Assembly: GCA_003971905.1 (NCBI GenBank)
Contig: RSEE01000164.1
Span: 1 to 64,000, forward strand
DNA length: 64,000 nt
From: Moniliella sp. 'wahieum'
Lineage: Eukaryota > Basidiomycota > Moniliellomycetes > Moniliellales > Moniliellaceae
Direction of reading: 5' to 3'
The notes beneath the pieces were generated by a model. The model did no database searches. It saw only the letters and a list, made by a program, of their open reading frames with translations, and was not told the origin of the DNA. Of this stretch, positions 1 through 64,000 are shown one piece after another (the stretch's first letter is position 1; each line of letters begins with the position of its first letter). The position numbers and the translations under genes were made by a program.

Positions 1-3000
1 CAGCAACTGGACGCCTCTCCCTCGCGCAAATCTCCATCCTCGCCCTCTGGGATCCATGTTCTGTCGCGACCAGTTGAACCTGGGCTACCGACGCGGACGA
101 GTTCGTCGGATTCACATGCGACACTGCCGTCATCATCATCGTTCCCGACGATAGGCATAGCGCCGGTGTCCCCTCCTGCATCATCATCGGCAACAAATAC
201 CAGTGGCTTCCCCACTACTGGACGTTCCTCTTTCGCTGGGAGCGCACGATCCCCATTTCCATCCCTCCCGTCTGGACGAGGGGTTTGGCACCGGCGCCAC
301 GCCCACGAAAGCAGTCCAAAGTACAGCGGATGGCAGCTCAATTGGAGCAACGCAGCACTGATGCCCCCCCTCCCGCACCAGCTCCGCTCTGGAGCCGTGC
401 TGATGCTCCCCCTCCGATAGCAACCGCGCTCCAGAGCCAGACTCCCGCGAATGCTTCCGCACCAAGTTTGCCTAGTCCCTCAACTCCACGCGGGAAAAAA
501 GGATCCAAGTCCCTCCCCGACGGCGTTCGCCCCCGCCTCGTGGTCGGCCGCATTCTCCACTTCCATCCAAGCGTGCGCACGAACCTTTCCCCCGTTACCT
601 ACATCTCCTCCTGTATCTCCATCGAGCTTGCCCGATGCGGCCAGCAGCTACAGGCTCTGTCGCAAACGCCGGCTACCTCCCTTTCGCCAAAGGCTCATAA
701 TGCGGTGCTTGACAAGGAGAAATCTCAATCGCCGGTATTGGGGGAACCTTTCAGCTGGTCATCCGAGCCGCCCACTGTGCCAACTCCAACCCTGATGTTG
801 GTCAGGCACCTTTATCTCCGCCCACGGGTGATCCAGTTCAGCGAGCGCGAGAACGTGCACGCCGTTTGGCGGCGCTGTCTCGGGGGAGCGCAGGATCCCC
901 GTCTGACCATCCGAACGAGCCAGGAGATCTATTCTTGCCGCACCAAAGTCCTCCCGCCCAGTTGTCCGCAGCAGTTCAGCCACCGGCTCCTGCTGTCGTG
1001 CTAGAGCAAGACCATTCTGTTTCACCTGCAAGCCCCCTCCCAGTCGCGCCGCCAGCCCCTGCATTCGACCTCAGGCCGGCCTCTTCGGTGAAACAATCAT
1101 TCGAATACGAGCATGCTCTCCGCTCCTCGGAGGATTTGGTGCCCAATTTGGATTTGGCCTCACCTGCTGTGCCTGCAGCTCGTCCGTCAGAGGATAGCAT
1201 GTCACCCTTCGAATTTGGTTCCTCGGGCGTTTCCACGCAACGTTTGCCGGAAGACATTTTTGCTCTCCCTCTGCAGGATCATTCGCCATCGGGACAGAAG
1301 AGGTAAAGGACATGCCCGATGCCCATGCGCTGCCTCAATCTGTCCAGATCACTACACCGCCCGCCTCGTCTGCAACAGCGCCCCTATCTCCCCTTGACCA
1401 CCCATCAACAGTGATGGCCACCGAACCGTCGCCAGTCACAACCCGAGTCTTTGGGACTGGCCCCTGCTGTTTTGACCGCAGGCTATCGAGCACTTCCTCG
1501 GCCTCGCGGCGATCGGAGGTTCCTCCAACATTGCGCGGACTAGAGTTGTTGACCGCCATGATCCAATCAGACGATCCCATGGTAGGCCTTCGGATTTGGA
1601 TCGCCCTCCCTCTTCTTCGGGCCTTGATACATCGGAAAAGCCCAGTGAGGTGCCGGCTGTTGCAGTAGAATCGCCTCACACACCGCTCCCTACTGCTTCT
1701 TGGGGCCCTCCGGAGGCAGCGTCTCCCTCGCGTTCGCCGTATGCGACATCCACATCCCATTCATCCCACCTAGCCCCAATACAACATCGGATCATCCTAT
1801 TCGACTCAATTCCCTACCCCCGGCGAACCACGATGATCGGCTACCTCCGTCGCATGTTCCAAGCAGCAGCAACAAGAGCAGCCCTCTGCTTTCTCCTCCC
1901 ACGGCAAAAGCGTCTTCGACACCGAGTATATTGTTGGGGCGTCTTCGCCTGAAATTTCTGGTACATTGGTTCCCGCGCCCGAGATTCCCGGGACTCTGGT
2001 CCCAGCCCCTGAGGTGCCGGGCACTTTGGTTCCTGCCCCTCGTGCGGTGGAGGAAGATATGAAGTCATCACATTCCTCTCGCTCTTTACTCAACTCTCCT
2101 CGGCTGAGTATGGCGAGTCTGCGGAAGTCCCCCCATCCTCCTCTTGAGTCTCCGCCCGTCATGGCGCTACCTAAGATTTTAGGCTTGGGATCTTCGCCAA
2201 GCCAACCTGAGCTGCTCCCACCTTCATCGTTCCGCCGGCCAGCATCGCTGACACGACGAAAAAGCGAGCACGATACGTCCCGAATGAGCTCGGGCTCATC
2301 AGGGCTGACTGCGCCGTCTTCTTCGGGGCCGCGTCGCTCGCCATCAGGAAAAGGAATTGGGAAACTTCTCTCCCGATTCGGAAGCATTGGTCGTCGGGGG
2401 AAGGACGAGACGGCTCCCGCATCCTAGTACACCGGGCCTCACTCCAATCCATCCATCTCCCCGAGGTCGGCCTGAACCCCAGCCAGTACGCCAAATTGCC
2501 GACTTGAGCGAAGCATTCGCTTCATCTCCTCCCGGTACCGACACGTTCCCTCGTACAACCTTGTCTGAATCCTCCCCGTTGGTTGCCGAGAAGTCTGACC
2601 CAAGCACGCGGATCGAGGCAAACGATTCGTCTGCTCACAAGACGCCTTCTATTACATCTTCAGGCCGCAATTTCAATGCAAGGACTGATAGCGGGAGTAT
2701 ACCCGAACAGCCCCATGGGACCGAAAACGCGACCCTTCCTCAAGATTCTGCCCCATTGCAACAACCTTCTACCTCTCTCCCCCAAGAGCCCGAACTGCCA
2801 CCCCCCACATCTCCAACCGAGTCACAACACAAGCAGGAGTCGCGCAAAACGGGTCGGGAAGTGGTCCGTCGCACGCTGATCTTCATTGACGATGGGGATG
2901 AGAAACGCAAGTCGCTCTTGTCCCTCGCGGCCAAGCACAAATCACTCCGAAAGCCTGATGATACGGCCGAGGCGGAACTGATGGATCTGCTCAAACGCCA

Positions 3001-4174
3001 GTCCTACCATTCTTCATCTCAAGCTGCTGCCATGGCTAGTCTTGAAGGAAGAAAGGCCTCTACGGATTCCCGTCATTCGGAGGACAGCCAATCGGTCGAG
3101 CACCTCGCTTTCTCTCCCCCTCTGCCCCGGTCTTCCTTGCCGGACCACCATTCCCGCATCTCGAGCCGTTCCAGGAGGGCTCAAGTGCGAGTCGGGTCAC
3201 GGGAAGCTTGTACTCCAGTATGTTACTTGTCCTCTTTATATCGTTCCATCCCAAGTGATCCAATGACTAACTCTCCTTTTTCTTTTGTTACATCTAAGTG
3301 GATGACCATGTGCAGTTCGAAGCACGAGAGCATGAGATGCCTCCAATTCCTGCCGAGTACCGGGACATGGTCCGTGCTCGTCCCCTCCCAACGGTGCGGC
3401 CCTGTCCCCCTCAGTCAATGGTGCTGCCGCCTTTTCTCCCGCCTTGGCAATGGGGCGGATGGGATCGAGATTACGGAACATGCCGATGGAAGTGTGGTCT
3501 GGCAAGTGATCCGCGATCTGGCCAAGCGTCATTCGATGGTGTCGTCGACAGGGAGGGACAGTACGATTTATGGGGGTGACCGGATGAGTTACTTCCCAAG
3601 GGGGTTGCGCTCGCCCCGCTTCCGCGACTCGACCTATTCAGGGGACACAGACTCTGTATTTGAGTTTACACGCCTCTCCGAGTCATCTCCTCGACTTTCG
3701 GGCGCGTTCCCTCGACCCATGTCTGGGACCTCGGTTACCACTCCAGACGATTTGAGGAATTTCTTGACGTCCCATCGCATGGCCGTTCAGGCGGCACCGG
3801 ATACGGACGATTCGTACAATTTGCCACTGCCGGATTTACCTGCGCGCGAGGCTTTGGCGCACGCCCCTGAAGAAAGCGGGGACCAAGCAGCGACACATGT
3901 CATCTGGACTACGGACGATGACATTTCGGCTATGCTGGACTCGTTGTCTCGTGGAATCGACTCGGCCAAGTTCCAGATCAAGCTGGATGGAAATGATCCG
4001 GCAGCCTCTTCCTCGATTGCTGGGCCAAGCACCGGTCCGGGGGCTCATTGGGAAGAGGAGCATGCGCGCCGTCTCCGTGTTGAGGAGGAGATCTACAACC
4101 TCTTGGCTATGCATGGTTCCCCGCCGTCTGTACCTCCTCAATCGCCCCCGGGCCCGACGACGGGGCCCTTGTGA
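1..4174 (+). CDS. Long Ser/Pro-rich protein, 5' end outside window, unknown function
   Basis: Frame 1 is open from base 1, so the gene starts upstream. The protein is low in complexity, rich in Ser, Pro, Ala and Thr, and probably mostly disordered. At 1948–2040 a 10-residue unit (VPAPEIPGTL-like) is repeated about three times. A more ordered stretch lies near 3470–3540 (IEITEHADGSVVWQVI), and the C-terminus is acidic, then charged (HVIWTTDDDISAMLDSLSRG, later EEEIYNLL). A likely 81-nt intron lies at 3218–3298 (GTATGT, CTAAC, TAAG); being a multiple of three it does not close the frame. Coding signal hops between frames near 280, 800, 1310, 1950, 2410 and 3300–3450, which I read as sequence indels. 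The stop is TGA at 4172–4174. I recognise no domain family. Presence of a coding gene is fairly sure; its exact protein is not. Confidence 0.6.
3218..3298 (+). other. Intron in the Ser/Pro-rich gene
   Basis: Donor GTATGT, a GACTAAC branch-like site about 20 nt before the acceptor, and a CTAAG end. The length is 81 nt, a multiple of three, so the reading frame stays open through it. Confidence 0.6.
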
Positions 4175-4833
4175 ATTCATACCATGATGGCGAACCCATC
4201 CTCCCACCCTCACTTCCGTTTGGCTTGTCCATACCATTCTCTCTCTGTCCTTACCACTCCTTTGGACCATCTTGTGTGATCCTCACCATGCGCTGTCCCT
4301 GTGTGTATTTTGGTGCACGCGAATAATGGAGAGGGATAAACCGCATATCTCTGTCTTACCGGACCAACCATCTCATCTGTTTGCGGCCCAGAATCTTCTT
4401 GCCCCAGTTCCCCGGATCGCTTTGGCTCCATCTTTCTCTTATCCCGGATACCATATACTTGTGTTTTCCCACCATCTTTTTCCCCCACATAAGTGCAAGG
4501 ATTCCATGGACCAATTTAAACCCATAGCTGAGCTGGGGACGTGACTCGTGACGCGTGACTGGTGCGCAGTCGCCAAAAGTGGCGCCGGTAGGGATGCGAT
4601 CTGCAGACATCGAACATGAACGTTTCAAACGCGTATGGCTGGCATGTTCTGGCCTGGCATTGCGCTGCTTTCAACTCCATGGGACCACCGGTGGGCGCAG
4701 GCAGGCCAAGAGCGCAGGAACCCAGCGCCAGAACGCGCCTCCTTCTCCGCCGCCACCACCACCGCCTAGTCTGCTTCCTCCCCCTCCCCCCCTCTTCCTC
4801 CTCTTCTTCCTCTTGCGTCCCTCTCATTCCGCC

Positions 4834-5796
4834 ATGTCCAACGCTGTGGCACGCACGGCCTCAAAGCAGAGCGCCCCCTCTACCACCAGTGCCGACCTCG
4901 CTTCGATTGACTCTTCCACCCTACCGTCCGAGGCGCAGGAGAATATATTTCTCTTTGTACCCAACCTCATTGGCTACTCTCGCGTTTTCCTTGCCCTCGG
5001 AAGTCTTTTCTTCATGGACACGCACCCCAAGTACTGCACTGTACTGTACTGTGTCTCGTGCCTGCTCGATGCCTTCGACGGCATGGCTGCCCGCGCCCTC
5101 AACCAATCGACCAAGTTTGGCGCTGTACTCGACATGATCACCGACCGGTGCGTATCTCCCTTCACCTTTCTTTTCCTACGTCTGTTGCAGATACCGGCAG
5201 TGATTGACCATAAGACATGTCACAGGTGTACCACATCGTGTTTGCTGTGCTTCCTCACCGCGGCGTGGCCCAACTACAAAATCTTGTTCCAGTTGCTCAT
5301 TGCGCTCGACTTCAGTAGCCACTACATCCACATGTACGCGGCTGTTTCGGCAGGCTCCGCGTCACACAAGAAGGTGTCCAAGGAGACAAGCAAGTGGCTG
5401 TGGTATTACTACCACAACACAAATGTGCTTTTCAGCGTCTGTGCTGCCAACGAGCTATTCTTTGTCGCACTCTACCTCATGAAGTCTTACACCACACCAT
5501 TGGGAATCCAGCCCGCGTGTCTGCTCGCGCCCCTGTTTGGGTTTGATCGGGCGCGCTCTTCTATGTGGGTTGCCGCGGCTCTCAAGGGTTCTCAAGGGCC
5601 ATGCATCCAAACTCTCCTCCGCGTCACCGCTCAACTTACCTGGCCCCAACTCCTGGGCGCCCTCACGTTCCCTGTGTGTGCCCTCAAGCAGGTGATCAAC
5701 GTGATCCAAATCACCAAGGCTTCCTCGGCTTTGGCCCAGGCTGATCGGGTGGCACGGTATGAGGCCAAGGTGGCGGCCGAAGCCAAATCGCAATAA
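4834..5796 (+). CDS. PIS1: CDP-diacylglycerol–inositol 3-phosphatidyltransferase (PI synthase)
   Basis: Makes phosphatidylinositol from CDP-diacylglycerol and myo-inositol in the ER membrane. The CDP-alcohol phosphotransferase signature D-G-x2-A-R-x8-G-x3-D-x3-D is complete at residues D82, G83, A86, R87, G96, D100 and D104. Hydrophobic segments flank it, and FSSHYIHMYAA and the C-terminal PVCALKQVINVIQ stretch match the family. The start at 4834 has a good context (GCCATGT) and follows a C/T-rich leader at 4740–4830. A 78-nt intron at 5148–5225 joins TDR to CTTSCLLCF. About 40 residues encoded near 5515–5635 have no counterpart that I recall in yeast Pis1 (220 aa); they may be a lineage insert or an unspliced intron. 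The predicted product is about 294 aa. Unlike its neighbours it has no obvious frameshift. Confidence 0.9.
   Translation: MSNAVARTASKQSAPSTTSADLASIDSSTLPSEAQENIFLFVPNLIGYSRVFLALGSLFFMDTHPKYCTVLYCVSCLLDAFDGMAARALNQSTKFGAVLDMITDRCVSPFTFLFLRLLQIPAVIDHKTCHRCTTSCLLCFLTAAWPNYKILFQLLIALDFSSHYIHMYAAVSAGSASHKKVSKETSKWLWYYYHNTNVLFSVCAANELFFVALYLMKSYTTPLGIQPACLLAPLFGFDRARSSMWVAAALKGSQGPCIQTLLRVTAQLTWPQLLGALTFPVCALKQVINVIQITKASSALAQADRVARYEAKVAAEAKSQ
5148..5225 (+). other. Intron of PIS1
   Basis: Donor GTGCGT, acceptor TCACAG, 78 nt. Splicing restores the conserved family stretch right after the last catalytic aspartate. The length is a multiple of three, so the intron is invisible to a plain ORF scan. 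Confidence 0.85.
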
Positions 5797-6570
5797 GGGC
5801 CCTCCGCCCCATCCCGCACAGTTTGAACCGAAGCAAGTTCTCGCATCCATTTCGGCTCTTTTGTCTTGGCAAGCGATTATCCATTCCACTCGTTCTTCTG
5901 ATATTCCCATTACGAGTCCCCTGGCACGAGCTACGAATCACTTCCTTGTGACCCTGCCTACGCCCGCGTTTCTTGTTTACTGGTCCTAAGGTCTCGCACA
6001 ACCTGACTGGTCCAACCGGAATGCACGTCTTCCTCCTCCCAGCCCCCACTTTTCCGCCTCATCCCTAGGGCAGCTGCCTTGGCAGTTGTTCTGGCTGCTT
6101 TATCAAGGTCTCCAGCCTCGGTTCATCCCGATACTAGTCCTAGCTTTTTGTGTAGAAAGAGCATCCACCACATACTACAGCACTTCGAAAAAATGTACAC
6201 CCACGTTGGTACCTGAGGAATCAGCCTGTTTCCTGATTCCTCGCTAGTAATAGTCTCCTAACTAGTATCCAGCACCCACGGAAACCCCGGGTGACCGCTT
6301 ACTGTTTGGAACAGAGCGGACCAAAGCAAGCTGCAGACACCATGATAGCATTACACCACTCCAGATCGCCAAAATTTTGGAGGGTATGGACCATGAAAAG
6401 GCCGCAAGACGGGCGGGCACAACCAAACGTCTCGACCCGCAGATGGAGACAGCTGGCAAGGGCGTGGACGCACGGGAGGGGGGGCTCTGAGGAGAAATGG
6501 CATATGAAGGGGGCGGGCAACAGGAAGGGCGGGTATGCAGGGCACGGATGTTTGTCAGAGCAAAATCCAT
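5797..6570. other. Convergent spacer between PIS1 and eL36
   Basis: No gene seen. It holds the 3' untranslated regions of two genes that face each other. A near-palindrome (GAATCAGCCTG then CCTGATTC) lies at about 6218–6241. Confidence 0.6.
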
Positions 6571-7018
6571 TTAGTGACCGGCACGGCGCTGCTCAGCGAT
6601 CACGTTCTGCAGGGCCTCGACCTTGGCCTTAGCGCGCTTGAGGGTACCAAGACGCTTCTTCATGAACTTGCGAGCGCGCTTGTCCTGCACCACACTCTCG
6701 AGTCAGTACAAACTCATTGCCAGGGCAGAATTGGGTCCAGGACCAGGATTCGCCAAGCACATGGATGAACGAGGGAGAAACACGAACCTTGGAGTTACGG
6801 AGGAGCTCCATGGCCCGGCGTTCGTAGGGGGCAAAGCCAGCAACCTCACGGATGACGGACTTGACAATCAAGTTCCGCTGCGACGTGTGGCCCTTCATCG
6901 CAGCCGGGCGAGCGGGAACCACGCGGCGCTCGGTCTTGTGGCCACGGGCAATGCCCCAAGCAAGGCCGGAGCGCTCAACGGTGGACTTGTGGATGGGGTT
7001 GGACGAGTTGCGGACCAT
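6571..7018 (-). CDS. RPL36: 60S ribosomal protein eL36 (L36e)
   Basis: Two exons on the minus strand: 6788–7018 and 6571–6684. The intron at 6685–6787 (103 nt) has donor GTTCGT, a CTGAC branch and a CAG acceptor. The spliced product carries the family hallmark [22 protein letters not shown]-type segment followed by [21 protein letters not shown] and the terminal RRAGH. Length is about 114 aa against roughly 100 in most eukaryotes. The extra residues are N-terminal ([18 protein letters not shown]); this start was chosen because it is the first ATG in frame. The frame is intact. It diverges from the SPX-EXS gene. Confidence 0.93.
6685..6787 (-). other. Intron of RPL36
   Basis: On the minus strand: GTTCGT donor, CTGAC branch about 20 nt before the CAG acceptor. 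It sits inside the conserved RNSK|DKRARK junction, so the splice is well fixed by homology. Confidence 0.9.
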
Positions 7019-7602
7019 GATGAGGAGTACTGGGTGAAGGTGGCCTGCAACCGTTGCCATGCACTTCAAGCACAAGCACTAGACAGACAGGCGCACCCAA
7101 ACCCTACCGCCGACAGCTGCGGCAAGTTTTTTGTAGGGTTTTCCCTTTTTACCCTGGTAGTGTTGAGCTCAATTTGCACCGAACCGTGGAATTTGAAATT
7201 TTGAAGGAAACTACTACCGTGGGGTCACAATGAGCGGTGACGCGGTGACGGTCACCTGACCTGACCAGCTTCCAGCTTCAAGCTTCAAGCTTCAAGCTTC
7301 ACTAGTGAGGCCCTCAGGCCTCGTTCCCATTCGCTGATTGGTGGCCTAGTGTTGTTGAGCATCAAACTTGAACATTGAATGTTGTCTGGGGGACCGGTGA
7401 CCTCACCGGTACCAGAGCCGGTTCGCGGCCCGGGGTTACACCGGTGATGCAGGTGATGGATGATGCGTTGCGCGTTACAGTCGATTGACGATCCCATCCT
7501 GCTGGCGGCTGGGCCCTTGGGCCACACTCCTCCACTTCTCTGCTACCCTCCGCCCCACGGCGTGCCCCCGTGCTCGACAGTGCCCCGCACACCGCCTCCG
7601 GG
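7019..7602. promoter_or_regulatory. Divergent promoter region between RPL36 and the SPX-EXS gene
   Basis: Both flanking genes point away from this interval, so it should hold both promoters. An AAACCCTA element lies near 7100, on the RPL36 side. At 7278–7320 there is a run of 7-bp units (TCA-AGCT three times, TCA-CTAG, TGA-GGCC, TCA-GGCC); see the separate entry. No TATA box is obvious. Confidence 0.5.
7278..7320. repeat. Mixed heptad tract TCA + 4-bp palindrome
   Basis: Reads TCA-AGCT at 7278, 7285 and 7292, then TCA-CTAG at 7299, TGA-GGCC at 7306, one C, and TCA-GGCC at 7314. The 7-bp spacing holds for five units while the palindromic four bases change twice, so this is not a simple microsatellite. 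Confidence 0.9.
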
Positions 7603-10552
7603 ATGAAGTTTGGCCGCTACCTGGAGGACAATGCGCAGCCGGAGTGGCGCCGCGCCTACCTCGACTACAAGGGCCTCAAGAAGCTCATCAAGCAGGTCCA
7701 GGGCCGCCGCGCTCAGCGCATCGCTGGGCAGCGTAAGCTTGCTGCCATTTCCTCCTCGCCAGCTGCCCGCCGCTGGGGCAAAATCCGGGCCAGCTTGTTT
7801 CTTGCTGGCCGCACGTCATCCGGCGAGCACCAGCCGCTTCTGCCCAGCACACCGGCCTCAGGCGGACCTCAGAGTCCGAGCGCATCAGGCTACTTCTCTA
7901 GTGGTGCTCCCTCTCCACTCCTCTCCCCTACAGTAAACGTCCCTGCCGATCTTCCTTCCATCGATTTGGCCAAGACACGCATGACGATCAATGAGTCTGT
8001 CTGCTCTGTCCCGCTTCATCCTTCCTTTGCTCCACTTGACTCAGGCATGGGCCCCACCGCACGATTTGCTCCATCGCACAGCGGCCTATTTCATCCAACC
8101 GGTAGCTTGCGGAGAGGCCCCATCCGCCCGCCATGCCTTCAGTGACGGAGGTGGGCGCGTCGACCCCTGTACATTCCGACGAGGCTTCGTTTACCTCACC
8201 ATCCTCCGAGGTGGACCCCTTGGACAACGTTCAAAAGGCGGCCAATCGTACTTACCTCAGCTTGGTTGAAGCCCACTTTGACTATCCCGAGCGCATCTTC
8301 TTTGCCGGTCTCGATTCGGAACTGCACAAGATCAACACATTTTACCTTGAACGCGAGGCGGAGTTTGAGGCACGCTTCGCTATGATTGCCCGTCAGTTAC
8401 GCGAATTAGTCGATCATCGTCGTGCGTTCAAGCGCCATGCCAGCCAGCATAATGTCTTGGGCCATATGCGCCACTTTGTGGACCTAGTACCTGGACTACC
8501 GCACAGTTCCGCCCCAGAATCCTCGGGAGATCATCCTCCAGGTAAGCCCGGCCAAAACCCGTCTGGCCATACAACGCCCGGCCGCCAAACACGCCCCGAG
8601 AGTACGCGTAGGAGGGATAACCCTCCTCTCCGACGGGTCACCACTATCTACGATGAAGAGGAGCGGCGTTGGGTAGCCGCATTGGATCATGTACCTTCTG
8701 CGGTGGCGGAGCACATCATTGCCGATGATGAGCGGACAAGAAGCGATACTGCGGCTGCGGTTCAGAGCCGGGATCCTGAAGCGTACCTGGCCGCAGCCAA
8801 GAAACTCAAAAAAGCTATGATTGAACTGTACCGCGGTTTCTGCATCCTCAAAAACTACGCGATTCTCAACCGCACAGGCTTCGTCAAGATTCTCAAGAAG
8901 GCCAGCAAAGTATTTGGTATCCATGGCTTATCGGACGCTTACCTTGCAGCTCAGGCTAAGCCTTCGCCGCTTTACACCTCGCACACAATCGACGATCTTA
9001 TAAGTTCTGCTGAGGAGCTGTTTACGGCATACTTCGAGCAGGGTGATCGTAAGCGAGCGTTGACGCGCTTGAGAAGCGTAACTAGTGGGTTTGATTCGAC
9101 TGCTCGAACCCATTATGCCTCAGTCTTCCGGGCTGGCATGGCGACGGGCCTGGCGGCAACGATGACCTTGGATGCCGTGGGAAATGCGCTAGAGATTGAT
9201 CCCCTGGCTCGGGGACCAGAATGGGAGTTTTTGGCGTGTTTACACGGCATTTTACTTGCCCACTACCTTTGCGTTTCTTTTCGGCGTCTGCCGTTTGGCG
9301 TTCCAACACTACCGCATCAATGCACCCTTCATTTTTGAGTGGGATCCACGGTCCACATTAGACCCTCATCAATCATTTGAACTGCCGGCTTGGCTCTTGC
9401 TTTCACTTGCTTTGGCTGCACGACTCTCGTTTCCTGACCCGGATGAGCCTGGACCTCCACCTTCCATCCCCCCCACGGCGTGGCCTGCTATCTGGTTGGC
9501 TGCAACAATTTTTGTCCTTCTTGTTCCGATGCGCGTCTTATGGCCCGATACCCGTGGATGGCTGCGCGAGGCTGTTCTTCGCGTTCTGTCAGCTGGCTTA
9601 GTTCCTACGTCCAGATATGCAGTCCAGTTTTCTGACTTCATTCTGGGTGACGTTGGCACCAGCTTGACCTTCTCCTTATCCACTTTGTGGCTGATGCAAT
9701 GCCAGTATCAACGAGGGGGATGGACCTGGAGCCAAGCTGGGAACGGAACATGCGACCCCAACACAAGCCGCTGGACAGGAGGCTTGTCCATGCTACCCCC
9801 ACTGATTCGTTTAACCCAGTGTCTACGCCGTTGGGTCGATTCGAGGCAAACGGTGCACTTGGTCAACGGTGGTAAGTACACGGTCAGTATTCTCAACGCG
9901 TATGCATACGCCCGCTGGCGCTGGATGGGATCGGGTCCAAGTGGACTTGGCTTGTGGCTGTGCACCGCAACACTCAACTCGGCCTACTCGGGTTCATGGG
10001 ATGTGTTGTTGGATTGGTCCTTGGGCAAGACACGCCCCGGGCTGGGGCCTGATGGTCAACCCCATCGGCTCGGCAAGCGGTTCCACTTTTTGCTCCGGGC
10101 AGATCTGATGTACCATGAGCAATGGCCCGTGTACTACTGGGCAATGGCGAGTGACTTGGTTCTCCGTCTTTCTTGGCTTCTCTACCTCATCCCTCTCCCT
10201 GGTTCCTTGTCCAGTGGGCTGGCCCGAGCTTTACTGGTGGCTTGGCTCGAAATGTTCCGGCGATGGCAGTGGATGTTCCTACGTGTGGAGAACGAGCATT
10301 TGGGTAACGCGGATCGTTACCGTGCCACGGTTGACATGCCTCTACCGTACGATATGTCCTCCGCTCAAGAAGACGACAAGCACCGCTTCGGCCATTGCCC
10401 AGACACCCTCCGACGGATTTGGCACCGATGCTGACACCAATGCCCCCGAATCCGACGACGCTGATACGGGCGTCAGCGACGTCGAGGGGAACCGGCTCGG
10501 CAGCAGGATTCTTCTCGTTCAAGCCAATGAACTCTATACATTGTCGTTTTAA
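7603..10552 (+). CDS. SYG1: SPX-EXS domain membrane protein (Syg1/Xpr1 family)
   Basis: Family members sense inositol pyrophosphates through the SPX domain and, in XPR1, export phosphate through the EXS domain. The N-terminus MKFGRYLEDNAQPEWRRAYL with YKGLKKLIK is a classic SPX start. The SPX core continues after a Ser-rich insert (RIFFAGLDSELHKINTFYLERE; LYRGFCILKNYAILNRTGFVKILKK). The EXS half has several membrane segments from about 9230, then NAYAYARWRWM and the family motif LEMFRRWQWMFLRVENEHLGN near 10250–10310. Frame changes near 8125, 9230 and 10375 are needed; no splice signals explain them, so I call them indels. The last exonic frame ends at 10552 with a Ser/Asp-rich tail. The start at 7603 is the first residue of the SPX consensus. 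Confidence 0.88.
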
Positions 10553-10948
10553 TCGCATCTTTCAGTGTTACACCCAAAGCCATCATGCAGTTCTATGTCT
10601 CCTTGTCCCTCTTCCGTGCTCATCCGTCGATTGGAGCTTGAGCGTACTATCTATGGTTTAAAAGCGGTCCTCCCTCCATTTTACTGTGCGTACTTAGTAT
10701 CTAGTCCATCTTAGAAACTTCTGGCGCCTATCGTAAGAGTGAGATCCGACCGATCACTACATCTGGGGCCCCCTAGATCGTCGTCCAAGGTCAGCGCGGT
10801 CAGCGTACTAGCTAGCATTCAAGAATTCAAGGATGACAGATGAGATCGACAGGACGTGCTCAGAACCCATCTGATCGAGCATTGCGAATCCCGTGAATTA
10901 CAAGCGAAAGGTCCAAAAAGATGTGATGGAGTGAGGGCATACTTGGAC
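10553..10948. other. Convergent spacer, no gene seen
   Basis: Separates the 3' ends of the SPX-EXS and synaptojanin genes. It holds presumed 3' untranslated sequence and short TCA-type words near 10810–10835. Confidence 0.6.
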
Positions 10949-13900
10949 TCACTCGCGCGTCGGCGCCGGTGGTGGAGGGCGACGTTGGCTCGTACCGGGC
11001 TGGGTAGATGAGGTAGGGGTGGTAGATGTGGGAGTGAGGGAAGCTGTGGATGATGCGGAAGGTAGAGTCGTTTTGGCGTCATCCCCCAACTGGGTAGGGA
11101 CGGACTTGGCCGGACGCGGAGGGGGTGGGGCCTTGCGCCGGGTGGGCGTGGCGCTGCCAGACACTGTCTGGCTGGATGCGTTCCGGGCCAAGGGAGCCGG
11201 GCGTACGGGGGCAAGTGATTTCGGCTTCGTCGTAGATTCCGAGCGGTTTCAGGCCACCAATGGTAACTATCTCCCGACGGGTATGGGAGCGAGTTGGGGT
11301 CGGGCCTCCCCGCACGAATTGCGGCAGCAACAGCAGCGTGGGACTGAGTCCCCAATGCTTGCTGAGATTTGAGGTAAGTCTCGTACTGTTTGGGGGCCAA
11401 TTGATGGAGAATGTCATGATACATCTTGCGGCGCTTGGCGTGATCAATGTCAGTGACCGATGCTTGGAAAAGAGAGTAGACCGGGCGATGGTCGGAGGAG
11501 CGAAGCTCAGAGCGGAAGTAGACAATTTGCTCCATCTGCTCAGGCGAGAAGAGGATGCGGTCGGTCCATGCAGGAGCACGTTGCTTCTCCGACGTGTCGT
11601 ACACATCCTGCCCCACGTCGTACTTGTACGTGGGCCGGAATCGGATCGGGCCTTCGTCTAAGCCAGGGAACACCAACCCCTGAGCCCGCGCCACCCTCAA
11701 TTGGTCATTGGCATAGAGAGTATCGTAGTCATCCTCTAGGGCCAGTTTACGGGCCACGTCGGCGGGAAGGTTAATGCGGTAGTTAAAGTCACCAAGCCAT
11801 ACGATGTTGTCGTGAGAGCTCACGATCTTGCCCCGACTAAATGTCAGAGATTGGTTGATAGTTTCGAAATCAGCGTTGCGTTCGTCCACTTGGGCCTGAC
11901 CGGCTGCCAGATGTGCAACGACAAAGCAAAAGCTCGAGTCGTAAAGGGTGAACCGAACCGCGACACCACCCTTGTTTCCGCTCATCCCCTTGAGCCCGGT
12001 CTTCTTTGTGTCCGTTTCGACAGCACGAATGTGAGGAAGAATGTCCTCGCGGACAATAACCAACTGAGCCGTGCCGACGAGTTGTTCGCTTCGTAAGACG
12101 ACATAATTACGCCCCTTCTCGGACCCATACGTGTTGCGTAGCGTGTCCAACAACAAATTCTCCCACCTCATCCTCTGGGTGGAGTCAGCCATCAATATTT
12201 GCTGCGCATTCAGTTCAACCACCTCCTCGAAGCCAACAACGAAGATCTCGGGCGTAATGTGGGGTGATGGTCTCAGCCAGGATTCCAAGGACTTGGCAGT
12301 GGAGAGTTTTCCTCCGACATTCCAAGTTCCAACGAACAGATAGACTTGTTTCTGGCTTGAGAATTCGTCCATACGCTCAAAGAGTTCGGCCTCGATTGCG
12401 TCATGGACGAGATCTAAGATCTGGACTGAGGCCTGGTTGGGCATTTGCCCTAACAAGAGGTCAATCATGCTCTGTCGATCCTTGTCCTGGAACGTGGTCA
12501 TGTACGTCCTCGAAACGGACTTGACTGCGTTGCTCAGGAAGCCACCGAGTGTCTTCTTTCCGCTCTTAGTGAACGAGGTATTGAGTGCACCCGTTCCCGC
12601 ATAAATGCGCGAGAGGGCGTCTCCATTTTGGCCCCAAAGGCGCATCAACGCCATCCACAAGGGTGCCCGGGTGAATTCACCGCGCTGAAGGCGACGTTGG
12701 CTTCTGCGGCACGGGAAAGGAAGAGTTGCAGAGAAAATTGGGAGAAATACTCCTGAACCACGTTAGTTCGGTCGAGGCAATCGAGGCAATTGGTGCGTAT
12801 CACGCCTTGTTGATGTACACGATACTTTCCATCGGCGTCCATGACCGAAAAGGCATACTGTTTAGTCTTGCCCATAGCCGCCGCATTGCGTCCAACCTCG
12901 TTGCGCATCTGCTCAATCCCACCCACTTGGCGCGAAATGTTGTGGAAATCGAACTGAGTAAGCTGTGGGCGTGCAAATATGTCGACCTGTTCCAACTCCG
13001 CCACCTCCCGCTTGGCTTCGGATGAGTTGGCAGCCAAGATAGCAGCAGCGGCCATGATATCTTCCTTCGTTGTCGCCTTTGCATGTTCGAGATAGGATGC
13101 CGAGAGACCCTGTTCCATACCTCGCTGACCCAAGAGGTTAAATCCGTGTACCAGCCCGTACCGCATCTCGAGCGCGGCCCAGTGTCGCTGGAAGACCCGC
13201 GTGGACGATTCAAAAGGGCGAGTGATCTGTACTTTGGTATTGAGCGGAGGAATTCCCGACTGTTCCCAGAACACTGGCACTGAGCCACGTAGCTGGACAT
13301 GGCTATAGCTAACACCGTCCATGTAAAAGATAACTTCGGACTGGACGACGTCAGCACAAATTCGGGCTCACACAAAGGGAGGAACATACCTCGACGAAGT
13401 TAGCTACATTTCCATCATCATCGATACCGCGTGTATTGATGCGCGTGCCAGCTCGCTTCCAGCTGAGGCGACTGATGAGCGAGATCGACGCAGGCCCAGC
13501 CTCAGGTACGGAAGGGGATCCGGGTAAAGTAGCAATGCCGACAAAACCACGAATGACACACATGAGGAAGCCACCACGGTCAAACTGGATGCGCTCCTGG
13601 TAATCAAGTTTGGTGCGGTAGGAGATGAGGGGTTCGAGCATATAGGTGTTCCAGACAAATTCGGGCTCAAACATGGCAATATCATGGGTGTGCTCCTGGG
13701 GTGCGGACGGGCAGCGGCGGTCGAGGCGGGATGATAGGTCAAATAGATTGTCAAAGGCATAGTAGAATGTTCCGTTGGCCAGAAGCCGGCGCACGCCGGC
13801 ACATGGATGTTCATAGACGCTGGGTTGCGTCTGATACTCATCGTAACCAGCTGAGGCGGACGAGTAAGTGGTAGGGTCGTTGGGATTCGTGATAACGGAG

Positions 13901-14340
13901 TCGTCCCAGGTAGCACGATTCAGACAAAAAAACTCGGTGCCAGTGATCTTCATCACGGGCTCGCCGGGTCGTAAATGGCCCTGTTCGACGGCGAAAGTGA
14001 CAACCGCAAGGAAGAGGTCGGAGCCAATGTTCATGAGACCGAGGCAGCCAGCGGCAGGTAGCGTGGGAGTGAGCCGGCGGAGGGAACGAAGGTCAATCTC
14101 CGAAAGGGGGACCATGTCGGCCTGGGCAGTGACAGCGTCGGTGCGGGCATGGGCGGTGTGGCCCTGGGCAAGGCCCCGGCGTGGGGCAGGGGCAAGGACG
14201 AAGGCAAGAGTGTCGGGATCGGCAGGGGGGTCACGCGCACCATCGCGCACTGCATAGCGGCTAGATGCTGGACCTGCAGGCGCACTGGGCACGAGCACGA
14301 GCGCGCGGGGCGCCTCGCGCAGATAGACATGGAGCGGCAT
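10949..14340 (-). CDS. Synaptojanin-like polyphosphoinositide phosphatase (Sac1 + 5-phosphatase)
   Basis: Removes phosphates from PI(4,5)P2 and other phosphoinositides, mainly at the plasma membrane and endocytic sites; relatives are yeast Inp51–53. The Sac1 domain is N-terminal, with catalytic C-x5-R in NCLDCLDRTN near 12763–12800. The 5-phosphatase domain follows, with FVGTWNVGGK, MSGNKGGVAVRF, WLGDFNYRINL, PAWTDRILF and SSDHRPVYS. The C-terminus is Pro-rich (KAPPPPRPAK, RRPPPPAP) and could bind SH3 proteins. A 49-nt intron at 13341–13389 restores FVE|SEVIF. The start at 14340 (MPLHVYLREAPRALVL) was chosen by family alignment; ATG 14451 in frame adds a Pro-rich leader. Frameshifts lie near 12665, 11270 and 11150. 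All catalytic motifs are present. Confidence 0.92.
13341..13389 (-). other. 49-nt intron of the synaptojanin gene
   Basis: Donor GTATGT, CTGAC branch, CCAG acceptor on the minus strand. It is very short but supported by restored family sequence across the junction. Confidence 0.88.
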
Positions 14341-14697
14341 CGGCGGCCGGAGGTGGTGGGGGCGGGGCGGCTGTGCGCCGCCGGCTGTCCCACGTGCCGG
14401 CCTGGGCGGTATGGGCGGCGCAGGCGGCGCTGTGGATGAGCTGAGCTCCATTCCGCCTCGGGCCTGGCCGCCAATTCCGCGTCGTTGGAGGGGCCGAGGG
14501 GTGCACAGGAGGACAGACGGCCAAGCGCGGCCTGGTGCTGTAGACTGATGATGCATGATGCATGATGCATGATGGTGCATCGGTGACCGGTGACTATGGC
14601 TGCTAGAAAAGTGCGACCGAGTGACTCACTGATGACGCGATGATCGATGATCGATGACGCTTGACGTCAACCTTGCCGCTTGCTGCGACGCTCGAGC
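14341..14697. promoter_or_regulatory. Divergent promoter region, synaptojanin / Zn2Cys6 factor
   Basis: Lies between two diverging genes. The part at 14546–14671 is dense in 7-bp TGA/TCA units, so any regulatory site here would sit within that repeat grammar. The section 14341–14450 may instead be coding if the upstream synaptojanin ATG is used. Confidence 0.45.
14546..14671. repeat. Heptad tract, TGA-TGCA, TGA-CCGG and TGA-TCGA units
   Basis: TGA-TGCA repeats three times from 14549; TGA-CCGG-TGA lies at 14584–14593; TGA-TCGA repeats near 14641–14654; and a perfect TTGACGTCAA palindrome lies at 14661–14670, a sequence that also fits a CRE-type bZIP site. Confidence 0.85.
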
Positions 14698-17600
14698 ATG
14701 CCAGGAAATGCCCGCAAGGCCGCAATGCCGCTAGGCCGGCCGACGCAGGCTCACGCGCTCACGCCTCCGCTGGCGGTGGCCTGGCCACCAACCACCATCT
14801 CCTCCATGTCCTCGCCCCCTCCTCCCCCCTCGCCCCCCTGTCGGCTCCCGACGACCCTTCTGCCAAGCGCATCAAGCTTGAAGACGAAGAGAATAAGCCC
14901 ACCAGCCCCGCCTCCAGTGCCTCTCCGCCTGCCCACCGCCACGCTGCCCCTCCCGTCAAAGCGGCGTGCCTCTTCTGTCGTGCGCGCAAGTCCAAGTGCG
15001 ACGGCAAGCAGCCATGCAAGACGTGTATTGTGAAGCACCAGGAGTGCATCTACAAGGCCTCTCGCCGTGGTATCAAGCGCAAGCACTTGGAGCCCGCCCC
15101 CGTCCAGTCCCATCTCAATGATCTGCTGGGTCTTTCCAATCTCCCACACAGTGTCCGTGTTCCGGGGCTGGTCCCACAGCTGCGCTCATTCCAGCAGCCC
15201 GTTGATCTGAGCACCCTCAGCCCGTACGACCTTAACGCCCTGCAGTCCGCCCTCTTGGCCTCACAGGACGTCCAGAGCCAGGGACAAGGAAGTGCGTTAG
15301 ATCCTTCCGCATCCGCATCTCAACTCAACACCCCTGCTGCATTTCCCGCCACCAATCCTCTGGCCACAGCTTCCCCCCAAGCCAACCCGAACCAACCTGA
15401 CTACAATTCACTTCTTTCTGTTGCATTTGGGTAGCATGAACGTGGATAGTGGCAGGCGCAGCCCACTCTCGACACGACCGCCAGCACTGCCACCCAAACG
15501 GCACCAGAGCTACAACAGCAACAGCAGTTTCTTTCCTGGCTCATGGGTGCAACTACCCAGCCAACGGTGCTGAATGGTCAGCCGTTTGACAGTGAACCAA
15601 TGAACCCTACGGCCTCCACTGGCGGGGGAGGGCTATCGGCCCAGGTGGTGTCCCAGTTGACTGACCAGGTCAAGCAAGAGATCCCCTTTTCGGCTCCACC
15701 TGACTCGACCACTACCACGTCTGGTGGGACACGGATGGCAATCGGCCCACTGGCGCCCCTGGGTCACTACCCAACTTCTTCCGGGGGTGGACACTCAAGA
15801 GCTCCTGTGGGCGCCAGTGTACCAGACCCCAAGTCACGGGCGCGGCAGCTGTTGGTCGACTTTTATCTCAAACTATATGCCTTCATCCCCGTTCTACTAC
15901 CACCGGAGCACATTGAAACGTTTGTGGAGCTGTTTGGGTCTCATCGATCTGCCTTTTTGCTGGCGCTCGAGTGCATTCTTCCCCTCCTGGATGAAAAGGT
16001 TGAGCTTGAGCCGACGAGGGGCCCGATGCGTTCAACTCGCCGGCACGTCAGCTCAGGCGTCAAACGGCAGCGTACTATGCCCGACAGGCCAGAGACGCGA
16101 TTGATGAAGTGCTCGAGACAATCGAAGAGAAGGCGGATTGGGGATCTCTTCTTGAAGTGTTGCAGGCCCTTGGTGTTGGCCATCTATGTATGGTTCTGGG
16201 CGAGCGGTGAAGGCACGGCTTAAGGCGGACCAAGCCTTGGGTTGGCCATGTCCCATGGCCTCCACCGCCTCTCATCGCAAAAAGCGTTTGAGAGCCTGCT
16301 AGGTGCCCGCACGTCTCCGTCTGTGGGGAGAGACATTACGGAACACTTCTCGTCTGAGTGTCTATTCGAGATGTCCAAGCGCATCTGGTGGGTCACTTGG
16401 TCCCTCCTCATGTACGCCTCCTACAATACCGGGAAACTTTGACTATTCGTGCCGATGATCCGCGTGTCACCTCAGCCCTCCCATCGGGATCAGGCCAACA
16501 CAACGCTTGGGTGGGCAATGTTTTGACCCTTCAAACGCTTTTACAGGTTCAGGACCGAGTTCTGGCCTTGTCGCAGTCTACTGACATGGATGAGGCCCAG
16601 CAATCGTCTGACATATTTTCCCCATCTTGGTCTTTGGGTCCGACGAGAGTCACCTCCCTCGCAGCTGCCTCACGCATCGCCGGTTTGGCCAGATCCCATC
16701 CTTGATGCCTTCCTCAGACCCCACAAGTTGGGACGTCAAACCAAAGTGGCAGTCTTGTTCAACACACATCCGTCACTGCCACTCCCTCATCGCGCCGCCA
16801 AATCATCGAAAATATGGTCGCGATTGACAAAGCTTTGGCATGCCAAATTGAGCAACTGGAACAACAACCTCTCCCCTGGCTCCAGCCCGATTGGCCACAC
16901 AGCCGACAGACTTGTCGCAGGTCGAGGCGGGGTTAGTAGCATACCAACAACTCGGCACTGGCCTTCAGCTGTACACGGCCTGGCTTACACTCCACCTGTA
17001 CTCAGCATTCCACGGAGCCTCCCTGTTTGAGCGCAAGTTGTGCTTCCTTAGCTGTGTCAATGACGAGAACGCAAAATCGCCTGGCACCAGTGGTGCCACG
17101 GGTGGTACCTCGGGGCCTGGCATTTCCCGTTCTCTGTCCACAGGGGGAATTCGCTTTCACCTGTACCGATCCCTGACGCCTATTCAGCCATCTTTCCGAA
17201 CCAGTCAAGCCATGCCTCCAACCTGCCAACTGGAGGCGACAATAGACTGGCTTACGAGCAACATGGATCTGACCCAGGACTTTGCTGCGCCGACGACGTC
17301 GGCCGGGGAATGGTTACTCCATGTCGCTGGCTTGCCCACACTGGACCAAAGACCGGGCAGCTGCATTCCCTGGCTCTTCGCCCCGCCTTCCGGGACGGAT
17401 ATTACGGCGTTGCAGGCGGACACCAAGCCGCGCTCATCACCAGGGGTGTTTGATGCGCGATACTCGTTGGATCGGTGTGTATACGCGTCAAAGCGTTTAC
17501 TAGAGATCATGGTTCATGACGAGTTGAGAGCCAACCCATTCCCAGCATGCAGTGCCTTGCTCATCTCGTACACATTGTTGATGCAAGTCATGAGCGTGAG

Positions 17601-17951
17601 CAATGATTTGATTGCCGATCTCATGTCGAACTCCAGCTCGAATCCAACACACGACCTACTCCAGTCGGCCCAAGCATCCGCTGCGCTGCAACCCCAGCCC
17701 AACGATGCTTGTCCCATCCCTCGCAGCAGGATCGCTTGGCGGTCCTCGTCGATATTTGGGACAAGGTCCGTATGGCCCACGATACGCTCGTAAGGCTCGC
17801 TCAGCACTACGACATGGTGGTGCCCATGGCGCAAGAAGTGCAAGTTTGTTTGCAGACAAGCCAAATGTTGTTTGATCAAGATGCTGCTGATCATGGGCTT
17901 ACTGGTCCTGACATTGACGACAGCCTCCCATTATCAACAGCTGGCCATTAA
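14698..17951 (+). CDS. Zn2Cys6 fungal transcription factor with middle homology region
   Basis: A sequence-specific nuclear regulator. The binuclear zinc cluster C-x2-C-x6-C-x5-C-x2-C-x6-C is complete at 14967–15047, followed by a basic linker (RRGIKRKH). A Gln/Ser/Pro-rich part runs to about 15800. The fungal-specific middle homology region starts near 15835 (RQLLVDFYLKLYAFIPVLLPPEHI) and includes EMSKRIWWVTWSLLMYASYN near 16370. The C-terminal part ends with DIWDKVRMAHDTLVRLAQHYDMV and a stop at 17951. The start is uncertain: ATGs at 14698, 14725 and 14807 are in another frame from the zinc cluster, with C-rich runs at 14820–14840 as the likely indel. Further frame changes lie near 15430–15470, 16030–16210, 16430, 16900 and 17740. 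Target genes cannot be told. Confidence 0.82.
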
Positions 17952-18554
17952 CTTAATCATCGCCCGAGGGGAGGCGAGTCGCCTCTGATCTCCCCAAGAG
18001 ATCTTAGCCTATTCTCTCCGCGCCCTCGATGCCTGCCGAAGAATGGACTGGATTGGCCTCTAGGCCGTTACACTCTACCATAGTTTTGCTTTCTGTACGC
18101 CAAGGAACTAGGACGATTGCCACACTACAGACGTCCGAAATGCGTTGCTTTGAAGCGAATATATATCTTCGCCCTACTTGCAACCTACGGAGCCCCCCAG
18201 GTAGATGTGCTGCCATCCGAGAATTGGATTGAACGTTTAGCGTTTATCTGAAGTTCAACGTTCAACGTTCAATTGGAGAGCATTGAGATATTGAGACCTC
18301 AGAGGTTGGACAGGGCGAGCTCGGAGGCAGTCCTCCCAAATCGGGCGACTTTGGCCTTGATTGGCACTGTCCCAGTGCTACATCGCACCCCCGCCCGCGC
18401 GTCTTACTCGCGAGCAAGTGTGGATCCTGTATTTTCCCTACAGGATCTTTGATCGCGCACAAAACGTTCGTTCCCGTGTCCACCACCACTGTTTTTTTTA
18501 CCCCCCCCCCCCTCTCCCCACTCTCTCTTGTTAATTGGTCGTCGTTCGACCGCG
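17952..18554. promoter_or_regulatory. Spacer upstream of the MFS gene
   Basis: No gene seen. It holds TCA-ACGT units at 18255–18275 and a C run of about ten bases at about 18501–18512, just before the MFS start. This is presumed terminator of the zinc-cluster gene and promoter of the transporter. Confidence 0.5.
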
Positions 18555-20503
18555 ATGGCTGACGACCAACCCCCCCAAGCCTGGGAGCCACACGCATCAT
18601 CCGGCCCCACCTCGTCTTGGGTCGCCTGCGACGCTACTCCTGTCCCCATGGCAAAAGGGATGCAGGCTCTTAGGAAACGAAAACAAATGATTTGGCTCTT
18701 CCCATGACGCCCTGGTCGCAAACTCCTTACTTGCATGGTTCTCCTATGGGATCAACTTCCTCACTGCTCCTCGTTCAAGGACAATTCGGTGTATGACATG
18801 TCAGATGTGGACTTGGGGCAGCAGAGCCTCAACAGCCCACTGCGCCAATGACCACCTCCACATCTGCCCCAACTCTGGAACAAGTTCATGGGCTTCGAGA
18901 AGTTATTTGTCTTTTGCGTTTGTCAAACACAGTTCATGTGCCAAGCAGGACTGTCGTCATGTCTGGCTCCACTTGACTTGCTGGTCAAAGAGTTCAATCT
19001 CAACCCTGGCCAATCGAGTTGGCTGATTGCGGGATTCTCCCTTACATGTGGTACACTCATCCTTGTGTCTGGTAGGATGGGCGACGTGTTAGTTGTTTGG
19101 TCATCGACGCATGGTCCTCTTCGGTTGGATTTGGTTTGCCATTTGGTCGGTCATTGCGGGCCTCTCAGTTTACTCGGGCTACATGTTGCTCGTAATTTCT
19201 CGAACCATGGCGGGGATCGGGCCTGCCATTCTACTTCCCAACGGTTTGGCCCTTTTGGGTGCCTATTATCCCCCAGGTAAACGCAAGACGCTCATGTTCT
19301 CCCTCTTTGGCATGTCTGCTCCAACAGGCGCTCTGATTGGGGGAATTGGCTCGGCAGCATTGTCTCAATACGTCTGGTGGCCTTGGGCCATGTGGGTCAA
19401 TGGGATATGGTGTGTTGTTCTGCTGGGCTTATCAGCTTGGGCTCTACCCCGCCCATTCACTCGGCCCCAGGTAAATAAGACCCTGACACATGTTATGAGC
19501 ATCCTCGATATGGGAGGATCGGCCTTGGGTGTCACCGCCTTAATTCTCATCAATGTCGCTTTCAACGAAGGCCCAACGGTCGGATGGGGTGTTGCATGGG
19601 TCATCGTCCTTCTCCTCCTCGGTGTGATTCTCATTGGTCTGTTTTTCTTCTTTGAGCTGAAAGTGGCTGAAAATCCTCTGCTGGCAAAGGAAGTGTTGAA
19701 CTCCACTGCTTACATGCTCGGTGCCATGGGGGCCGGTGGGCCGCTTTCACTGTGTGGTTGTACTATGGCCAATGGAGGATTTACTTCCTTCGTCACCAAA
19801 CACCAATCATTGCCGCTCTCCAATTCCTGCCCTGTCCCATTTTCGGCGCATGTGCAGCTCTCTCAATGGGCTGGTTATTGCCCGGATTGGGCCTGCCAGG
19901 ACTATGCTCATCTCGATGATTGCGTTTACCGTGGCACCACTCTTATCAGCACTCGCACCCCTTCATCAAACCTACTTCGCACTAACCATGGTTTCGGTCA
20001 TTGTCGCACCGTTTGGGATGGACCTGTCAATGCCCTCCGCCACCATACTGCTTTCCAACTCTGTTAGTCCAGATCAGCAAGGTGTTGTAGCCTCCCTTGT
20101 TTGTACCGTCATCAACTACACTGGTTCCCTGAGCCTAGGCTTGGCCACAACCATTGCCCAAAGTACTTCTACTGGCAACCTTGGGGATGAAATGATCCTT
20201 CAGGGATACCATAACGCTCTTTTCTTCGCTGTCGGACTCGGCGGACTCGGCGTCTTGATCGCGTTTTGTTTCATGTTGCGTTCGGACCATCATACCCGTC
20301 AGGCCAAGCGCAGCGAACCCGCGACACCTATGCATACAAGAGTCCACCGTACCACGACCTTGTCTACTGCACGCACCACCTCTGTTGACCTCTCCTCTCG
20401 TTTCTCTTCGTTTCCCATCAATGGGAGTTTGAATTCCGCCCAGTACACCCGCCCAAGCATACCCCCTTCTCGCGCCATGACTCCTTCGCCTAATCCTTTC
20501 TAA
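18555..20503 (+). CDS. MFS transporter, DHA2 (14-TM) Atr1-like
   Basis: A proton-driven exporter of the plasma membrane; Atr1-type relatives export drugs, aminotriazole or borate. Family features: FCVCQTQFMCQAGLSSCLAPLDLL (TM1), GRMGDVFGHRRM (the loop 2–3 motif), MAGIGPAILLPNGLALLG, the TM4–5 region APTGALIGG, and WLYYGQWRI. The C-terminal cytosolic tail is Ser/Thr-rich. Coding frame changes near 18680–18900, 19730 and 19880. Both of the last two restore clear MFS sequence on each side (GWLLP then IGPARTML), with no splice sites, so an indel is the best reading. Start 18555 has a usable context (GCGATGG), but the first 110 codons are the least certain part. The substrate is not known. Confidence 0.85.
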
Positions 20504-20601
20504 CGTTTACTTCTACTGCCTCCCTTGCCACATATATCATCACTTACCCAACTCGGACCATGCCTTGCACGATTGAATCAATTTGATATGAAATGCGAAT
20601 C
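20504..20601. terminator. Short convergent 3' spacer, MFS / CBP20
   Basis: Only 98 bp lie between the stop codons of two facing genes, so their 3' untranslated regions must overlap or be very short. Confidence 0.5.
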
Positions 20602-21362
20602 TTACTCTTCGTCCATTCTTGGAATTTTATGACCCTCATCCTCATCCGCTTCATCACTACGATTGCGTTTGAGGTGCGAGTCAGGGACATGGCCACGGGC
20701 CTGGGCATAGTCTTCATAGTACTCCCCCTCTGCACCGGATGGAATAACCCGTTGCTGGTCCCCTTCCGCGTGGGGCATTCCCTCGATCGTCGAGCGCCAT
20801 ACACAGCACGAATCTGTTCTTCGCGCCGCCTCCGATCCTCTTCCTCTTGAATCCGCGCATGACCCCAACCACCACGGCCGGCATCGTACTCTTGACGGTA
20901 CTCATCCCGGACTTGGCCTCCGCTGCGGCCACGTCCATACTGGCGGCCATCCCGGTATCCAGGATCCAGATCACATCGAATGAAGCGTTCGTCGAGTTTG
21001 GTGCCGCTAATGTAGCGCGTGCATGCGACAGCCTCCGAGTGCTTATAGTACTCAACAAAGCAAAACCCGCAAGGCGTTTTGGTGTTGCGGTCCAGCCCCA
21101 CGATAACACGCTTGATACCAAATCCTGGGGAAGAGCACTGGTTAAACAGCTCGTATATTTGTTCCTCGGTTGTATAGAACGAAAGATTGCCGATATACAG
21201 CGTCGCTGTCTTGGCAAGCTGGTCGTAGTATACGTCCATGCTGACATTGGACCGCGAATCGCGGTCTAAACAGGGTCAGCCGCACATGTATTGAAGTATC
21301 GTCAAGGGAGGGGGGAACTTACACGGAGAGACCTGGTCCAGAGGTTCAAGAACGTGGGCCAT
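20602..21362 (-). CDS. CBC2: Nuclear cap-binding protein subunit 2 (CBP20)
   Basis: The small subunit of the nuclear cap-binding complex; it holds the 7-methylguanosine cap together with CBP80. The RRM is almost textbook: [20 protein letters not shown] (RNP2 region), CGFCFVEYY (RNP1), then the cap-contact tail [19 protein letters not shown] and YDAGRGG. Exon 1 is 21323–21362 ([13 protein letters not shown]), and an intron lies at 21266–21322 (57 nt, GTAAGT donor, TTTAG acceptor). The arginine/glutamate-rich tail shifts frame near 20800 and ends with KIPRMDEE at 20602. The start at 21362 is preferred over MDVYYDQL because the exon-1 peptide extends the CBP20 N-terminal helix. Confidence 0.93.
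21266..21322 (-). other. Intron 1 of CBC2
   Basis: GTAAGT donor, GCTGACCC branch-like site, TTTAG acceptor, 57 nt. The junction reads [15 protein letters not shown] and keeps frame. Confidence 0.85.
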
Positions 21363-21579
21363 GATGATGGAATGGAGGGTCAGGTGGTGATGGCACAGCA
21401 GAAGATACACATCCCCGATGGTGACACCCTGCCCTGCTGCCTGCCGAGCGTGTTTTGGTTGGTGTTGTTGTCGGGCGCTCGTATTCCGCCTTATTCCGCA
21501 CCTATATTTTCTAGCTGGATCGTGGTACTCTCTACTTCGGCCTACTCCACCGCCGGCAAGGCCGCCATTAATTGCCGCG
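21363..21579. promoter_or_regulatory. Bidirectional promoter, CBC2 / UTP15
   Basis: 217 bp between two start codons that point apart. Both genes serve RNA processing. No TATA box is plain; a TATATTTTCTAG stretch lies near 21501. Confidence 0.6.
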
Positions 21580-23392
21580 ATGGACTTTGCCAAGCTCGAC
21601 ATTGGCAACGTGCAAGCCAAGGCGATCACTGCCAAGCAGGCGTCCAAGGCTGTTGCAAGCGCTGTCTCTAGTGAGACGGCGTACTGGCGCCGCTTCCGTG
21701 CTCCTGTCTTTCTTAAGGAGCATGCACCTATCACCTGCATCCACTATGTGCCCGCCTCCCCCTTCGCCACCACTGGTCCAGAGGCTCTGACTGGCGAGAG
21801 GGCAGTGGCCAACCCCCTGTTTGCCTCTGTTCCCGGCGCGCAGAGTGTCCCTGTCATCTCAGGCCATCCAACGCTATGCAGTTACAGCTGGGCCCCGTGT
21901 CCAACTTTTCTCGACGCGCACCGACAAGGTTGTCAAGACCGTCTCTCGCTTACCGATGTGGCCCGCTCCGGCCACATTCGTTCTGATGGTCGCCTGATGG
22001 TTGCTGGTGATGATTCAGGCCTGATCCAGGTATTTGACGTCAACTCCCGCGCCATCTTACGGACCTTTCGTGGTCACAAACAGTACGTCTCAGTCCTTCC
22101 TCTCCTCTATATTTGGATGATGCGGGTTGCTAACGCGATCCATCTCTAGTCCTGTTCATGTGACAAAGTTTTCCTCGAATCCCACTCAAGTTCTTTCTGC
22201 CTCGGACGACCAGACGGTGCGATTATGGGACATGCCTGACCAAAGCGCTGTTCGCGTTTTCGATCGACACACGGACTATGTTCGTACTGCAGCCGTCAGC
22301 CCCGACAACCCCTCTTCTTCTCAGTGGATCTTATGATGGTACTGTGAGGCTATGGGACGCACGCGTAGAGGAGAATGGGGGTGAGGTGATGCGGATGGAA
22401 CACCGCTCCCCCGGTCAACGATGTACCATCTACCCGACTGCTGGCGGAGGTGTGGCACTCAGTGTTGGCGGCCCAGTACTGCGAGCATGGGACCTGATGA
22501 TGGGTGGGCGCTGTCTCAGGCTGTGTCCAACCATCAAAAGGCAATCACCAGCTTGGCCATCACTATGGATAGCGACGTGGTAGGATCGTTCGATGAAGGG
22601 TCGCAAAGCTTGCGGATCTTGACGGGAGGTCTCGACCAATTGGTCAAGGTTCATGACCCTGCCCAAGATTTCCGTGGACCCACCACGATGCGCTACCCCG
22701 CGCCTATTCTTGCATGGCTCTTGCCCCAGACGAGGACAACTTGCTGTGGGGTATGTCTGATGGAACGATGTGCATCCGAAAACGGGATCTCAAGGCCTCC
22801 GAGGTTGTCCGACGGCAAGATAGGAGAGCGGCATTAGGGCGGAGGTTTGGAGCACCAGCTAGCCCGAAGCAGCAGCGCGTTGACGGGAGATGTTCCTGTG
22901 TTGGACGGCAGTGTGGCCGCTCAAGACGACTTGCGTGCCGATCGACCACGCTCGGCTCGTCTCAAACCGTACGACAAGTATCTCAAGTCGTTCAACTATC
23001 ATGGCGCCTTGGATGCTGTCTTGCGCAAGGGAGTTGCACCCGAAGTGACATTTGCGCTTCTCCTTGAGCTGATCCATCGCAGTCCAGTATCAACAGTCCA
23101 AACGGGCAGCTCGGAAGCCCTCCGGATTGCTGTGATGGACCGGGACGATGTAGGCCTTGAACCCTTACTACGGTTCCTTTTGCGCCACGCTGTTGACCCT
23201 GCCTACATTGACATTGTCGCTGATACCTTGGACGTGATCATTGATGTGTATTCGGGCATGCTGGGCCAGTCGCCCTTGGTCGACGAGACGTTTGGACGGA
23301 TTTGGAACAAAATTGATTCCGATCTCGACTCGCAACAAAGAATCATCCAGGTTAAGGGCGCGCTAGAGATGATCCTAGTGAGCTCGACGTGA
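21580..23392 (+). CDS. UTP15: U3 small nucleolar RNA-associated protein 15 (WD40, t-UTP)
   Basis: A component of the small-subunit processome (t-UTP/UTP-A) in the nucleolus, needed for pre-18S rRNA synthesis. The N-terminus YWRRFRAPVFLKEHAPITCIHY and the WD repeats (GDDSGLIQVFDVNSRAILRTF; SASDDQTVRLWDM; SGSYDGTVRLWDARV; TGGLDQLVKVHD) match Utp15. The C-terminal Utp15 domain begins RLKPYDKYLKSFNYHGALDAVLRK near 22960 and runs to the stop. The intron at 22083–22149 (67 nt, GTACGT…CTCTAG) restores GHK-H-PVHVTKF. Frame changes occur near 21880–21960, where YAVTAGPRVQLFS is readable in another frame, and near 22290, 22420–22520 and 22700–22930. Start 21580 has context GCGATGG. Confidence 0.92.
22083..22149 (+). 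other. Intron of UTP15
   Basis: GTACGT donor, CTAAC branch (GCTAACGCG) and CTCTAG acceptor, 67 nt, inside the first WD repeats. Confidence 0.88.
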
Positions 23393-23477
23393 GCTCAGCC
23401 CTGGCATCGAGTGCTTCAGCTTGATTGAACGGGGATATTTCCTGTGCTATGCTTGTCCTGTACTTTTTATCATTCAT

Positions 23478-24220
23478 TGACAGAGCTTAAGGCTGGGACA
23501 GGGGGAACGCTACGTCTAAACCGAACCGCTCATCTTGCGGGGGTTGTTTGAAAAGCGCGATTAAGGTCAAGGAACCAAGGGGATCACTATAGGATATCAG
23601 GACCCTCCGGCTCTCGTCATCCGGTCCCGTACCCTAGGTAGCGCGTGTGGACACGGATGAACGTGGTTGACATCCGAGCGAGGAACCATTTCCACTGAGA
23701 CTTGGTAGCCAACTCCTTCCAATGCGCAAACAACTTGACGCCTTTGCCGCGTCGTAGTATCCCGCGTATCCTCGCGTCGTCAAAACCAGGGGGAAAAAAC
23801 GTCTCTTGAGTGCGTCCCTGGTACTTGACGTTCTTGTCGCATTCTGCTTGTTCAAGCAGCAGAAGCAGTTCCTTCTCCCGGCGGTTCCAGAGGCGACGCA
23901 GTGCTCTCATGTACCACCCGCCGGTACGTACGCGCTCTGCGCCTCATGCGTTCCCATGTCGCGCAGCGTGTGGTCGACCTCCATTCCGGTTCCTCCCAGT
24001 GCTCCAGGCCCCATCACGCGGTAGTCGGTGCGCTGTGCCCTCGGTCCGTGCCTCGTCCCATCCTCGCCTCCACCATAGGTTCGTCATATATATTTTCTTC
24101 ATGGGAAAAATCGAGCTTCCTCCACACTCGGGTCGTGAGAATCTGGGTGTCCGGGATCTCTACTTTCTGCATCCATATCAATGCCATGCTCATGCAATGG
24201 TGGATGGATACTACTTACAA
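23478..24220 (-). repeat. Unnamed dispersed family, copy A
   Basis: The plus-strand left edge carries ATTGACAGAGCTTAAGG. About 600 bp match copy B (38906–39650) closely by eye, including GCGCGTGTGGACACGGATGA and GAGTGCGTCCCTG. The coding sense is minus: a peptide with RREKELL…LLEQA and GRTQE is shared by both copies. This copy looks decayed. I do not recognise the family; it may be a host gene family or a mobile element. Confidence 0.75.
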
Positions 24221-24475
24221 TGTTGAGGTCTGAGAGATTCATTATGGCGATGCTCCACCGCGCATAAGGCCTGATATATGAGATCGCCGGCCCCGCAAGA
24301 AAACATCCAACATCAATTGTTCCGTTGGAGCCTCCGCGTGGGGGGGCATTATGCTTTTGCGGTTATCGATTACCCTCCTCCGATCCGCGGGGTATCTCAG
24401 CCAGTAGGGTAACATAGCAGATGGAGGGAGGAAACTGGGAAGACTCGTAAGATTTAAGATCAGCCTTCAACTCGA

Positions 24476-24499
24476 TGAAGCTTGAAGCTTGAAGCTTGA
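24476..24499. repeat. Heptad tract TGA-AGCT
   Basis: Three full 7-bp units and one TGA. It is the reverse complement of the TCA-AGCT tract at 7278. Confidence 0.9.
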
Positions 24500-24855
24500 A
24501 GAAAGCAACGGAGAGATAGCAGCTGTTTTTTCATTTCAATCTCGAGAAGAGACGGCCAAGGGTCCCGGTCCTCTCAAGGTACTTGGAGGGTTAAGCTTAA
24601 GCTAGCTTTAAGCCGGTTATTAAACGTTAAGTACTCACTGTGTACTGAGTTCAGTATTGAATATTGAGTCTCAGTACAGAGTTACTGTGATGCATGATGT
24701 TACACATTGACGCAAAAATAATGGATCATCGATCAATATGACCAATGGCGTGCTCACATGTCACTCATACGGGAGCACTGTAGCATCGCTGATGCGCTAA
24801 TCTTGTTCGATGTAGGGAAATGAATCGGATAAACGTTTAAACGTTAGACGCTAGA

Positions 24856-24883
24856 TCATCGATCATGCATCATGCATCATGCA
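24856..24883. repeat. Mixed heptad tract TCA-TCGA then TCA-TGCA
   Basis: One TCA-TCGA unit is followed without a break by three TCA-TGCA units, all in one 7-bp register. Confidence 0.9.
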
Positions 24884-25519
24884 CAGTGTCGTGTCAGATC
24901 AGACTGAGAATCAGAGTACTGACTGACAGGGTACCTGATCGAGTCCCCTGAAGGCCTGGCTTGAGCACCTGAGGCCTGAGCCTTGAGTATTCGCATGTCA
25001 CAGTGACGTGTCGCATCATGCATCCTCGAATCATTTTCATCCGCGAATACCATCGACACCAAGCTCTTCAAGATCAATATTCATGGGTATATTGGGCAAT
25101 TAACAATTGGAGATGGGTGAACATGGACGTACTTAACAAGGAGGTCGGTGTATTCAGCGCAGTGTCTCTTTGTCCCAGCCGTAAGCGCGTACGCGCACAA
25201 GCTCTGTAAATGATAATAAGGCGCAATTTAACCTAAAAGCCCTAAGGCTTAAGGGCCTAAGGCCAACCAACAGAGGGGGGGGTATGTATACCACAGGACC
25301 GTGTTGTTTTCAGCCTGGCTCAGGCCTTCCTCAGGTACCGGAGAGGAACGGCTGCCACGTGGCTGCAAGTGGATAAGATACGGGCCCAAGTAAGTAACAA
25401 GATTTCTTGGTCTGTGCGTGGATGCAGCGATAGTCGATAGTCGATAGTCGATAGCACAACCAGTGTGGCTTCTGGCTCAGCGATAGGGAACGGTGAGTAG
25501 CCTCATCATGCAACATTCA

Positions 25520-25547
25520 TCATGCATCATGCGTCATGCATCATGCA
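25520..25547. repeat. Heptad tract TCA-TGCA
   Basis: Four units in register, one with the last base changed (TGCG). More TCA words follow to 25560. Confidence 0.85.
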
Positions 25548-26711
25548 CGTCATGTGGGATCTGAGACGCAGGACAGCAATGTGTCACAGGCTCACCGCTC
25601 ACTGAGACGCGTGACATGTAACCAAGTGACGGCCATGCATCATGCATCATGCACTCTCCTTCTATGGCTCCATGGAGCATAGGGAACCCTGAGGCTCAAG
25701 TCGGAAATCATCAACGTTCAACAGCACCATGTCAAGTTCGTTCCACCGGAATTGTTTTGCCACCTGGTCATCCGGCCATTGCATGACGACACGCGGGTCC
25801 TATATACGCCACCAAAAGACGGTCAACAAAAGAGATAATGGAGTAACTCTGGCAAACCTTTACCGAAGACGATCTGAAGAGTCATTTTACGGAGGGAGTG
25901 TGGTTCATCGATTCATCGCTCGAACCGGCTAAACCACGCTCAATCTTTGAATCCATGGCGCGCCACACATCCTATGGAAGTGGGTGACGGGATAGAACCA
26001 TAGGGACCCGAGCTGTTGGCGACTTCACTAGGTCCCCTAATTTTGGCCTTGCACGAGCAAAAATGCAGCACATGCACGCCGAATGAGCAACCCCGGCCTG
26101 CTAAGCGCAGCGATTCTTTGTACATGCTATGATTTTTTATTGCATAGACAACGAAAATTTGATCGGGCGCAATGCTTTGTTTTGGGAGACGAGGAACGAG
26201 ATGCGATCGAGATAGGCAAGAGAAAGCAAAGAACAGAAGAGACAATGCTCGTAAGATTGAAGGCAAATGCAGTCGTACTCAGCCGGTGCCGCGTAAGTCG
26301 TGCCGCCTACGCAGCACAGCTTCATGAGCAACACGACCGAGAGTTGGGAGGCAAAAAGCGATAATGCAAGCCGAGACGAGGGGGAAGACCCACACCGAAG
26401 AGCAAGGAGCCACAGCGGTGGGGCCAAGACGAAAAGAAGAAACAATACAGTTGCGGACATCAAAATAAGCGTACAAGGCCAAGACCGCAGGCATAACAGA
26501 GGGTTTGGCAAGAATAGTGCCTCTGCTGTTACAGGCCGATGGAAAGGAACCGTGCTCGACAAAGAAAACTCGGTGAACACGGTAGAAAAGAACAATCCGT
26601 GGTTGATGAGAGATGAGAGATGAGATCCTCGATGAAGGGAAATGGAAATGACGAGCAGGCCAAACTGACCCTGACGGGCTCAGCCTGAGCCATGTTCAAC
26701 CTGATCCATCA

Positions 26712-29422
26712 TCAACGGCTCAGTCGAGGTGTTGGTGGGTGTGGAAAGGAGGGAGGTGGACAGGGACGGAGTGGCAGTCCATTCTCGGCTACTCGTTTCC
26801 GCCGACCTGAATTCCAGCAAAAGCGCTCGACAAGATCACTGAGGCTCAACGCACCGGTCGAGGCTAGCTTGGTGGCCGTGGCAGGACTAGGGGTAGGCGT
26901 AGTCGTGCGGGTCGTCGAGGTAGAGGCGGGATCGGAGGTGTTCGTGTCCGACGAACCGTCAACATCTGGAAGCGAGGCTGCTAACACGGGGGCCGGGGTA
27001 GGAGCCGCGACGGCCGCAGCACAGGGGGTAGGGACCGCCAAAGGCCTGTCGCCCGTCTCGGACTGGGTGGTCGGGGTGGCCGAAACGGTAGTCATACTGT
27101 CGGGCGAACTGGTCCGCGAACTTGTCCTACCGCGCGAGGGGAACATAGACTTTCCCAATGGTGGCATACCCAGCCCCAGCCCAAGTGGATCGGGCGCCGT
27201 AGACCAAGGGACCCGAGGCAGACTTGCTCCCATTTCACAGGGTGAAGTGTCCCGCGAAGAGAGGGAAGAGGTAAAGGAGTTGAAGCCGTTGAGCGAGAGG
27301 AGGCTATGCGACGGAGAGGCCGGTCCGACGACGGGCGAAGGGGACTCTCCTTCGCTGCTCTCTCCCGAAAGCATCGGGGTCGAGTCAGGTGACCCACTTC
27401 CGTCATGTAACATGAGAGTAACGGTAGCGGCTAGAGCCGGGGGCGAGGTGTGAATAGGGGGTGGAATGGGATCTTTGAGGCGAGACTGGCCCCCAACAGT
27501 TGCCTAGGCACACGCACCTCAGACGAGGAGGTTGTGGGCAAGTTCGTTGAGATGGGTGGGCATGGTGCAGGAGCGGAGAGGGAGGCAGATGGCAGAATAT
27601 CCGGAACAGACATGGAAGTCTTGTGATTCCAGACAACTGAGGACTGCATGCCAGGAGAGAGTCAATGATCCGTATGGACAATAGCATACATTTGAAAGAG
27701 GAAACGTACCACAGGCTTGCTAAAGCTTGAGTGCCGGGAACCCCAGCTGCGAACACTGTTGAATGAGGTGGGGATACTTTCCTTTTTGCCCCTAGCTTGC
27801 CAGGAGGAGCATCAACATCGGACCCCGACGGTGGAGACGAAGTCGGTACCGGGAGGGTACGCGGTTGAGTAGAGGCAGGGGCGGGAACAAGCATTGAGAG
27901 GGTATCCGAAGGACCCCGGGTTGAAGTGGGAGATATAGCCGGAGAGCTAGATGTAGGGAGGGGTGGCTCTGCAGCAGGGAAAAGTAATCGCCCACTTCGG
28001 GAGGGGAAGGGCTTGAAGTCTTGGTGGTAGTTCTTAGCGCATCGCCCAAATCGTACCTTGCACCCAGATGGCAGGCGAACTTGTCCCTTCCGAAATGCTG
28101 GACTAGCAGTGGTGCGGGTGGGCAGAGCTGAAAGGCGTGGGGCTGTAGCTGTGCTAGACCAAACAGCCTCAGCACGTTCCGCGGCTATTGCCGCCCTCTC
28201 TGCAGCGGTAAGACGGTGGGGGGGGGGAGATAGCCGGGAGCCGAGGGTGGGGGCGCACGTTTGCGGAAGTCAAGTTGATAGTTCTGCCCATTGTTGTTAT
28301 CCCAAAACTCTTGGTCCCCTGTGTTGTATCGCAAGCAGAGCGACATGGTCTTCGTGTCCGAGTTGGTTTGACTGGCAGGCCAGTCAAGCAGCTCATTGAG
28401 ACGGATGGAAAAGGTGAACCGGTCAGCTTGACCATTCTTGATCGTCTCTTGGTACGTTCCCCCCACTTCGTTGACGGTGACCCAGTTGTCTGTTGTGAAT
28501 CGGACAGCAACCCATTTTTCATATGAGAGATTCTTGACTTGGGCAGTACCCTTTATGCTTCGTAGATCGTCCGCGAGGACAATACGCTCAAGGAACACAG
28601 GTCGGTCGGCAGAAAGATGAGCCGACGAAGGGAAGTTGGGCAAACGGAGCAGGAGACCGTTTGCCCAAGCAGGCGGCACAGTGAGCGAACGCAGTTTGTT
28701 GGCCAACGCACGCCCACCACCATCGCGCAAGGGGTCCCCACTGCCTTGGGGCCCCCACGGACGGTTACCCAATCGAGCAGAAGGAAGCATGGCAAAGTAG
28801 GGATAGGCCACACCAGCTTCGGTCTCAGTCTCGGTTTCGGTCTCGGTGTGCTCAGGGCTTGCCGTAGCGCTTACTGCCGAGGGCCGAGAACGATGCCGGA
28901 AGACTTTCACCTGTTCCAAGTCGTGAAAGTGCACCGCTTTCACAGCTGGGCTGGATGGCATACTCTTGGTATAGCTCTCGGGGTGAGCGGGGCACGAAAA
29001 TCGGCCGCCGAAGCCCCCAGCACGAATGGAGGGATGTGCGCTTGCCGGGCGCCACTTGAGCGATGGCTTGACCACTTCGCCTGACTTTTGCGGATCGTAG
29101 TTCCAACGCCCGCAACTGGTTCACCATCCCGGTTCCAAGAGGAGACACCTTCAGCTGGGGGGAGGTTGTTGATGTCAAGCTGGAGAGCGCCAGAAGCGTC
29201 TCCCGGCGCAGTGGCCGCCTTGAGAGCAAGTACTTTGCGAGATGCGGCGTGGAGGGGGCCAGCGACGGTGTCATCAGGACTGGCAGTGCCACTGGTGGTA
29301 GGGAAGGTGACCGTGTTGGAACGAACACGGGTAATACTTGTGTTGGGAACAAAAGCACTAGCGTGGCCGGAATGGTGGCCATGAACGCGTCGCGGCAGCA
29401 AGGGAGTGAAGCTGGAAGGCAT
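26712..29422 (-). CDS. Protein phosphatase 1 regulatory subunit with CBM21 domain (Gac1/Pig type)
   Basis: Targets PP1 (Glc7) to glycogen or other substrates. The PP1-docking motif KAVHF (RVxF type) is at 28926–28940. Before it comes GEVVKPSLKWR, typical of the family. The CBM21 domain spans about 28270–28600: ERIVLADDL, GTAQVKNLSYEKWVAVRFT, NW, then LRYNTGDQEFWDNNNGQNYQLDF. A Thr-Glu repeat lies near 28815–28855. A Ser/Pro/Thr-rich tail follows to 26712. A 66-nt intron is likely at 27644–27709 (GTACGT…GCAG). Frames change near 29080, 28200, 27900 and 27430. Start 29422 (MPSSFTP) is one choice; an ATG near 29560 (MDIGPVASS) in another frame is possible. The tail is much longer than needed for PP1 binding and has no known domain. 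Confidence 0.87.
27644..27709 (-). other. Likely intron in the CBM21 gene tail
   Basis: GTACGT donor and GCAG acceptor on the minus strand, 66 nt, with an ATTGACTC branch-like site. Sequence on both sides is low in complexity, so homology does not help. Confidence 0.6.
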
Positions 29423-30340
29423 GGAAGGCGTGCGAGGAGAGGCGGATGGGGGCAAGGGAGGGGGTGGCAAGGGCGCATGCTGCGGACGATCCAGATGGTG
29501 GCTTGACGGCCGAAGGGGGCGCTCGAAGCGGTGATGCTGCTTGCAACAGGGCCGATATCCATGACAGAAGAATGTGCCGAGGATGGGGCAGAAGAAGAAG
29601 AAGAAGATGGAGGGGGGAGAGGTGGGGGGGGGGCGCGGGGAGGCGGACGATGGGAGGCAAGCCGTGCGCAGCTTGTCAGCGGTTTTATTGGCCACAGAGA
29701 GGGCTGGAAGATATGCGTTGCTAGGAGCACCCAGACGGCAGGGCTGTCTGGCAAATTGCTGGGGGGGGGGAGGCACGGCACCAGTGTGGGTGGGGTAGGG
29801 TGCAGCCAAGCGACCCTGCCTATTGCGTACCCGCTCTGGGGCATCAGCCGGGTGTTCCGCGGGACGGTGCGCGCTGTACGTAGTGCGCACGCATGTTCGG
29901 TGGCCAGCTGCCAGGTGCTAGCCGCCATTTGCCAGTGGCTGCAAGGCACCCAGCCGCAGCAGGCACCAGCGCAGCAGCGGGCGAGGATGTCTTGCTGTGC
30001 AGGCCGACCGCCACCGGTGTACGTGTACACAGCGGCTAGCTAATAGTGACTTACTATCTTCACTGGTCAGTACTCAGTGACTCGTGACGAATAATGACGA
30101 CTGGCGCTAGTGACATGGCCAGTGGAGCTAGTGGTTAGTGATTTTAGGGACTGCGACATGTCACTCTAGGAAGTGCTGAGCCGCAGGGGTTCTTCGACTC
30201 AGAGTACTCGGTCTGAGTTACTCTGGCCACAGGCCCCGGACTCTCAATTTCTCAAGCGCACTCTTCAGGGCCTCAGAAGGAGGCCCCAATATACTCACGC
30301 TTGAACGTTCTTCCACATTCAAGACTGAACTCATTTGCAC

Positions 30341-30374
30341 TCAACGTCTCAACGTACTCAGTACTCAGTACTCA
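30341..30374. repeat. Mixed heptad tract TCA-ACGT then TCA-GTAC
   Basis: TCA-ACGT at 30341 and 30349, then TCA-GTAC at 30358 and 30365, ending in TCA. One or two extra bases separate the first units. Confidence 0.85.
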
Positions 30375-31155
30375 GTGAGTACTCCGTCCTGAGCCTCAGT
30401 ACTCGTATCGCAGTCACGAAGACGAGACTCGGTACTCCTACTCCGGGCTCAAAAGTACCCAACATACGCTCAAGGAACGTTCAACGTTCAACCCCGCATG
30501 CGCCTTCAAGCCGTGGGAAATGGGATGGATACACGTTGCATGCCCCAGCGCTTAGCGAGTACCAGCCCTTCAAGCGACGCAACACTCGGCTGACATTAAT
30601 GGCTGGCGCCGACATGTGCTGTGATATGCGGTACTCCAAGCTTCATACGCGCATAGGCTTCACAATGGCACATGTCACCGACTACGGCGTGGGGCCGCCT
30701 TCGGCTGCGTTCAAATTCCTGATTCCGATCTCAGATGTCTGGACTGCACTCTGGCCCCAGCTGGTGGCACTGCGCTGGTGCCAGGTATGCATGTGGCCAC
30801 AGAGGGCAGGGGACCCGTCCCAAACCCAAGGCGAAACACCAAGGGTCTGGAGTCTGGGGTCTGGGGACATGGGTGTCCGGGGTGGTCGTTGTGGTAGCTT
30901 GTGTGGTCTGCCGTCTGCCGCGGACGCTCGGGGCCGGCAGCCCGAAGGCTTAAACGCTTCGAGCTTCGGGACACAGCACCGCACCCTGAGGCCACTGGTC
31001 GCTGCTCACCGATCACCGGTCACCAGCCTCAGCCGGCGCCTCAGCTCAGCACTCCGCTCAGCAGCCCAGCACTCAAGGCGCTCAAGCTCAATGCTCCATA
31101 TCGATATTCAATGTTGGTACTTAGTGTACTTGGTTTTCCTACTTCGACAAACTAG

Positions 31156-31207
31156 TCACCGGTAGGTACGGTCATCCGGTCATCGATCATCGATCATCGA
31201 TCATCGA
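31156..31207. repeat. Heptad tract TCA-CCGG and TCA-TCGA
   Basis: TCA-CCGG at 31156, then four perfect TCA-TCGA units at 31180–31207. Confidence 0.9.
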
Positions 31208-34200
31208 ACAGGCCACAGGGTAGCTCTCTCATCGATGCTGCCTCTCAGGCTCATCGATTAGATCTTATAAGATTGGCGTCGAGTACACACTGAGGATCGA
31301 GGACTGTGTCTCAGTACCCTTGTCCTCCATATATCGATGGCGCAGCCAGGGGCACCGGCACCCGATCATCAATGAAATGTCAAATTCAAGCATTAATAGA
31401 TTGATTAATTGATTACTGGTCTAAACGTGATCCTGTACAGCCAGCATCATGGTATTTTGGGCAGCGAGCAAAGTAGGGGCAGAAGTGGTGGAACCGGGCC
31501 GCCATGCACAGGTATACCATCGTATGAAAGCGATATATGGTGTAGAGTTTCGGTCACAGTGTGTTCAAAAGTCATGATTATCTCGACGAGTTGCTCAGAT
31601 CTTCCCCTTGAGATCTGGCATTGGCATTGGACCAAAAGTCGTCTTCTTTTGCTCCTCCCCCACACGCGCCCTTCCCACGATCAGCCTATAGTCGGGATAA
31701 TCGATGGCCTCTTCGCACACAACCGTCCCATATACCACACCAGTGCTCCAAGCATTATGTGTTTAACGTTTACTGTGTGGCCTGCTTCCTATATGGTCTT
31801 ATATCTCTGTTGCCACCAGCCACCCAGCTCATCAATTTGTGGGGGGGAAGGATTGTGGGGTCCAGAAGCTGTGTGTGGTCCGAACTCCACGACAAGGGGC
31901 ACACGATAGTACACAAGTGAGCCACATGTGAGCGCAATCCTGTGGAAAATGCGTAATAATCGCGTAATCTCTGGGCGACACCTTGCTATCATTGAATCAT
32001 CCTGGTTCGCGATATTGGGCAGCCAACAATGCTTGTGAGGGGTCCACGGTACACCCTGTGTGTGGTACTCCCATTCCCGCCTTCCCTCGGAATATGCATT
32101 CCACACATGCCAAGCTCGCCTATGTTGCACGTTGCATGTCAAGATCAAGCAACAAAAGAGGTCGACTGCTGAGGCCAACACCCACAGTGTCTGGTCGGGA
32201 GCAGGTGGGAGTGGCTCTGACATGCTGGCCAAGCTATAAGCACTAGGCTTAGCGCCAAGCGCTAATGGCTAACGCTTTCGGCCTGGGCCAAGGCCTGCCA
32301 GAAGAAGGACTATTCTAAGACCAATCAAAGACCACCGCTCACCGCGCTCACCGGTCACCGGTCACCGTGTACTTTTTCGGATCGGCATGGGATATGGATC
32401 ACATAGATCATCGATCACACGTATCCGTTTTGCCTTCCATTAGCTTTTCTGGCAAAGGTCTCTTAAGTTCTGAAATCGGATTGTGCCAGGTTGGGCCAGT
32501 GTTGAATGTACGTAGGACGTTGAACGTTGACACGTTCTTAACGTTCAATGAGTCTGGTCCAGTAAAGTCAGCCAATAAATGTTGCGCCATAGAAGACGGT
32601 ACGCGTTAAGGGGCTTGTAACCGCACGCTACCGCACGTTGGCTACACGGAATACCCGGATCAGCCTCGCGTTCAGATCTCGGCAACATGTGAGCGCTGCG
32701 TCCTACTGCGCCTCAGGCCCTCCTCAGGCCTGAGCCTCACAGGCCTCAGCGACTGAAAGCTGAATCGCTGTGCCTGCGGCCATAATGTGTGGTGGTCGAT
32801 GGTCGGTGATCGATGAACGTGATGAACGTCTGAACGTTCTGAACGTTGAACTTCAACTATATGAACTGTTGAACGTTGCACGTTATCTGTGACATGTGAT
32901 ACGTGACAGGTGACATGCATGTGACAGGTGAGATACCTGTCACATGCACTCAGGCGTAGCGTGGCTGCGGAGTTTGTGACCATCTCGGTTCCATGGTGCA
33001 TGATGTGCGTGATGTATGATAGACTGCATTATATAGTGAGGAGGCGAAATATCTTGCCCCGAATCTGGTAGGCCCTGCCCTCCTTTTTGCTGTAGTCTCA
33101 TGAATTTCATGTTCTTTCGGCCATCACCTCGTAACTCCCGATTGGGATTACAGCTAGCCCTCTCTGGTTCCACCCCTGATCTGATCCCGACCCGATAGCA
33201 TATGATAGTTGAGCTAACATATACGTGCCCCTGTGGCCAATAATATAGTACGAGACAGGGAAGAAGTTGTATGAGATTTGATTCCCACTTGAACCATTTT
33301 CCAAATCTTTTTTCCTACTACGAGTAGCAGTCTATTTATGGCCCCCCTAGCCCTTCTGGCTATCGTGGCCAGCGAATAAATGCAAGAGAAATCGCCACAG
33401 ATATAGCGACACTCCTCTTCACTATAGCTTGAATCCTCAAGTCAGCATCTGATTTGAAAGGACACACGAAGCGAGGACTCCGGAGTCAAGCGGGAGTAAC
33501 AATGCGAAAATGACAGAAGAGAGTCAAAAGATCGTTCGCTTTTGATTGCAATCTCAACGCGCGATGAGATGGCTCATCAAATGGTCGCATGTCTTTACAG
33601 CCGAAGCTTGGGACTCCTCGATTCGTTAGTAGTGGCTTTTGTAAGGCTGAATGGCCGCGACCACATACGTTAAAAGCAATTATCGTTCATACATGATGCT
33701 CATTTTGGAAATGGTTCATCGCGTCCATGCCCTAGCCACGTCCAGAGTGGCGGTGGGAGAGAGCTGAGAGCTGATGAAGAGGTCGTCACTTTTGTGTGTA
33801 GGGGTGTATATAAACACTTTTGGACGGTCAGCGAGAGTCACGCATGGCATGTCCCCGGCTTCAGATTCAGTAACGAAACCAATCGGGTATAGAGAGGAAA
33901 AGAGACCCACTATTATAGATTGGGTGTGGTTTCCGGCGCGAAGCCCCTGCTCAGGCTGCTCAGGCTGAGCGCTGATCAGCAGAGTCTTCGGCGGCGGAGC
34001 CACGTGCGCATCCCCATCAGGTAAAACCAGATGAAAGGGTTCAGGAACTCGGAGGGAATGCTGCTGCTTGCCTTACCGTTACCACTCTCAACGCGGGACT
34101 ATGCGGATAGAAACCGAATCCTAAGTAACTGTGAAGGCCAAGAGCGCTCCCGGATGTATAACCAGACACGCATTGAACTGCAATTGCGACAACGTGAGGT

Positions 34201-35079
34201 AAATTCGTGAGCGTAAGCGCAGAAAAGCCAAGGGTGAAAGGTAAAAGTGGATGAACGACTAAGGTCTGTAAGCCAGGGTTGATTGGTAGAAACGCAGATG
34301 GTCGGTCGATGACAGGTTGTGGTCGGTAGGAAACAGATTGACCGATGAGAACCACATGACAGAGTTATGGACAAAACCCTACTGGATAGGGCTGCGAATA
34401 TACCGAAGAGATCAGGACAGGTATAAAAGCAGGACGTAGGAGCTCTACAGCGAGGTAACATCTAAGGCTCATCCCGTCCTTTCAACGGTGCAGACAATGC
34501 GCAGGGTCGGGTATAGCAGAAAAATGATTCTGCCAATACTGATGATATAGGGGCCACACGAGTATACTAATAAACATTGTATCTTCTATTTGCGACCATG
34601 GGCAGCCGTGGAGGATAGTATGGGTAGCATCGATAAGGTGCCCTCTGAATCTCTCTGACGCACTATTGTCTATAACGACTGATGGTGTGGATTGGGGTCA
34701 GATCGAGCTCTGCCAAACGTAGGACTCTTTATTGAGAGGTCCCTTATATATATCGTCTCTTTGTCCCGGCTCAATTAGAAAGAGTGTGGTATTCTTTCCC
34801 CAAAACCATGTCCTTATATATATGTTGTTCTACCAAAACCACGCCATGCTCTGCAAGTGGGTGCAGAGAGAAAGAGTCGAACAATCATTTCGCCGAGGAT
34901 GGTGGAAAGGGTTAAGATGTACTTCATACCCTTCTCCGGAAGCATTTTTGAGCAGCTGGAGTGTACGTTCCCGTCCAGAAGGAGGGAGATGCAATCTCCC
35001 CAGCGTCTCAGCTGGGTTCAACAACTTAACCCAAACTCATCTGCGGCGGAAGTGCAAAAACGCAGTTCCCAAAAAAAGA

Positions 35080-35320
35080 GGACAAGTGAACCCTATTTCC
35101 ATAGGGAACCGCCAAATCACAGCGTTCGGAACGGGCTGCAGGCGTTTTCATAGGAACAGCCACGAGGTGTGAACGCAGATATCCCGCCTGGGAGGCTGGA
35201 CTAACTCGGCTGTTGGGATTTGAAGTGTAGAAACGGTCCGGATTTGTGGAAAAAACATGACAAGTGTGCGTTCATAGTGAACGGCCGAATCTCAGCGTTC
35301 GCATCGAGCTGCAGGTGGTC
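35080..35320 (+). repeat. Two diverged direct repeats, about 175 bp apart
   Basis: GACAAGTG, then CATAGGGAACCGCC, CAGCGTTCGGA and GCTGCAGG in the first unit line up with GACAAGTG, CATAGTGAACGGCC, CAGCGTTCGCA and GCTGCAGG in the second. Nothing coding is evident. Confidence 0.65.
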
Positions 35321-35917
35321 GTAGCGACGGCGCCACGGACTGAAAACGCAAAGATTTCGTCTCTGACAGGAATACACTTCATGCATAGACACATGCAGCA
35401 TCTCATCTTCCTTGCGTCACAGCGCTCAGCCGCTCATCGCTGTTGGTCCGCACCACAGGCATAAAGCACACGCCTCATTCATGAGGCCTGAGGGAGCTAT
35501 CATGTTGAGGCGAACCGCATGACTTACTGCCAAGCAAATGAATATAGCTCCTCGCACATCCCATATGTCTCTATCGCACTCAGCGGACGTGCGCGGGGCC
35601 ACGGAGGTTCATTTGTATTACTAACAATTCGTGCTATGAGGGAAGCATTTTCTGCACGCCATAAAGGATGTCATCATCGATCATGCATTCCCCCCCGTGT
35701 CTATCAGATATTGTTTGTCACGGGGCGCCCCCCCCAGGGGGCTCGTCCGGGTTTATAGGGTACAATCCCTTCGGAGACGGTACGTCGCAAAGATTCCGGA
35801 TGCGTGGTGGCCTAGGCCATCCGACTTGGACTTGGTGGGGGGGGGGGGTCGACTATTGCCGGGGGGAAGCATGGCCACTCTGGCCACCGTACTTGATTTA
35901 CCCAACCATCATCACAC

Positions 35918-36139
35918 TTGGCTGTACTTCGGAGCGCGCTCTACTGTGCATGTGCAGAGAAGGCGGGCCTTAGCTTGGCTCGGACCATCTCGGATCCAAC
36001 GCAGCCCGTAACTATAGGATACGAGAGAGCACTGGCCAAGAAACAGAGCAAAACGGCTATTCACACTGCAGGAAGCACACGAGCCCAAGTCAAAACTTGG
36101 TATGAACGCATATGGGGACGAGCGCGTGAAGAGGGGTAA
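35918..36139 (+). other. Orphan open frame, 73 codons, unknown
   Basis: Ends with a Lys/Arg/Ala-rich stretch (RALAKKQSKTAIHTAGS, then WYERIWGRAREEG) that has the look of real protein. No start context, neighbour or family supports it. It could be a remnant of a larger sequence. Confidence 0.2.
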
Positions 36140-36804
36140 AAGAGATGGAATGGATGTGAAATGAGATGAGATATGAGAAATTGAGATGAGATGAGATGAG
36201 ATGAGATTCGTCGTGCCTCTTCAGTTGACAACGAGTGGAAGACCATGGACTTACGGTTCGGGCGCTTCTCTTTAGCTGCCCCAAGAACGGGAAATACCCT
36301 CGGCGACTGCAGTGTGAAAGCCGTGGGCGGCGAGGAAGACCCCCTCCCCCCCGTCCTAATAGGCGCCCACCTCAAATGTTAGAAATACAGGGTGCAAGAC
36401 GCGATGGAACAGACCAATAGCATCCTTGCCCTTTTGCCTATTGCCCATCTGTTGGGCCTGTAAACACGTGTGTTCCACCGTATGTTATACCTTCGATACA
36501 GGCGGCAGTTGAAGACTTGCGGTACTTGGAGAAGAGAGAGGGCAAGGTGGCGTTACACACACCGATAATACTCAACAGAGCTCGACGGAAGATACCCCCT
36601 CTGGCATGGTAAAAAGTCGGTGGAATGCGAGGAAGTGTCTCCACCGACGCCTCGTGAAGAGAAGTATCAATCACCTTCATTGAAGGGTCTTGTAGGAACG
36701 GTAAGGGAATGAGGTGGGTTGTGCAAATAACCACCCGTACCAGATAACTTGGAGCAGGCGAGGCTGAACCGACCCGCTCACATTCTCGCCAGAGCTCAGG
36801 AGGG

Positions 36805-37935
36805 CTAGGGGTGGAAAGAGACCTGCTCCACAGAAAAGCCTTCGTCCCGCGCGGTATTTTCCGTCGCAGTGGGCCTCGTACGTTCTCGATTTGCTCTCCA
36901 CCGTTCCTCCTCGTCGTGATCAACAAAGAACGCCGAATGGCCTCCAACAGCATCGTCTGCTCAGTTCATGCGCCAATGACGAACGTCCCCTAGTCAGATG
37001 GGAGCGTGGTCGACCATAAAGCCCTTGATCTGGCATCCGGTTGACTCCTCGGGTTATTTGGGAAATCCAGACTAGACGGAACAGAGGCGTTGACATGAGA
37101 TGCATGAGATGAGGTGACGCCGATGGGAGCCACGCGGCCCTCGACGTCCCCCATAATGATACGCTGGCTGGCCTTACGGGCTTGATCGGCTTTGGCACTC
37201 TCGAGCTGCGCTTCCCACATAGGGCGAATCTCGTCGACTGTCACCGCCTTCGGGTTGGAGGGGTCCAGTCCTCGTTCCACCTGGTCTGCATCGGTGTCGG
37301 GCACAGGCTCATTGATGCGATTGGCTGGTGGGCGGGCGTGAAGAGAGACATTGTCGAGCACAGCACGGGGTGGTCTGTATATGACGCCCAAGTTGGATGT
37401 CATGCAAAAGGCACAAGACGGGCTGGCTGGTAGGTGGGTTGAACTGGGATGGATCGGGCCGGCGAGCCTGGACGAAACACTCGGTGCAGATAGTTTGGCA
37501 CAGCAGCACGTGCGATTGAGAGGTGAAGGATAGACGAGCATGCAGATGGGGCACTCCGTCGGCACTACCCGTCCCGCAAAGCATCCAGCCAGATCCTCAG
37601 CCTCGTCGACACCGTGGTAAAATGGTGCAAGGCGACGAGAACAGATGAGCGTCTTGACAATGTCGTGACCATAGTCTTGGGGCTATGTGGGTATACACCC
37701 GTCGGAACAAGAAGACCCGAGTCGAATGTGGCAGGCCAGCCGGGCGCACACTTGAGTGTGTGTCGACTACTGCGTCGAGAAGAGAGGTAGGAAGGGGTGA
37801 AGGGGAAATGCAGTCGGTCTGGCCTAGGGCTAGAAGCGGAGAGGAGGTGAATGTGGTATAGCGACTGTTGAAATGGCGGCTGCGGCGCTTGTTGGGGGCA
37901 GCGGCAGTAGCTTCGCGACCGTTGGCCTGGCCCAT
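36805..37935 (-). CDS. SIP5: Sip5-like RING-type protein
   Basis: Yeast Sip5 binds the Snf1 kinase and the Reg1/Glc7 phosphatase. The start MGQANGRE keeps Gly at position 2, fitting N-myristoylation seen in the family. The core reads YGHDIVKTLICSRRLAPFYHGVDEAED, then TECPICMLVYPSPLNRTCCC, CTECFVQARRPDP and a third Cys pair before NLGVIYRPP; these Cys pairs form the Sip5 zinc region (about 37340–37560). The C-terminus has MLLEAIRRSL, as in the family, then an acidic EEER stretch and a stop at 36805. Frames change near 37690, 37500, 37000 and 36930. It stands alone between gene-poor blocks and is broken in all open-frame scans, so it is easily missed. Confidence 0.85.
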
Positions 37936-38356
37936 GATTGGATGGTGGTGGAGAGCTGAAGAGTGCGAAGAAGACTTGAAGATGGACAATTGGAAACAAT
38001 AAGGCTGAGGCACTGCTGCTGCTTATAGTTCCCTTTTGGGGAAGCTCACGCACTAAAGTCTCAACTGTCGAGAGGGAGGATGTCGAAATGAAGGGGAGCT
38101 GAGCTCAGCGCTCCGGCTGAGTGGCACCCTGATCTGGTGCTCAGCTTGCTTAGTGCTGGTTGTGGCCCGGCAATGTCAGCCAAGCGTGTCAGCTGACACA
38201 CTAAGGACTGAAGCTTGAAGCTCAGCCATGTCAACGTGTCCGCCGCACTCACCAAGGTGGGGGCGAGATCTCAGTCCGAGGCCTGAGCCTCAGGCCCCTC
38301 AGTGTGCTCAGCTGAGCCAACAGAGTGCGCTGAAGCTGAACAAATTCATTAAGCAT

Positions 38357-38425
38357 TGAACGTTGAATATTGATGCGTGATTCAAGCGATTAATGATGAG
38401 ATCGATGATCGATGATCGATGATCA
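38357..38425. repeat. Mixed heptad tract upstream of SIP5
   Basis: TGA-ACGT, TGA-ATAT and TGA-TGCG run in register at 38357–38377. TGA-TCGA repeats at 38406–38422. Four different 4-mers use the same spacing. Confidence 0.88.
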
Positions 38426-38905
38426 ATGAAATTAATGATCGACTATTCCAGTTTCCAAATGCAATGTTCAATGCTCGAACACCGATCACCGATTGAATCA
38501 CCGGTCATCGAGGTCATCCCTCTGCCACCTGCAATCGCAATTGATGCTCGCGACCATAACGAGTGTGATTCACACATCGCCACGTCTTCAAAAAGGCATC
38601 GATGCCGGTGCAGTGTTACACGGGACATCATACCATTCTTTGCAAAATATGAAGACAGGTAAGGAAACGCTCTCCGCCTACCGGGACCGCTCATCCCGTG
38701 TGCGCTACTCGCTCGAGCCAACCAAACCAGGAGCTCAATGGTTTCGCCCGCAGGTCAGGGGCGTGGAAGACGAAACAGGAAGTAGTTATTACGAAAAGCT
38801 GGCGTGTCAGCGTAATTTGCAATCACCCCAACAAGGGACTCTCCCCCATTCGCCTCCAAACTCCGGAGACGTATTCTAAGCTATACTGCATCCATAGTAT
38901 TATTG

Positions 38906-39650
38906 ACAGAGCTTAAGGCTGTTTTGGGATAGGGAAACGCTACGCTTAAACCGACCCGTTCTCATCTTACCTGTGTTGCTTGGTAGTGCCACACCCCTGT
39001 TAAGGAACCAGGGGAATCTCGCCAGAGGATATCAGGCCCCTCTGGTGTCCGCCATCTGGGGCCCATACCCAAGAAGCGCGTGTGGACACGGATGAACGTG
39101 GTAGACATCCCACTGAGCGAGGAACCATTTCCAACATTGAGAGTCAGTAGTCAAATCCTTCCAATGCGCAAGCATCGTTGCCCGCTGTCTTGGTGCCGTG
39201 GTATTAGTACTATCCCCGCCTCAGGGAAACGGCTCTTGAGTGCGTCCCTGCCAGTACTTGGCGTTCAATCTTGTCGCATTCGGTGCTTGTTCCAGCAGCC
39301 GATGAAGCAGCTCCTTCTCCCGGCGTTCCAAAGGCGTCGCGGTGCTCTCATGCACCACCCTGCGGTACGCGCTCTGCGCCTCCTGCGTTCCCGTGTCGTG
39401 CAGCGTGTGGTCCATCTCCATTCCAGATCCTCCGATTGCTCCCGGCCCCATCACGGGGGGTAGTCGGTGCGCAGTGCCCCCCTCCCGCGCCTCGACCCAT
39501 ACTCTTCCTCCACAGTAGGTTCGTTGTGGCCGTGGGTGTGGATGGAGCGCACGAGCTGATGGAGAATGGGCTCCCACACTGCCTCATATGCAACGCACCA
39601 AACTTGGCCTGGGTGCGGGTAGAAGCCATGATGTGGGTTCTAGCGAGGAC
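38906..39650 (-). repeat. Unnamed dispersed family, copy B
   Basis: Best-preserved copy. It shares ATTGACAGAGCTTAAGG, GAAGCGCGTGTGGACACGG and CTTGAGTGCGTCCCTG with copy A. In the minus sense it shows MEMDHTLHDTGTQEAQSAYR, RREKELLHRLLEQA and YWQGRTQE. No catalytic motif that would name the family was seen, and it looks decayed. Confidence 0.75.
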
Positions 39651-40049
39651 ATGACGCCGCACTTGCACATGCTGCGCGTGGAGCGGCACAGCGTGTGGAG
39701 CTGGAGATCTATCTGAACCTGCTTGTCGGCGAGCCGGAGGCACGGGGCGGATGTAATGAGGAGAGCCAAGTGTGGGTCAAGTTGCTGTGCCCAACCACAC
39801 GGCGACTATCAGCATAATGCGCGTGGATATGGTATGACCGAGGATGATCATATATAAACTGAGAAACATATGGGGTGATCGAGAGATGAGAGCTTCATAC
39901 CAGACTCTTCAGCGAGACGTGCCAACAGTGCTCTCAAGCATCTTATACCGTTGGTGCGGTTGGTACTAGTGTTGATGCAACGTTGATGTGTGTCTTCTCA
40001 TCATATGATCATATCTGTTGGGGTTAAGATATAGAATGAAAAACGGCTC

Positions 40050-40330
40050 TTCAATCGGTGTATCCTTGGTGCTTTTTTGGCGCGCTCTTCTCGCATTCCC
40101 CTTGCCTATTCTCTTTTTCTCATGGTGTTCCGCAGATGTTATCGTCTCCTCTCTCGTGTTACCATCTTTCGGCACTCAATCTTGCCATCACTTGTATACA
40201 AGTCCTTCTGAGAATGAGGTCCATCTCCATCCCTATAGTCCTCCGTAGTCTTCTCCGAAAGCTCTTCGCCCCCATCATCTCTCAATAATCCACACATCTG
40301 GCCATCCGCGCCTCGTTGAGGTTCTTGAGC
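40050..40330 (-). repeat. Possible copy D of the dispersed family
   Basis: Short shared words with copy B in the same orientation: GGTCCATCTCCATCCC-type, and CTTCTCGCATTCCC against CTTGTCGCATTC. The minus sense gives MEMDLILRRT against MEMDHTLHDT. Strongly diverged. Confidence 0.35.
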
Positions 40331-40974
40331 ATAGCACCTGCCCATTCCCCTCTCCCACATCTCCCTATAGCGCTGGTGCTTCGTCTTTTAAACTCTCGCA
40401 TGCCGGCGTGTACCAGTCAAGGAGGGTATAACAAAAGTGATAATAAGGTAGTCGTTGTGGGCCTCATTGTAGAAGCATCAGCGCGCGTGTGAGGCGCACC
40501 TACTAAATAGCCGCTGCATCCTCCCAGTGGAAGGGTTACATGCGCTCATGAGCATGCCAAAGGGACCGTCCTTTCAATCGTCCCGTCCTCATTTTCCCAA
40601 CAAGGTCCGTTGAAACCATACTAGGCACACAGAGAATGAAAACGTCAGTAGTATTGACTAGCATAGCGACGACCATCCCCCTCCCAATTGTGTAAGGGTA
40701 ATGCCATCCAAAATGTTTGTCTTGTCGGCTGTTATTGGCGCACCCTTTGTCCGGAAAAGCCATGCCCGGCGGCAATTACCATGACGCACACTGTAATGAT
40801 GTCCCACTCAAACAAAGTACCCACACTGGACCACGGCCTTTTCGAATCCGGTCCCGCTCCTCTTCGAGCCTGGCCGCTCACCGTGACCGTCCTGACGCTG
40901 TAAGATTCGTACTACGGCCGACCGTCAAGCTTATTCAAGCTTCACGTATACATTTGAACGGGTCTACTCTTACG

Positions 40975-41250
40975 TGTTGCTTCCCTGGTATTTGACATTG
41001 TTACCACGTTGCGCTTTTCCCCTACCCGTAATAAAAACTCCAGGCTCGTCCACAGACGTTCGAAAGAAATCGAGGTTATCATCTCCTCACCACCAGCTTT
41101 CGTTACTCAAAACTTTTTTAGCGTCCTTTACTATACCTGAGTCACACCAGTTCCTATTCCACCTCACCATCATTGGTTGTCCAAACGGTCCTGGCCCCAC
41201 CATTCGACGCCTGGCTCTACCCCCAGTCGTGTTTCCTCTTCTTCTCGTCT
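40975..41250 (-). repeat. Possible copy E of the dispersed family
   Basis: TCCCTGGTATTTGACATTGT and the following bases align with TCCCTGGTACTTGACGTTCT of copy A, and CCTGGCCCCACCATTCGACG aligns with CCAGGCCCCATCACGCGG further on. Same orientation as the other copies; strongly diverged. Confidence 0.4.
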
Positions 41251-41639
41251 ACAAAAACCACAGCTAATATATAATCAAAAAGCAATGGGTGTCCCGGATG
41301 GAGGACAAGAGAAGCTTGAGTGTCGGGATCAGATCCACTTGATCACCGTTTGATCACCAAGTTGACTGGTCCCTGATTTGTTCTAGACCCGGTTTTCCCC
41401 TTCGATTATGCTCCCCTTCTTCCTCTGTGTGACTTGCCCGCATGTTCTCTTCTTCTTCGAAATATATACATCTTCGCCCTCTTTCCACTCGATGAATATG
41501 ATCCTGACCCTTTCTCCCATCTCTATCTCCTGTTAGATTTGATCCCACTCGGCTTCCTGGCTTTTTAGTCCACCCACGCATCCCATCTTGTTGGACATCT
41601 CTCTCCGTCCTACCTCACTCTCCTCCCGCCCCATGTCCA

Positions 41640-42670
41640 ACCACCGCGCTCTTTGAACCCAACGCGGTCGGTCCCGAGATGGACAATATTATCCCAACGG
41701 CAACGACTCGTCGTTGACCCCACCGCCCTCCGGCCATGGTGCCTCAAGCATCGCCCTCCCCCCGTGGCCACATCCCCTTCCCCCGCCCCTGGTCCCAACG
41801 TGCGATCCATTGCTGTTATCACTATCCAGGCCCCACTTCCCCGGCTACACACCTTGGTGGCCGAAGCCTGTGCGCCCGCTCCTACACCCGAACTCGCGCT
41901 CGAACACGAGACCGAAGCCGCGCCCGACCTGCACCTACTCCTTCATATGTCTCCTTAAGACATCCGGTCTGCCATATGCACTGTCTGCCGCGACCGCGGA
42001 ACTGAGCAATTGTCACGCAAGCCGACAAGTGGGCTGTCCGTGACTGGCTCCATCGTTCCGAATATGACATCGTCACCATTGCGCCCAACGCCCGTGTCTC
42101 AATGGCCCTGCTGCCACCGAGTACAACGCCCAACTGGACCTCGCTCTTTGGGACATTGTGTGGATGCTGGCCTCCCCTCCGACGGTCCTGCCCGCAGCGC
42201 CCTGCGCAACACCGCCACCCTCGCCTCGGCCATGTACAAAGTGCTGACCAAAGCCTTTGCCGCCGTGACCAGCCCCCGCGACGGTTTCAAAGCCCGATTC
42301 GACGCCCAGAACACCTACCGCGTTGCGCAGGCTCCAGGCCCCATCACTGCTCGTATTGAGGATCTACGCGGCCTGTTCAATGCCGTTTTCCCCAATTCTG
42401 ACGAGATATGGCCCTACAGCCTCATTCGAGCGAACCGAAACGACTCCTTTGCGCCTGTCTTGGGACGAAACGGTGGCAAGGGCATACGCCACTGAGTTGT
42501 CCGTCCAGCTCGACAGCCTCCCTGTATCCCTGATACCCGCACAGGCTGCTCCCTCCCCGCTGCCGGCGACTCCTCCCTTGCCCACTACCCGTGGCCCGAA
42601 CCGCGCCAACCATGTTGGTGTTATTGAGGGTTGGCTCCCGCACGGCCTCGTACAACGCCCCTGGTAGATT
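41640..42670 (+). other. Coding-like region of unknown type
   Basis: Several adjoining open stretches have protein-like composition, for example DKWAVRDWLHRSEYDIVTIA, KAFAAVTSPRDGFKARFDAQ and ARIEDLRGLFNAVFPNSDEIW. I do not recognise the family. It may be an orphan host gene, or a fossil of a mobile element (a gag-like origin cannot be excluded). It is flanked by possible copies E and F of the dispersed family. Confidence 0.35.
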
Positions 42671-42769
42671 AGGATTTGCCAACACTGATAAGTGTGGCTC
42701 GGTACTAGTCAGTCCCCCTTTCAATCTCCTCCCAGCTTCTCTGCTCCATTTAAATCGTGCTCTCTGGAC

Positions 42770-43030
42770 TACTCAATTTGTATAGATCGCTGTATCCCTT
42801 GACGCTTTCTTCTGCCACAGACCGTTCTCGTCTCCTGTCTGCGGTTGCCACGTATCATTACTGTGAACCAGAAATTGGATCTCAGCCTGAACTCGTATAT
42901 ACACGGTACGTGGCGTCAATAGGGTTCGACTGCTTGTTTCCCCCGTTTCGTCTTGGTAGTCCGCACAACCCCCCCCCCTTCCTGAGGGATCCCCCGCCCT
43001 CACCCATACGCTACGTTCCACTATCAATTT
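42770..43030 (-). repeat. Very weak possible copy F of the dispersed family
   Basis: The minus-sense peptide RSVWVRAGD resembles RVWVEAREGG in copy B, and orientation agrees. DNA similarity is slight; this may be chance. Confidence 0.2.
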
Positions 43031-43513
43031 ACTATCTGCAACATCTGGAAAACGATGGATGGAGCAATGAGTAATGTTGCTGGGTGCGGACAGACAAAAA
43101 AACAGACATCAAGTCGAAACGGGCTCGGTCGACAGAAATGACCTCAGTGCGCCTTTGTGTGTGTGCAACCGTTCCTTGCCCTCTTTCTCATCTTCACTTC
43201 CTCTTTGTCCCAGGCCCACGGGGTGATGGGCGTGATTTGCAGACAACTGAACTCTCAAACACGGAAGGTGGGCGAGAGCGAGGGGCGAGATGAGACGAGG
43301 CAAGGTCAGGTGAGGCGCAACAGGCGGTGTAGGTGAGGAGGAGCGTGGCAGAGGCGCATGAAACGAACACGGGCAGGGGCGAAAGTAGAGGCGAGAGCAG
43401 AGGCAGTAGAAGAAACAGGTGCAGAAGTATAGGGGAAGAAACTGGAGCAAGAGCACAAAGAGCATAAACAAAATGCAAATGCAAGTGCGAAAGCAGGAGC
43501 AAGAACAGGACCT

Positions 43514-45211
43514 TCAGGGGCTGTTACAAAATGTGACCACGGAAGCGAGTGGGGTCCGGGTTGAAGACTGCCGGACTGGCGATCGATGGGTCTTGAATCG
43601 GGGTTTGCGAATGTGCTGCGGGGGGGTTGAGGTCCCCGGAAGCGGGTAAGGGTGGTACACATGCCGATTAGGAACGGAGGACAAGATAGGGTGAGTTTGT
43701 ATGGAGTTGTGGAGGGCAAGTTGGTCTTGCAGGCTGAGACTGGGCAGACAGGGACAAGGATCGCCTTCGGGCGATTGGTGCCGATGCAAGGCATCGAGGC
43801 GAGCAAAGACCTTACCACAGAGGTGGCATGTGTGCGGACGAATTATAAGATGCAACTTTTCGTGCCGTCGTTTGTCGTGGGCACGGGCAAAGCTGCGTTC
43901 GCAAAACCGGCATGCGTAGGGTCGCTCGTGTGTGGGAGCGTAGGTGACCACGTAAATTGAGGGCACGGGTAAAAGATGATTCGCAGCCGGGCACGGGGCA
44001 CTTGAAGGGGGCAGCGCTCTTGCGCCGTGACACCGACGCGGCTTTGGTCTTGGCAGTGGTCACTTGCAGGTTCTGAATTGGCCGGGCTAGAAGGTCGCCT
44101 TCGACCACAGAGGAGCTGTCGGAGGAAAGGGAGACCGAACCGGTCCGAGAGAGCGAAGAGGAGGAGAACATGGGTCCTTCTGACTCCCCAGGACTGGGCG
44201 TGAGAGTGGTAGGGCTTGTAGAGATGGACCTACGATGTTCACGCGGAGAAATCTTAATCGACAACAACGGCGAGTCGTCAATCGCCGAACTAGGGACGCT
44301 GCTGCTGCCATTCAGTAGGCTGGGGGCACCCAGGGCGCTCTGCACGCTCCTTGGTGAGGTGTGTAACGAGGAATGGAGCACCGTATGTTGGGGTACATGA
44401 GGGCGCAGTTGGCTCTCGTACTGGTCTCGCGATGGTGACAAGGGGACAGGCGCGGCGGCCAGCGGCACCGGTACAACTCAGCCCCAGTAGGGTCAAAGTG
44501 AACCGTGAGTCGGTCCAAGGATTCGGGCGTTGCAACAGGTTCGATCTTGACTTGCGGGTGTGCATAGGTGCGAGTAGGCAGTGTTTGGGGAGACATGTCG
44601 GGGCGAGCATGAGGGTGTGTCTCCGTCGGCGCGGAAGCATGTGGCGCCAGAGATGGTGGCGCCATCTGCGACGGAGACGGTACGGGGACCGAATTAGCGA
44701 CGGGTTGGTTGATACCGAGAAATTGCTTGAAGTGGTCGTAGGAGGCGCTGCGGAGCTTGGGAGAGGGAGCAAGAGGAAGGAAAAAGTGGTCGTACTTGAC
44801 AAGCGGGGCTGAGTGGGGTTCTTCAAAACCAATGGATCTGGAGGCGGGGGTAGAGGTTGGCATGCTGGCAATGGTGCTGCAGGGCGTTGAATCGCTGGAG
44901 TCGGTGGGCGCTAAACCAAGACTTAGAGAGAGGCTTGACAGCTCACTGCTGGGAATCGCTGCGGGCATGACCATCGGCACCGTCCGAGAGGGCGGCAGCG
45001 GCTGAAGCGGAAGCGGTGCAGAAGCCGCTGGGCCATCGGTGGGGAGAAACCCGCACCCGTAGCGTTCGGGAAGCCGGGACTCCAGCTCGGGAACATGGTG
45101 GTCGAGAAGGGAAAGATGGGGCGGTGCGGCCACAGCAGGTTGAGTGAGGCACAACTGACAGGGGAGACCGGTGAGAAAGTCGGAGCCAGGGGGAGCAGAT
45201 GACTGTGTCAC
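43514..45211 (-). CDS. C2H2 zinc-finger transcription factor, Crz1-like
   Basis: Three fingers. Finger 1: FKCPVPGCESSFTRALNLRGHLRSH (C-x4-C-x12-H-x3-H). Finger 2: YACRFCERSFARAHDKRRHEKLH. Finger 3: HTCHLCGKVFARLDALHRH, whose FARLDALxRH is typical of calcineurin-responsive Crz1 proteins. A long Ser/Pro-rich activation-type region precedes them. The frame breaks between fingers 1 and 2 in a short CA run; two missing bases would give the usual THERPYAC linker. Another break lies near 44460. In-frame ATG 44974 is the first, but coding-like sequence with a Cys pair continues up to about 45211, so the true start is unresolved. Crz1 identity is inferred from finger layout only. Confidence 0.75.
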
Positions 45212-45426
45212 ATGACGCGTGACAGCAAGGCTTGGTATAAGACAGAAGAAGGAAGGAAAACAGGTATAGGGTCAAGACAGGGTTGATGGTACGTTGATGT
45301 GAGCCAGGTGAAACCAATGTGGTCCGCACGCCACTAGCCACTCTGCACCGTGTGGACCAGAGACCGGGGATAGAATATTGATGGTTTGCCATCATGCATC
45401 AGTCGACTAGCCAGTATCACTAATAG

Positions 45427-45457
45427 TCACTAGTCACTAGTCACTAGTCACTAGTCA
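45427..45457. repeat. Heptad tract TCA-CTAG
   Basis: Four perfect 7-bp units followed by TCA, just upstream of the Crz1-like gene. Confidence 0.92.
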
Positions 45458-46207
45458 CTGTGACCAGGACCACTCCCTGTCACATGTAGTGCACTACTCG
45501 GGTGGCCCTGATACCTGAGACCGGACTGAGAGCTCAAGCTTTCAGGCTGAGCGGGCGCGCGGTCCCTGGTCTATCTGCTCGCGCTCCGCCGGCTGAGGGC
45601 GCTGAGGTCTGGCGCTCAGTCTGAGCGTTCATCGGCTCATCAACGTCATCAACCCATCCATGCATCATGCACATCATGGATCACCGATCATCGCGCTATC
45701 GCTCCCCGTTAAAACACGTTGTAACAAAATACGAACGTAAAACTAAACTAAACGTAAGGCGTAACATGCGTAGCGCGTAACGCGTAAATGTGGAAACGCC
45801 ATACATTCGTATTCATATCTAAGAGCTCAAATGCCACAGAAGTCACGAAGTCACCGGTCACATGTCGTAGGCATGCTGGCAGCTGGACGCTGGACGCTGG
45901 ACACTGGACGGGCTGGGCGAGAGCTTGACTAGTTGACTCGCGGTTGGTTAAACTCAGTTATTGGATCCTGGGTACTGCATTGCTAGGTCTGTGGGCGGTC
46001 GGGATATCTGCGTGTCAATGGCCAAGACCAATCGATGACCAGCACGGTGGCTGATGGCGCTGAGTGGCTGAGCGCTGAAGCTCTGGGTACCGATGTACTG
46101 ATGCATGATGACCAATGATTAATGATCTGGATAAATGTACAGAGTAAAACCGGTGCCCCAACCGGGCTGCTCCCAAGCTGAGCCAGCAGATGCAGAATGC
46201 CTCTTCC

Positions 46208-46235
46208 AGCTTGAAGCTTGAAGCTTGAAGCCTGA
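46208..46235. repeat. Heptad tract AGCT-TGA
   Basis: TGA-AGCT units in register, the last one TGA-AGCC. Confidence 0.88.
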
Positions 46236-47326
46236 GGACTCGGTGCCCAATCGATGATCGATGAGCAATGGTCTAGATTCCATTTGGACCCTTGGATTGC
46301 AACAGCAAAAACGGTGGCTCCGAGGTACAACAGGGTGCAATGATCGGTGTTCAAATCGATCAGAGACGGTGGATACTTGAAGCTTTTGAATTGAATGGTT
46401 GAACGAGTTGAGCGTTTGAACCGGAGTCCGGCAGTGGGAGTCGACGGTGGCCGGTGGAAGCAGGTGGAGCGCGGAGCCCACATGGGGCTGGCAGAGGGTG
46501 AGCGTGAGCCTCAGCGCTGATGCGCTGACCAGGGCTTGAAGTGACGTTTGCCTTGCCTGCCGGTGCTGGCCCTCCCACACACGGGTGCCCAGCGCCCATC
46601 ACCGGCACCAAACGTCGAGCTGAGCGGCTCAGGGTGCGCACAAGCTGAGCTCAGCCTGAGCGCGTATCCACATCCGGCTTCCAGCATCCCGCGGATCCTA
46701 CGGCTAGGGAAGCCGGCAGGGCCGAGCAGAGAGGGAGTGCGGGGCAAGAGCAGGCTACAGTCTGCTATCACATGTGGCAAACAATGCAATCTCGGATGTG
46801 CCGGTGACGCGGTGACGTGACGCATGTGATCATGTGATATCGGTGCTGCTTCGGGCGGGGAACAAACAGATGCGAACAGCTGTGGGTAGTGCAGGGTAGT
46901 GGGTGGCGTCTGTGCACGCCAGTCCGGGCAGCGCCCACGGCCGCCAAGAAAGCCGCCTCCAAACCTCAAATCTGGATCGTCGCCCCCCGACCGGCCCGAC
47001 CCACGTCACCACGGCAATGAAGCAACAAGAGCCCGAGGCGCACAGCTATCGCGTATGTATATACGGTTGTCATTAATCATTTCTTCCTTCCACTTGTGGC
47101 GCCACACCGGTGTCTTCATGCGGTAGCCGGTAGCCCAAAAGGGCCCTTCCTTTTCCGGTGCATATTCCATCCTGTGGAGGCAGGAATATTCTCTAGCCTC
47201 TGTTGCTCATGTTCAATGCAATATACTGGCACCAACTGTCTGCTTTCCGCTTTTCTACACCCCACCATGCTACAACAGCAACTTCTATGAGCCACCAATA
47301 TCTTGGGTACAACATCAGGCGCTGAG

Positions 47327-47391
47327 TGGTAACGCGCGGTACGGGTCTTAGACCTGGTAACGCGCGGTAAGGGTCTTAGACCTGGTAACGC
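47327..47391 (+). repeat. 28-bp tandem repeat, about 2.3 copies
   Basis: Units start at 47327, 47355 and 47383 with TGGTAACGC. The two full copies differ at one base. Each carries GGTCTTAGACC, an 11-bp near-palindrome. Confidence 0.85.
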
Positions 47392-47611
47392 CGATGGGTA
47401 TAACCGGCGGTAAGGTCTCAGATTCAATATTCAATGGCCTCAAGGAAGAATTGCGTGGAGCGTAGAGCAAGTCATGTGGTGGTCATGGCACAGGAGAGAG
47501 AGAAGGATAGGAAGACTGGGAAGCAGCGAGAGAGCCTGGGTGCCCGCTTCCCAAAATGCCGCAGCAGAGGCCTGCCTGAGGCCAGTGAATGATGGCAAAG
47601 GCGTCTCTACG

Positions 47612-47625
47612 TCACGCGTCACGCG
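47612..47625. repeat. Heptad pair TCA-CGCG
   Basis: Two units in register, with more TCA-CGCG, TCA-TCGA and TCA-TCCG words up to 47690. Confidence 0.85.
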
Positions 47626-50600
47626 CGTCTGCGTCAGGCGTCATCACGTCATCGATCATCCGCATGCCATGCACGTCACGCGTCACAACGATTAATTACA
47701 TGTGACAGTGATGTGTACCGTTTGACGTGGTGTGGCGTTTGGTGCGTTGGGGATACGGGTAATTTGAAGACAAACTTTTATCTCAGAGCTTTTAGATACC
47801 AAGACAATAATTAATAATAGTGGATCATCGATCACCCATCATGCATCACGTTTCGTCCATGGCCTTACGGCCTTACCGGTTTGTGGCTCGCAGCCTTAGG
47901 TCTTAGATCTTACCGGTTACCGGTTACCGGTTACCCATTTCTGGTTTCCGGAGTATATCCAACGCTGTTGGTACTGTCACAGTCAACGTCAACGCGTCAA
48001 ACGGTTGCGTTGAACAGGAAGAGGCACCTGAAGGCACTAGCATGGAATACTGATCTATGTACTGGATATACCCTTTTAGCGGTCTGCTTGAGCGCTTAGC
48101 CTGAGCGCCCTGAGTGCATTCTTCTGGGCATACTCCTTCCTCTGGTTTGTACTTCGGGGTACAGTATAGTTGTCGGAGAGGCGAGCAAGGCAGGGGTCAT
48201 AATGGTGGTGATGCAATCAGAGGGAGGCCGACGCCCTGAGGCGCAAACAAGGAGGGATGGACCAGGCGAAATCATGTTCGTCGCGCGAGGACACCCGACT
48301 GGGGTAGCAGCTGTGCGTTCCGCGGCGGTCACGGTTCCCAGTTAGGCTATATAGTTAAGCCGGCTACGTCAAAACGTTAAACGTTAACAAAGCAGGTTCA
48401 ACGTTCAACGTGTTCGTCGTTTAACCTTCAGCACCTTATTGTAGAGCTCGCTGAACGCGCTGAGCGCGCTGAGCTGATCGATAAACTTTAGTCTTTGGTT
48501 ACCGGTTAGCGGTTAGCGGAGTTACCGCTGTTAGTGCCATGTTATGCATGGTGTCGGTTACCGTTTAATTACCCCTTAGCGCTTACCGTAAGCGCTTACC
48601 GCTTACCGCTTACCTATCACTTCTCGATAACAAACGGGAACGCAGGTGTGTACCAAAGACGTACACAACTGTGTGGCACAACTGTGACAGCACTCTCACT
48701 TAAGCCACCAGCAGCGCTCCAGCGTGGAACGGTGGCTGCGGTGGCGGCAGTGGTGGCGGTGGCCCAGCACAACAGGCTGGGGCGAAGCCCAGACCGGGCC
48801 GTAGCCCGATGGTCTCCTAGTAAACGCTAGTAACTAGTAACCGTGACTGGTCGGTCACTCGGTCAGCTCGGTCATCTCGGTCAGATCTCCGAAGTCAGAT
48901 CTCAGACTGAGAGGTCAGAGATCCCAGAACGTGAAGTACAGAGGCCTCAGAGGCCTGAGAGGCCTGAGGCCGTTGATGTTAAGACTTCGAGGTGTGACAT
49001 GTGAGGCGCGTGACGCGTGAATCTGAGAGGGCCTGAGGCTCAGCCGTCGCGCTCAGGTCGCGCTCAGAGCCTCAAGAGGAGCGCTGGCCATTAAATAGTT
49101 CGTCGAGCCCCTTCTCTGTGGGACAAAAAAATGAAAGGCTAGTGCATAGTGGATGGCATGATGCATGATTGCTGCCTTCCAGAGGTTTCTAGGATGTGGG
49201 CTGGGCTGGCGCGCTGCTGCGTGACGCGTGACGTTGAGACCCGACCGACCTCGGGCCGAGAGGTCCCTTCCGCCCCAGACATGTCGCACCTGTTTTTGTT
49301 TCCTCCGAGGCCCGAAGGGCTCGAAAAGGGACCCTCGCGTGCCTTGTCTTAGATCACTGTCCCGCTTACAGCCCGGCCGACCGGCTCCCCTTGGCGTGCC
49401 TGCACCCAACCGCGCCAGGCCACACCGCACTGCCACACCGTAACAACATCTGACGCGCTTTACGCTTCCACCAGCTAAATGATCCCATACACCACATGTC
49501 TCGCATGCGACACATATCAAGTTGCTCAATTTTTAGCGCATACTAGTTAGTTAGGTGTGACGTCACGCATCACGTTTGACGCGGTAACCGGTAACAGGTA
49601 ACCGTAAGCGCGCTAAGCGTTAAGCGTTAAACGTTAATCGTTTTATTAAGCAGTTGTCGTCATATGGCCCTTAGTCGTGAATCCGGTAATCGGCCTTCCT
49701 TGTCTCCTTCATAGCCATGTCTACTCTCTTCTGACAACGAAACCTTTGCCTGTTTGAGTACTTGGTTCTACTCGTCTTCCCCCAAATCTTACAGCAGCGT
49801 TAGTATACTGTGAAGAGGCTCAGTACTCGCATTTGATTAATCAGTGCTGTAGGTTCAACGTTCAACTGAACGTGCAGGTTCAAAACCTGTTCAACCCGTC
49901 CACCGTGCTCCACATTACGAGATACCTGGCCTTGTGAAGCAGGCTTGAGTTAAAGGAATTAGCATGACAGGAAACAATTGTCGCTGAGGGTACTCTCGCT
50001 TTTCGCTTCCGAACCGCCGATGTCTATTATAGCACGATCGGATACGGCTGAGCGTACTGGTTAACGTCCCGGGCGGACCCCAGCGTAGGCGTCAGCGCGG
50101 GGGGTTGAGATGCATGCGATCCCTGAAGGGTCGACTCAAGGGATGTTCGAGCGTGGGCTTATTGATGGATCTGAGCAGGGGAAGGGACAAGACGAGGCTT
50201 CTCGGCGCATTATAATAGCAAACACGGCTATTGGTGTGGCGAGGCTGCGTAAACACTACCGGCCGGTTGGGCAGTACAGGAACGTGTGTCTGCAGCGCGT
50301 TTTGTACTCTCGGGGACGAGAAAAGGCCCAGCGTGGGTCAACGCTGGCGCAAACGTTTTGAACTGGTCCGCCAACCGGATTGAAGTTGATTATAAAAGCT
50401 TTAATTGGACGGAAAGATGCTGGAACACTGAGCGCGACTGGCAATTTGGAGCTGTGGCAGGTGGCAAGGTGATAAGTGAAAAGGCCTAGAGGGATGAGGC
50501 AAGTATACAAGAATATGAGTTGCCTGTACCGTATGCACTGACGAAGATGGAAAGACCATCAATAGGGCGAAGACACGCCAATTGATTGTGGGGGAAAGGC

Positions 50601-50977
50601 ACGACCCATCAGTTGCTTACAGACGGTGACGGGGCCACACACATATAATACGCAACACCCGATGTGTGTATGACCCTGTTCTAGATCTTCTTTGATCTCT
50701 TTGTGTATACGTCTCTCTCACCACGCATCGTTTACCGTTCGATTGCTTTTTCCTACCTCTGGTATGTGAGAGGCACCGTTCCATGGAGCCTGAATGGATA
50801 CTATAGATATCCAAGCAATCCCCCCTTCACACGGGGGGGTAAAGAGGAAACGGAGAGACCGTACCAGATCGAGGAACAAAAAGGAAACAACGGATTTGCA
50901 GCGTTGGGTCCACGCTATGGACGAAACGTGATGCTGGGTATGAATAACATCTCTATTCTGTGTAACCATATAATTGA

Positions 50978-52220
50978 CAGAACTTAAGGTTAGGACAAAG
51001 AAACGCTGTGCCCTATATAAGCCAACCGTTCATCCGGGCGTGTGCCGCTTGTTAGCACCAACCCGTTACGGTACCCCAGCACGTAAACCGATCCGTAGGC
51101 CCGGCGTCTCCTAGTAAAATAAACAGGCACAAACAGGCGACTGCCGTCGCCAACAAGATCCGTAAGTCTATGTCCGGTCTGACCATCGGACCTGTGTTTT
51201 TGACCGTTTCGCCTGTCAAGACTGGAGAAGCATGAGGTGTCATGGTTTGGCTGATCCTCGCTTCCATTCCCAAATAAAGAGGGGGGGGGGGCAAAAAGAA
51301 CCGCGGCACCGAGGATTCCCATGTGGTCCCCCCACCGTAGTACTGACTGGCGATACTGTGGTTAACTTCGCAGATCGGACGGGATGCGGTGCTTTACAGT
51401 TCTATGGCCGCGGATGCTCAAGGTGTTTGGAGAGGGGGGTATGGGGGGGGAGGGTGTATTGACGGGGGGATCCTGAGCGTCTCGCTTATTCCCTATTTCT
51501 TCCCACTTTGCACCATACTCTCTGCTCTTGCTTCTTTCCCCACGAACGATTGTTACAATCCCTTGACCTAGCCCCGATTCTGGTCTTCTTCGAATTGGCC
51601 CCGACTGTGACAGACATAGGGCTTTAAATTGGATGGAATCAGCTAAAAGCCACGTAACATTTGACAGGCATAAGTAATGAACGACGGATCATTTCCACAT
51701 TCATTAATGAGAGACTTTGTCAACCTTCTTCAATTCCAGTGCTCACACATCCATAATAGCCACTTGTTTTGTCATGACCAAAGGCGAAAGCCGGCTGCTA
51801 TTGGTGTGATCTGGGCTCTTGGTGCTCTTGTCGCATTCCGATTGGTACAACAATCGGGTGCCACTCATCCTCTCGGCCGTCCACACACGCATTTCCACCT
51901 CCTCGTGTATCGCCTTTCGTTACACGAGAAAGTTTGGCCTCCTTCGTACTACCCAAGTCTCTCACGGTGCGGTTCATCTTCATTTCTGATCCTCGGAATC
52001 CTCCTGTGTTCCCATCATTCTATAATCCGTGTACCTGACATTCTCTCTCTCTCCTCTCGTCTTCTTTCTCCACAGCCGCTGTTCATTGAGTGGGTGTCCT
52101 GGATCGAACGAAGAAAAGCATTTGAAAGCCGCCTCTCGTCCCACACCTCCTTGTGCAACGTGCCAAATGTTTGGATTGGTTGCGGGTGCAGACCAAGTTG
52201 TGTGCCCCCACGATTCTTGT
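50978..52220 (-). repeat. Unnamed dispersed family, copy C
   Basis: ATTGACAGAACTTAAGG at 50978 matches the left edge of copies A and B. Similarity to copy B resumes around 51805–52200, for example GTGCAACGTGCCAAATG against ATGCAACGCACCAAACT, and the minus-sense peptide MKMNRTVRDLG against MEMDHTLHDTG. The middle part is unlike A and B. Strongly diverged and probably decayed. Confidence 0.55.
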
Positions 52221-53322
52221 AGCCTTCATCATATAGATCTAGGAGAGTCGCGATTAAAACGGGTCAGATAACATTGGGGAGAGTTACATAGATACCAGCG
52301 AAGTGTGAGGTGTGTGTTCAGGATCATGGATTAGGCACATGCGTTCTTCGATGAAGCGATCGCTACTTCATGCATCCTTAAGTTTCTGGCGAGTCGAGGG
52401 GCGGTAACCATTAGCCCACACGGGTTAGAAGCGATCCATTCGCTACTCTCGTCTCTCACGTACTAGTCACAACCGATAGTGAGGGTTGTGTGCGATGCCC
52501 TCACGCATAAGCTTTGGCTGCACTGGTTAAAAAGACGGGTACAAATTGGTCGTGTGTCGAAAAAAAGGGTAAAAGATCGAGTGAGGGAGACGAGGAGGGA
52601 GATTCAGCGCTCAGGCTTGAGTGGAGCTCCCAGGCGTTGGTTGATCGGTGGTGTTTGTCTTGGCTGAGCGTGAATTTTGCGCTGAATTTGCATGACTTTC
52701 TCGAGGGCCAGAGCGGGAAAGTATGGATACGGTGAGGTCTTGTTTGATGAGACATGGTCTCCGGATGGCCCTCTCGAGTGATGCAATCACACTCGGTGGT
52801 GACGGTTGTGGTCTAAGTGATACAACCAACAAAGCGCCTATAGAGAGGAACTCATCAGCAGTCAGTCACCACCAGGAGGGGCTATAGGGGCTATAGGCTG
52901 CGGAATACGGAAAACACAGAAGCGTAATAGTGGAAACAATGGAACTCTCCTCGGCCTGAGGGGAAAACTGGGACCTTTCCAAAACACGCGAGCAACCCGC
53001 GGGTGGCTCAACATTGTTGAGTTGGGTTGTGGATCGACACAATCTGCAATGTCACAACATGTCACTGTGACGACCGACAGCCTGTGAAGCGCGTGATGCT
53101 TGAAGCTGTGTTGGTGCACGTTGATGCTGCTTGATGAGCTTGAGGCCTGAGGGGCCTGAGACTTGAATTAAGTCAAGGCTCTGTGGATGGGACGTGTACT
53201 GCGATCAATACCTCATGCATCAGCGGCTCCCTACTAGGGGGTCGGAGACGAAGCAGTTTCCCTTTTTTGAAGCTTGCGACCTGAGATCTGCAGAGATGCA
53301 TGGTGAAGAAGAGATGGTGAGT

Positions 53323-53518
53323 GTAACGGTGTGGCCTCCCGGGCGATGACAACCTCGCCCGACGGGGGGCACAAAGGGGAGCCAGCCTCTGGCTCGTCAG
53401 GCAAAGCGACCAATCGTAATGTAACGGTGTGGCCTCCGGGCGATGACAACCTCGCCCGACGGGGGGGCACAAAGGGGAGCCAGCCCTCTGGCTCGTCAGG
53501 CAAGGGGACCAGTCGTAG
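53323..53518 (+). repeat. 98-bp tandem duplication
   Basis: Units begin GTAACGGTGTGGCCTCC at 53323 and 53421. Both carry CGGGCGATGACAACCTCGCC and GCCAGCC…CTGGCTCGTCAGGCAA, a stem-forming stretch. The copies differ mainly in G and C run lengths. Confidence 0.88.
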
Positions 53519-53907
53519 GCCCGAAGCGCGCGAGCTTCGCACCAGAGAGACGTCCTCCCTACTGCCTTCCTAGCGATAGCGTTCCTAAGCTGAGTCCTGG
53601 AGAAGGCGGCGCTGAGGGTGGACGTAGGACAAGACGATTGGTCGCTTGCCTCCATGCATTCTTAGTACAGAGCGGGTCTTTATATAGGCAGGCAAAGGCC
53701 CGCAGGTTGTACAATAGGCAAGCGGCTAACTGGGTCTGTTGGAGACCACAGCGGCTGATAGCTCCGTCGATCCGCACGCGGTACTATCGGCGATCGAAAC
53801 CGATTAGAAGCCAAGAGCGAACGATAAGCAGCGGCGGCGCCAACGGAAATATTTCCGGTGGCTTGCTGCGCATCGCCCCGTGACAGTGAGATCAGAGAGT
53901 GTTCAGT

Positions 53908-53935
53908 TGAACGTTGAGATCTGAGATCTGAGATC
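53908..53935. repeat. Mixed heptad tract TGA-ACGT then TGA-GATC
   Basis: One TGA-ACGT unit and three TGA-GATC units, all in one 7-bp register. Confidence 0.92.
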
Positions 53936-54679
53936 AGAGAGTTGAGATGTGCTATGCTGACATGGTGAGATATGGGTTTCTGATACCTGAGCTCTTGAGG
54001 GGCGGGAACAGAAAAGGCGCATGTCGATCATCGATCACATACATGTCACAGGGCAGGATAGGCACATGCAGGACACGCCCGCGTGATGGGGGGGGGGCAA
54101 ATATGGGCTGTCCAAGGCGGTGGGGATGGGCAATGCGGGGGGCGGAAGCCGAGGCGGAAGCATCACGGGCGATCGGCGTGAGGCGCTGGGCCTGCTGAGC
54201 TCAGCCTGTGATTAGGGTTACTTCTTACTCAGCCTCAGCGGCTCAGTGCTGCTCAGCTCAGCTGTCCCACACAGGGTGATCATCACGTGATCGGCTCAGG
54301 GGGGCACTATGTAGCAACCTTCTTTGGCCGCACCGCCGCACCAGCACACTGCCGGCCGATCGGCATGCTGGGCACAGGCTTGCACACGCCGTGCGGCTGC
54401 TCCTGCCCGCACCGCCATGGGCCCCGGGGCAGTGTTCCCGCTGCGGCTGAGCCTGCGGGACGCGGGCACCAGCGCACCACACTGCATGCTCCCGGCCCCG
54501 TGGATCCCTCGCAGCTCCCGCACATGCTCCTGTGCGCACAACCCCGGTGTGTGGCTGTCCCACTGCCCCCGCCTGCCGCATCGCCCCGCACCACCACCAC
54601 CACCACACCACCCATCCCCATCCCCACCCCTCCCCCGCACCAGTGGCTTGATGCCGCCCCACCAGCGCCCCATCGCCGC

Positions 54680-57600
54680 CATGGCCGCCGTCCTGGCCGG
54701 TGCGGCTGCCAGCGTGGGCCTGCCTCCTAGCGAGGCCGACCCGACACTACCCGACACCCCCACCCACATCAACACCAACACCAACACTGACACCGACACT
54801 GCATATGCTGATGATCCCTACGACCCTACCCCCCCCCCCAGTCTTTTGCCCCCTCACACAGCCGGCCTGTTGCAATTGACATCGGCCTCGGACGGCCCAC
54901 TTCAGACCCACATACCGACGCTGACTCCAGCAGCGGCAGATCTACCCACTCCCGCCCGTGTCCTTCGTTGGCGAGGCCCGACGTGTTCGACTACTAGACG
55001 GGGAGGAAGAGTATGAGTATGACGAGCTTGAGGACCATCTCGAAGATCCAGACGAAGAACCATGGCCTTACGTCCCCCCAGGCGTACGGCGCCACGGGGC
55101 CGGTACCTTACCCTGCTGAACACGGCGAGGCCCTTCTCGCCGATGCGCTGGTTGCTGGCTGGCCGCTGCCCGAAGGAATGACCGCCCCTGACCAATGGGC
55201 GCTGGGAGCGCCCGTCGTACCAGGAGTTACGCAGCTCAGTCTTCCTTGTGAGTTGGCTGCCGAAGCGTCGCTCGTCTTGCATAAGGCCCAAACCGAAGCA
55301 TTTGACAAATCGCGCCTGCAGGGCGCGCATCGTCATCATTTTTCCATCCCAGATGTTCTTGTCACCCCCGATCGGACGAAGGAGGAGATCCGATTGTAGA
55401 GGTCACCATTCCGCCCCAGAGACGCCGCTCGATGGTATTCGGTCAAGTACCCTCTACAGATGTAGCAAGCGGGCTTCCCTTTCCTGCCCCACCCGACTTG
55501 GGGAGGGCCTCTGTCCTAACTGCTCTTGCTCATGGCCGGGGACGCACGTCGGACTTGTGGAGGATGAGGAGGATGATCATGAGCCCCATTCAATGGCTCT
55601 TGCTTCCAATCCTACAGCTTTCGAGGGAGACTGGGACTCTACGCCGAACCAAAGCGTCGAGTCACTTCCTCACGAGTACGACCATTGGATCACTTCCCAC
55701 GCACTTCCTTCCATGGCAGGCGAGCATCCTCCCCTCGAAGAGCAACAAGATGAGGAGGAAGGTCAACGCACTCCGCGTCTGCAGGACTTTATGACCCCAG
55801 CTCTCTCCCGTGGAACCAGTCCGACTACTTTCTCAGCCGCTGCCGTGTTCGCGTCTTGGGCCCAATCCGAAGGGGATGTTCTCTCTGCTACACCGCCAAT
55901 GGATATTGCCCCGCCGCTCGTTCAGTCCAACCCACTTTGGGCGCCGAAAGAGCACATGGCTGACGATACGCCAACGGTCGACCTTGCTCTTGTCCCTTCT
56001 CGCCGTGCACCTCCGCCACCTTCACCACCTTCATCAACAGAAGAACATGGCACACCGCAGGACACTGCCCAATCATTCAACCCGGTCGAGCCGATTAAAC
56101 CGCCTACACCTTCAAACTTGGGATCTGATGCGTCCCACGCGGCATCCTTCAAGGGGGAAGAGCTCGCCTGTGACGCTCCACATAGGTATGATGCCACCGA
56201 GGCTCCTAGAGAGGAGTTGCCCGAACTCCAGCAGGACGCGAAGTTCGCTCCACTACTCAGCGAGGCCACGACCCAGCAAACTCCGGCCCAAGACGAGTCC
56301 CGTCCGATTTCATTTAGCTCTCTCAACGAAGTGTGGACCACTCCCCAGGCCACACCTCTTGCTTCCCCCCTGAATCGCCCGCCACCCATCCCGTTTTGTC
56401 AGATTGCGCTGCCCCCACATTCGACCTTGCGCCCTCCCTCCCCAACCCCCCCAGTGGCAGAGACGATCCAAACGCCCGCCCGTCCCAATTCAGAGCAGGT
56501 TCGTTGCCTCTTCCATCTAGAATCCACAACACTAACTCTCTCACAGGCAGATTTGTCGTTGTCTCCGATCAGCCACTCTACGGAGCCTAAATCACCATTA
56601 CCTTCTCGAGACATACAGGAACCTTCGCTTGCTACCCATTCTACCCCCCTTGATTCATCCGCAACTTCGGCGGGTGTTCCTTCAACGCGTACGGAACCGT
56701 ATGCCAAACCTACTTTGACTGGGGGGTATCGTTGGTATCCAATTCGTCGCAGGAGGTAGGCTCCAAGGTAGACTCTTCCTCCGAATCAACGCCAACCCCT
56801 TCCCCTGGATCGGCGTCCGTACCATTGGCCAACAACCCGAGCCTAATTCTACCGCCACACAAGCAGTGCCGGCACCGACTGGGTGCAATGACCCAGTCCC
56901 AGCTCTTGGTCCGGTTCCCGAGGTGAAACGGGCCGCTTCCGACCTCGCTACCACGGCTTCCCCGTCGCCTGCGACCCACTTGACAGAACAGATGGCCACG
57001 TCAGGCACCCCGGTCAGGACTGAGCAAGCGCGCTCCTTGGAACCAACGACACCGCGTCCTCGTCGCTCCAGCTGGACTTCATGGTTCAGCTTTCGGCGCA
57101 AGAAAGACGACTCGCCCTCGCCCTCGCCCGCACCACCATCACCGTCGCCAGCATCTTCACGGCATCTGCCGGGAACTCCATCGACACAACAGTTGCCGAT
57201 CCAGAATTCTACTGCCCCCTCTGTTTCAGGGCAGAAGGAGACTTGTTTCCCCGGCGCACCACCCTTGTCCCCGCTACCTAGGGCTCGGGTCCGCCGCGGG
57301 TCGATGACTCTGCATTCCCCGAGCGAGCAGGGGAGACCGACGCAAGCCTCGCTCCGCTCGCAGGGCCGAATCAAACGCAGCCGCCTCGATTGGGGGACGT
57401 GCCCTCGCCCAGCTCACCCGCGCTCAGTTTTACAGGAGATCTTTCCCCTTCGTCTGTCGTGGGCCGGTTGGGAAACCTTAGCTTCTCTACCGCTTCACTT
57501 GCTTCCCTTCCTGCCGTTGGTTCCCCACAGCGCACCCTCGATGCTTCCCTCTCGACCCAGCCCTTCTTCCGCCTCAGTCCTAGGTCTCGACGTGAATCTG

Positions 57601-59437
57601 GTCCCTCACACGCCTCAGTTACCGCCTCCTGCTGCCCGAAGCAGGCCGATGAACCCTCCTTTGGCTGCGCGTCCCGCAGCTGATTCTTCAACAAATGCGA
57701 CGTTGCGGTTGGACAAGGGGGACAAGGGGGACAAGGGGGACAAGGGGGACAGGGGGGACAAGGAGGACAAAAGGGACAACGACAGACCGTTGAGCTACAC
57801 AGTGGCCAATATAAGATCGGAGTTTCCTTGGGCCGTCTCAGCCCAGTTTGACTTGGGTTCTGACTCCACCGCTCGATCCGCCGCTGTCAGCCCTCTTCCA
57901 GAAGTAAACGTCAATAATGAAGGTACCTCTGCAAGCAGCAAGGGATCTCCGTCAGCACAGTCTGGCCCTGGATCGACGAGCGAGCCGGAACCTCGGGTGT
58001 GTTCGGCTGCCCAGCCGGACCGAGCTCCTGGGACGAACAAAGTAAGGAAGGACGTCAAAGACCAAGGTGCGCTCTCTTCTTCACCTTCCTCAGGGGGGAA
58101 GGCCGCTACCGCTTGTGCCCCAGAGGTAACCATCTCTCCTGCTACCCCCATCAAGGCTTGTGTCGCTCCGCGTAGTAGTGCAGACATGGTCCCTCTTCCT
58201 ACACCGACGTCTCCTCCTTCTGACTCAGACCCTTTGGTCAACCCAAGCCCCGATGGCAGAGGCGATGCGGGGACCCCCCAAATGAGCCGTCGGGCCGCGA
58301 AGGCAGCCGCCAAGCGAGCGGCCAAAGCCAAAAAGAGCCAAGCCAAGGCCGAGGCCGCAATGCTCAAACAACTCCATAAGGTGGACCGTATGGTCCGAGC
58401 ACACGATGCTAAGGCGGCCAAGAAGCAAGCCAAGTCGGCCAAATCGGCCCAGCGATCCAAGGCTCCTGCGACCGAGGGTATCACGGCGGCGCACAAACGG
58501 GCTGGAGAACCCAATCCTACCCTAAGTCTCGCCGTCGAACCGCTTTGGCCAAGCTACTCAAGATTCCTCTCAAAGACCATTCCAGTGCCCGGCCCAGCGT
58601 GCCCGCTAACCCTCCTCTTGCTGATGGGGAGAATCCTCTCCCCGGCAAATCTTCTCGGTCCCATCCCGTGATGGAACCAGGGATTGCTCAGCCGGGCCCC
58701 GGAAGATGGCGTCGGGTTGTCCCTCGGCGCGATCCCTGTCACGACGGGTTCCTAGTGCAGGGGAGGGACGGCGTTCCTTGCTCGTACCCACTCTTCTCGG
58801 TCCCGAAGTAGTATGCGTGGACGACCGTACCGCCGCCCTTCGGGACTAGCACCTTCTTTCTCTCTCATGGCCCCGCATCGCTCGCATGAAACAGAGGAGG
58901 ATGGATGGACGAATACCGACCCTTCGGACGCAGCCGACCAATCCACTTCTTCCGACCATCTGACTCTCTTCCCGGCTCGGCCGATTGGTCTTCCACCTCG
59001 GGGTTGGGACCCAGAAAAGCCCGAGCTACGCTAGGCATGTGGGCACGTCCCTTCCCCTTTCGACCGACGCTTTTGCCCCTTGCTCGTCCCCTTGCTGCTC
59101 TGACTCTGCACCGGAAGCAGCGTCTTCCGTAGTAGGACCGGCACTCGTCTCCGATCCAGGCTCCGACTCGCCCGCCCATACCCCCGCTGCCTCTCCTGTT
59201 GACTCGCACGAATCCCATCGGACCCTCGCTTCCACTGAGAGCAGCGCAACCAGCCTGTCTTCGCCCCCGTTGCACAGGGCCAGACGGCACCGTGCTCCCT
59301 GTCCGCTGCGCGACAGGAGGAGGACGATGTGCCTCGTTCCTCCCACCTCAACCTACACCACTCGACGCCGCACGCCGGCGCAAAAGGACCTTGATGCGTT
59401 TGTCTTCCCCCGTACCCGTACTTCCCTTACCTCGTGA
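54680..59437 (+). CDS. Very long Ser/Pro-rich protein with Lys/Ala-rich segment, unknown function
   Basis: ATG 54680 sits in GCCGCCATGG, an ideal context. The protein then shows an Asp/Asn/Thr repeat (HINTNTNTDTDT), an acidic stretch near 55000–55060 (EEYEYDELEDHLEDPDEEPW), long Ser/Pro-rich disorder, and RRSSWTSWFSFRRKKDD near 57065. A GDK repeat lies at 57711–57786. A basic region at 58285–58460 (RRAAKAAAKRAAKAKK, MLKQLHKVDRMVRAHDAK) is likely helical. Coding signal crosses frames near 54970, 55100, 55400, 56490–56870, 57270–57400, 58500 and after 58670, so the limits, above all the 3' end, are tentative and introns are not resolved. It could be two genes. No known domain. Confidence 0.55.
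57711..57786 (+). repeat. 9-bp coding tandem repeat, collagen-like Gly-Asp-Lys
   Basis: The unit GACAAGGGG repeats about five times, then decays (AGG, GAG, AGG). In frame it gives Asp-Lys-Gly triplets, a collagen-like G-x-y pattern without proline. Confidence 0.85.
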
Positions 59438-60488
59438 GGCCTGAAGCTGCGTGCTGCACACACCCTTCTGTGGATGTGGTATTGTTTCGACGCACCTTCG
59501 TTCCTCGACACAGTTTGCATGTGCATGCAGATGTACCGTCCCCACCCACTCGTTTGACATCCCCCCTCTCGTACCAAAGGACGAATCTGCTTCTCCGTTC
59601 GCCTGGGCCTCCTTGCTTGCATCCGCCATGGCAAGCCCCCTCTTGATAAAAAGCCTCCCGTTTCTCCCTTCCCAACTTCCCAACTTCCCAACTTCCCACT
59701 TTCTCAACTTTCCAACTTCCACCCCTGCATCGTTCCATCGTTCCCGTTCCCTAAACGTGCAAATAATGGCTTTGACATCTGCATTGTGGCCTCCCAACAA
59801 CACATGCCTGTTGTCTGTGCTCTGCTGTACTACTCGCGAGAGACCCCGGTTCCTTCGTTTCTCCAGCGCGGCCTTCTTCCTTCTTGTCTCCCATCCCCCC
59901 CACCACCCCCCTTGATCTTGTGCCCGTTTTGCTTCCTTACGAATCACACAAAGGGACTTTAGCTGCCTCTGGCCTCGGGCTTGGCTTCTGCTGCTGTTGG
60001 TGTCTCCGCCCCGCGGCCTCGCTGCGCCGCGCCAGCATGGAGCATGGAAGCGCTACAATCGAACGAACTGAATTCCAAGTCGCGTGTAAAAACTGTGTAG
60101 TTGAGGCTTCGCGTGCAGGTACGGTGTACGGGATACAGAGTCATGCAAGTCGTGCCGTTCAAGTAGCGGGGTTGTTGGCACGCAAGTCGGTCAGTAGGTA
60201 CATACATGGTCCAGCTGTCTGTAGTTTACCCCGGTGGGCGCCGTTTTTCGCGAGACGACGCACGCCATCGAATATTCAACGTTGAACGGCACTCCACTAT
60301 TAGGGGAGGGGTCGTGGGCGGAATGACACTGACAGGGCGGAACTGGCTGGTCGGATGCAATTTTTGGCAGAGGGAAGAGGGTGGAAAAAAAAGCCAACGG
60401 GTTAAGCCCAAAGTCAAACGCCAAACGCCAAACGCCAGTCAGTCCTCCGACCGTCGCCAGGCATCGCTTGTGCTCCTCCCTCATATCG
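59438..60488. other. Spacer between the Ser/Pro-rich gene and SYO1
   Basis: No gene seen. A CTTCCCAA tandem lies near 59664–59695 and decays to 59720. AACGTTGAA occurs at 60279. The SYO1 promoter should lie in its last part. Confidence 0.5.
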
Positions 60489-63232
60489 ATGCCCAAGCAC
60501 ACCTTTCGTCCTGCTGCACGCAAAGCTCGCCGCACCAACCCTCTCGCTCGTCCCAGCGCGGAGGGTGGTGCGGCGGGGGCCGCGGCGGGCTCGGCGGTGC
60601 AGGCATCGGATGTGATCCCGCTGTTGGCCAAGCTCCCGCTCACTGCTCCCTCGGGTGCGGTCAAGCCGCTCAAAGACCGTTTATCCGAGCTGCAGGAACA
60701 GGCATGGGCGTTGGCTGCCATCAGCGGCTTTGCCGCTGACCCTGCCTTGCGGAAACAGCTGCTTCAGCCTCACCACAAGCTCGTCCAACGTATTCTCCGT
60801 GTCCTCTCTGCTCGCCCTCCCTCGCCCAGCGCGATTAAGGACGAGTCCCCCGCCGCCGCCGAGGCTTCGGCGGCTAAGCTCGCCGGCCCCCATGCCGAGG
60901 TTCAACAGGAAGCCACGAGTACACTTCGCAACTTGGCTGTTGACGCCTCGTACGACTCGGTCCGGCTGGAAATTGCCCGGCACGAAGGCATCCCCATCCT
61001 CCTTTCCCTCTTGGCCCGCTCTCACGAGGCCTTGGCAAGCCGGGTGGACCCAGCAGGCAGGCAAACGGCCCTCATCAGCCGTGGGAACCGCCCCCCTCTC
61101 CGTCGCATCCGGAAAGGAAGCCCTTCAAGCGCAGATTGCCCAGGAGCGGCAACGTCTCCAGGCTGACCTGCCCACTGCCGAGAGGCCGTTGGAAAGTATG
61201 AACAAAAAGCAACGGCGGCACGCGTTGAAAGCTCAGGCCATTCTTGCCGACCTGGAAGCCAAGGCGAAAGAGGTGTCTACCGAAACGGAGGAAACTCCCG
61301 CTGCTCCCAAGGGAGAGACGGAACTAGCTCGTCGAGCTACCGAGTCGTGTCTAAAGACGCAGAGGAGACGACCGAATTGTGCGAAATGGTGGAGAACCTT
61401 CTTACCCTGATCTGGCTTTTGGCCGAGGCCAGGACGCGCTGGCCTTCAGTTGGTGGAGGCGGCACCTGGCCTGCCTGGCATGCTGTGTGGCTACCTGCGC
61501 TGGGGGCTCCCAAACAACAGGTGGTATCCTCGAAGACTCACCGTACCAAGCCAAGCTCGCCCAAATCGCTCGTACCGCGGGGAACACGCTGCTGGTCTTG
61601 GCAGATGAAAACGCTGCGTTGTTCGGCTCTTGGCTGGGATCGAATACAGCAAAGAGGAGATCAAAGCACTTACCAAGGGGGCTCGTGGCCGGTTTGCCGG
61701 TGCATCTGTCAGTGCAGGCAGTGGTTCGGCCAAGGGGGCTGCTGCACCTCTGGTCCAGCGGCGAAGCAAAGCACGCCCAAGTCTTGGCTGCTCCTCATTA
61801 ATCGGGCCGAAGGCCAACGAAACCTAGGCGCCCTGTTGGCCTGCACGGCGCTTATTCCCTCTACGATGGTGAGTGGCGATCTGGAAATGGTCGGTGTCTT
61901 GTCCTCTGCATCCTACGAAGCGTCCTGGCTACCATCCCTGAGCCCGAATCGGTCCAAGCACCAACCCAAGGCTCAGGCACTGTAGGCCTGGTCGAATTTG
62001 AACAAAGTTCCATCCTCCTCGGCTTAGTACCCTGCTATCCAACGTCCAATGGACCAGGTGACCCAAGGTTCGGCCGACGCAGCCGAGCTCGTGCTGTTGG
62101 CTCTCGAGGTGGTGGCTGAGAGTCTGTGCGGCCTTGGCTCGTGTACTGGATGAGAAGGCTGAGAACGAGTGGGATGAGGCCATGGACGAAGATGATAGAT
62201 GGACGACACAGCGATGAAGATGAAGATGTGATTGAAGCGGATGTGTGGACGATTTGGGACCAGATTCGCTCGCTCGTCAATCCAAGGGCAACAAGGGGGA
62301 GGATGAAACCGAGTTCGCTTCCTCCTTCCTTGCTCAAGTTTTACCGGTCCCGTCCTCCTGCCCGCCTTGGTGCGTCTTGCCACACTTCCATTAGCGACTC
62401 GTTTGCCCCAATGCTGGCTTGCCCGGCTCCCACTCGCGCCGGGTCGCAGTCCACGCTCTGGCCGCACTCAACAATGTCCTCTTGGCATTGGCCGACCACA
62501 GTCCGCCTCCGCCCAGCCAACCGATCGACTACCTGAGCAAGCAGCTCACGTGGCCCAGGTAACGCTTGGGTCGCTTCGCCTTCCGCACAGGCACGAATCC
62601 AAGAAACTGTGGCAAGGTCTGTTTGGTACCGCGGCTCAAGTAGCCAGCGTGCCTTCGGTTGCATCCTCTGATGCGACCCCCACCAGCGCCGGACAGGACG
62701 GTCGGATCATGTTTGAGCACTGCCTTGGGTGCCTCTGGGCGCTGGCCCGCATTACGAGTGGAGACCTTCCTCTGCGCTTGACGACTGGGGAGAAAGGAGA
62801 AGTGGACGCTGGCACGGCGTTGCAGGCCGCGTACCACACGGCCGCCTCGGATGCGGTCGGTCAAGGCGGTGGGCACCATTGGATGTTTGGCGCGGGGGCC
62901 GCATGGACGGATGAGGAGACAACCTGGTCCTGGGGACGTTTTTGGTCAATGTGATCAGGCTGTTGGCGCCGGGCCGCACGCACCACGGCCGAGGCCTTGG
63001 TCGCGGCGATGAACGCAGTGATGGAGTGTATGCTGATTGAAACGCGTTCCTATGACCAGTCTACATCGACGCCAAATTCAACGGCGTGCTGCGCTCGACC
63101 TTTGCTCGTGTTCGCCAAGCGGCGCGGGCGATTGATAAGCGCGCCCATGCGTCGCTGCGGGCCACAGCCGACGAGGCAGTGGGCAACCTCATGGCGTTTG
63201 TGCAGTACCGCGATGGCCTGGCGCGCAAGTAA
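60489..63232 (+). CDS. SYO1: Symportin Syo1-like ARM-repeat protein
   Basis: Syo1 carries ribosomal proteins uL18 (Rpl5) and uL5 (Rpl11) together into the nucleus. The N-terminus MPKHTFRPAARKARRTNPLARPS fits the basic Syo1 start. ARM-type helices follow (LQEQAWALAAISGFAAD; VQQEATSTLRNLAVDASYDSVRLEI), then MNKKQRRHALKAQAI, MVENLLTLIWLLAEA, and an acidic insert (DEAMDEDD). A central MFEHCLGCLWALARIT block and a last helix pair (FARVRQAARAIDKRA; EAVGNLMAFVQYRDGLARK) complete it. The stop is TAA 63230–63232. Frames change near 61060, 61430, 61620, 61800, 62000–62200, 62330, 62560 and 62960. Start 60489 is the only ATG giving the basic N-terminus. Confidence 0.85.
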
Positions 63233-63389
63233 AAGCGGCCACAATGCAATGCCCAATCACGATCTCTCCCACGCCCTTCTGGCGTCTGTATGTTGAGCCC
63301 ACGTAGGAGGAGCCTGTTGGGGGTGCGACACGTCTGAATCTGACCCGTAGGGGGGTGAATTTGAAACGGGCTCGGCAGGCACTCAAAAG

Positions 63390-63393
63390 AAAA
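63390..63393 (-). terminator. Pol III T-run terminator
   Basis: TTTT directly after the tRNA 3' end on the minus strand, with a second TTTT four bases further (63385–63388). Confidence 0.75.
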
Positions 63394-63483
63394 TTCCCCG
63401 ACCGGGAGTCGAACCCGGGTCTTGACGGTTCCGAACCGTGTTCGTGAGAGCGCACACATCATAGCCGTTGGACCATCGGAGGA
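63394..63483 (-). tRNA. tRNA-like gene, Glu-type arms, with about 17 extra bases
   Basis: The minus strand has an A box (TGGTCCAACGG) and a perfect B box (GGTTCGACTCC). The T arm CCGGG-TTCGACT-CCCGG is perfect, and a TTTT Pol III terminator (63390–63393) follows at once. D arm and T arm resemble fungal tRNA-Glu. Length is 90 nt, too long for Glu. The loop CTCTCAC would give anticodon CUC, but its flanks do not pair well. A separate hairpin (ACGG, TTCGGAA, CCGT) lies after it and could be an intron, a long variable arm or an alternative anticodon arm (CGG). The 5' acceptor strand has one base too many for full pairing. A real Pol III unit is likely; the amino acid is uncertain. Confidence 0.7.
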
Positions 63484-63992
63484 TGTCGGAGAGGTATCTT
63501 AGGTCTTCAAGCTCACTTGTGGGTGCAGGGGGACTGCTAGGTTCGGGCATCTGCCGTCGGGTCAGTCGTCATTCTCGGTCGTCAGGCAGTGCTTTGCCAC
63601 CCGACGCATAGGCGCATGGGCTGTGTGGCGCGGCGGCACAGGGGCTGTGCACGTTCGGCGGGCGGCACAGCGCCCGTGTGCGCTGCCAGCTGGAGCATCG
63701 GCCGTCTTCGATGCAGCACGGGGGCAGTGCGGCTGGGGGCAAACTTTCAAGGCGCAGCGCGAGGGTGAAAATTTTAAAACGCGGCGGGTGCGCTGATTAA
63801 TGCATGATTCAAGCGTCTTTGAACAATCAGGCTCAGCCGCTCTGCCCGTCCCAGTCCAACCAACCTCAGCCGCCCCGACGCGTCGCCCGCGCCCACATCT
63901 CCTCTCTCCGGGCCGCTCCCCCCCTCCGCTCCATCGCCCCTCCCCTCGCCCCTCACATCGCCCCTCCGTCTCCGACGCACCCAGTCTCCGCC
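63484..63992. promoter_or_regulatory. Promoter and C/T-rich leader of the next gene
   Basis: No gene body. The last 110 bp are strongly C/T-rich, like the leader of PIS1, and end in CTCCGCC just before an ATG. Direct GGCGGCACAG words lie near 63632–63670. Confidence 0.5.
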
Positions 63993-64000
63993 ATGGACAT
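63993..64000 (+). CDS. Start codon of a gene leaving the window
   Basis: ATGGACAT in context CCGCCATGG after a C/T-rich leader. Only two codons are visible, so nothing can be said of the product. Confidence 0.45.

What the first reader, a model, noticed from the sequence alone, without database searches (positions are those of the whole stretch)
7278..53935. Intergenic DNA is built from 7-bp units: TCA (or TGA) plus a 4-bp palindrome
In at least eleven tracts the unit is TCA or its complement TGA plus four self-complementary bases. Palindromes seen: AGCT, CTAG, GGCC, TGCA, CCGG, TCGA, ACGT, GTAC, GATC, CGCG and ATAT. The key point is mixing in register: TCA-AGCT to TCA-CTAG at 7292–7305, TCA-TCGA to TCA-TGCA at 24856–24883, TGA-ACGT to TGA-ATAT at 38357–38370, TGA-ACGT to TGA-GATC at 53908–53935. 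Slippage alone copies one word and would not switch palindromes while keeping the 7-bp step. TTA/TAA variants exist (near 47900–47935 and 49560–49640). All tracts lie outside host coding exons. The cause is unknown: a templated enzyme, a protein array with 7-bp spacing, or a mutation process that favours palindromes.
Basis: partly seen in the sequence, partly recalled or inferred. Interest (0 to 1): 0.88.

Follow-up and report, generated by a model that had tools for sequence, protein, structure and literature searches.

The report
Self-copying 7-base insertions fill intergenic DNA
Outside its genes, this fungal genome is peppered with tiny 7-base insertions that obey one exact copying rule around the letters T-any-A, which points to an unusual, sequence-guided DNA copying error rather than to a built structure.

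Summary
The pattern is real, genome-wide and sharper than described. In 304 kb of this unnamed 69.5 Mb fungal genome, TNA-palindrome-TNA with equal N occurs 343 times against about 12 in Markov-3 simulations; ANT, CNG and GNC versions stay near background. All 16 palindromes occur.

The palindrome is a by-product. The elementary product is uTNA -> uTNA·rc(u)·uTNA, u being the 2 bases beside TNA: a 5-bp duplication around a 2-nt inverted copy. I read this rule off haplotype indels, then tested it. 152 of 198 isolated units match a 2-base flank on at least one side; simulations give about 16%. Left and right matches tend to exclude each other (p=3.4e-6). 12 of 14 mixed-palindrome arrays match at both outer flanks, which explains the switching. 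The 12-mer occurs 392 times versus 0.7-2.75 simulated. Genome-wide GGTGACCGGTGA occurs 1,594 times, its wrong-flank version 111, its ANT version 4.

Best mechanism: templated slippage through a 7-nt mini-hairpin (2-bp stem, TNA loop). The rule is shown; enzyme, polarity and the reason for TNA are inferred. 50 kb of E. coli has no such 12-mer.

The parts
7278..7308 (+). mixed array TCA-AGCT x3, TCA-CTAG, TGA
   Evidence: last triplet is TGA, so it is outside the equal-N counts
14549..14572 (-). TGA-TGCA x3 array
14641..14657 (-). TGA-TCGA x2 array
18255..18271 (+). TCA-ACGT x2 array
24476..24499 (-). TGA-AGCT x3 array; shorter in the second haplotype
24856..24879 (+). mixed array TCA-TCGA, TCA-TGCA x2, TCA; left flank GA and right flank TG match the outer palindromes as the rule predicts
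   Evidence: C48 carries extra units here
25116..25120 (+). single GGTGA; C48 has GGTGA-CC-GGTGA here (7 bp more): exact product of the rule
25582..25588 (+). TG-TCA-CA; C48 has TG-TCA-CA-TG-TCA plus one substitution
30358..30374 (+). TCA-GTAC x2; one 7-bp unit fewer in C48
31180..31203 (+). TCA-TCGA x3 array
32348..32364 (+). TCA-CCGG x2; one unit fewer in C48
32829..32833 (+). single TCTGA; C48 has TCTGA-GA-TCTGA: exact product of the rule
38357..38373 (-). mixed array TGA-ACGT, TGA-ATAT, TGA
38406..38422 (-). TGA-TCGA x2 array
45427..45457 (+). TCA-CTAG x4 array
46212..46228 (-). TGA-AGCT x2 array; differs in C48
47483..47487 (+). single TCATG; C48 has (TCATG-CA)x2-TCATG: two products of the rule
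47903..47933 (+). mixed array TTA-GATC, TTA-CCGG x3, TTA; 14 bp of it absent in C48
48499..48508 (+). GG-TTA-CCGG-TTA; C48 lacks 8 bp here
49585..49637 (-). TAA-CCGG-TAA and TAA-ACGT-TAA units
52604..52613 (+). TCA-GCGC-TCA; C48 has one unit more
52663..52669 (-). GC-TGA-GC; C48 has GC-TGA-GC-GC-TGA-GC
53908..53931 (-). mixed array TGA-ACGT, TGA-GATC x2, TGA

Best explanation
A recurrent, sequence-guided micro-insertion process acts on this genome and survives mainly outside long ORFs. SHOWN (statistics and allele comparison): the unit product is [uTNA]-rc(u)-[uTNA], or its mirror image, where u is the dinucleotide beside TNA and N is any base. So 7 bp are added: 2 nt that are the inverted copy of u, then a second copy of u and TNA. 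Because the filler rc(u) abuts u, a 4-bp palindrome appears by itself, and repeated events build 7-bp arrays whose palindromes change whenever an event copies a different outer flank. INFERRED: during DNA synthesis the growing strand ending in uTNA folds back, two bases are copied from u (a 7-nt mini-hairpin, 2-bp stem and TNA loop), the hairpin is left extruded, and the polymerase recopies uTNA from the original template. INFERRED: the strict T..A requirement and the stop after 2 nt reflect a particular enzyme or loop geometry. Depletion in long ORFs is read as selection against 7-bp frameshifts.
For: TNA specificity: TNA-P-TNA 401 vs 37 simulated, ANT 30/28, CNG 93/96, GNC 115/93; per 1000 triplets with equal N 31.2 vs 0.75, 0.90, 1.45. 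One-sided flank copy: of 198 isolated units 72 match left only, 58 right only, 22 both, 46 none; 1.55 of 9.75 simulated match; left/right odds ratio 0.24, p=3.4e-6. 12-mer uTNA-rc(u)-uTNA, both strands: TNA 392 (simulated 2.75; 0.67), ANT 7, CNG 4, GNC 11. Mixed arrays: 12 of 14 equal-N ones match at both outer flanks, 1 at one, 1 at none. Genome-wide: GGTGACCGGTGA 1594 (reversed control 59), CCTGACCGGTGA 111 (control 13), GGAGTCCGGAGT 4; the reversal of that last pattern, TGAGGCCTGAGG, is itself a rule product and occurs 1449 times. Haplotypes: 9 of 21 seven-bp indels between window and C48 are (TNA-P) heptads in some rotation, and 7-bp indels (21) outnumber 6-bp (12) and 8-bp (12) ones; clean cases GGTGA/GGTGACCGGTGA and TCTGA/TCTGAGATCTGA. 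N in one-sided units is G 56, C 49, A 16, T 8, close to the TNA background. AT-only stems are the rarest group: AA 6.0, TA 7.8, TT 10.9, AT 16.8 per 1000, others 16-70. Non-palindromic 4-bp stems around TNA are not enriched (61 vs 50).
Against: Polarity is not shown: deletion between 5-bp direct repeats would give the same allele pairs, and no outgroup was available. Of 58 single units compared between haplotypes (both directions) 24 are identical and 34 changed, but 'changed' includes substitutions and messy alignments, and 36 further instances of any length were dropped for poor flanks. Twelve of 21 seven-bp indels are not heptads of this kind. A loop of N alone is sterically impossible, and a TNA loop leaves the primer end unpaired, so fold-back priming is chemically awkward. 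Longer versions exist: loops TNA+1 (33 placements) and TNA+2 (41) directly after u, which a T-A primer pair cannot explain; loops without TNA are also above simulation (35 of 79 and 34 of 85). The 12-mer controls ANT 7 and GNC 11 exceed their simulations (2.25, 2.5). Independent events alone give about 12-16 equal-N arrays of two or more units; 55 are seen, so arrays also grow in another way. Forty-six of 198 isolated units match no flank. No enzyme is identified.
Confidence: 0.6

Rival explanations
1. Break repair with hairpin-opened ends: a transposase or nuclease cuts near TNA with a 5-7 nt stagger, one end is closed as a hairpin and opened 2 nt from the tip (P nucleotides), ends are filled in and joined. 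uTNA would be the target-site duplication and rc(u) the P nucleotides.
For: Same product. Explains the variable duplicated block of 5, 6 or 7 nt beginning at u (392, 33, 41 placements). Palindromic P-nucleotide footprints are known for Ac/Ds in Candida albicans (PMC5873905, passages). A DRMBL-domain match (Pso2/Artemis family; the family link is recalled) and two DNA_pol_lambd_f matches lie in this genome.
Against: Known footprints are heterogeneous: 28 kinds at one Ds site, whereas here filler length is nearly fixed at 2. It needs two unrelated 2-nt distances to coincide. I saw no element flanked by such duplications in the large haplotype insertions I looked at (3). PF13359 had no match; PF05699 neither, but that search rang nowhere and says nothing.
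Confidence: 0.22
2. Ordinary heptanucleotide microsatellites whose hairpin-forming members expand preferentially, like CNG triplets.
For: Arrays do vary in length between haplotypes and exceed the independent-event simulation.
Against: 185 of 236 TSA-bounded tracts are single units, against 18.5 simulated; expansion of an existing word does not create them, nor one-sided flank copies, nor mixed arrays with both flanks matched. ANT, CNG and GNC heptads would fold as well and are not enriched.
Confidence: 0.1
3. Selected protein-binding or chromatin arrays with 7-bp spacing.
For: Regular spacing; location mostly outside long ORFs.
Against: No base-specific word is shared beyond T.A, any palindrome is allowed, most units are solitary, and flank dependence is unexplained.
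Confidence: 0.04
4. Sequencing or assembly artefact.
For: Only one assembly could be examined.
Against: Density falls from 66.5 to 0.3-1.5 per 10 kb with ORF length, which an artefact would not respect; the same units are found in both haplotype copies (12 of 28 and 12 of 30 single units identical).
Confidence: 0.02

Closest known systems
Short-range template-switch mutations (four-point model of Loytynoja and Goldman; PMC7954356, passages read)
   Same: Short inverted copy of nearby sequence, then return to the original template; a return point before the exit point ('4 before 1') is described there and gives insertions.
   Different: Those events have no fixed length (median 2->3 length 12) and no fixed sequence; here the inverted copy is 2 nt, the site is TNA, and the density is far greater than a few thousand events per great-ape comparison.
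Quasipalindrome mutation by template switching (PMC3820800, abstract in listing only)
   Same: Template switch within imperfect inverted repeats.
   Different: That perfects an existing imperfect repeat; here a new palindrome is created from one 5-mer.
[quoted passage not shown] seen only as a reference in PMC2895639; content recalled)
   Same: Fold-back copying of a few bases before joining.
   Different: Break-site dependent and variable in length; not known to be tied to a trinucleotide.
P-nucleotide footprints of hAT transposons and V(D)J joints (PMC5873905 passages; PMC3528771 abstract in listing)
   Same: Short inverted copy of the end bases, next to a duplicated target.
   Different: Heterogeneous length; no fixed 2-nt filler adjoining TNA.
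Heptamer direct repeats of bacteria (TAACTGA in Beggiatoaceae, PMC4679880, and repeats of Xanthomonas/Nostoc, PMC4692102; abstracts in listings)
   Same: 7-bp unit, intergenic.
   Different: Specific words; TAACTGA does not fit TNA plus palindrome, and no copying rule is stated in those abstracts.
CNG triplet expansions (recalled)
   Same: Odd period, self-complementary apart from the central base.
   Different: Array expansion of one word; here solitary units with free stems.

Membership tests
Short-range template-switch mutation | inserted stretch is the reverse complement of nearby sequence, followed by return to the original template | tested here: met
   12-mer uTNA-rc(u)-uTNA 392 vs 2.75 simulated; allele pairs
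Short-range template-switch mutation | variable length, no fixed motif | tested here: not met
   inverted copy of 2 nt at TNA dominates; 6-bp palindromes between TSA 7 of 387 (about 6 expected at 1 in 64)
Snap-back end joining (SD-MMEJ) | occurs at double-strand breaks | not testable with these tools
   static genome only
Transposon excision footprint | target duplication plus P nucleotides | tested here: inconclusive
   product compatible; filler length fixed; 3 large haplotype insertions looked at show no such duplication
Transposon excision footprint | resident elements with the same duplication | tested here: inconclusive
   PF13359 no match; PF05699 search uninformative; no whole-genome element search possible
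Simple microsatellite | tandem copies of one word made by slippage | tested here: not met
   185 of 236 TSA-bounded tracts are single units; mixed arrays copy their outer flanks in 12 of 14
Protein-binding array | shared base-specific motif | tested here: not met
   only T.A is fixed; all 16 palindromes occur

The most novel reading that the evidence does not exclude
This lineage has a dedicated or domesticated DNA-synthesis activity that recognises TNA and makes a fixed 7-nt templated insertion (rc(u)·u·TNA), which has written tens of thousands of units into intergenic DNA and acts as a sequence-guided generator of new tandem repeats and of genome growth.
Probability: 0.3. Interest if true: 0.93.

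Novelty: new variant of a known kind. Interest (0 to 1): 0.85.

Why it matters
How new short tandem repeats are born from unique sequence is hard to observe; here each birth keeps its template beside it, so the rule can be read base by base and tested in culture. A mutation process with a fixed length, a fixed 3-base requirement and a templated filler would be a clean system for fold-back DNA synthesis, and it shows that arbitrary palindromes in regular arrays need no selection or binding protein.

Tried and rejected
Hairpins in general: non-palindromic 4-bp stems around TNA, 61 vs 50 simulated, so not a general hairpin excess. Other stem and loop sizes: 6-bp palindromes between TSA are at expectation. 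Fold-back making TCA-P-TGA: rejected, the two triplets agree in 343 of 401. Symmetric 7-bp duplication followed by flank decay: rejected by the negative left/right association. Point-mutation drift between palindromes: by eye, neighbours in mixed arrays share inner or outer pair no more often than random palindromes would; no test was computed. Dispersed short repeats as polarity markers: copies fetched and aligned show no heptad difference. Enzyme candidates: PF00476 gave no match, but a fungus is expected to carry a mitochondrial polymerase of that family (recalled), so the negative is not trusted, although a positive control family works (PF22669). One viral-contig scan for (TCATGCA)x4 found nothing. 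Literature: ten searches listed no paper that I recognised as describing this rule; only listings were screened, and only three papers were opened, by passages. E. coli control: 7 TNA-P-TNA vs 3.6 simulated in 50 kb, none of 7 with a flank match on either side; its TNA rate (2.21 per 1000) is still above its ANT, CNG and GNC rates (0.35-0.63).
Full report
SETTING. The window is contig C164:1-64000 of an unnamed 69,493,810-base, 223-contig genome. It is fungal: SPX, inositol phosphatase, Zn(2)-Cys(6), MFS and CBM21 domains in window ORFs. The best named relative of the window's inositol phosphatase is Tilletiaria anomala at 56% identity; an unnamed assembly has 79% (best 120 of 1250 listed). 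T. anomala has an 18.7-Mb genome (PMC4056295, abstract in the listing). The assembly holds a second, diverged copy of this region: contig C48 in reverse, in pieces 77-95% identical over window 45001-49800.

OBSERVATION. TSA-N4-TSA at period 7 is in excess and its N4 is palindromic in 195 of 345 cases outside ORFs of 120+ codons and 103 of 295 inside them. In 304 kb (window + L009-L032), TSA-P-TSA occurs 308 times versus 17.0 simulated, and every one of the 16 palindromes is found, from TGCA 68 to TATA 3. The flanks must be T.A: TNA-P-TNA 401 vs 37, against ANT 30/28, CNG 93/96, GNC 115/93. The two TNA agree in 343 of 401 (simulated 12 of 37); the 58 unequal ones are also somewhat above their simulation (25). 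Most TSA-bounded tracts are single units: 185 of 236, against 18.5 simulated. In 24 sampled 10-kb loci there are 237 equal-N units vs 6.4 simulated, 20 of 24 loci having at least 3; extrapolated to the genome this is about 67,000 (bootstrap 44,000-94,000). Four of those loci contain repeat hits that I had seen listed before choosing round coordinates; without them 148 units in 20 loci remain, by the numbers about 50,000 genome-wide.

THE RULE. Aligning window and C48 (23,088 columns, 20,217 identical) gave 21 indels of 7 bp, more than of 6 (12) or 8 (12); 9 of the 21 are heptads of this type in some rotation, 12 are not. Cases such as GGTGA versus GGTGACCGGTGA and TCTGA versus TCTGAGATCTGA suggested that the filler is the reverse complement of the two bases beside TNA and that these two bases plus TNA are duplicated. 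This was then tested on the 304 kb. Of 198 isolated equal-N units, 72 have the predicted 2-base match only on the left, 58 only on the right, 22 on both sides and 46 on neither; simulated units match in 1.55 of 9.75. Matches on the two sides are negatively associated (odds ratio 0.24, p=3.4e-6), as expected if each event copies one side, and not if a symmetric ancestor decayed. The strict 12-mer occurs in 392 placements on both strands for TNA, against 7, 4 and 11 for ANT, CNG and GNC; simulations give 2.25-3.25, so ANT and GNC are slightly above theirs. Genome-wide counts agree: GGTGACCGGTGA 1594 with reversed-letter control 59; wrong flank 111; ANT version 4, whose reversed letters happen to spell another rule product found 1449 times.

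WHY PALINDROMES SWITCH. In an existing unit, three of the four possible copying choices reproduce the same palindrome and one copies the outer flank, so mixed arrays should match their own outer flanks at both ends. Of 14 equal-N mixed arrays 12 do, 1 matches at one end, 1 at none; of 41 pure arrays 24 match at one end, 14 at both, 3 at none. A simulation of the rule on random sequence gives the same classes but only about 12-16 arrays of two or more units where 55 are seen, so array growth is additionally favoured (event number and mutation rate were not fitted).

SEQUENCE PREFERENCES. N in one-sided units follows the background of TNA triplets; per triplet, C and G centres are twice as frequent as A and T centres (36 vs 18 per 1000). 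The outer stem base is more often C or G (37 and 43 per 1000) than A or T (15 and 21); AA, TA, TT and AT stems are among the lowest. Lengthened versions exist in which TNA directly follows u and the duplicated block has one or two extra bases (33 and 41 placements); similar repeats without TNA are also above simulation there (35 of 79 and 34 of 85).

WHERE. Density falls from 66.5 per 10 kb where no ORF reaches 60 codons to 0.3 and 1.5 per 10 kb in ORFs of 300-399 and 400+ codons. It falls likewise with haplotype identity: 51 units in 7,640 bases below 85% identity, 1 in 3,509 bases at 97% or more. This argues against a sequencing artefact and for removal by selection.

MECHANISM. Shown: product form, TNA dependence, one-sided copying, activity within the divergence of the two haplotypes (of single units compared, 12 of 28 in the window and 12 of 30 in C48 are identical in the other copy; none of 10 longer arrays is; 'changed' includes substitutions and unclear alignments). 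Inferred: nascent-strand fold-back with a 2-bp stem and TNA loop, extrusion of the 7-nt mini-hairpin and recopying of uTNA. The hairpin explains at once why the filler abuts TNA, why 7 bp are added and why stems must be self-complementary. It does not by itself explain T..A, nor how an unpaired end primes. The main rival, hairpin-opened break ends (P nucleotides), explains the variable block length better but needs a fixed filler of 2, whereas Ds footprints in a yeast were of 28 kinds at one site (PMC5873905, passages).

CONTROLS. 50 kb of E. coli K-12 show no 12-mer of any of the four types and 7 TNA-P-TNA vs 3.6 simulated, none with a flank match. No other eukaryotic genome was available, so whether this is confined to this lineage is open.

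NOVELTY. Every single step has a precedent (template switching, snap-back synthesis, P nucleotides). I know of none that is fixed in length, tied to TNA and so abundant. Ten literature searches listed nothing that I recognised as this; the library lacks most subscription papers.

Noticed in passing
G000 contig C48:45001-55000 and 61001-81000 (L033-L035) against window 21145-54183: The assembly carries a second diverged copy of this region in reverse (pieces 67-95% identical), so the 69.5 Mb may be two haplotypes or subgenomes.
   Followed up: partly
window about 47094-47262; L036-L040, L029: A dispersed element of about 170-190 bp, well conserved between copies with unrelated flanks; no Rfam match at E up to 1 in 46900-49000.
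   Followed up: partly
window 48718-48821; L041-L043; L035 reverse strand about 4400-5600: A second dispersed sequence; a similar stretch ends a roughly 1.2-kb insertion in C48 whose start resembles an insertion at window 23467-24084.
   Followed up: partly
L033 reverse strand 3687-3970 (opposite window 47697): About 280 bp present only in C48, made largely of TCA-CTAG/AGCT heptads and octads, including AGCTAGCT doublings.
   Followed up: no
window + L009-L032: Period-8 and period-9 relatives of the unit (loops TNA+1, TNA+2), and a smaller excess of similar repeats without TNA.
   Followed up: partly
window 51298-51415: 5S rRNA gene on the minus strand.
   Followed up: no
L044 (E. coli K-12 control): TNA-P-TNA rate is higher than ANT, CNG and GNC versions (2.21 vs 0.35-0.63 per 1000) although only 7 vs 3.6 simulated and without flank matches.
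   Followed up: partly
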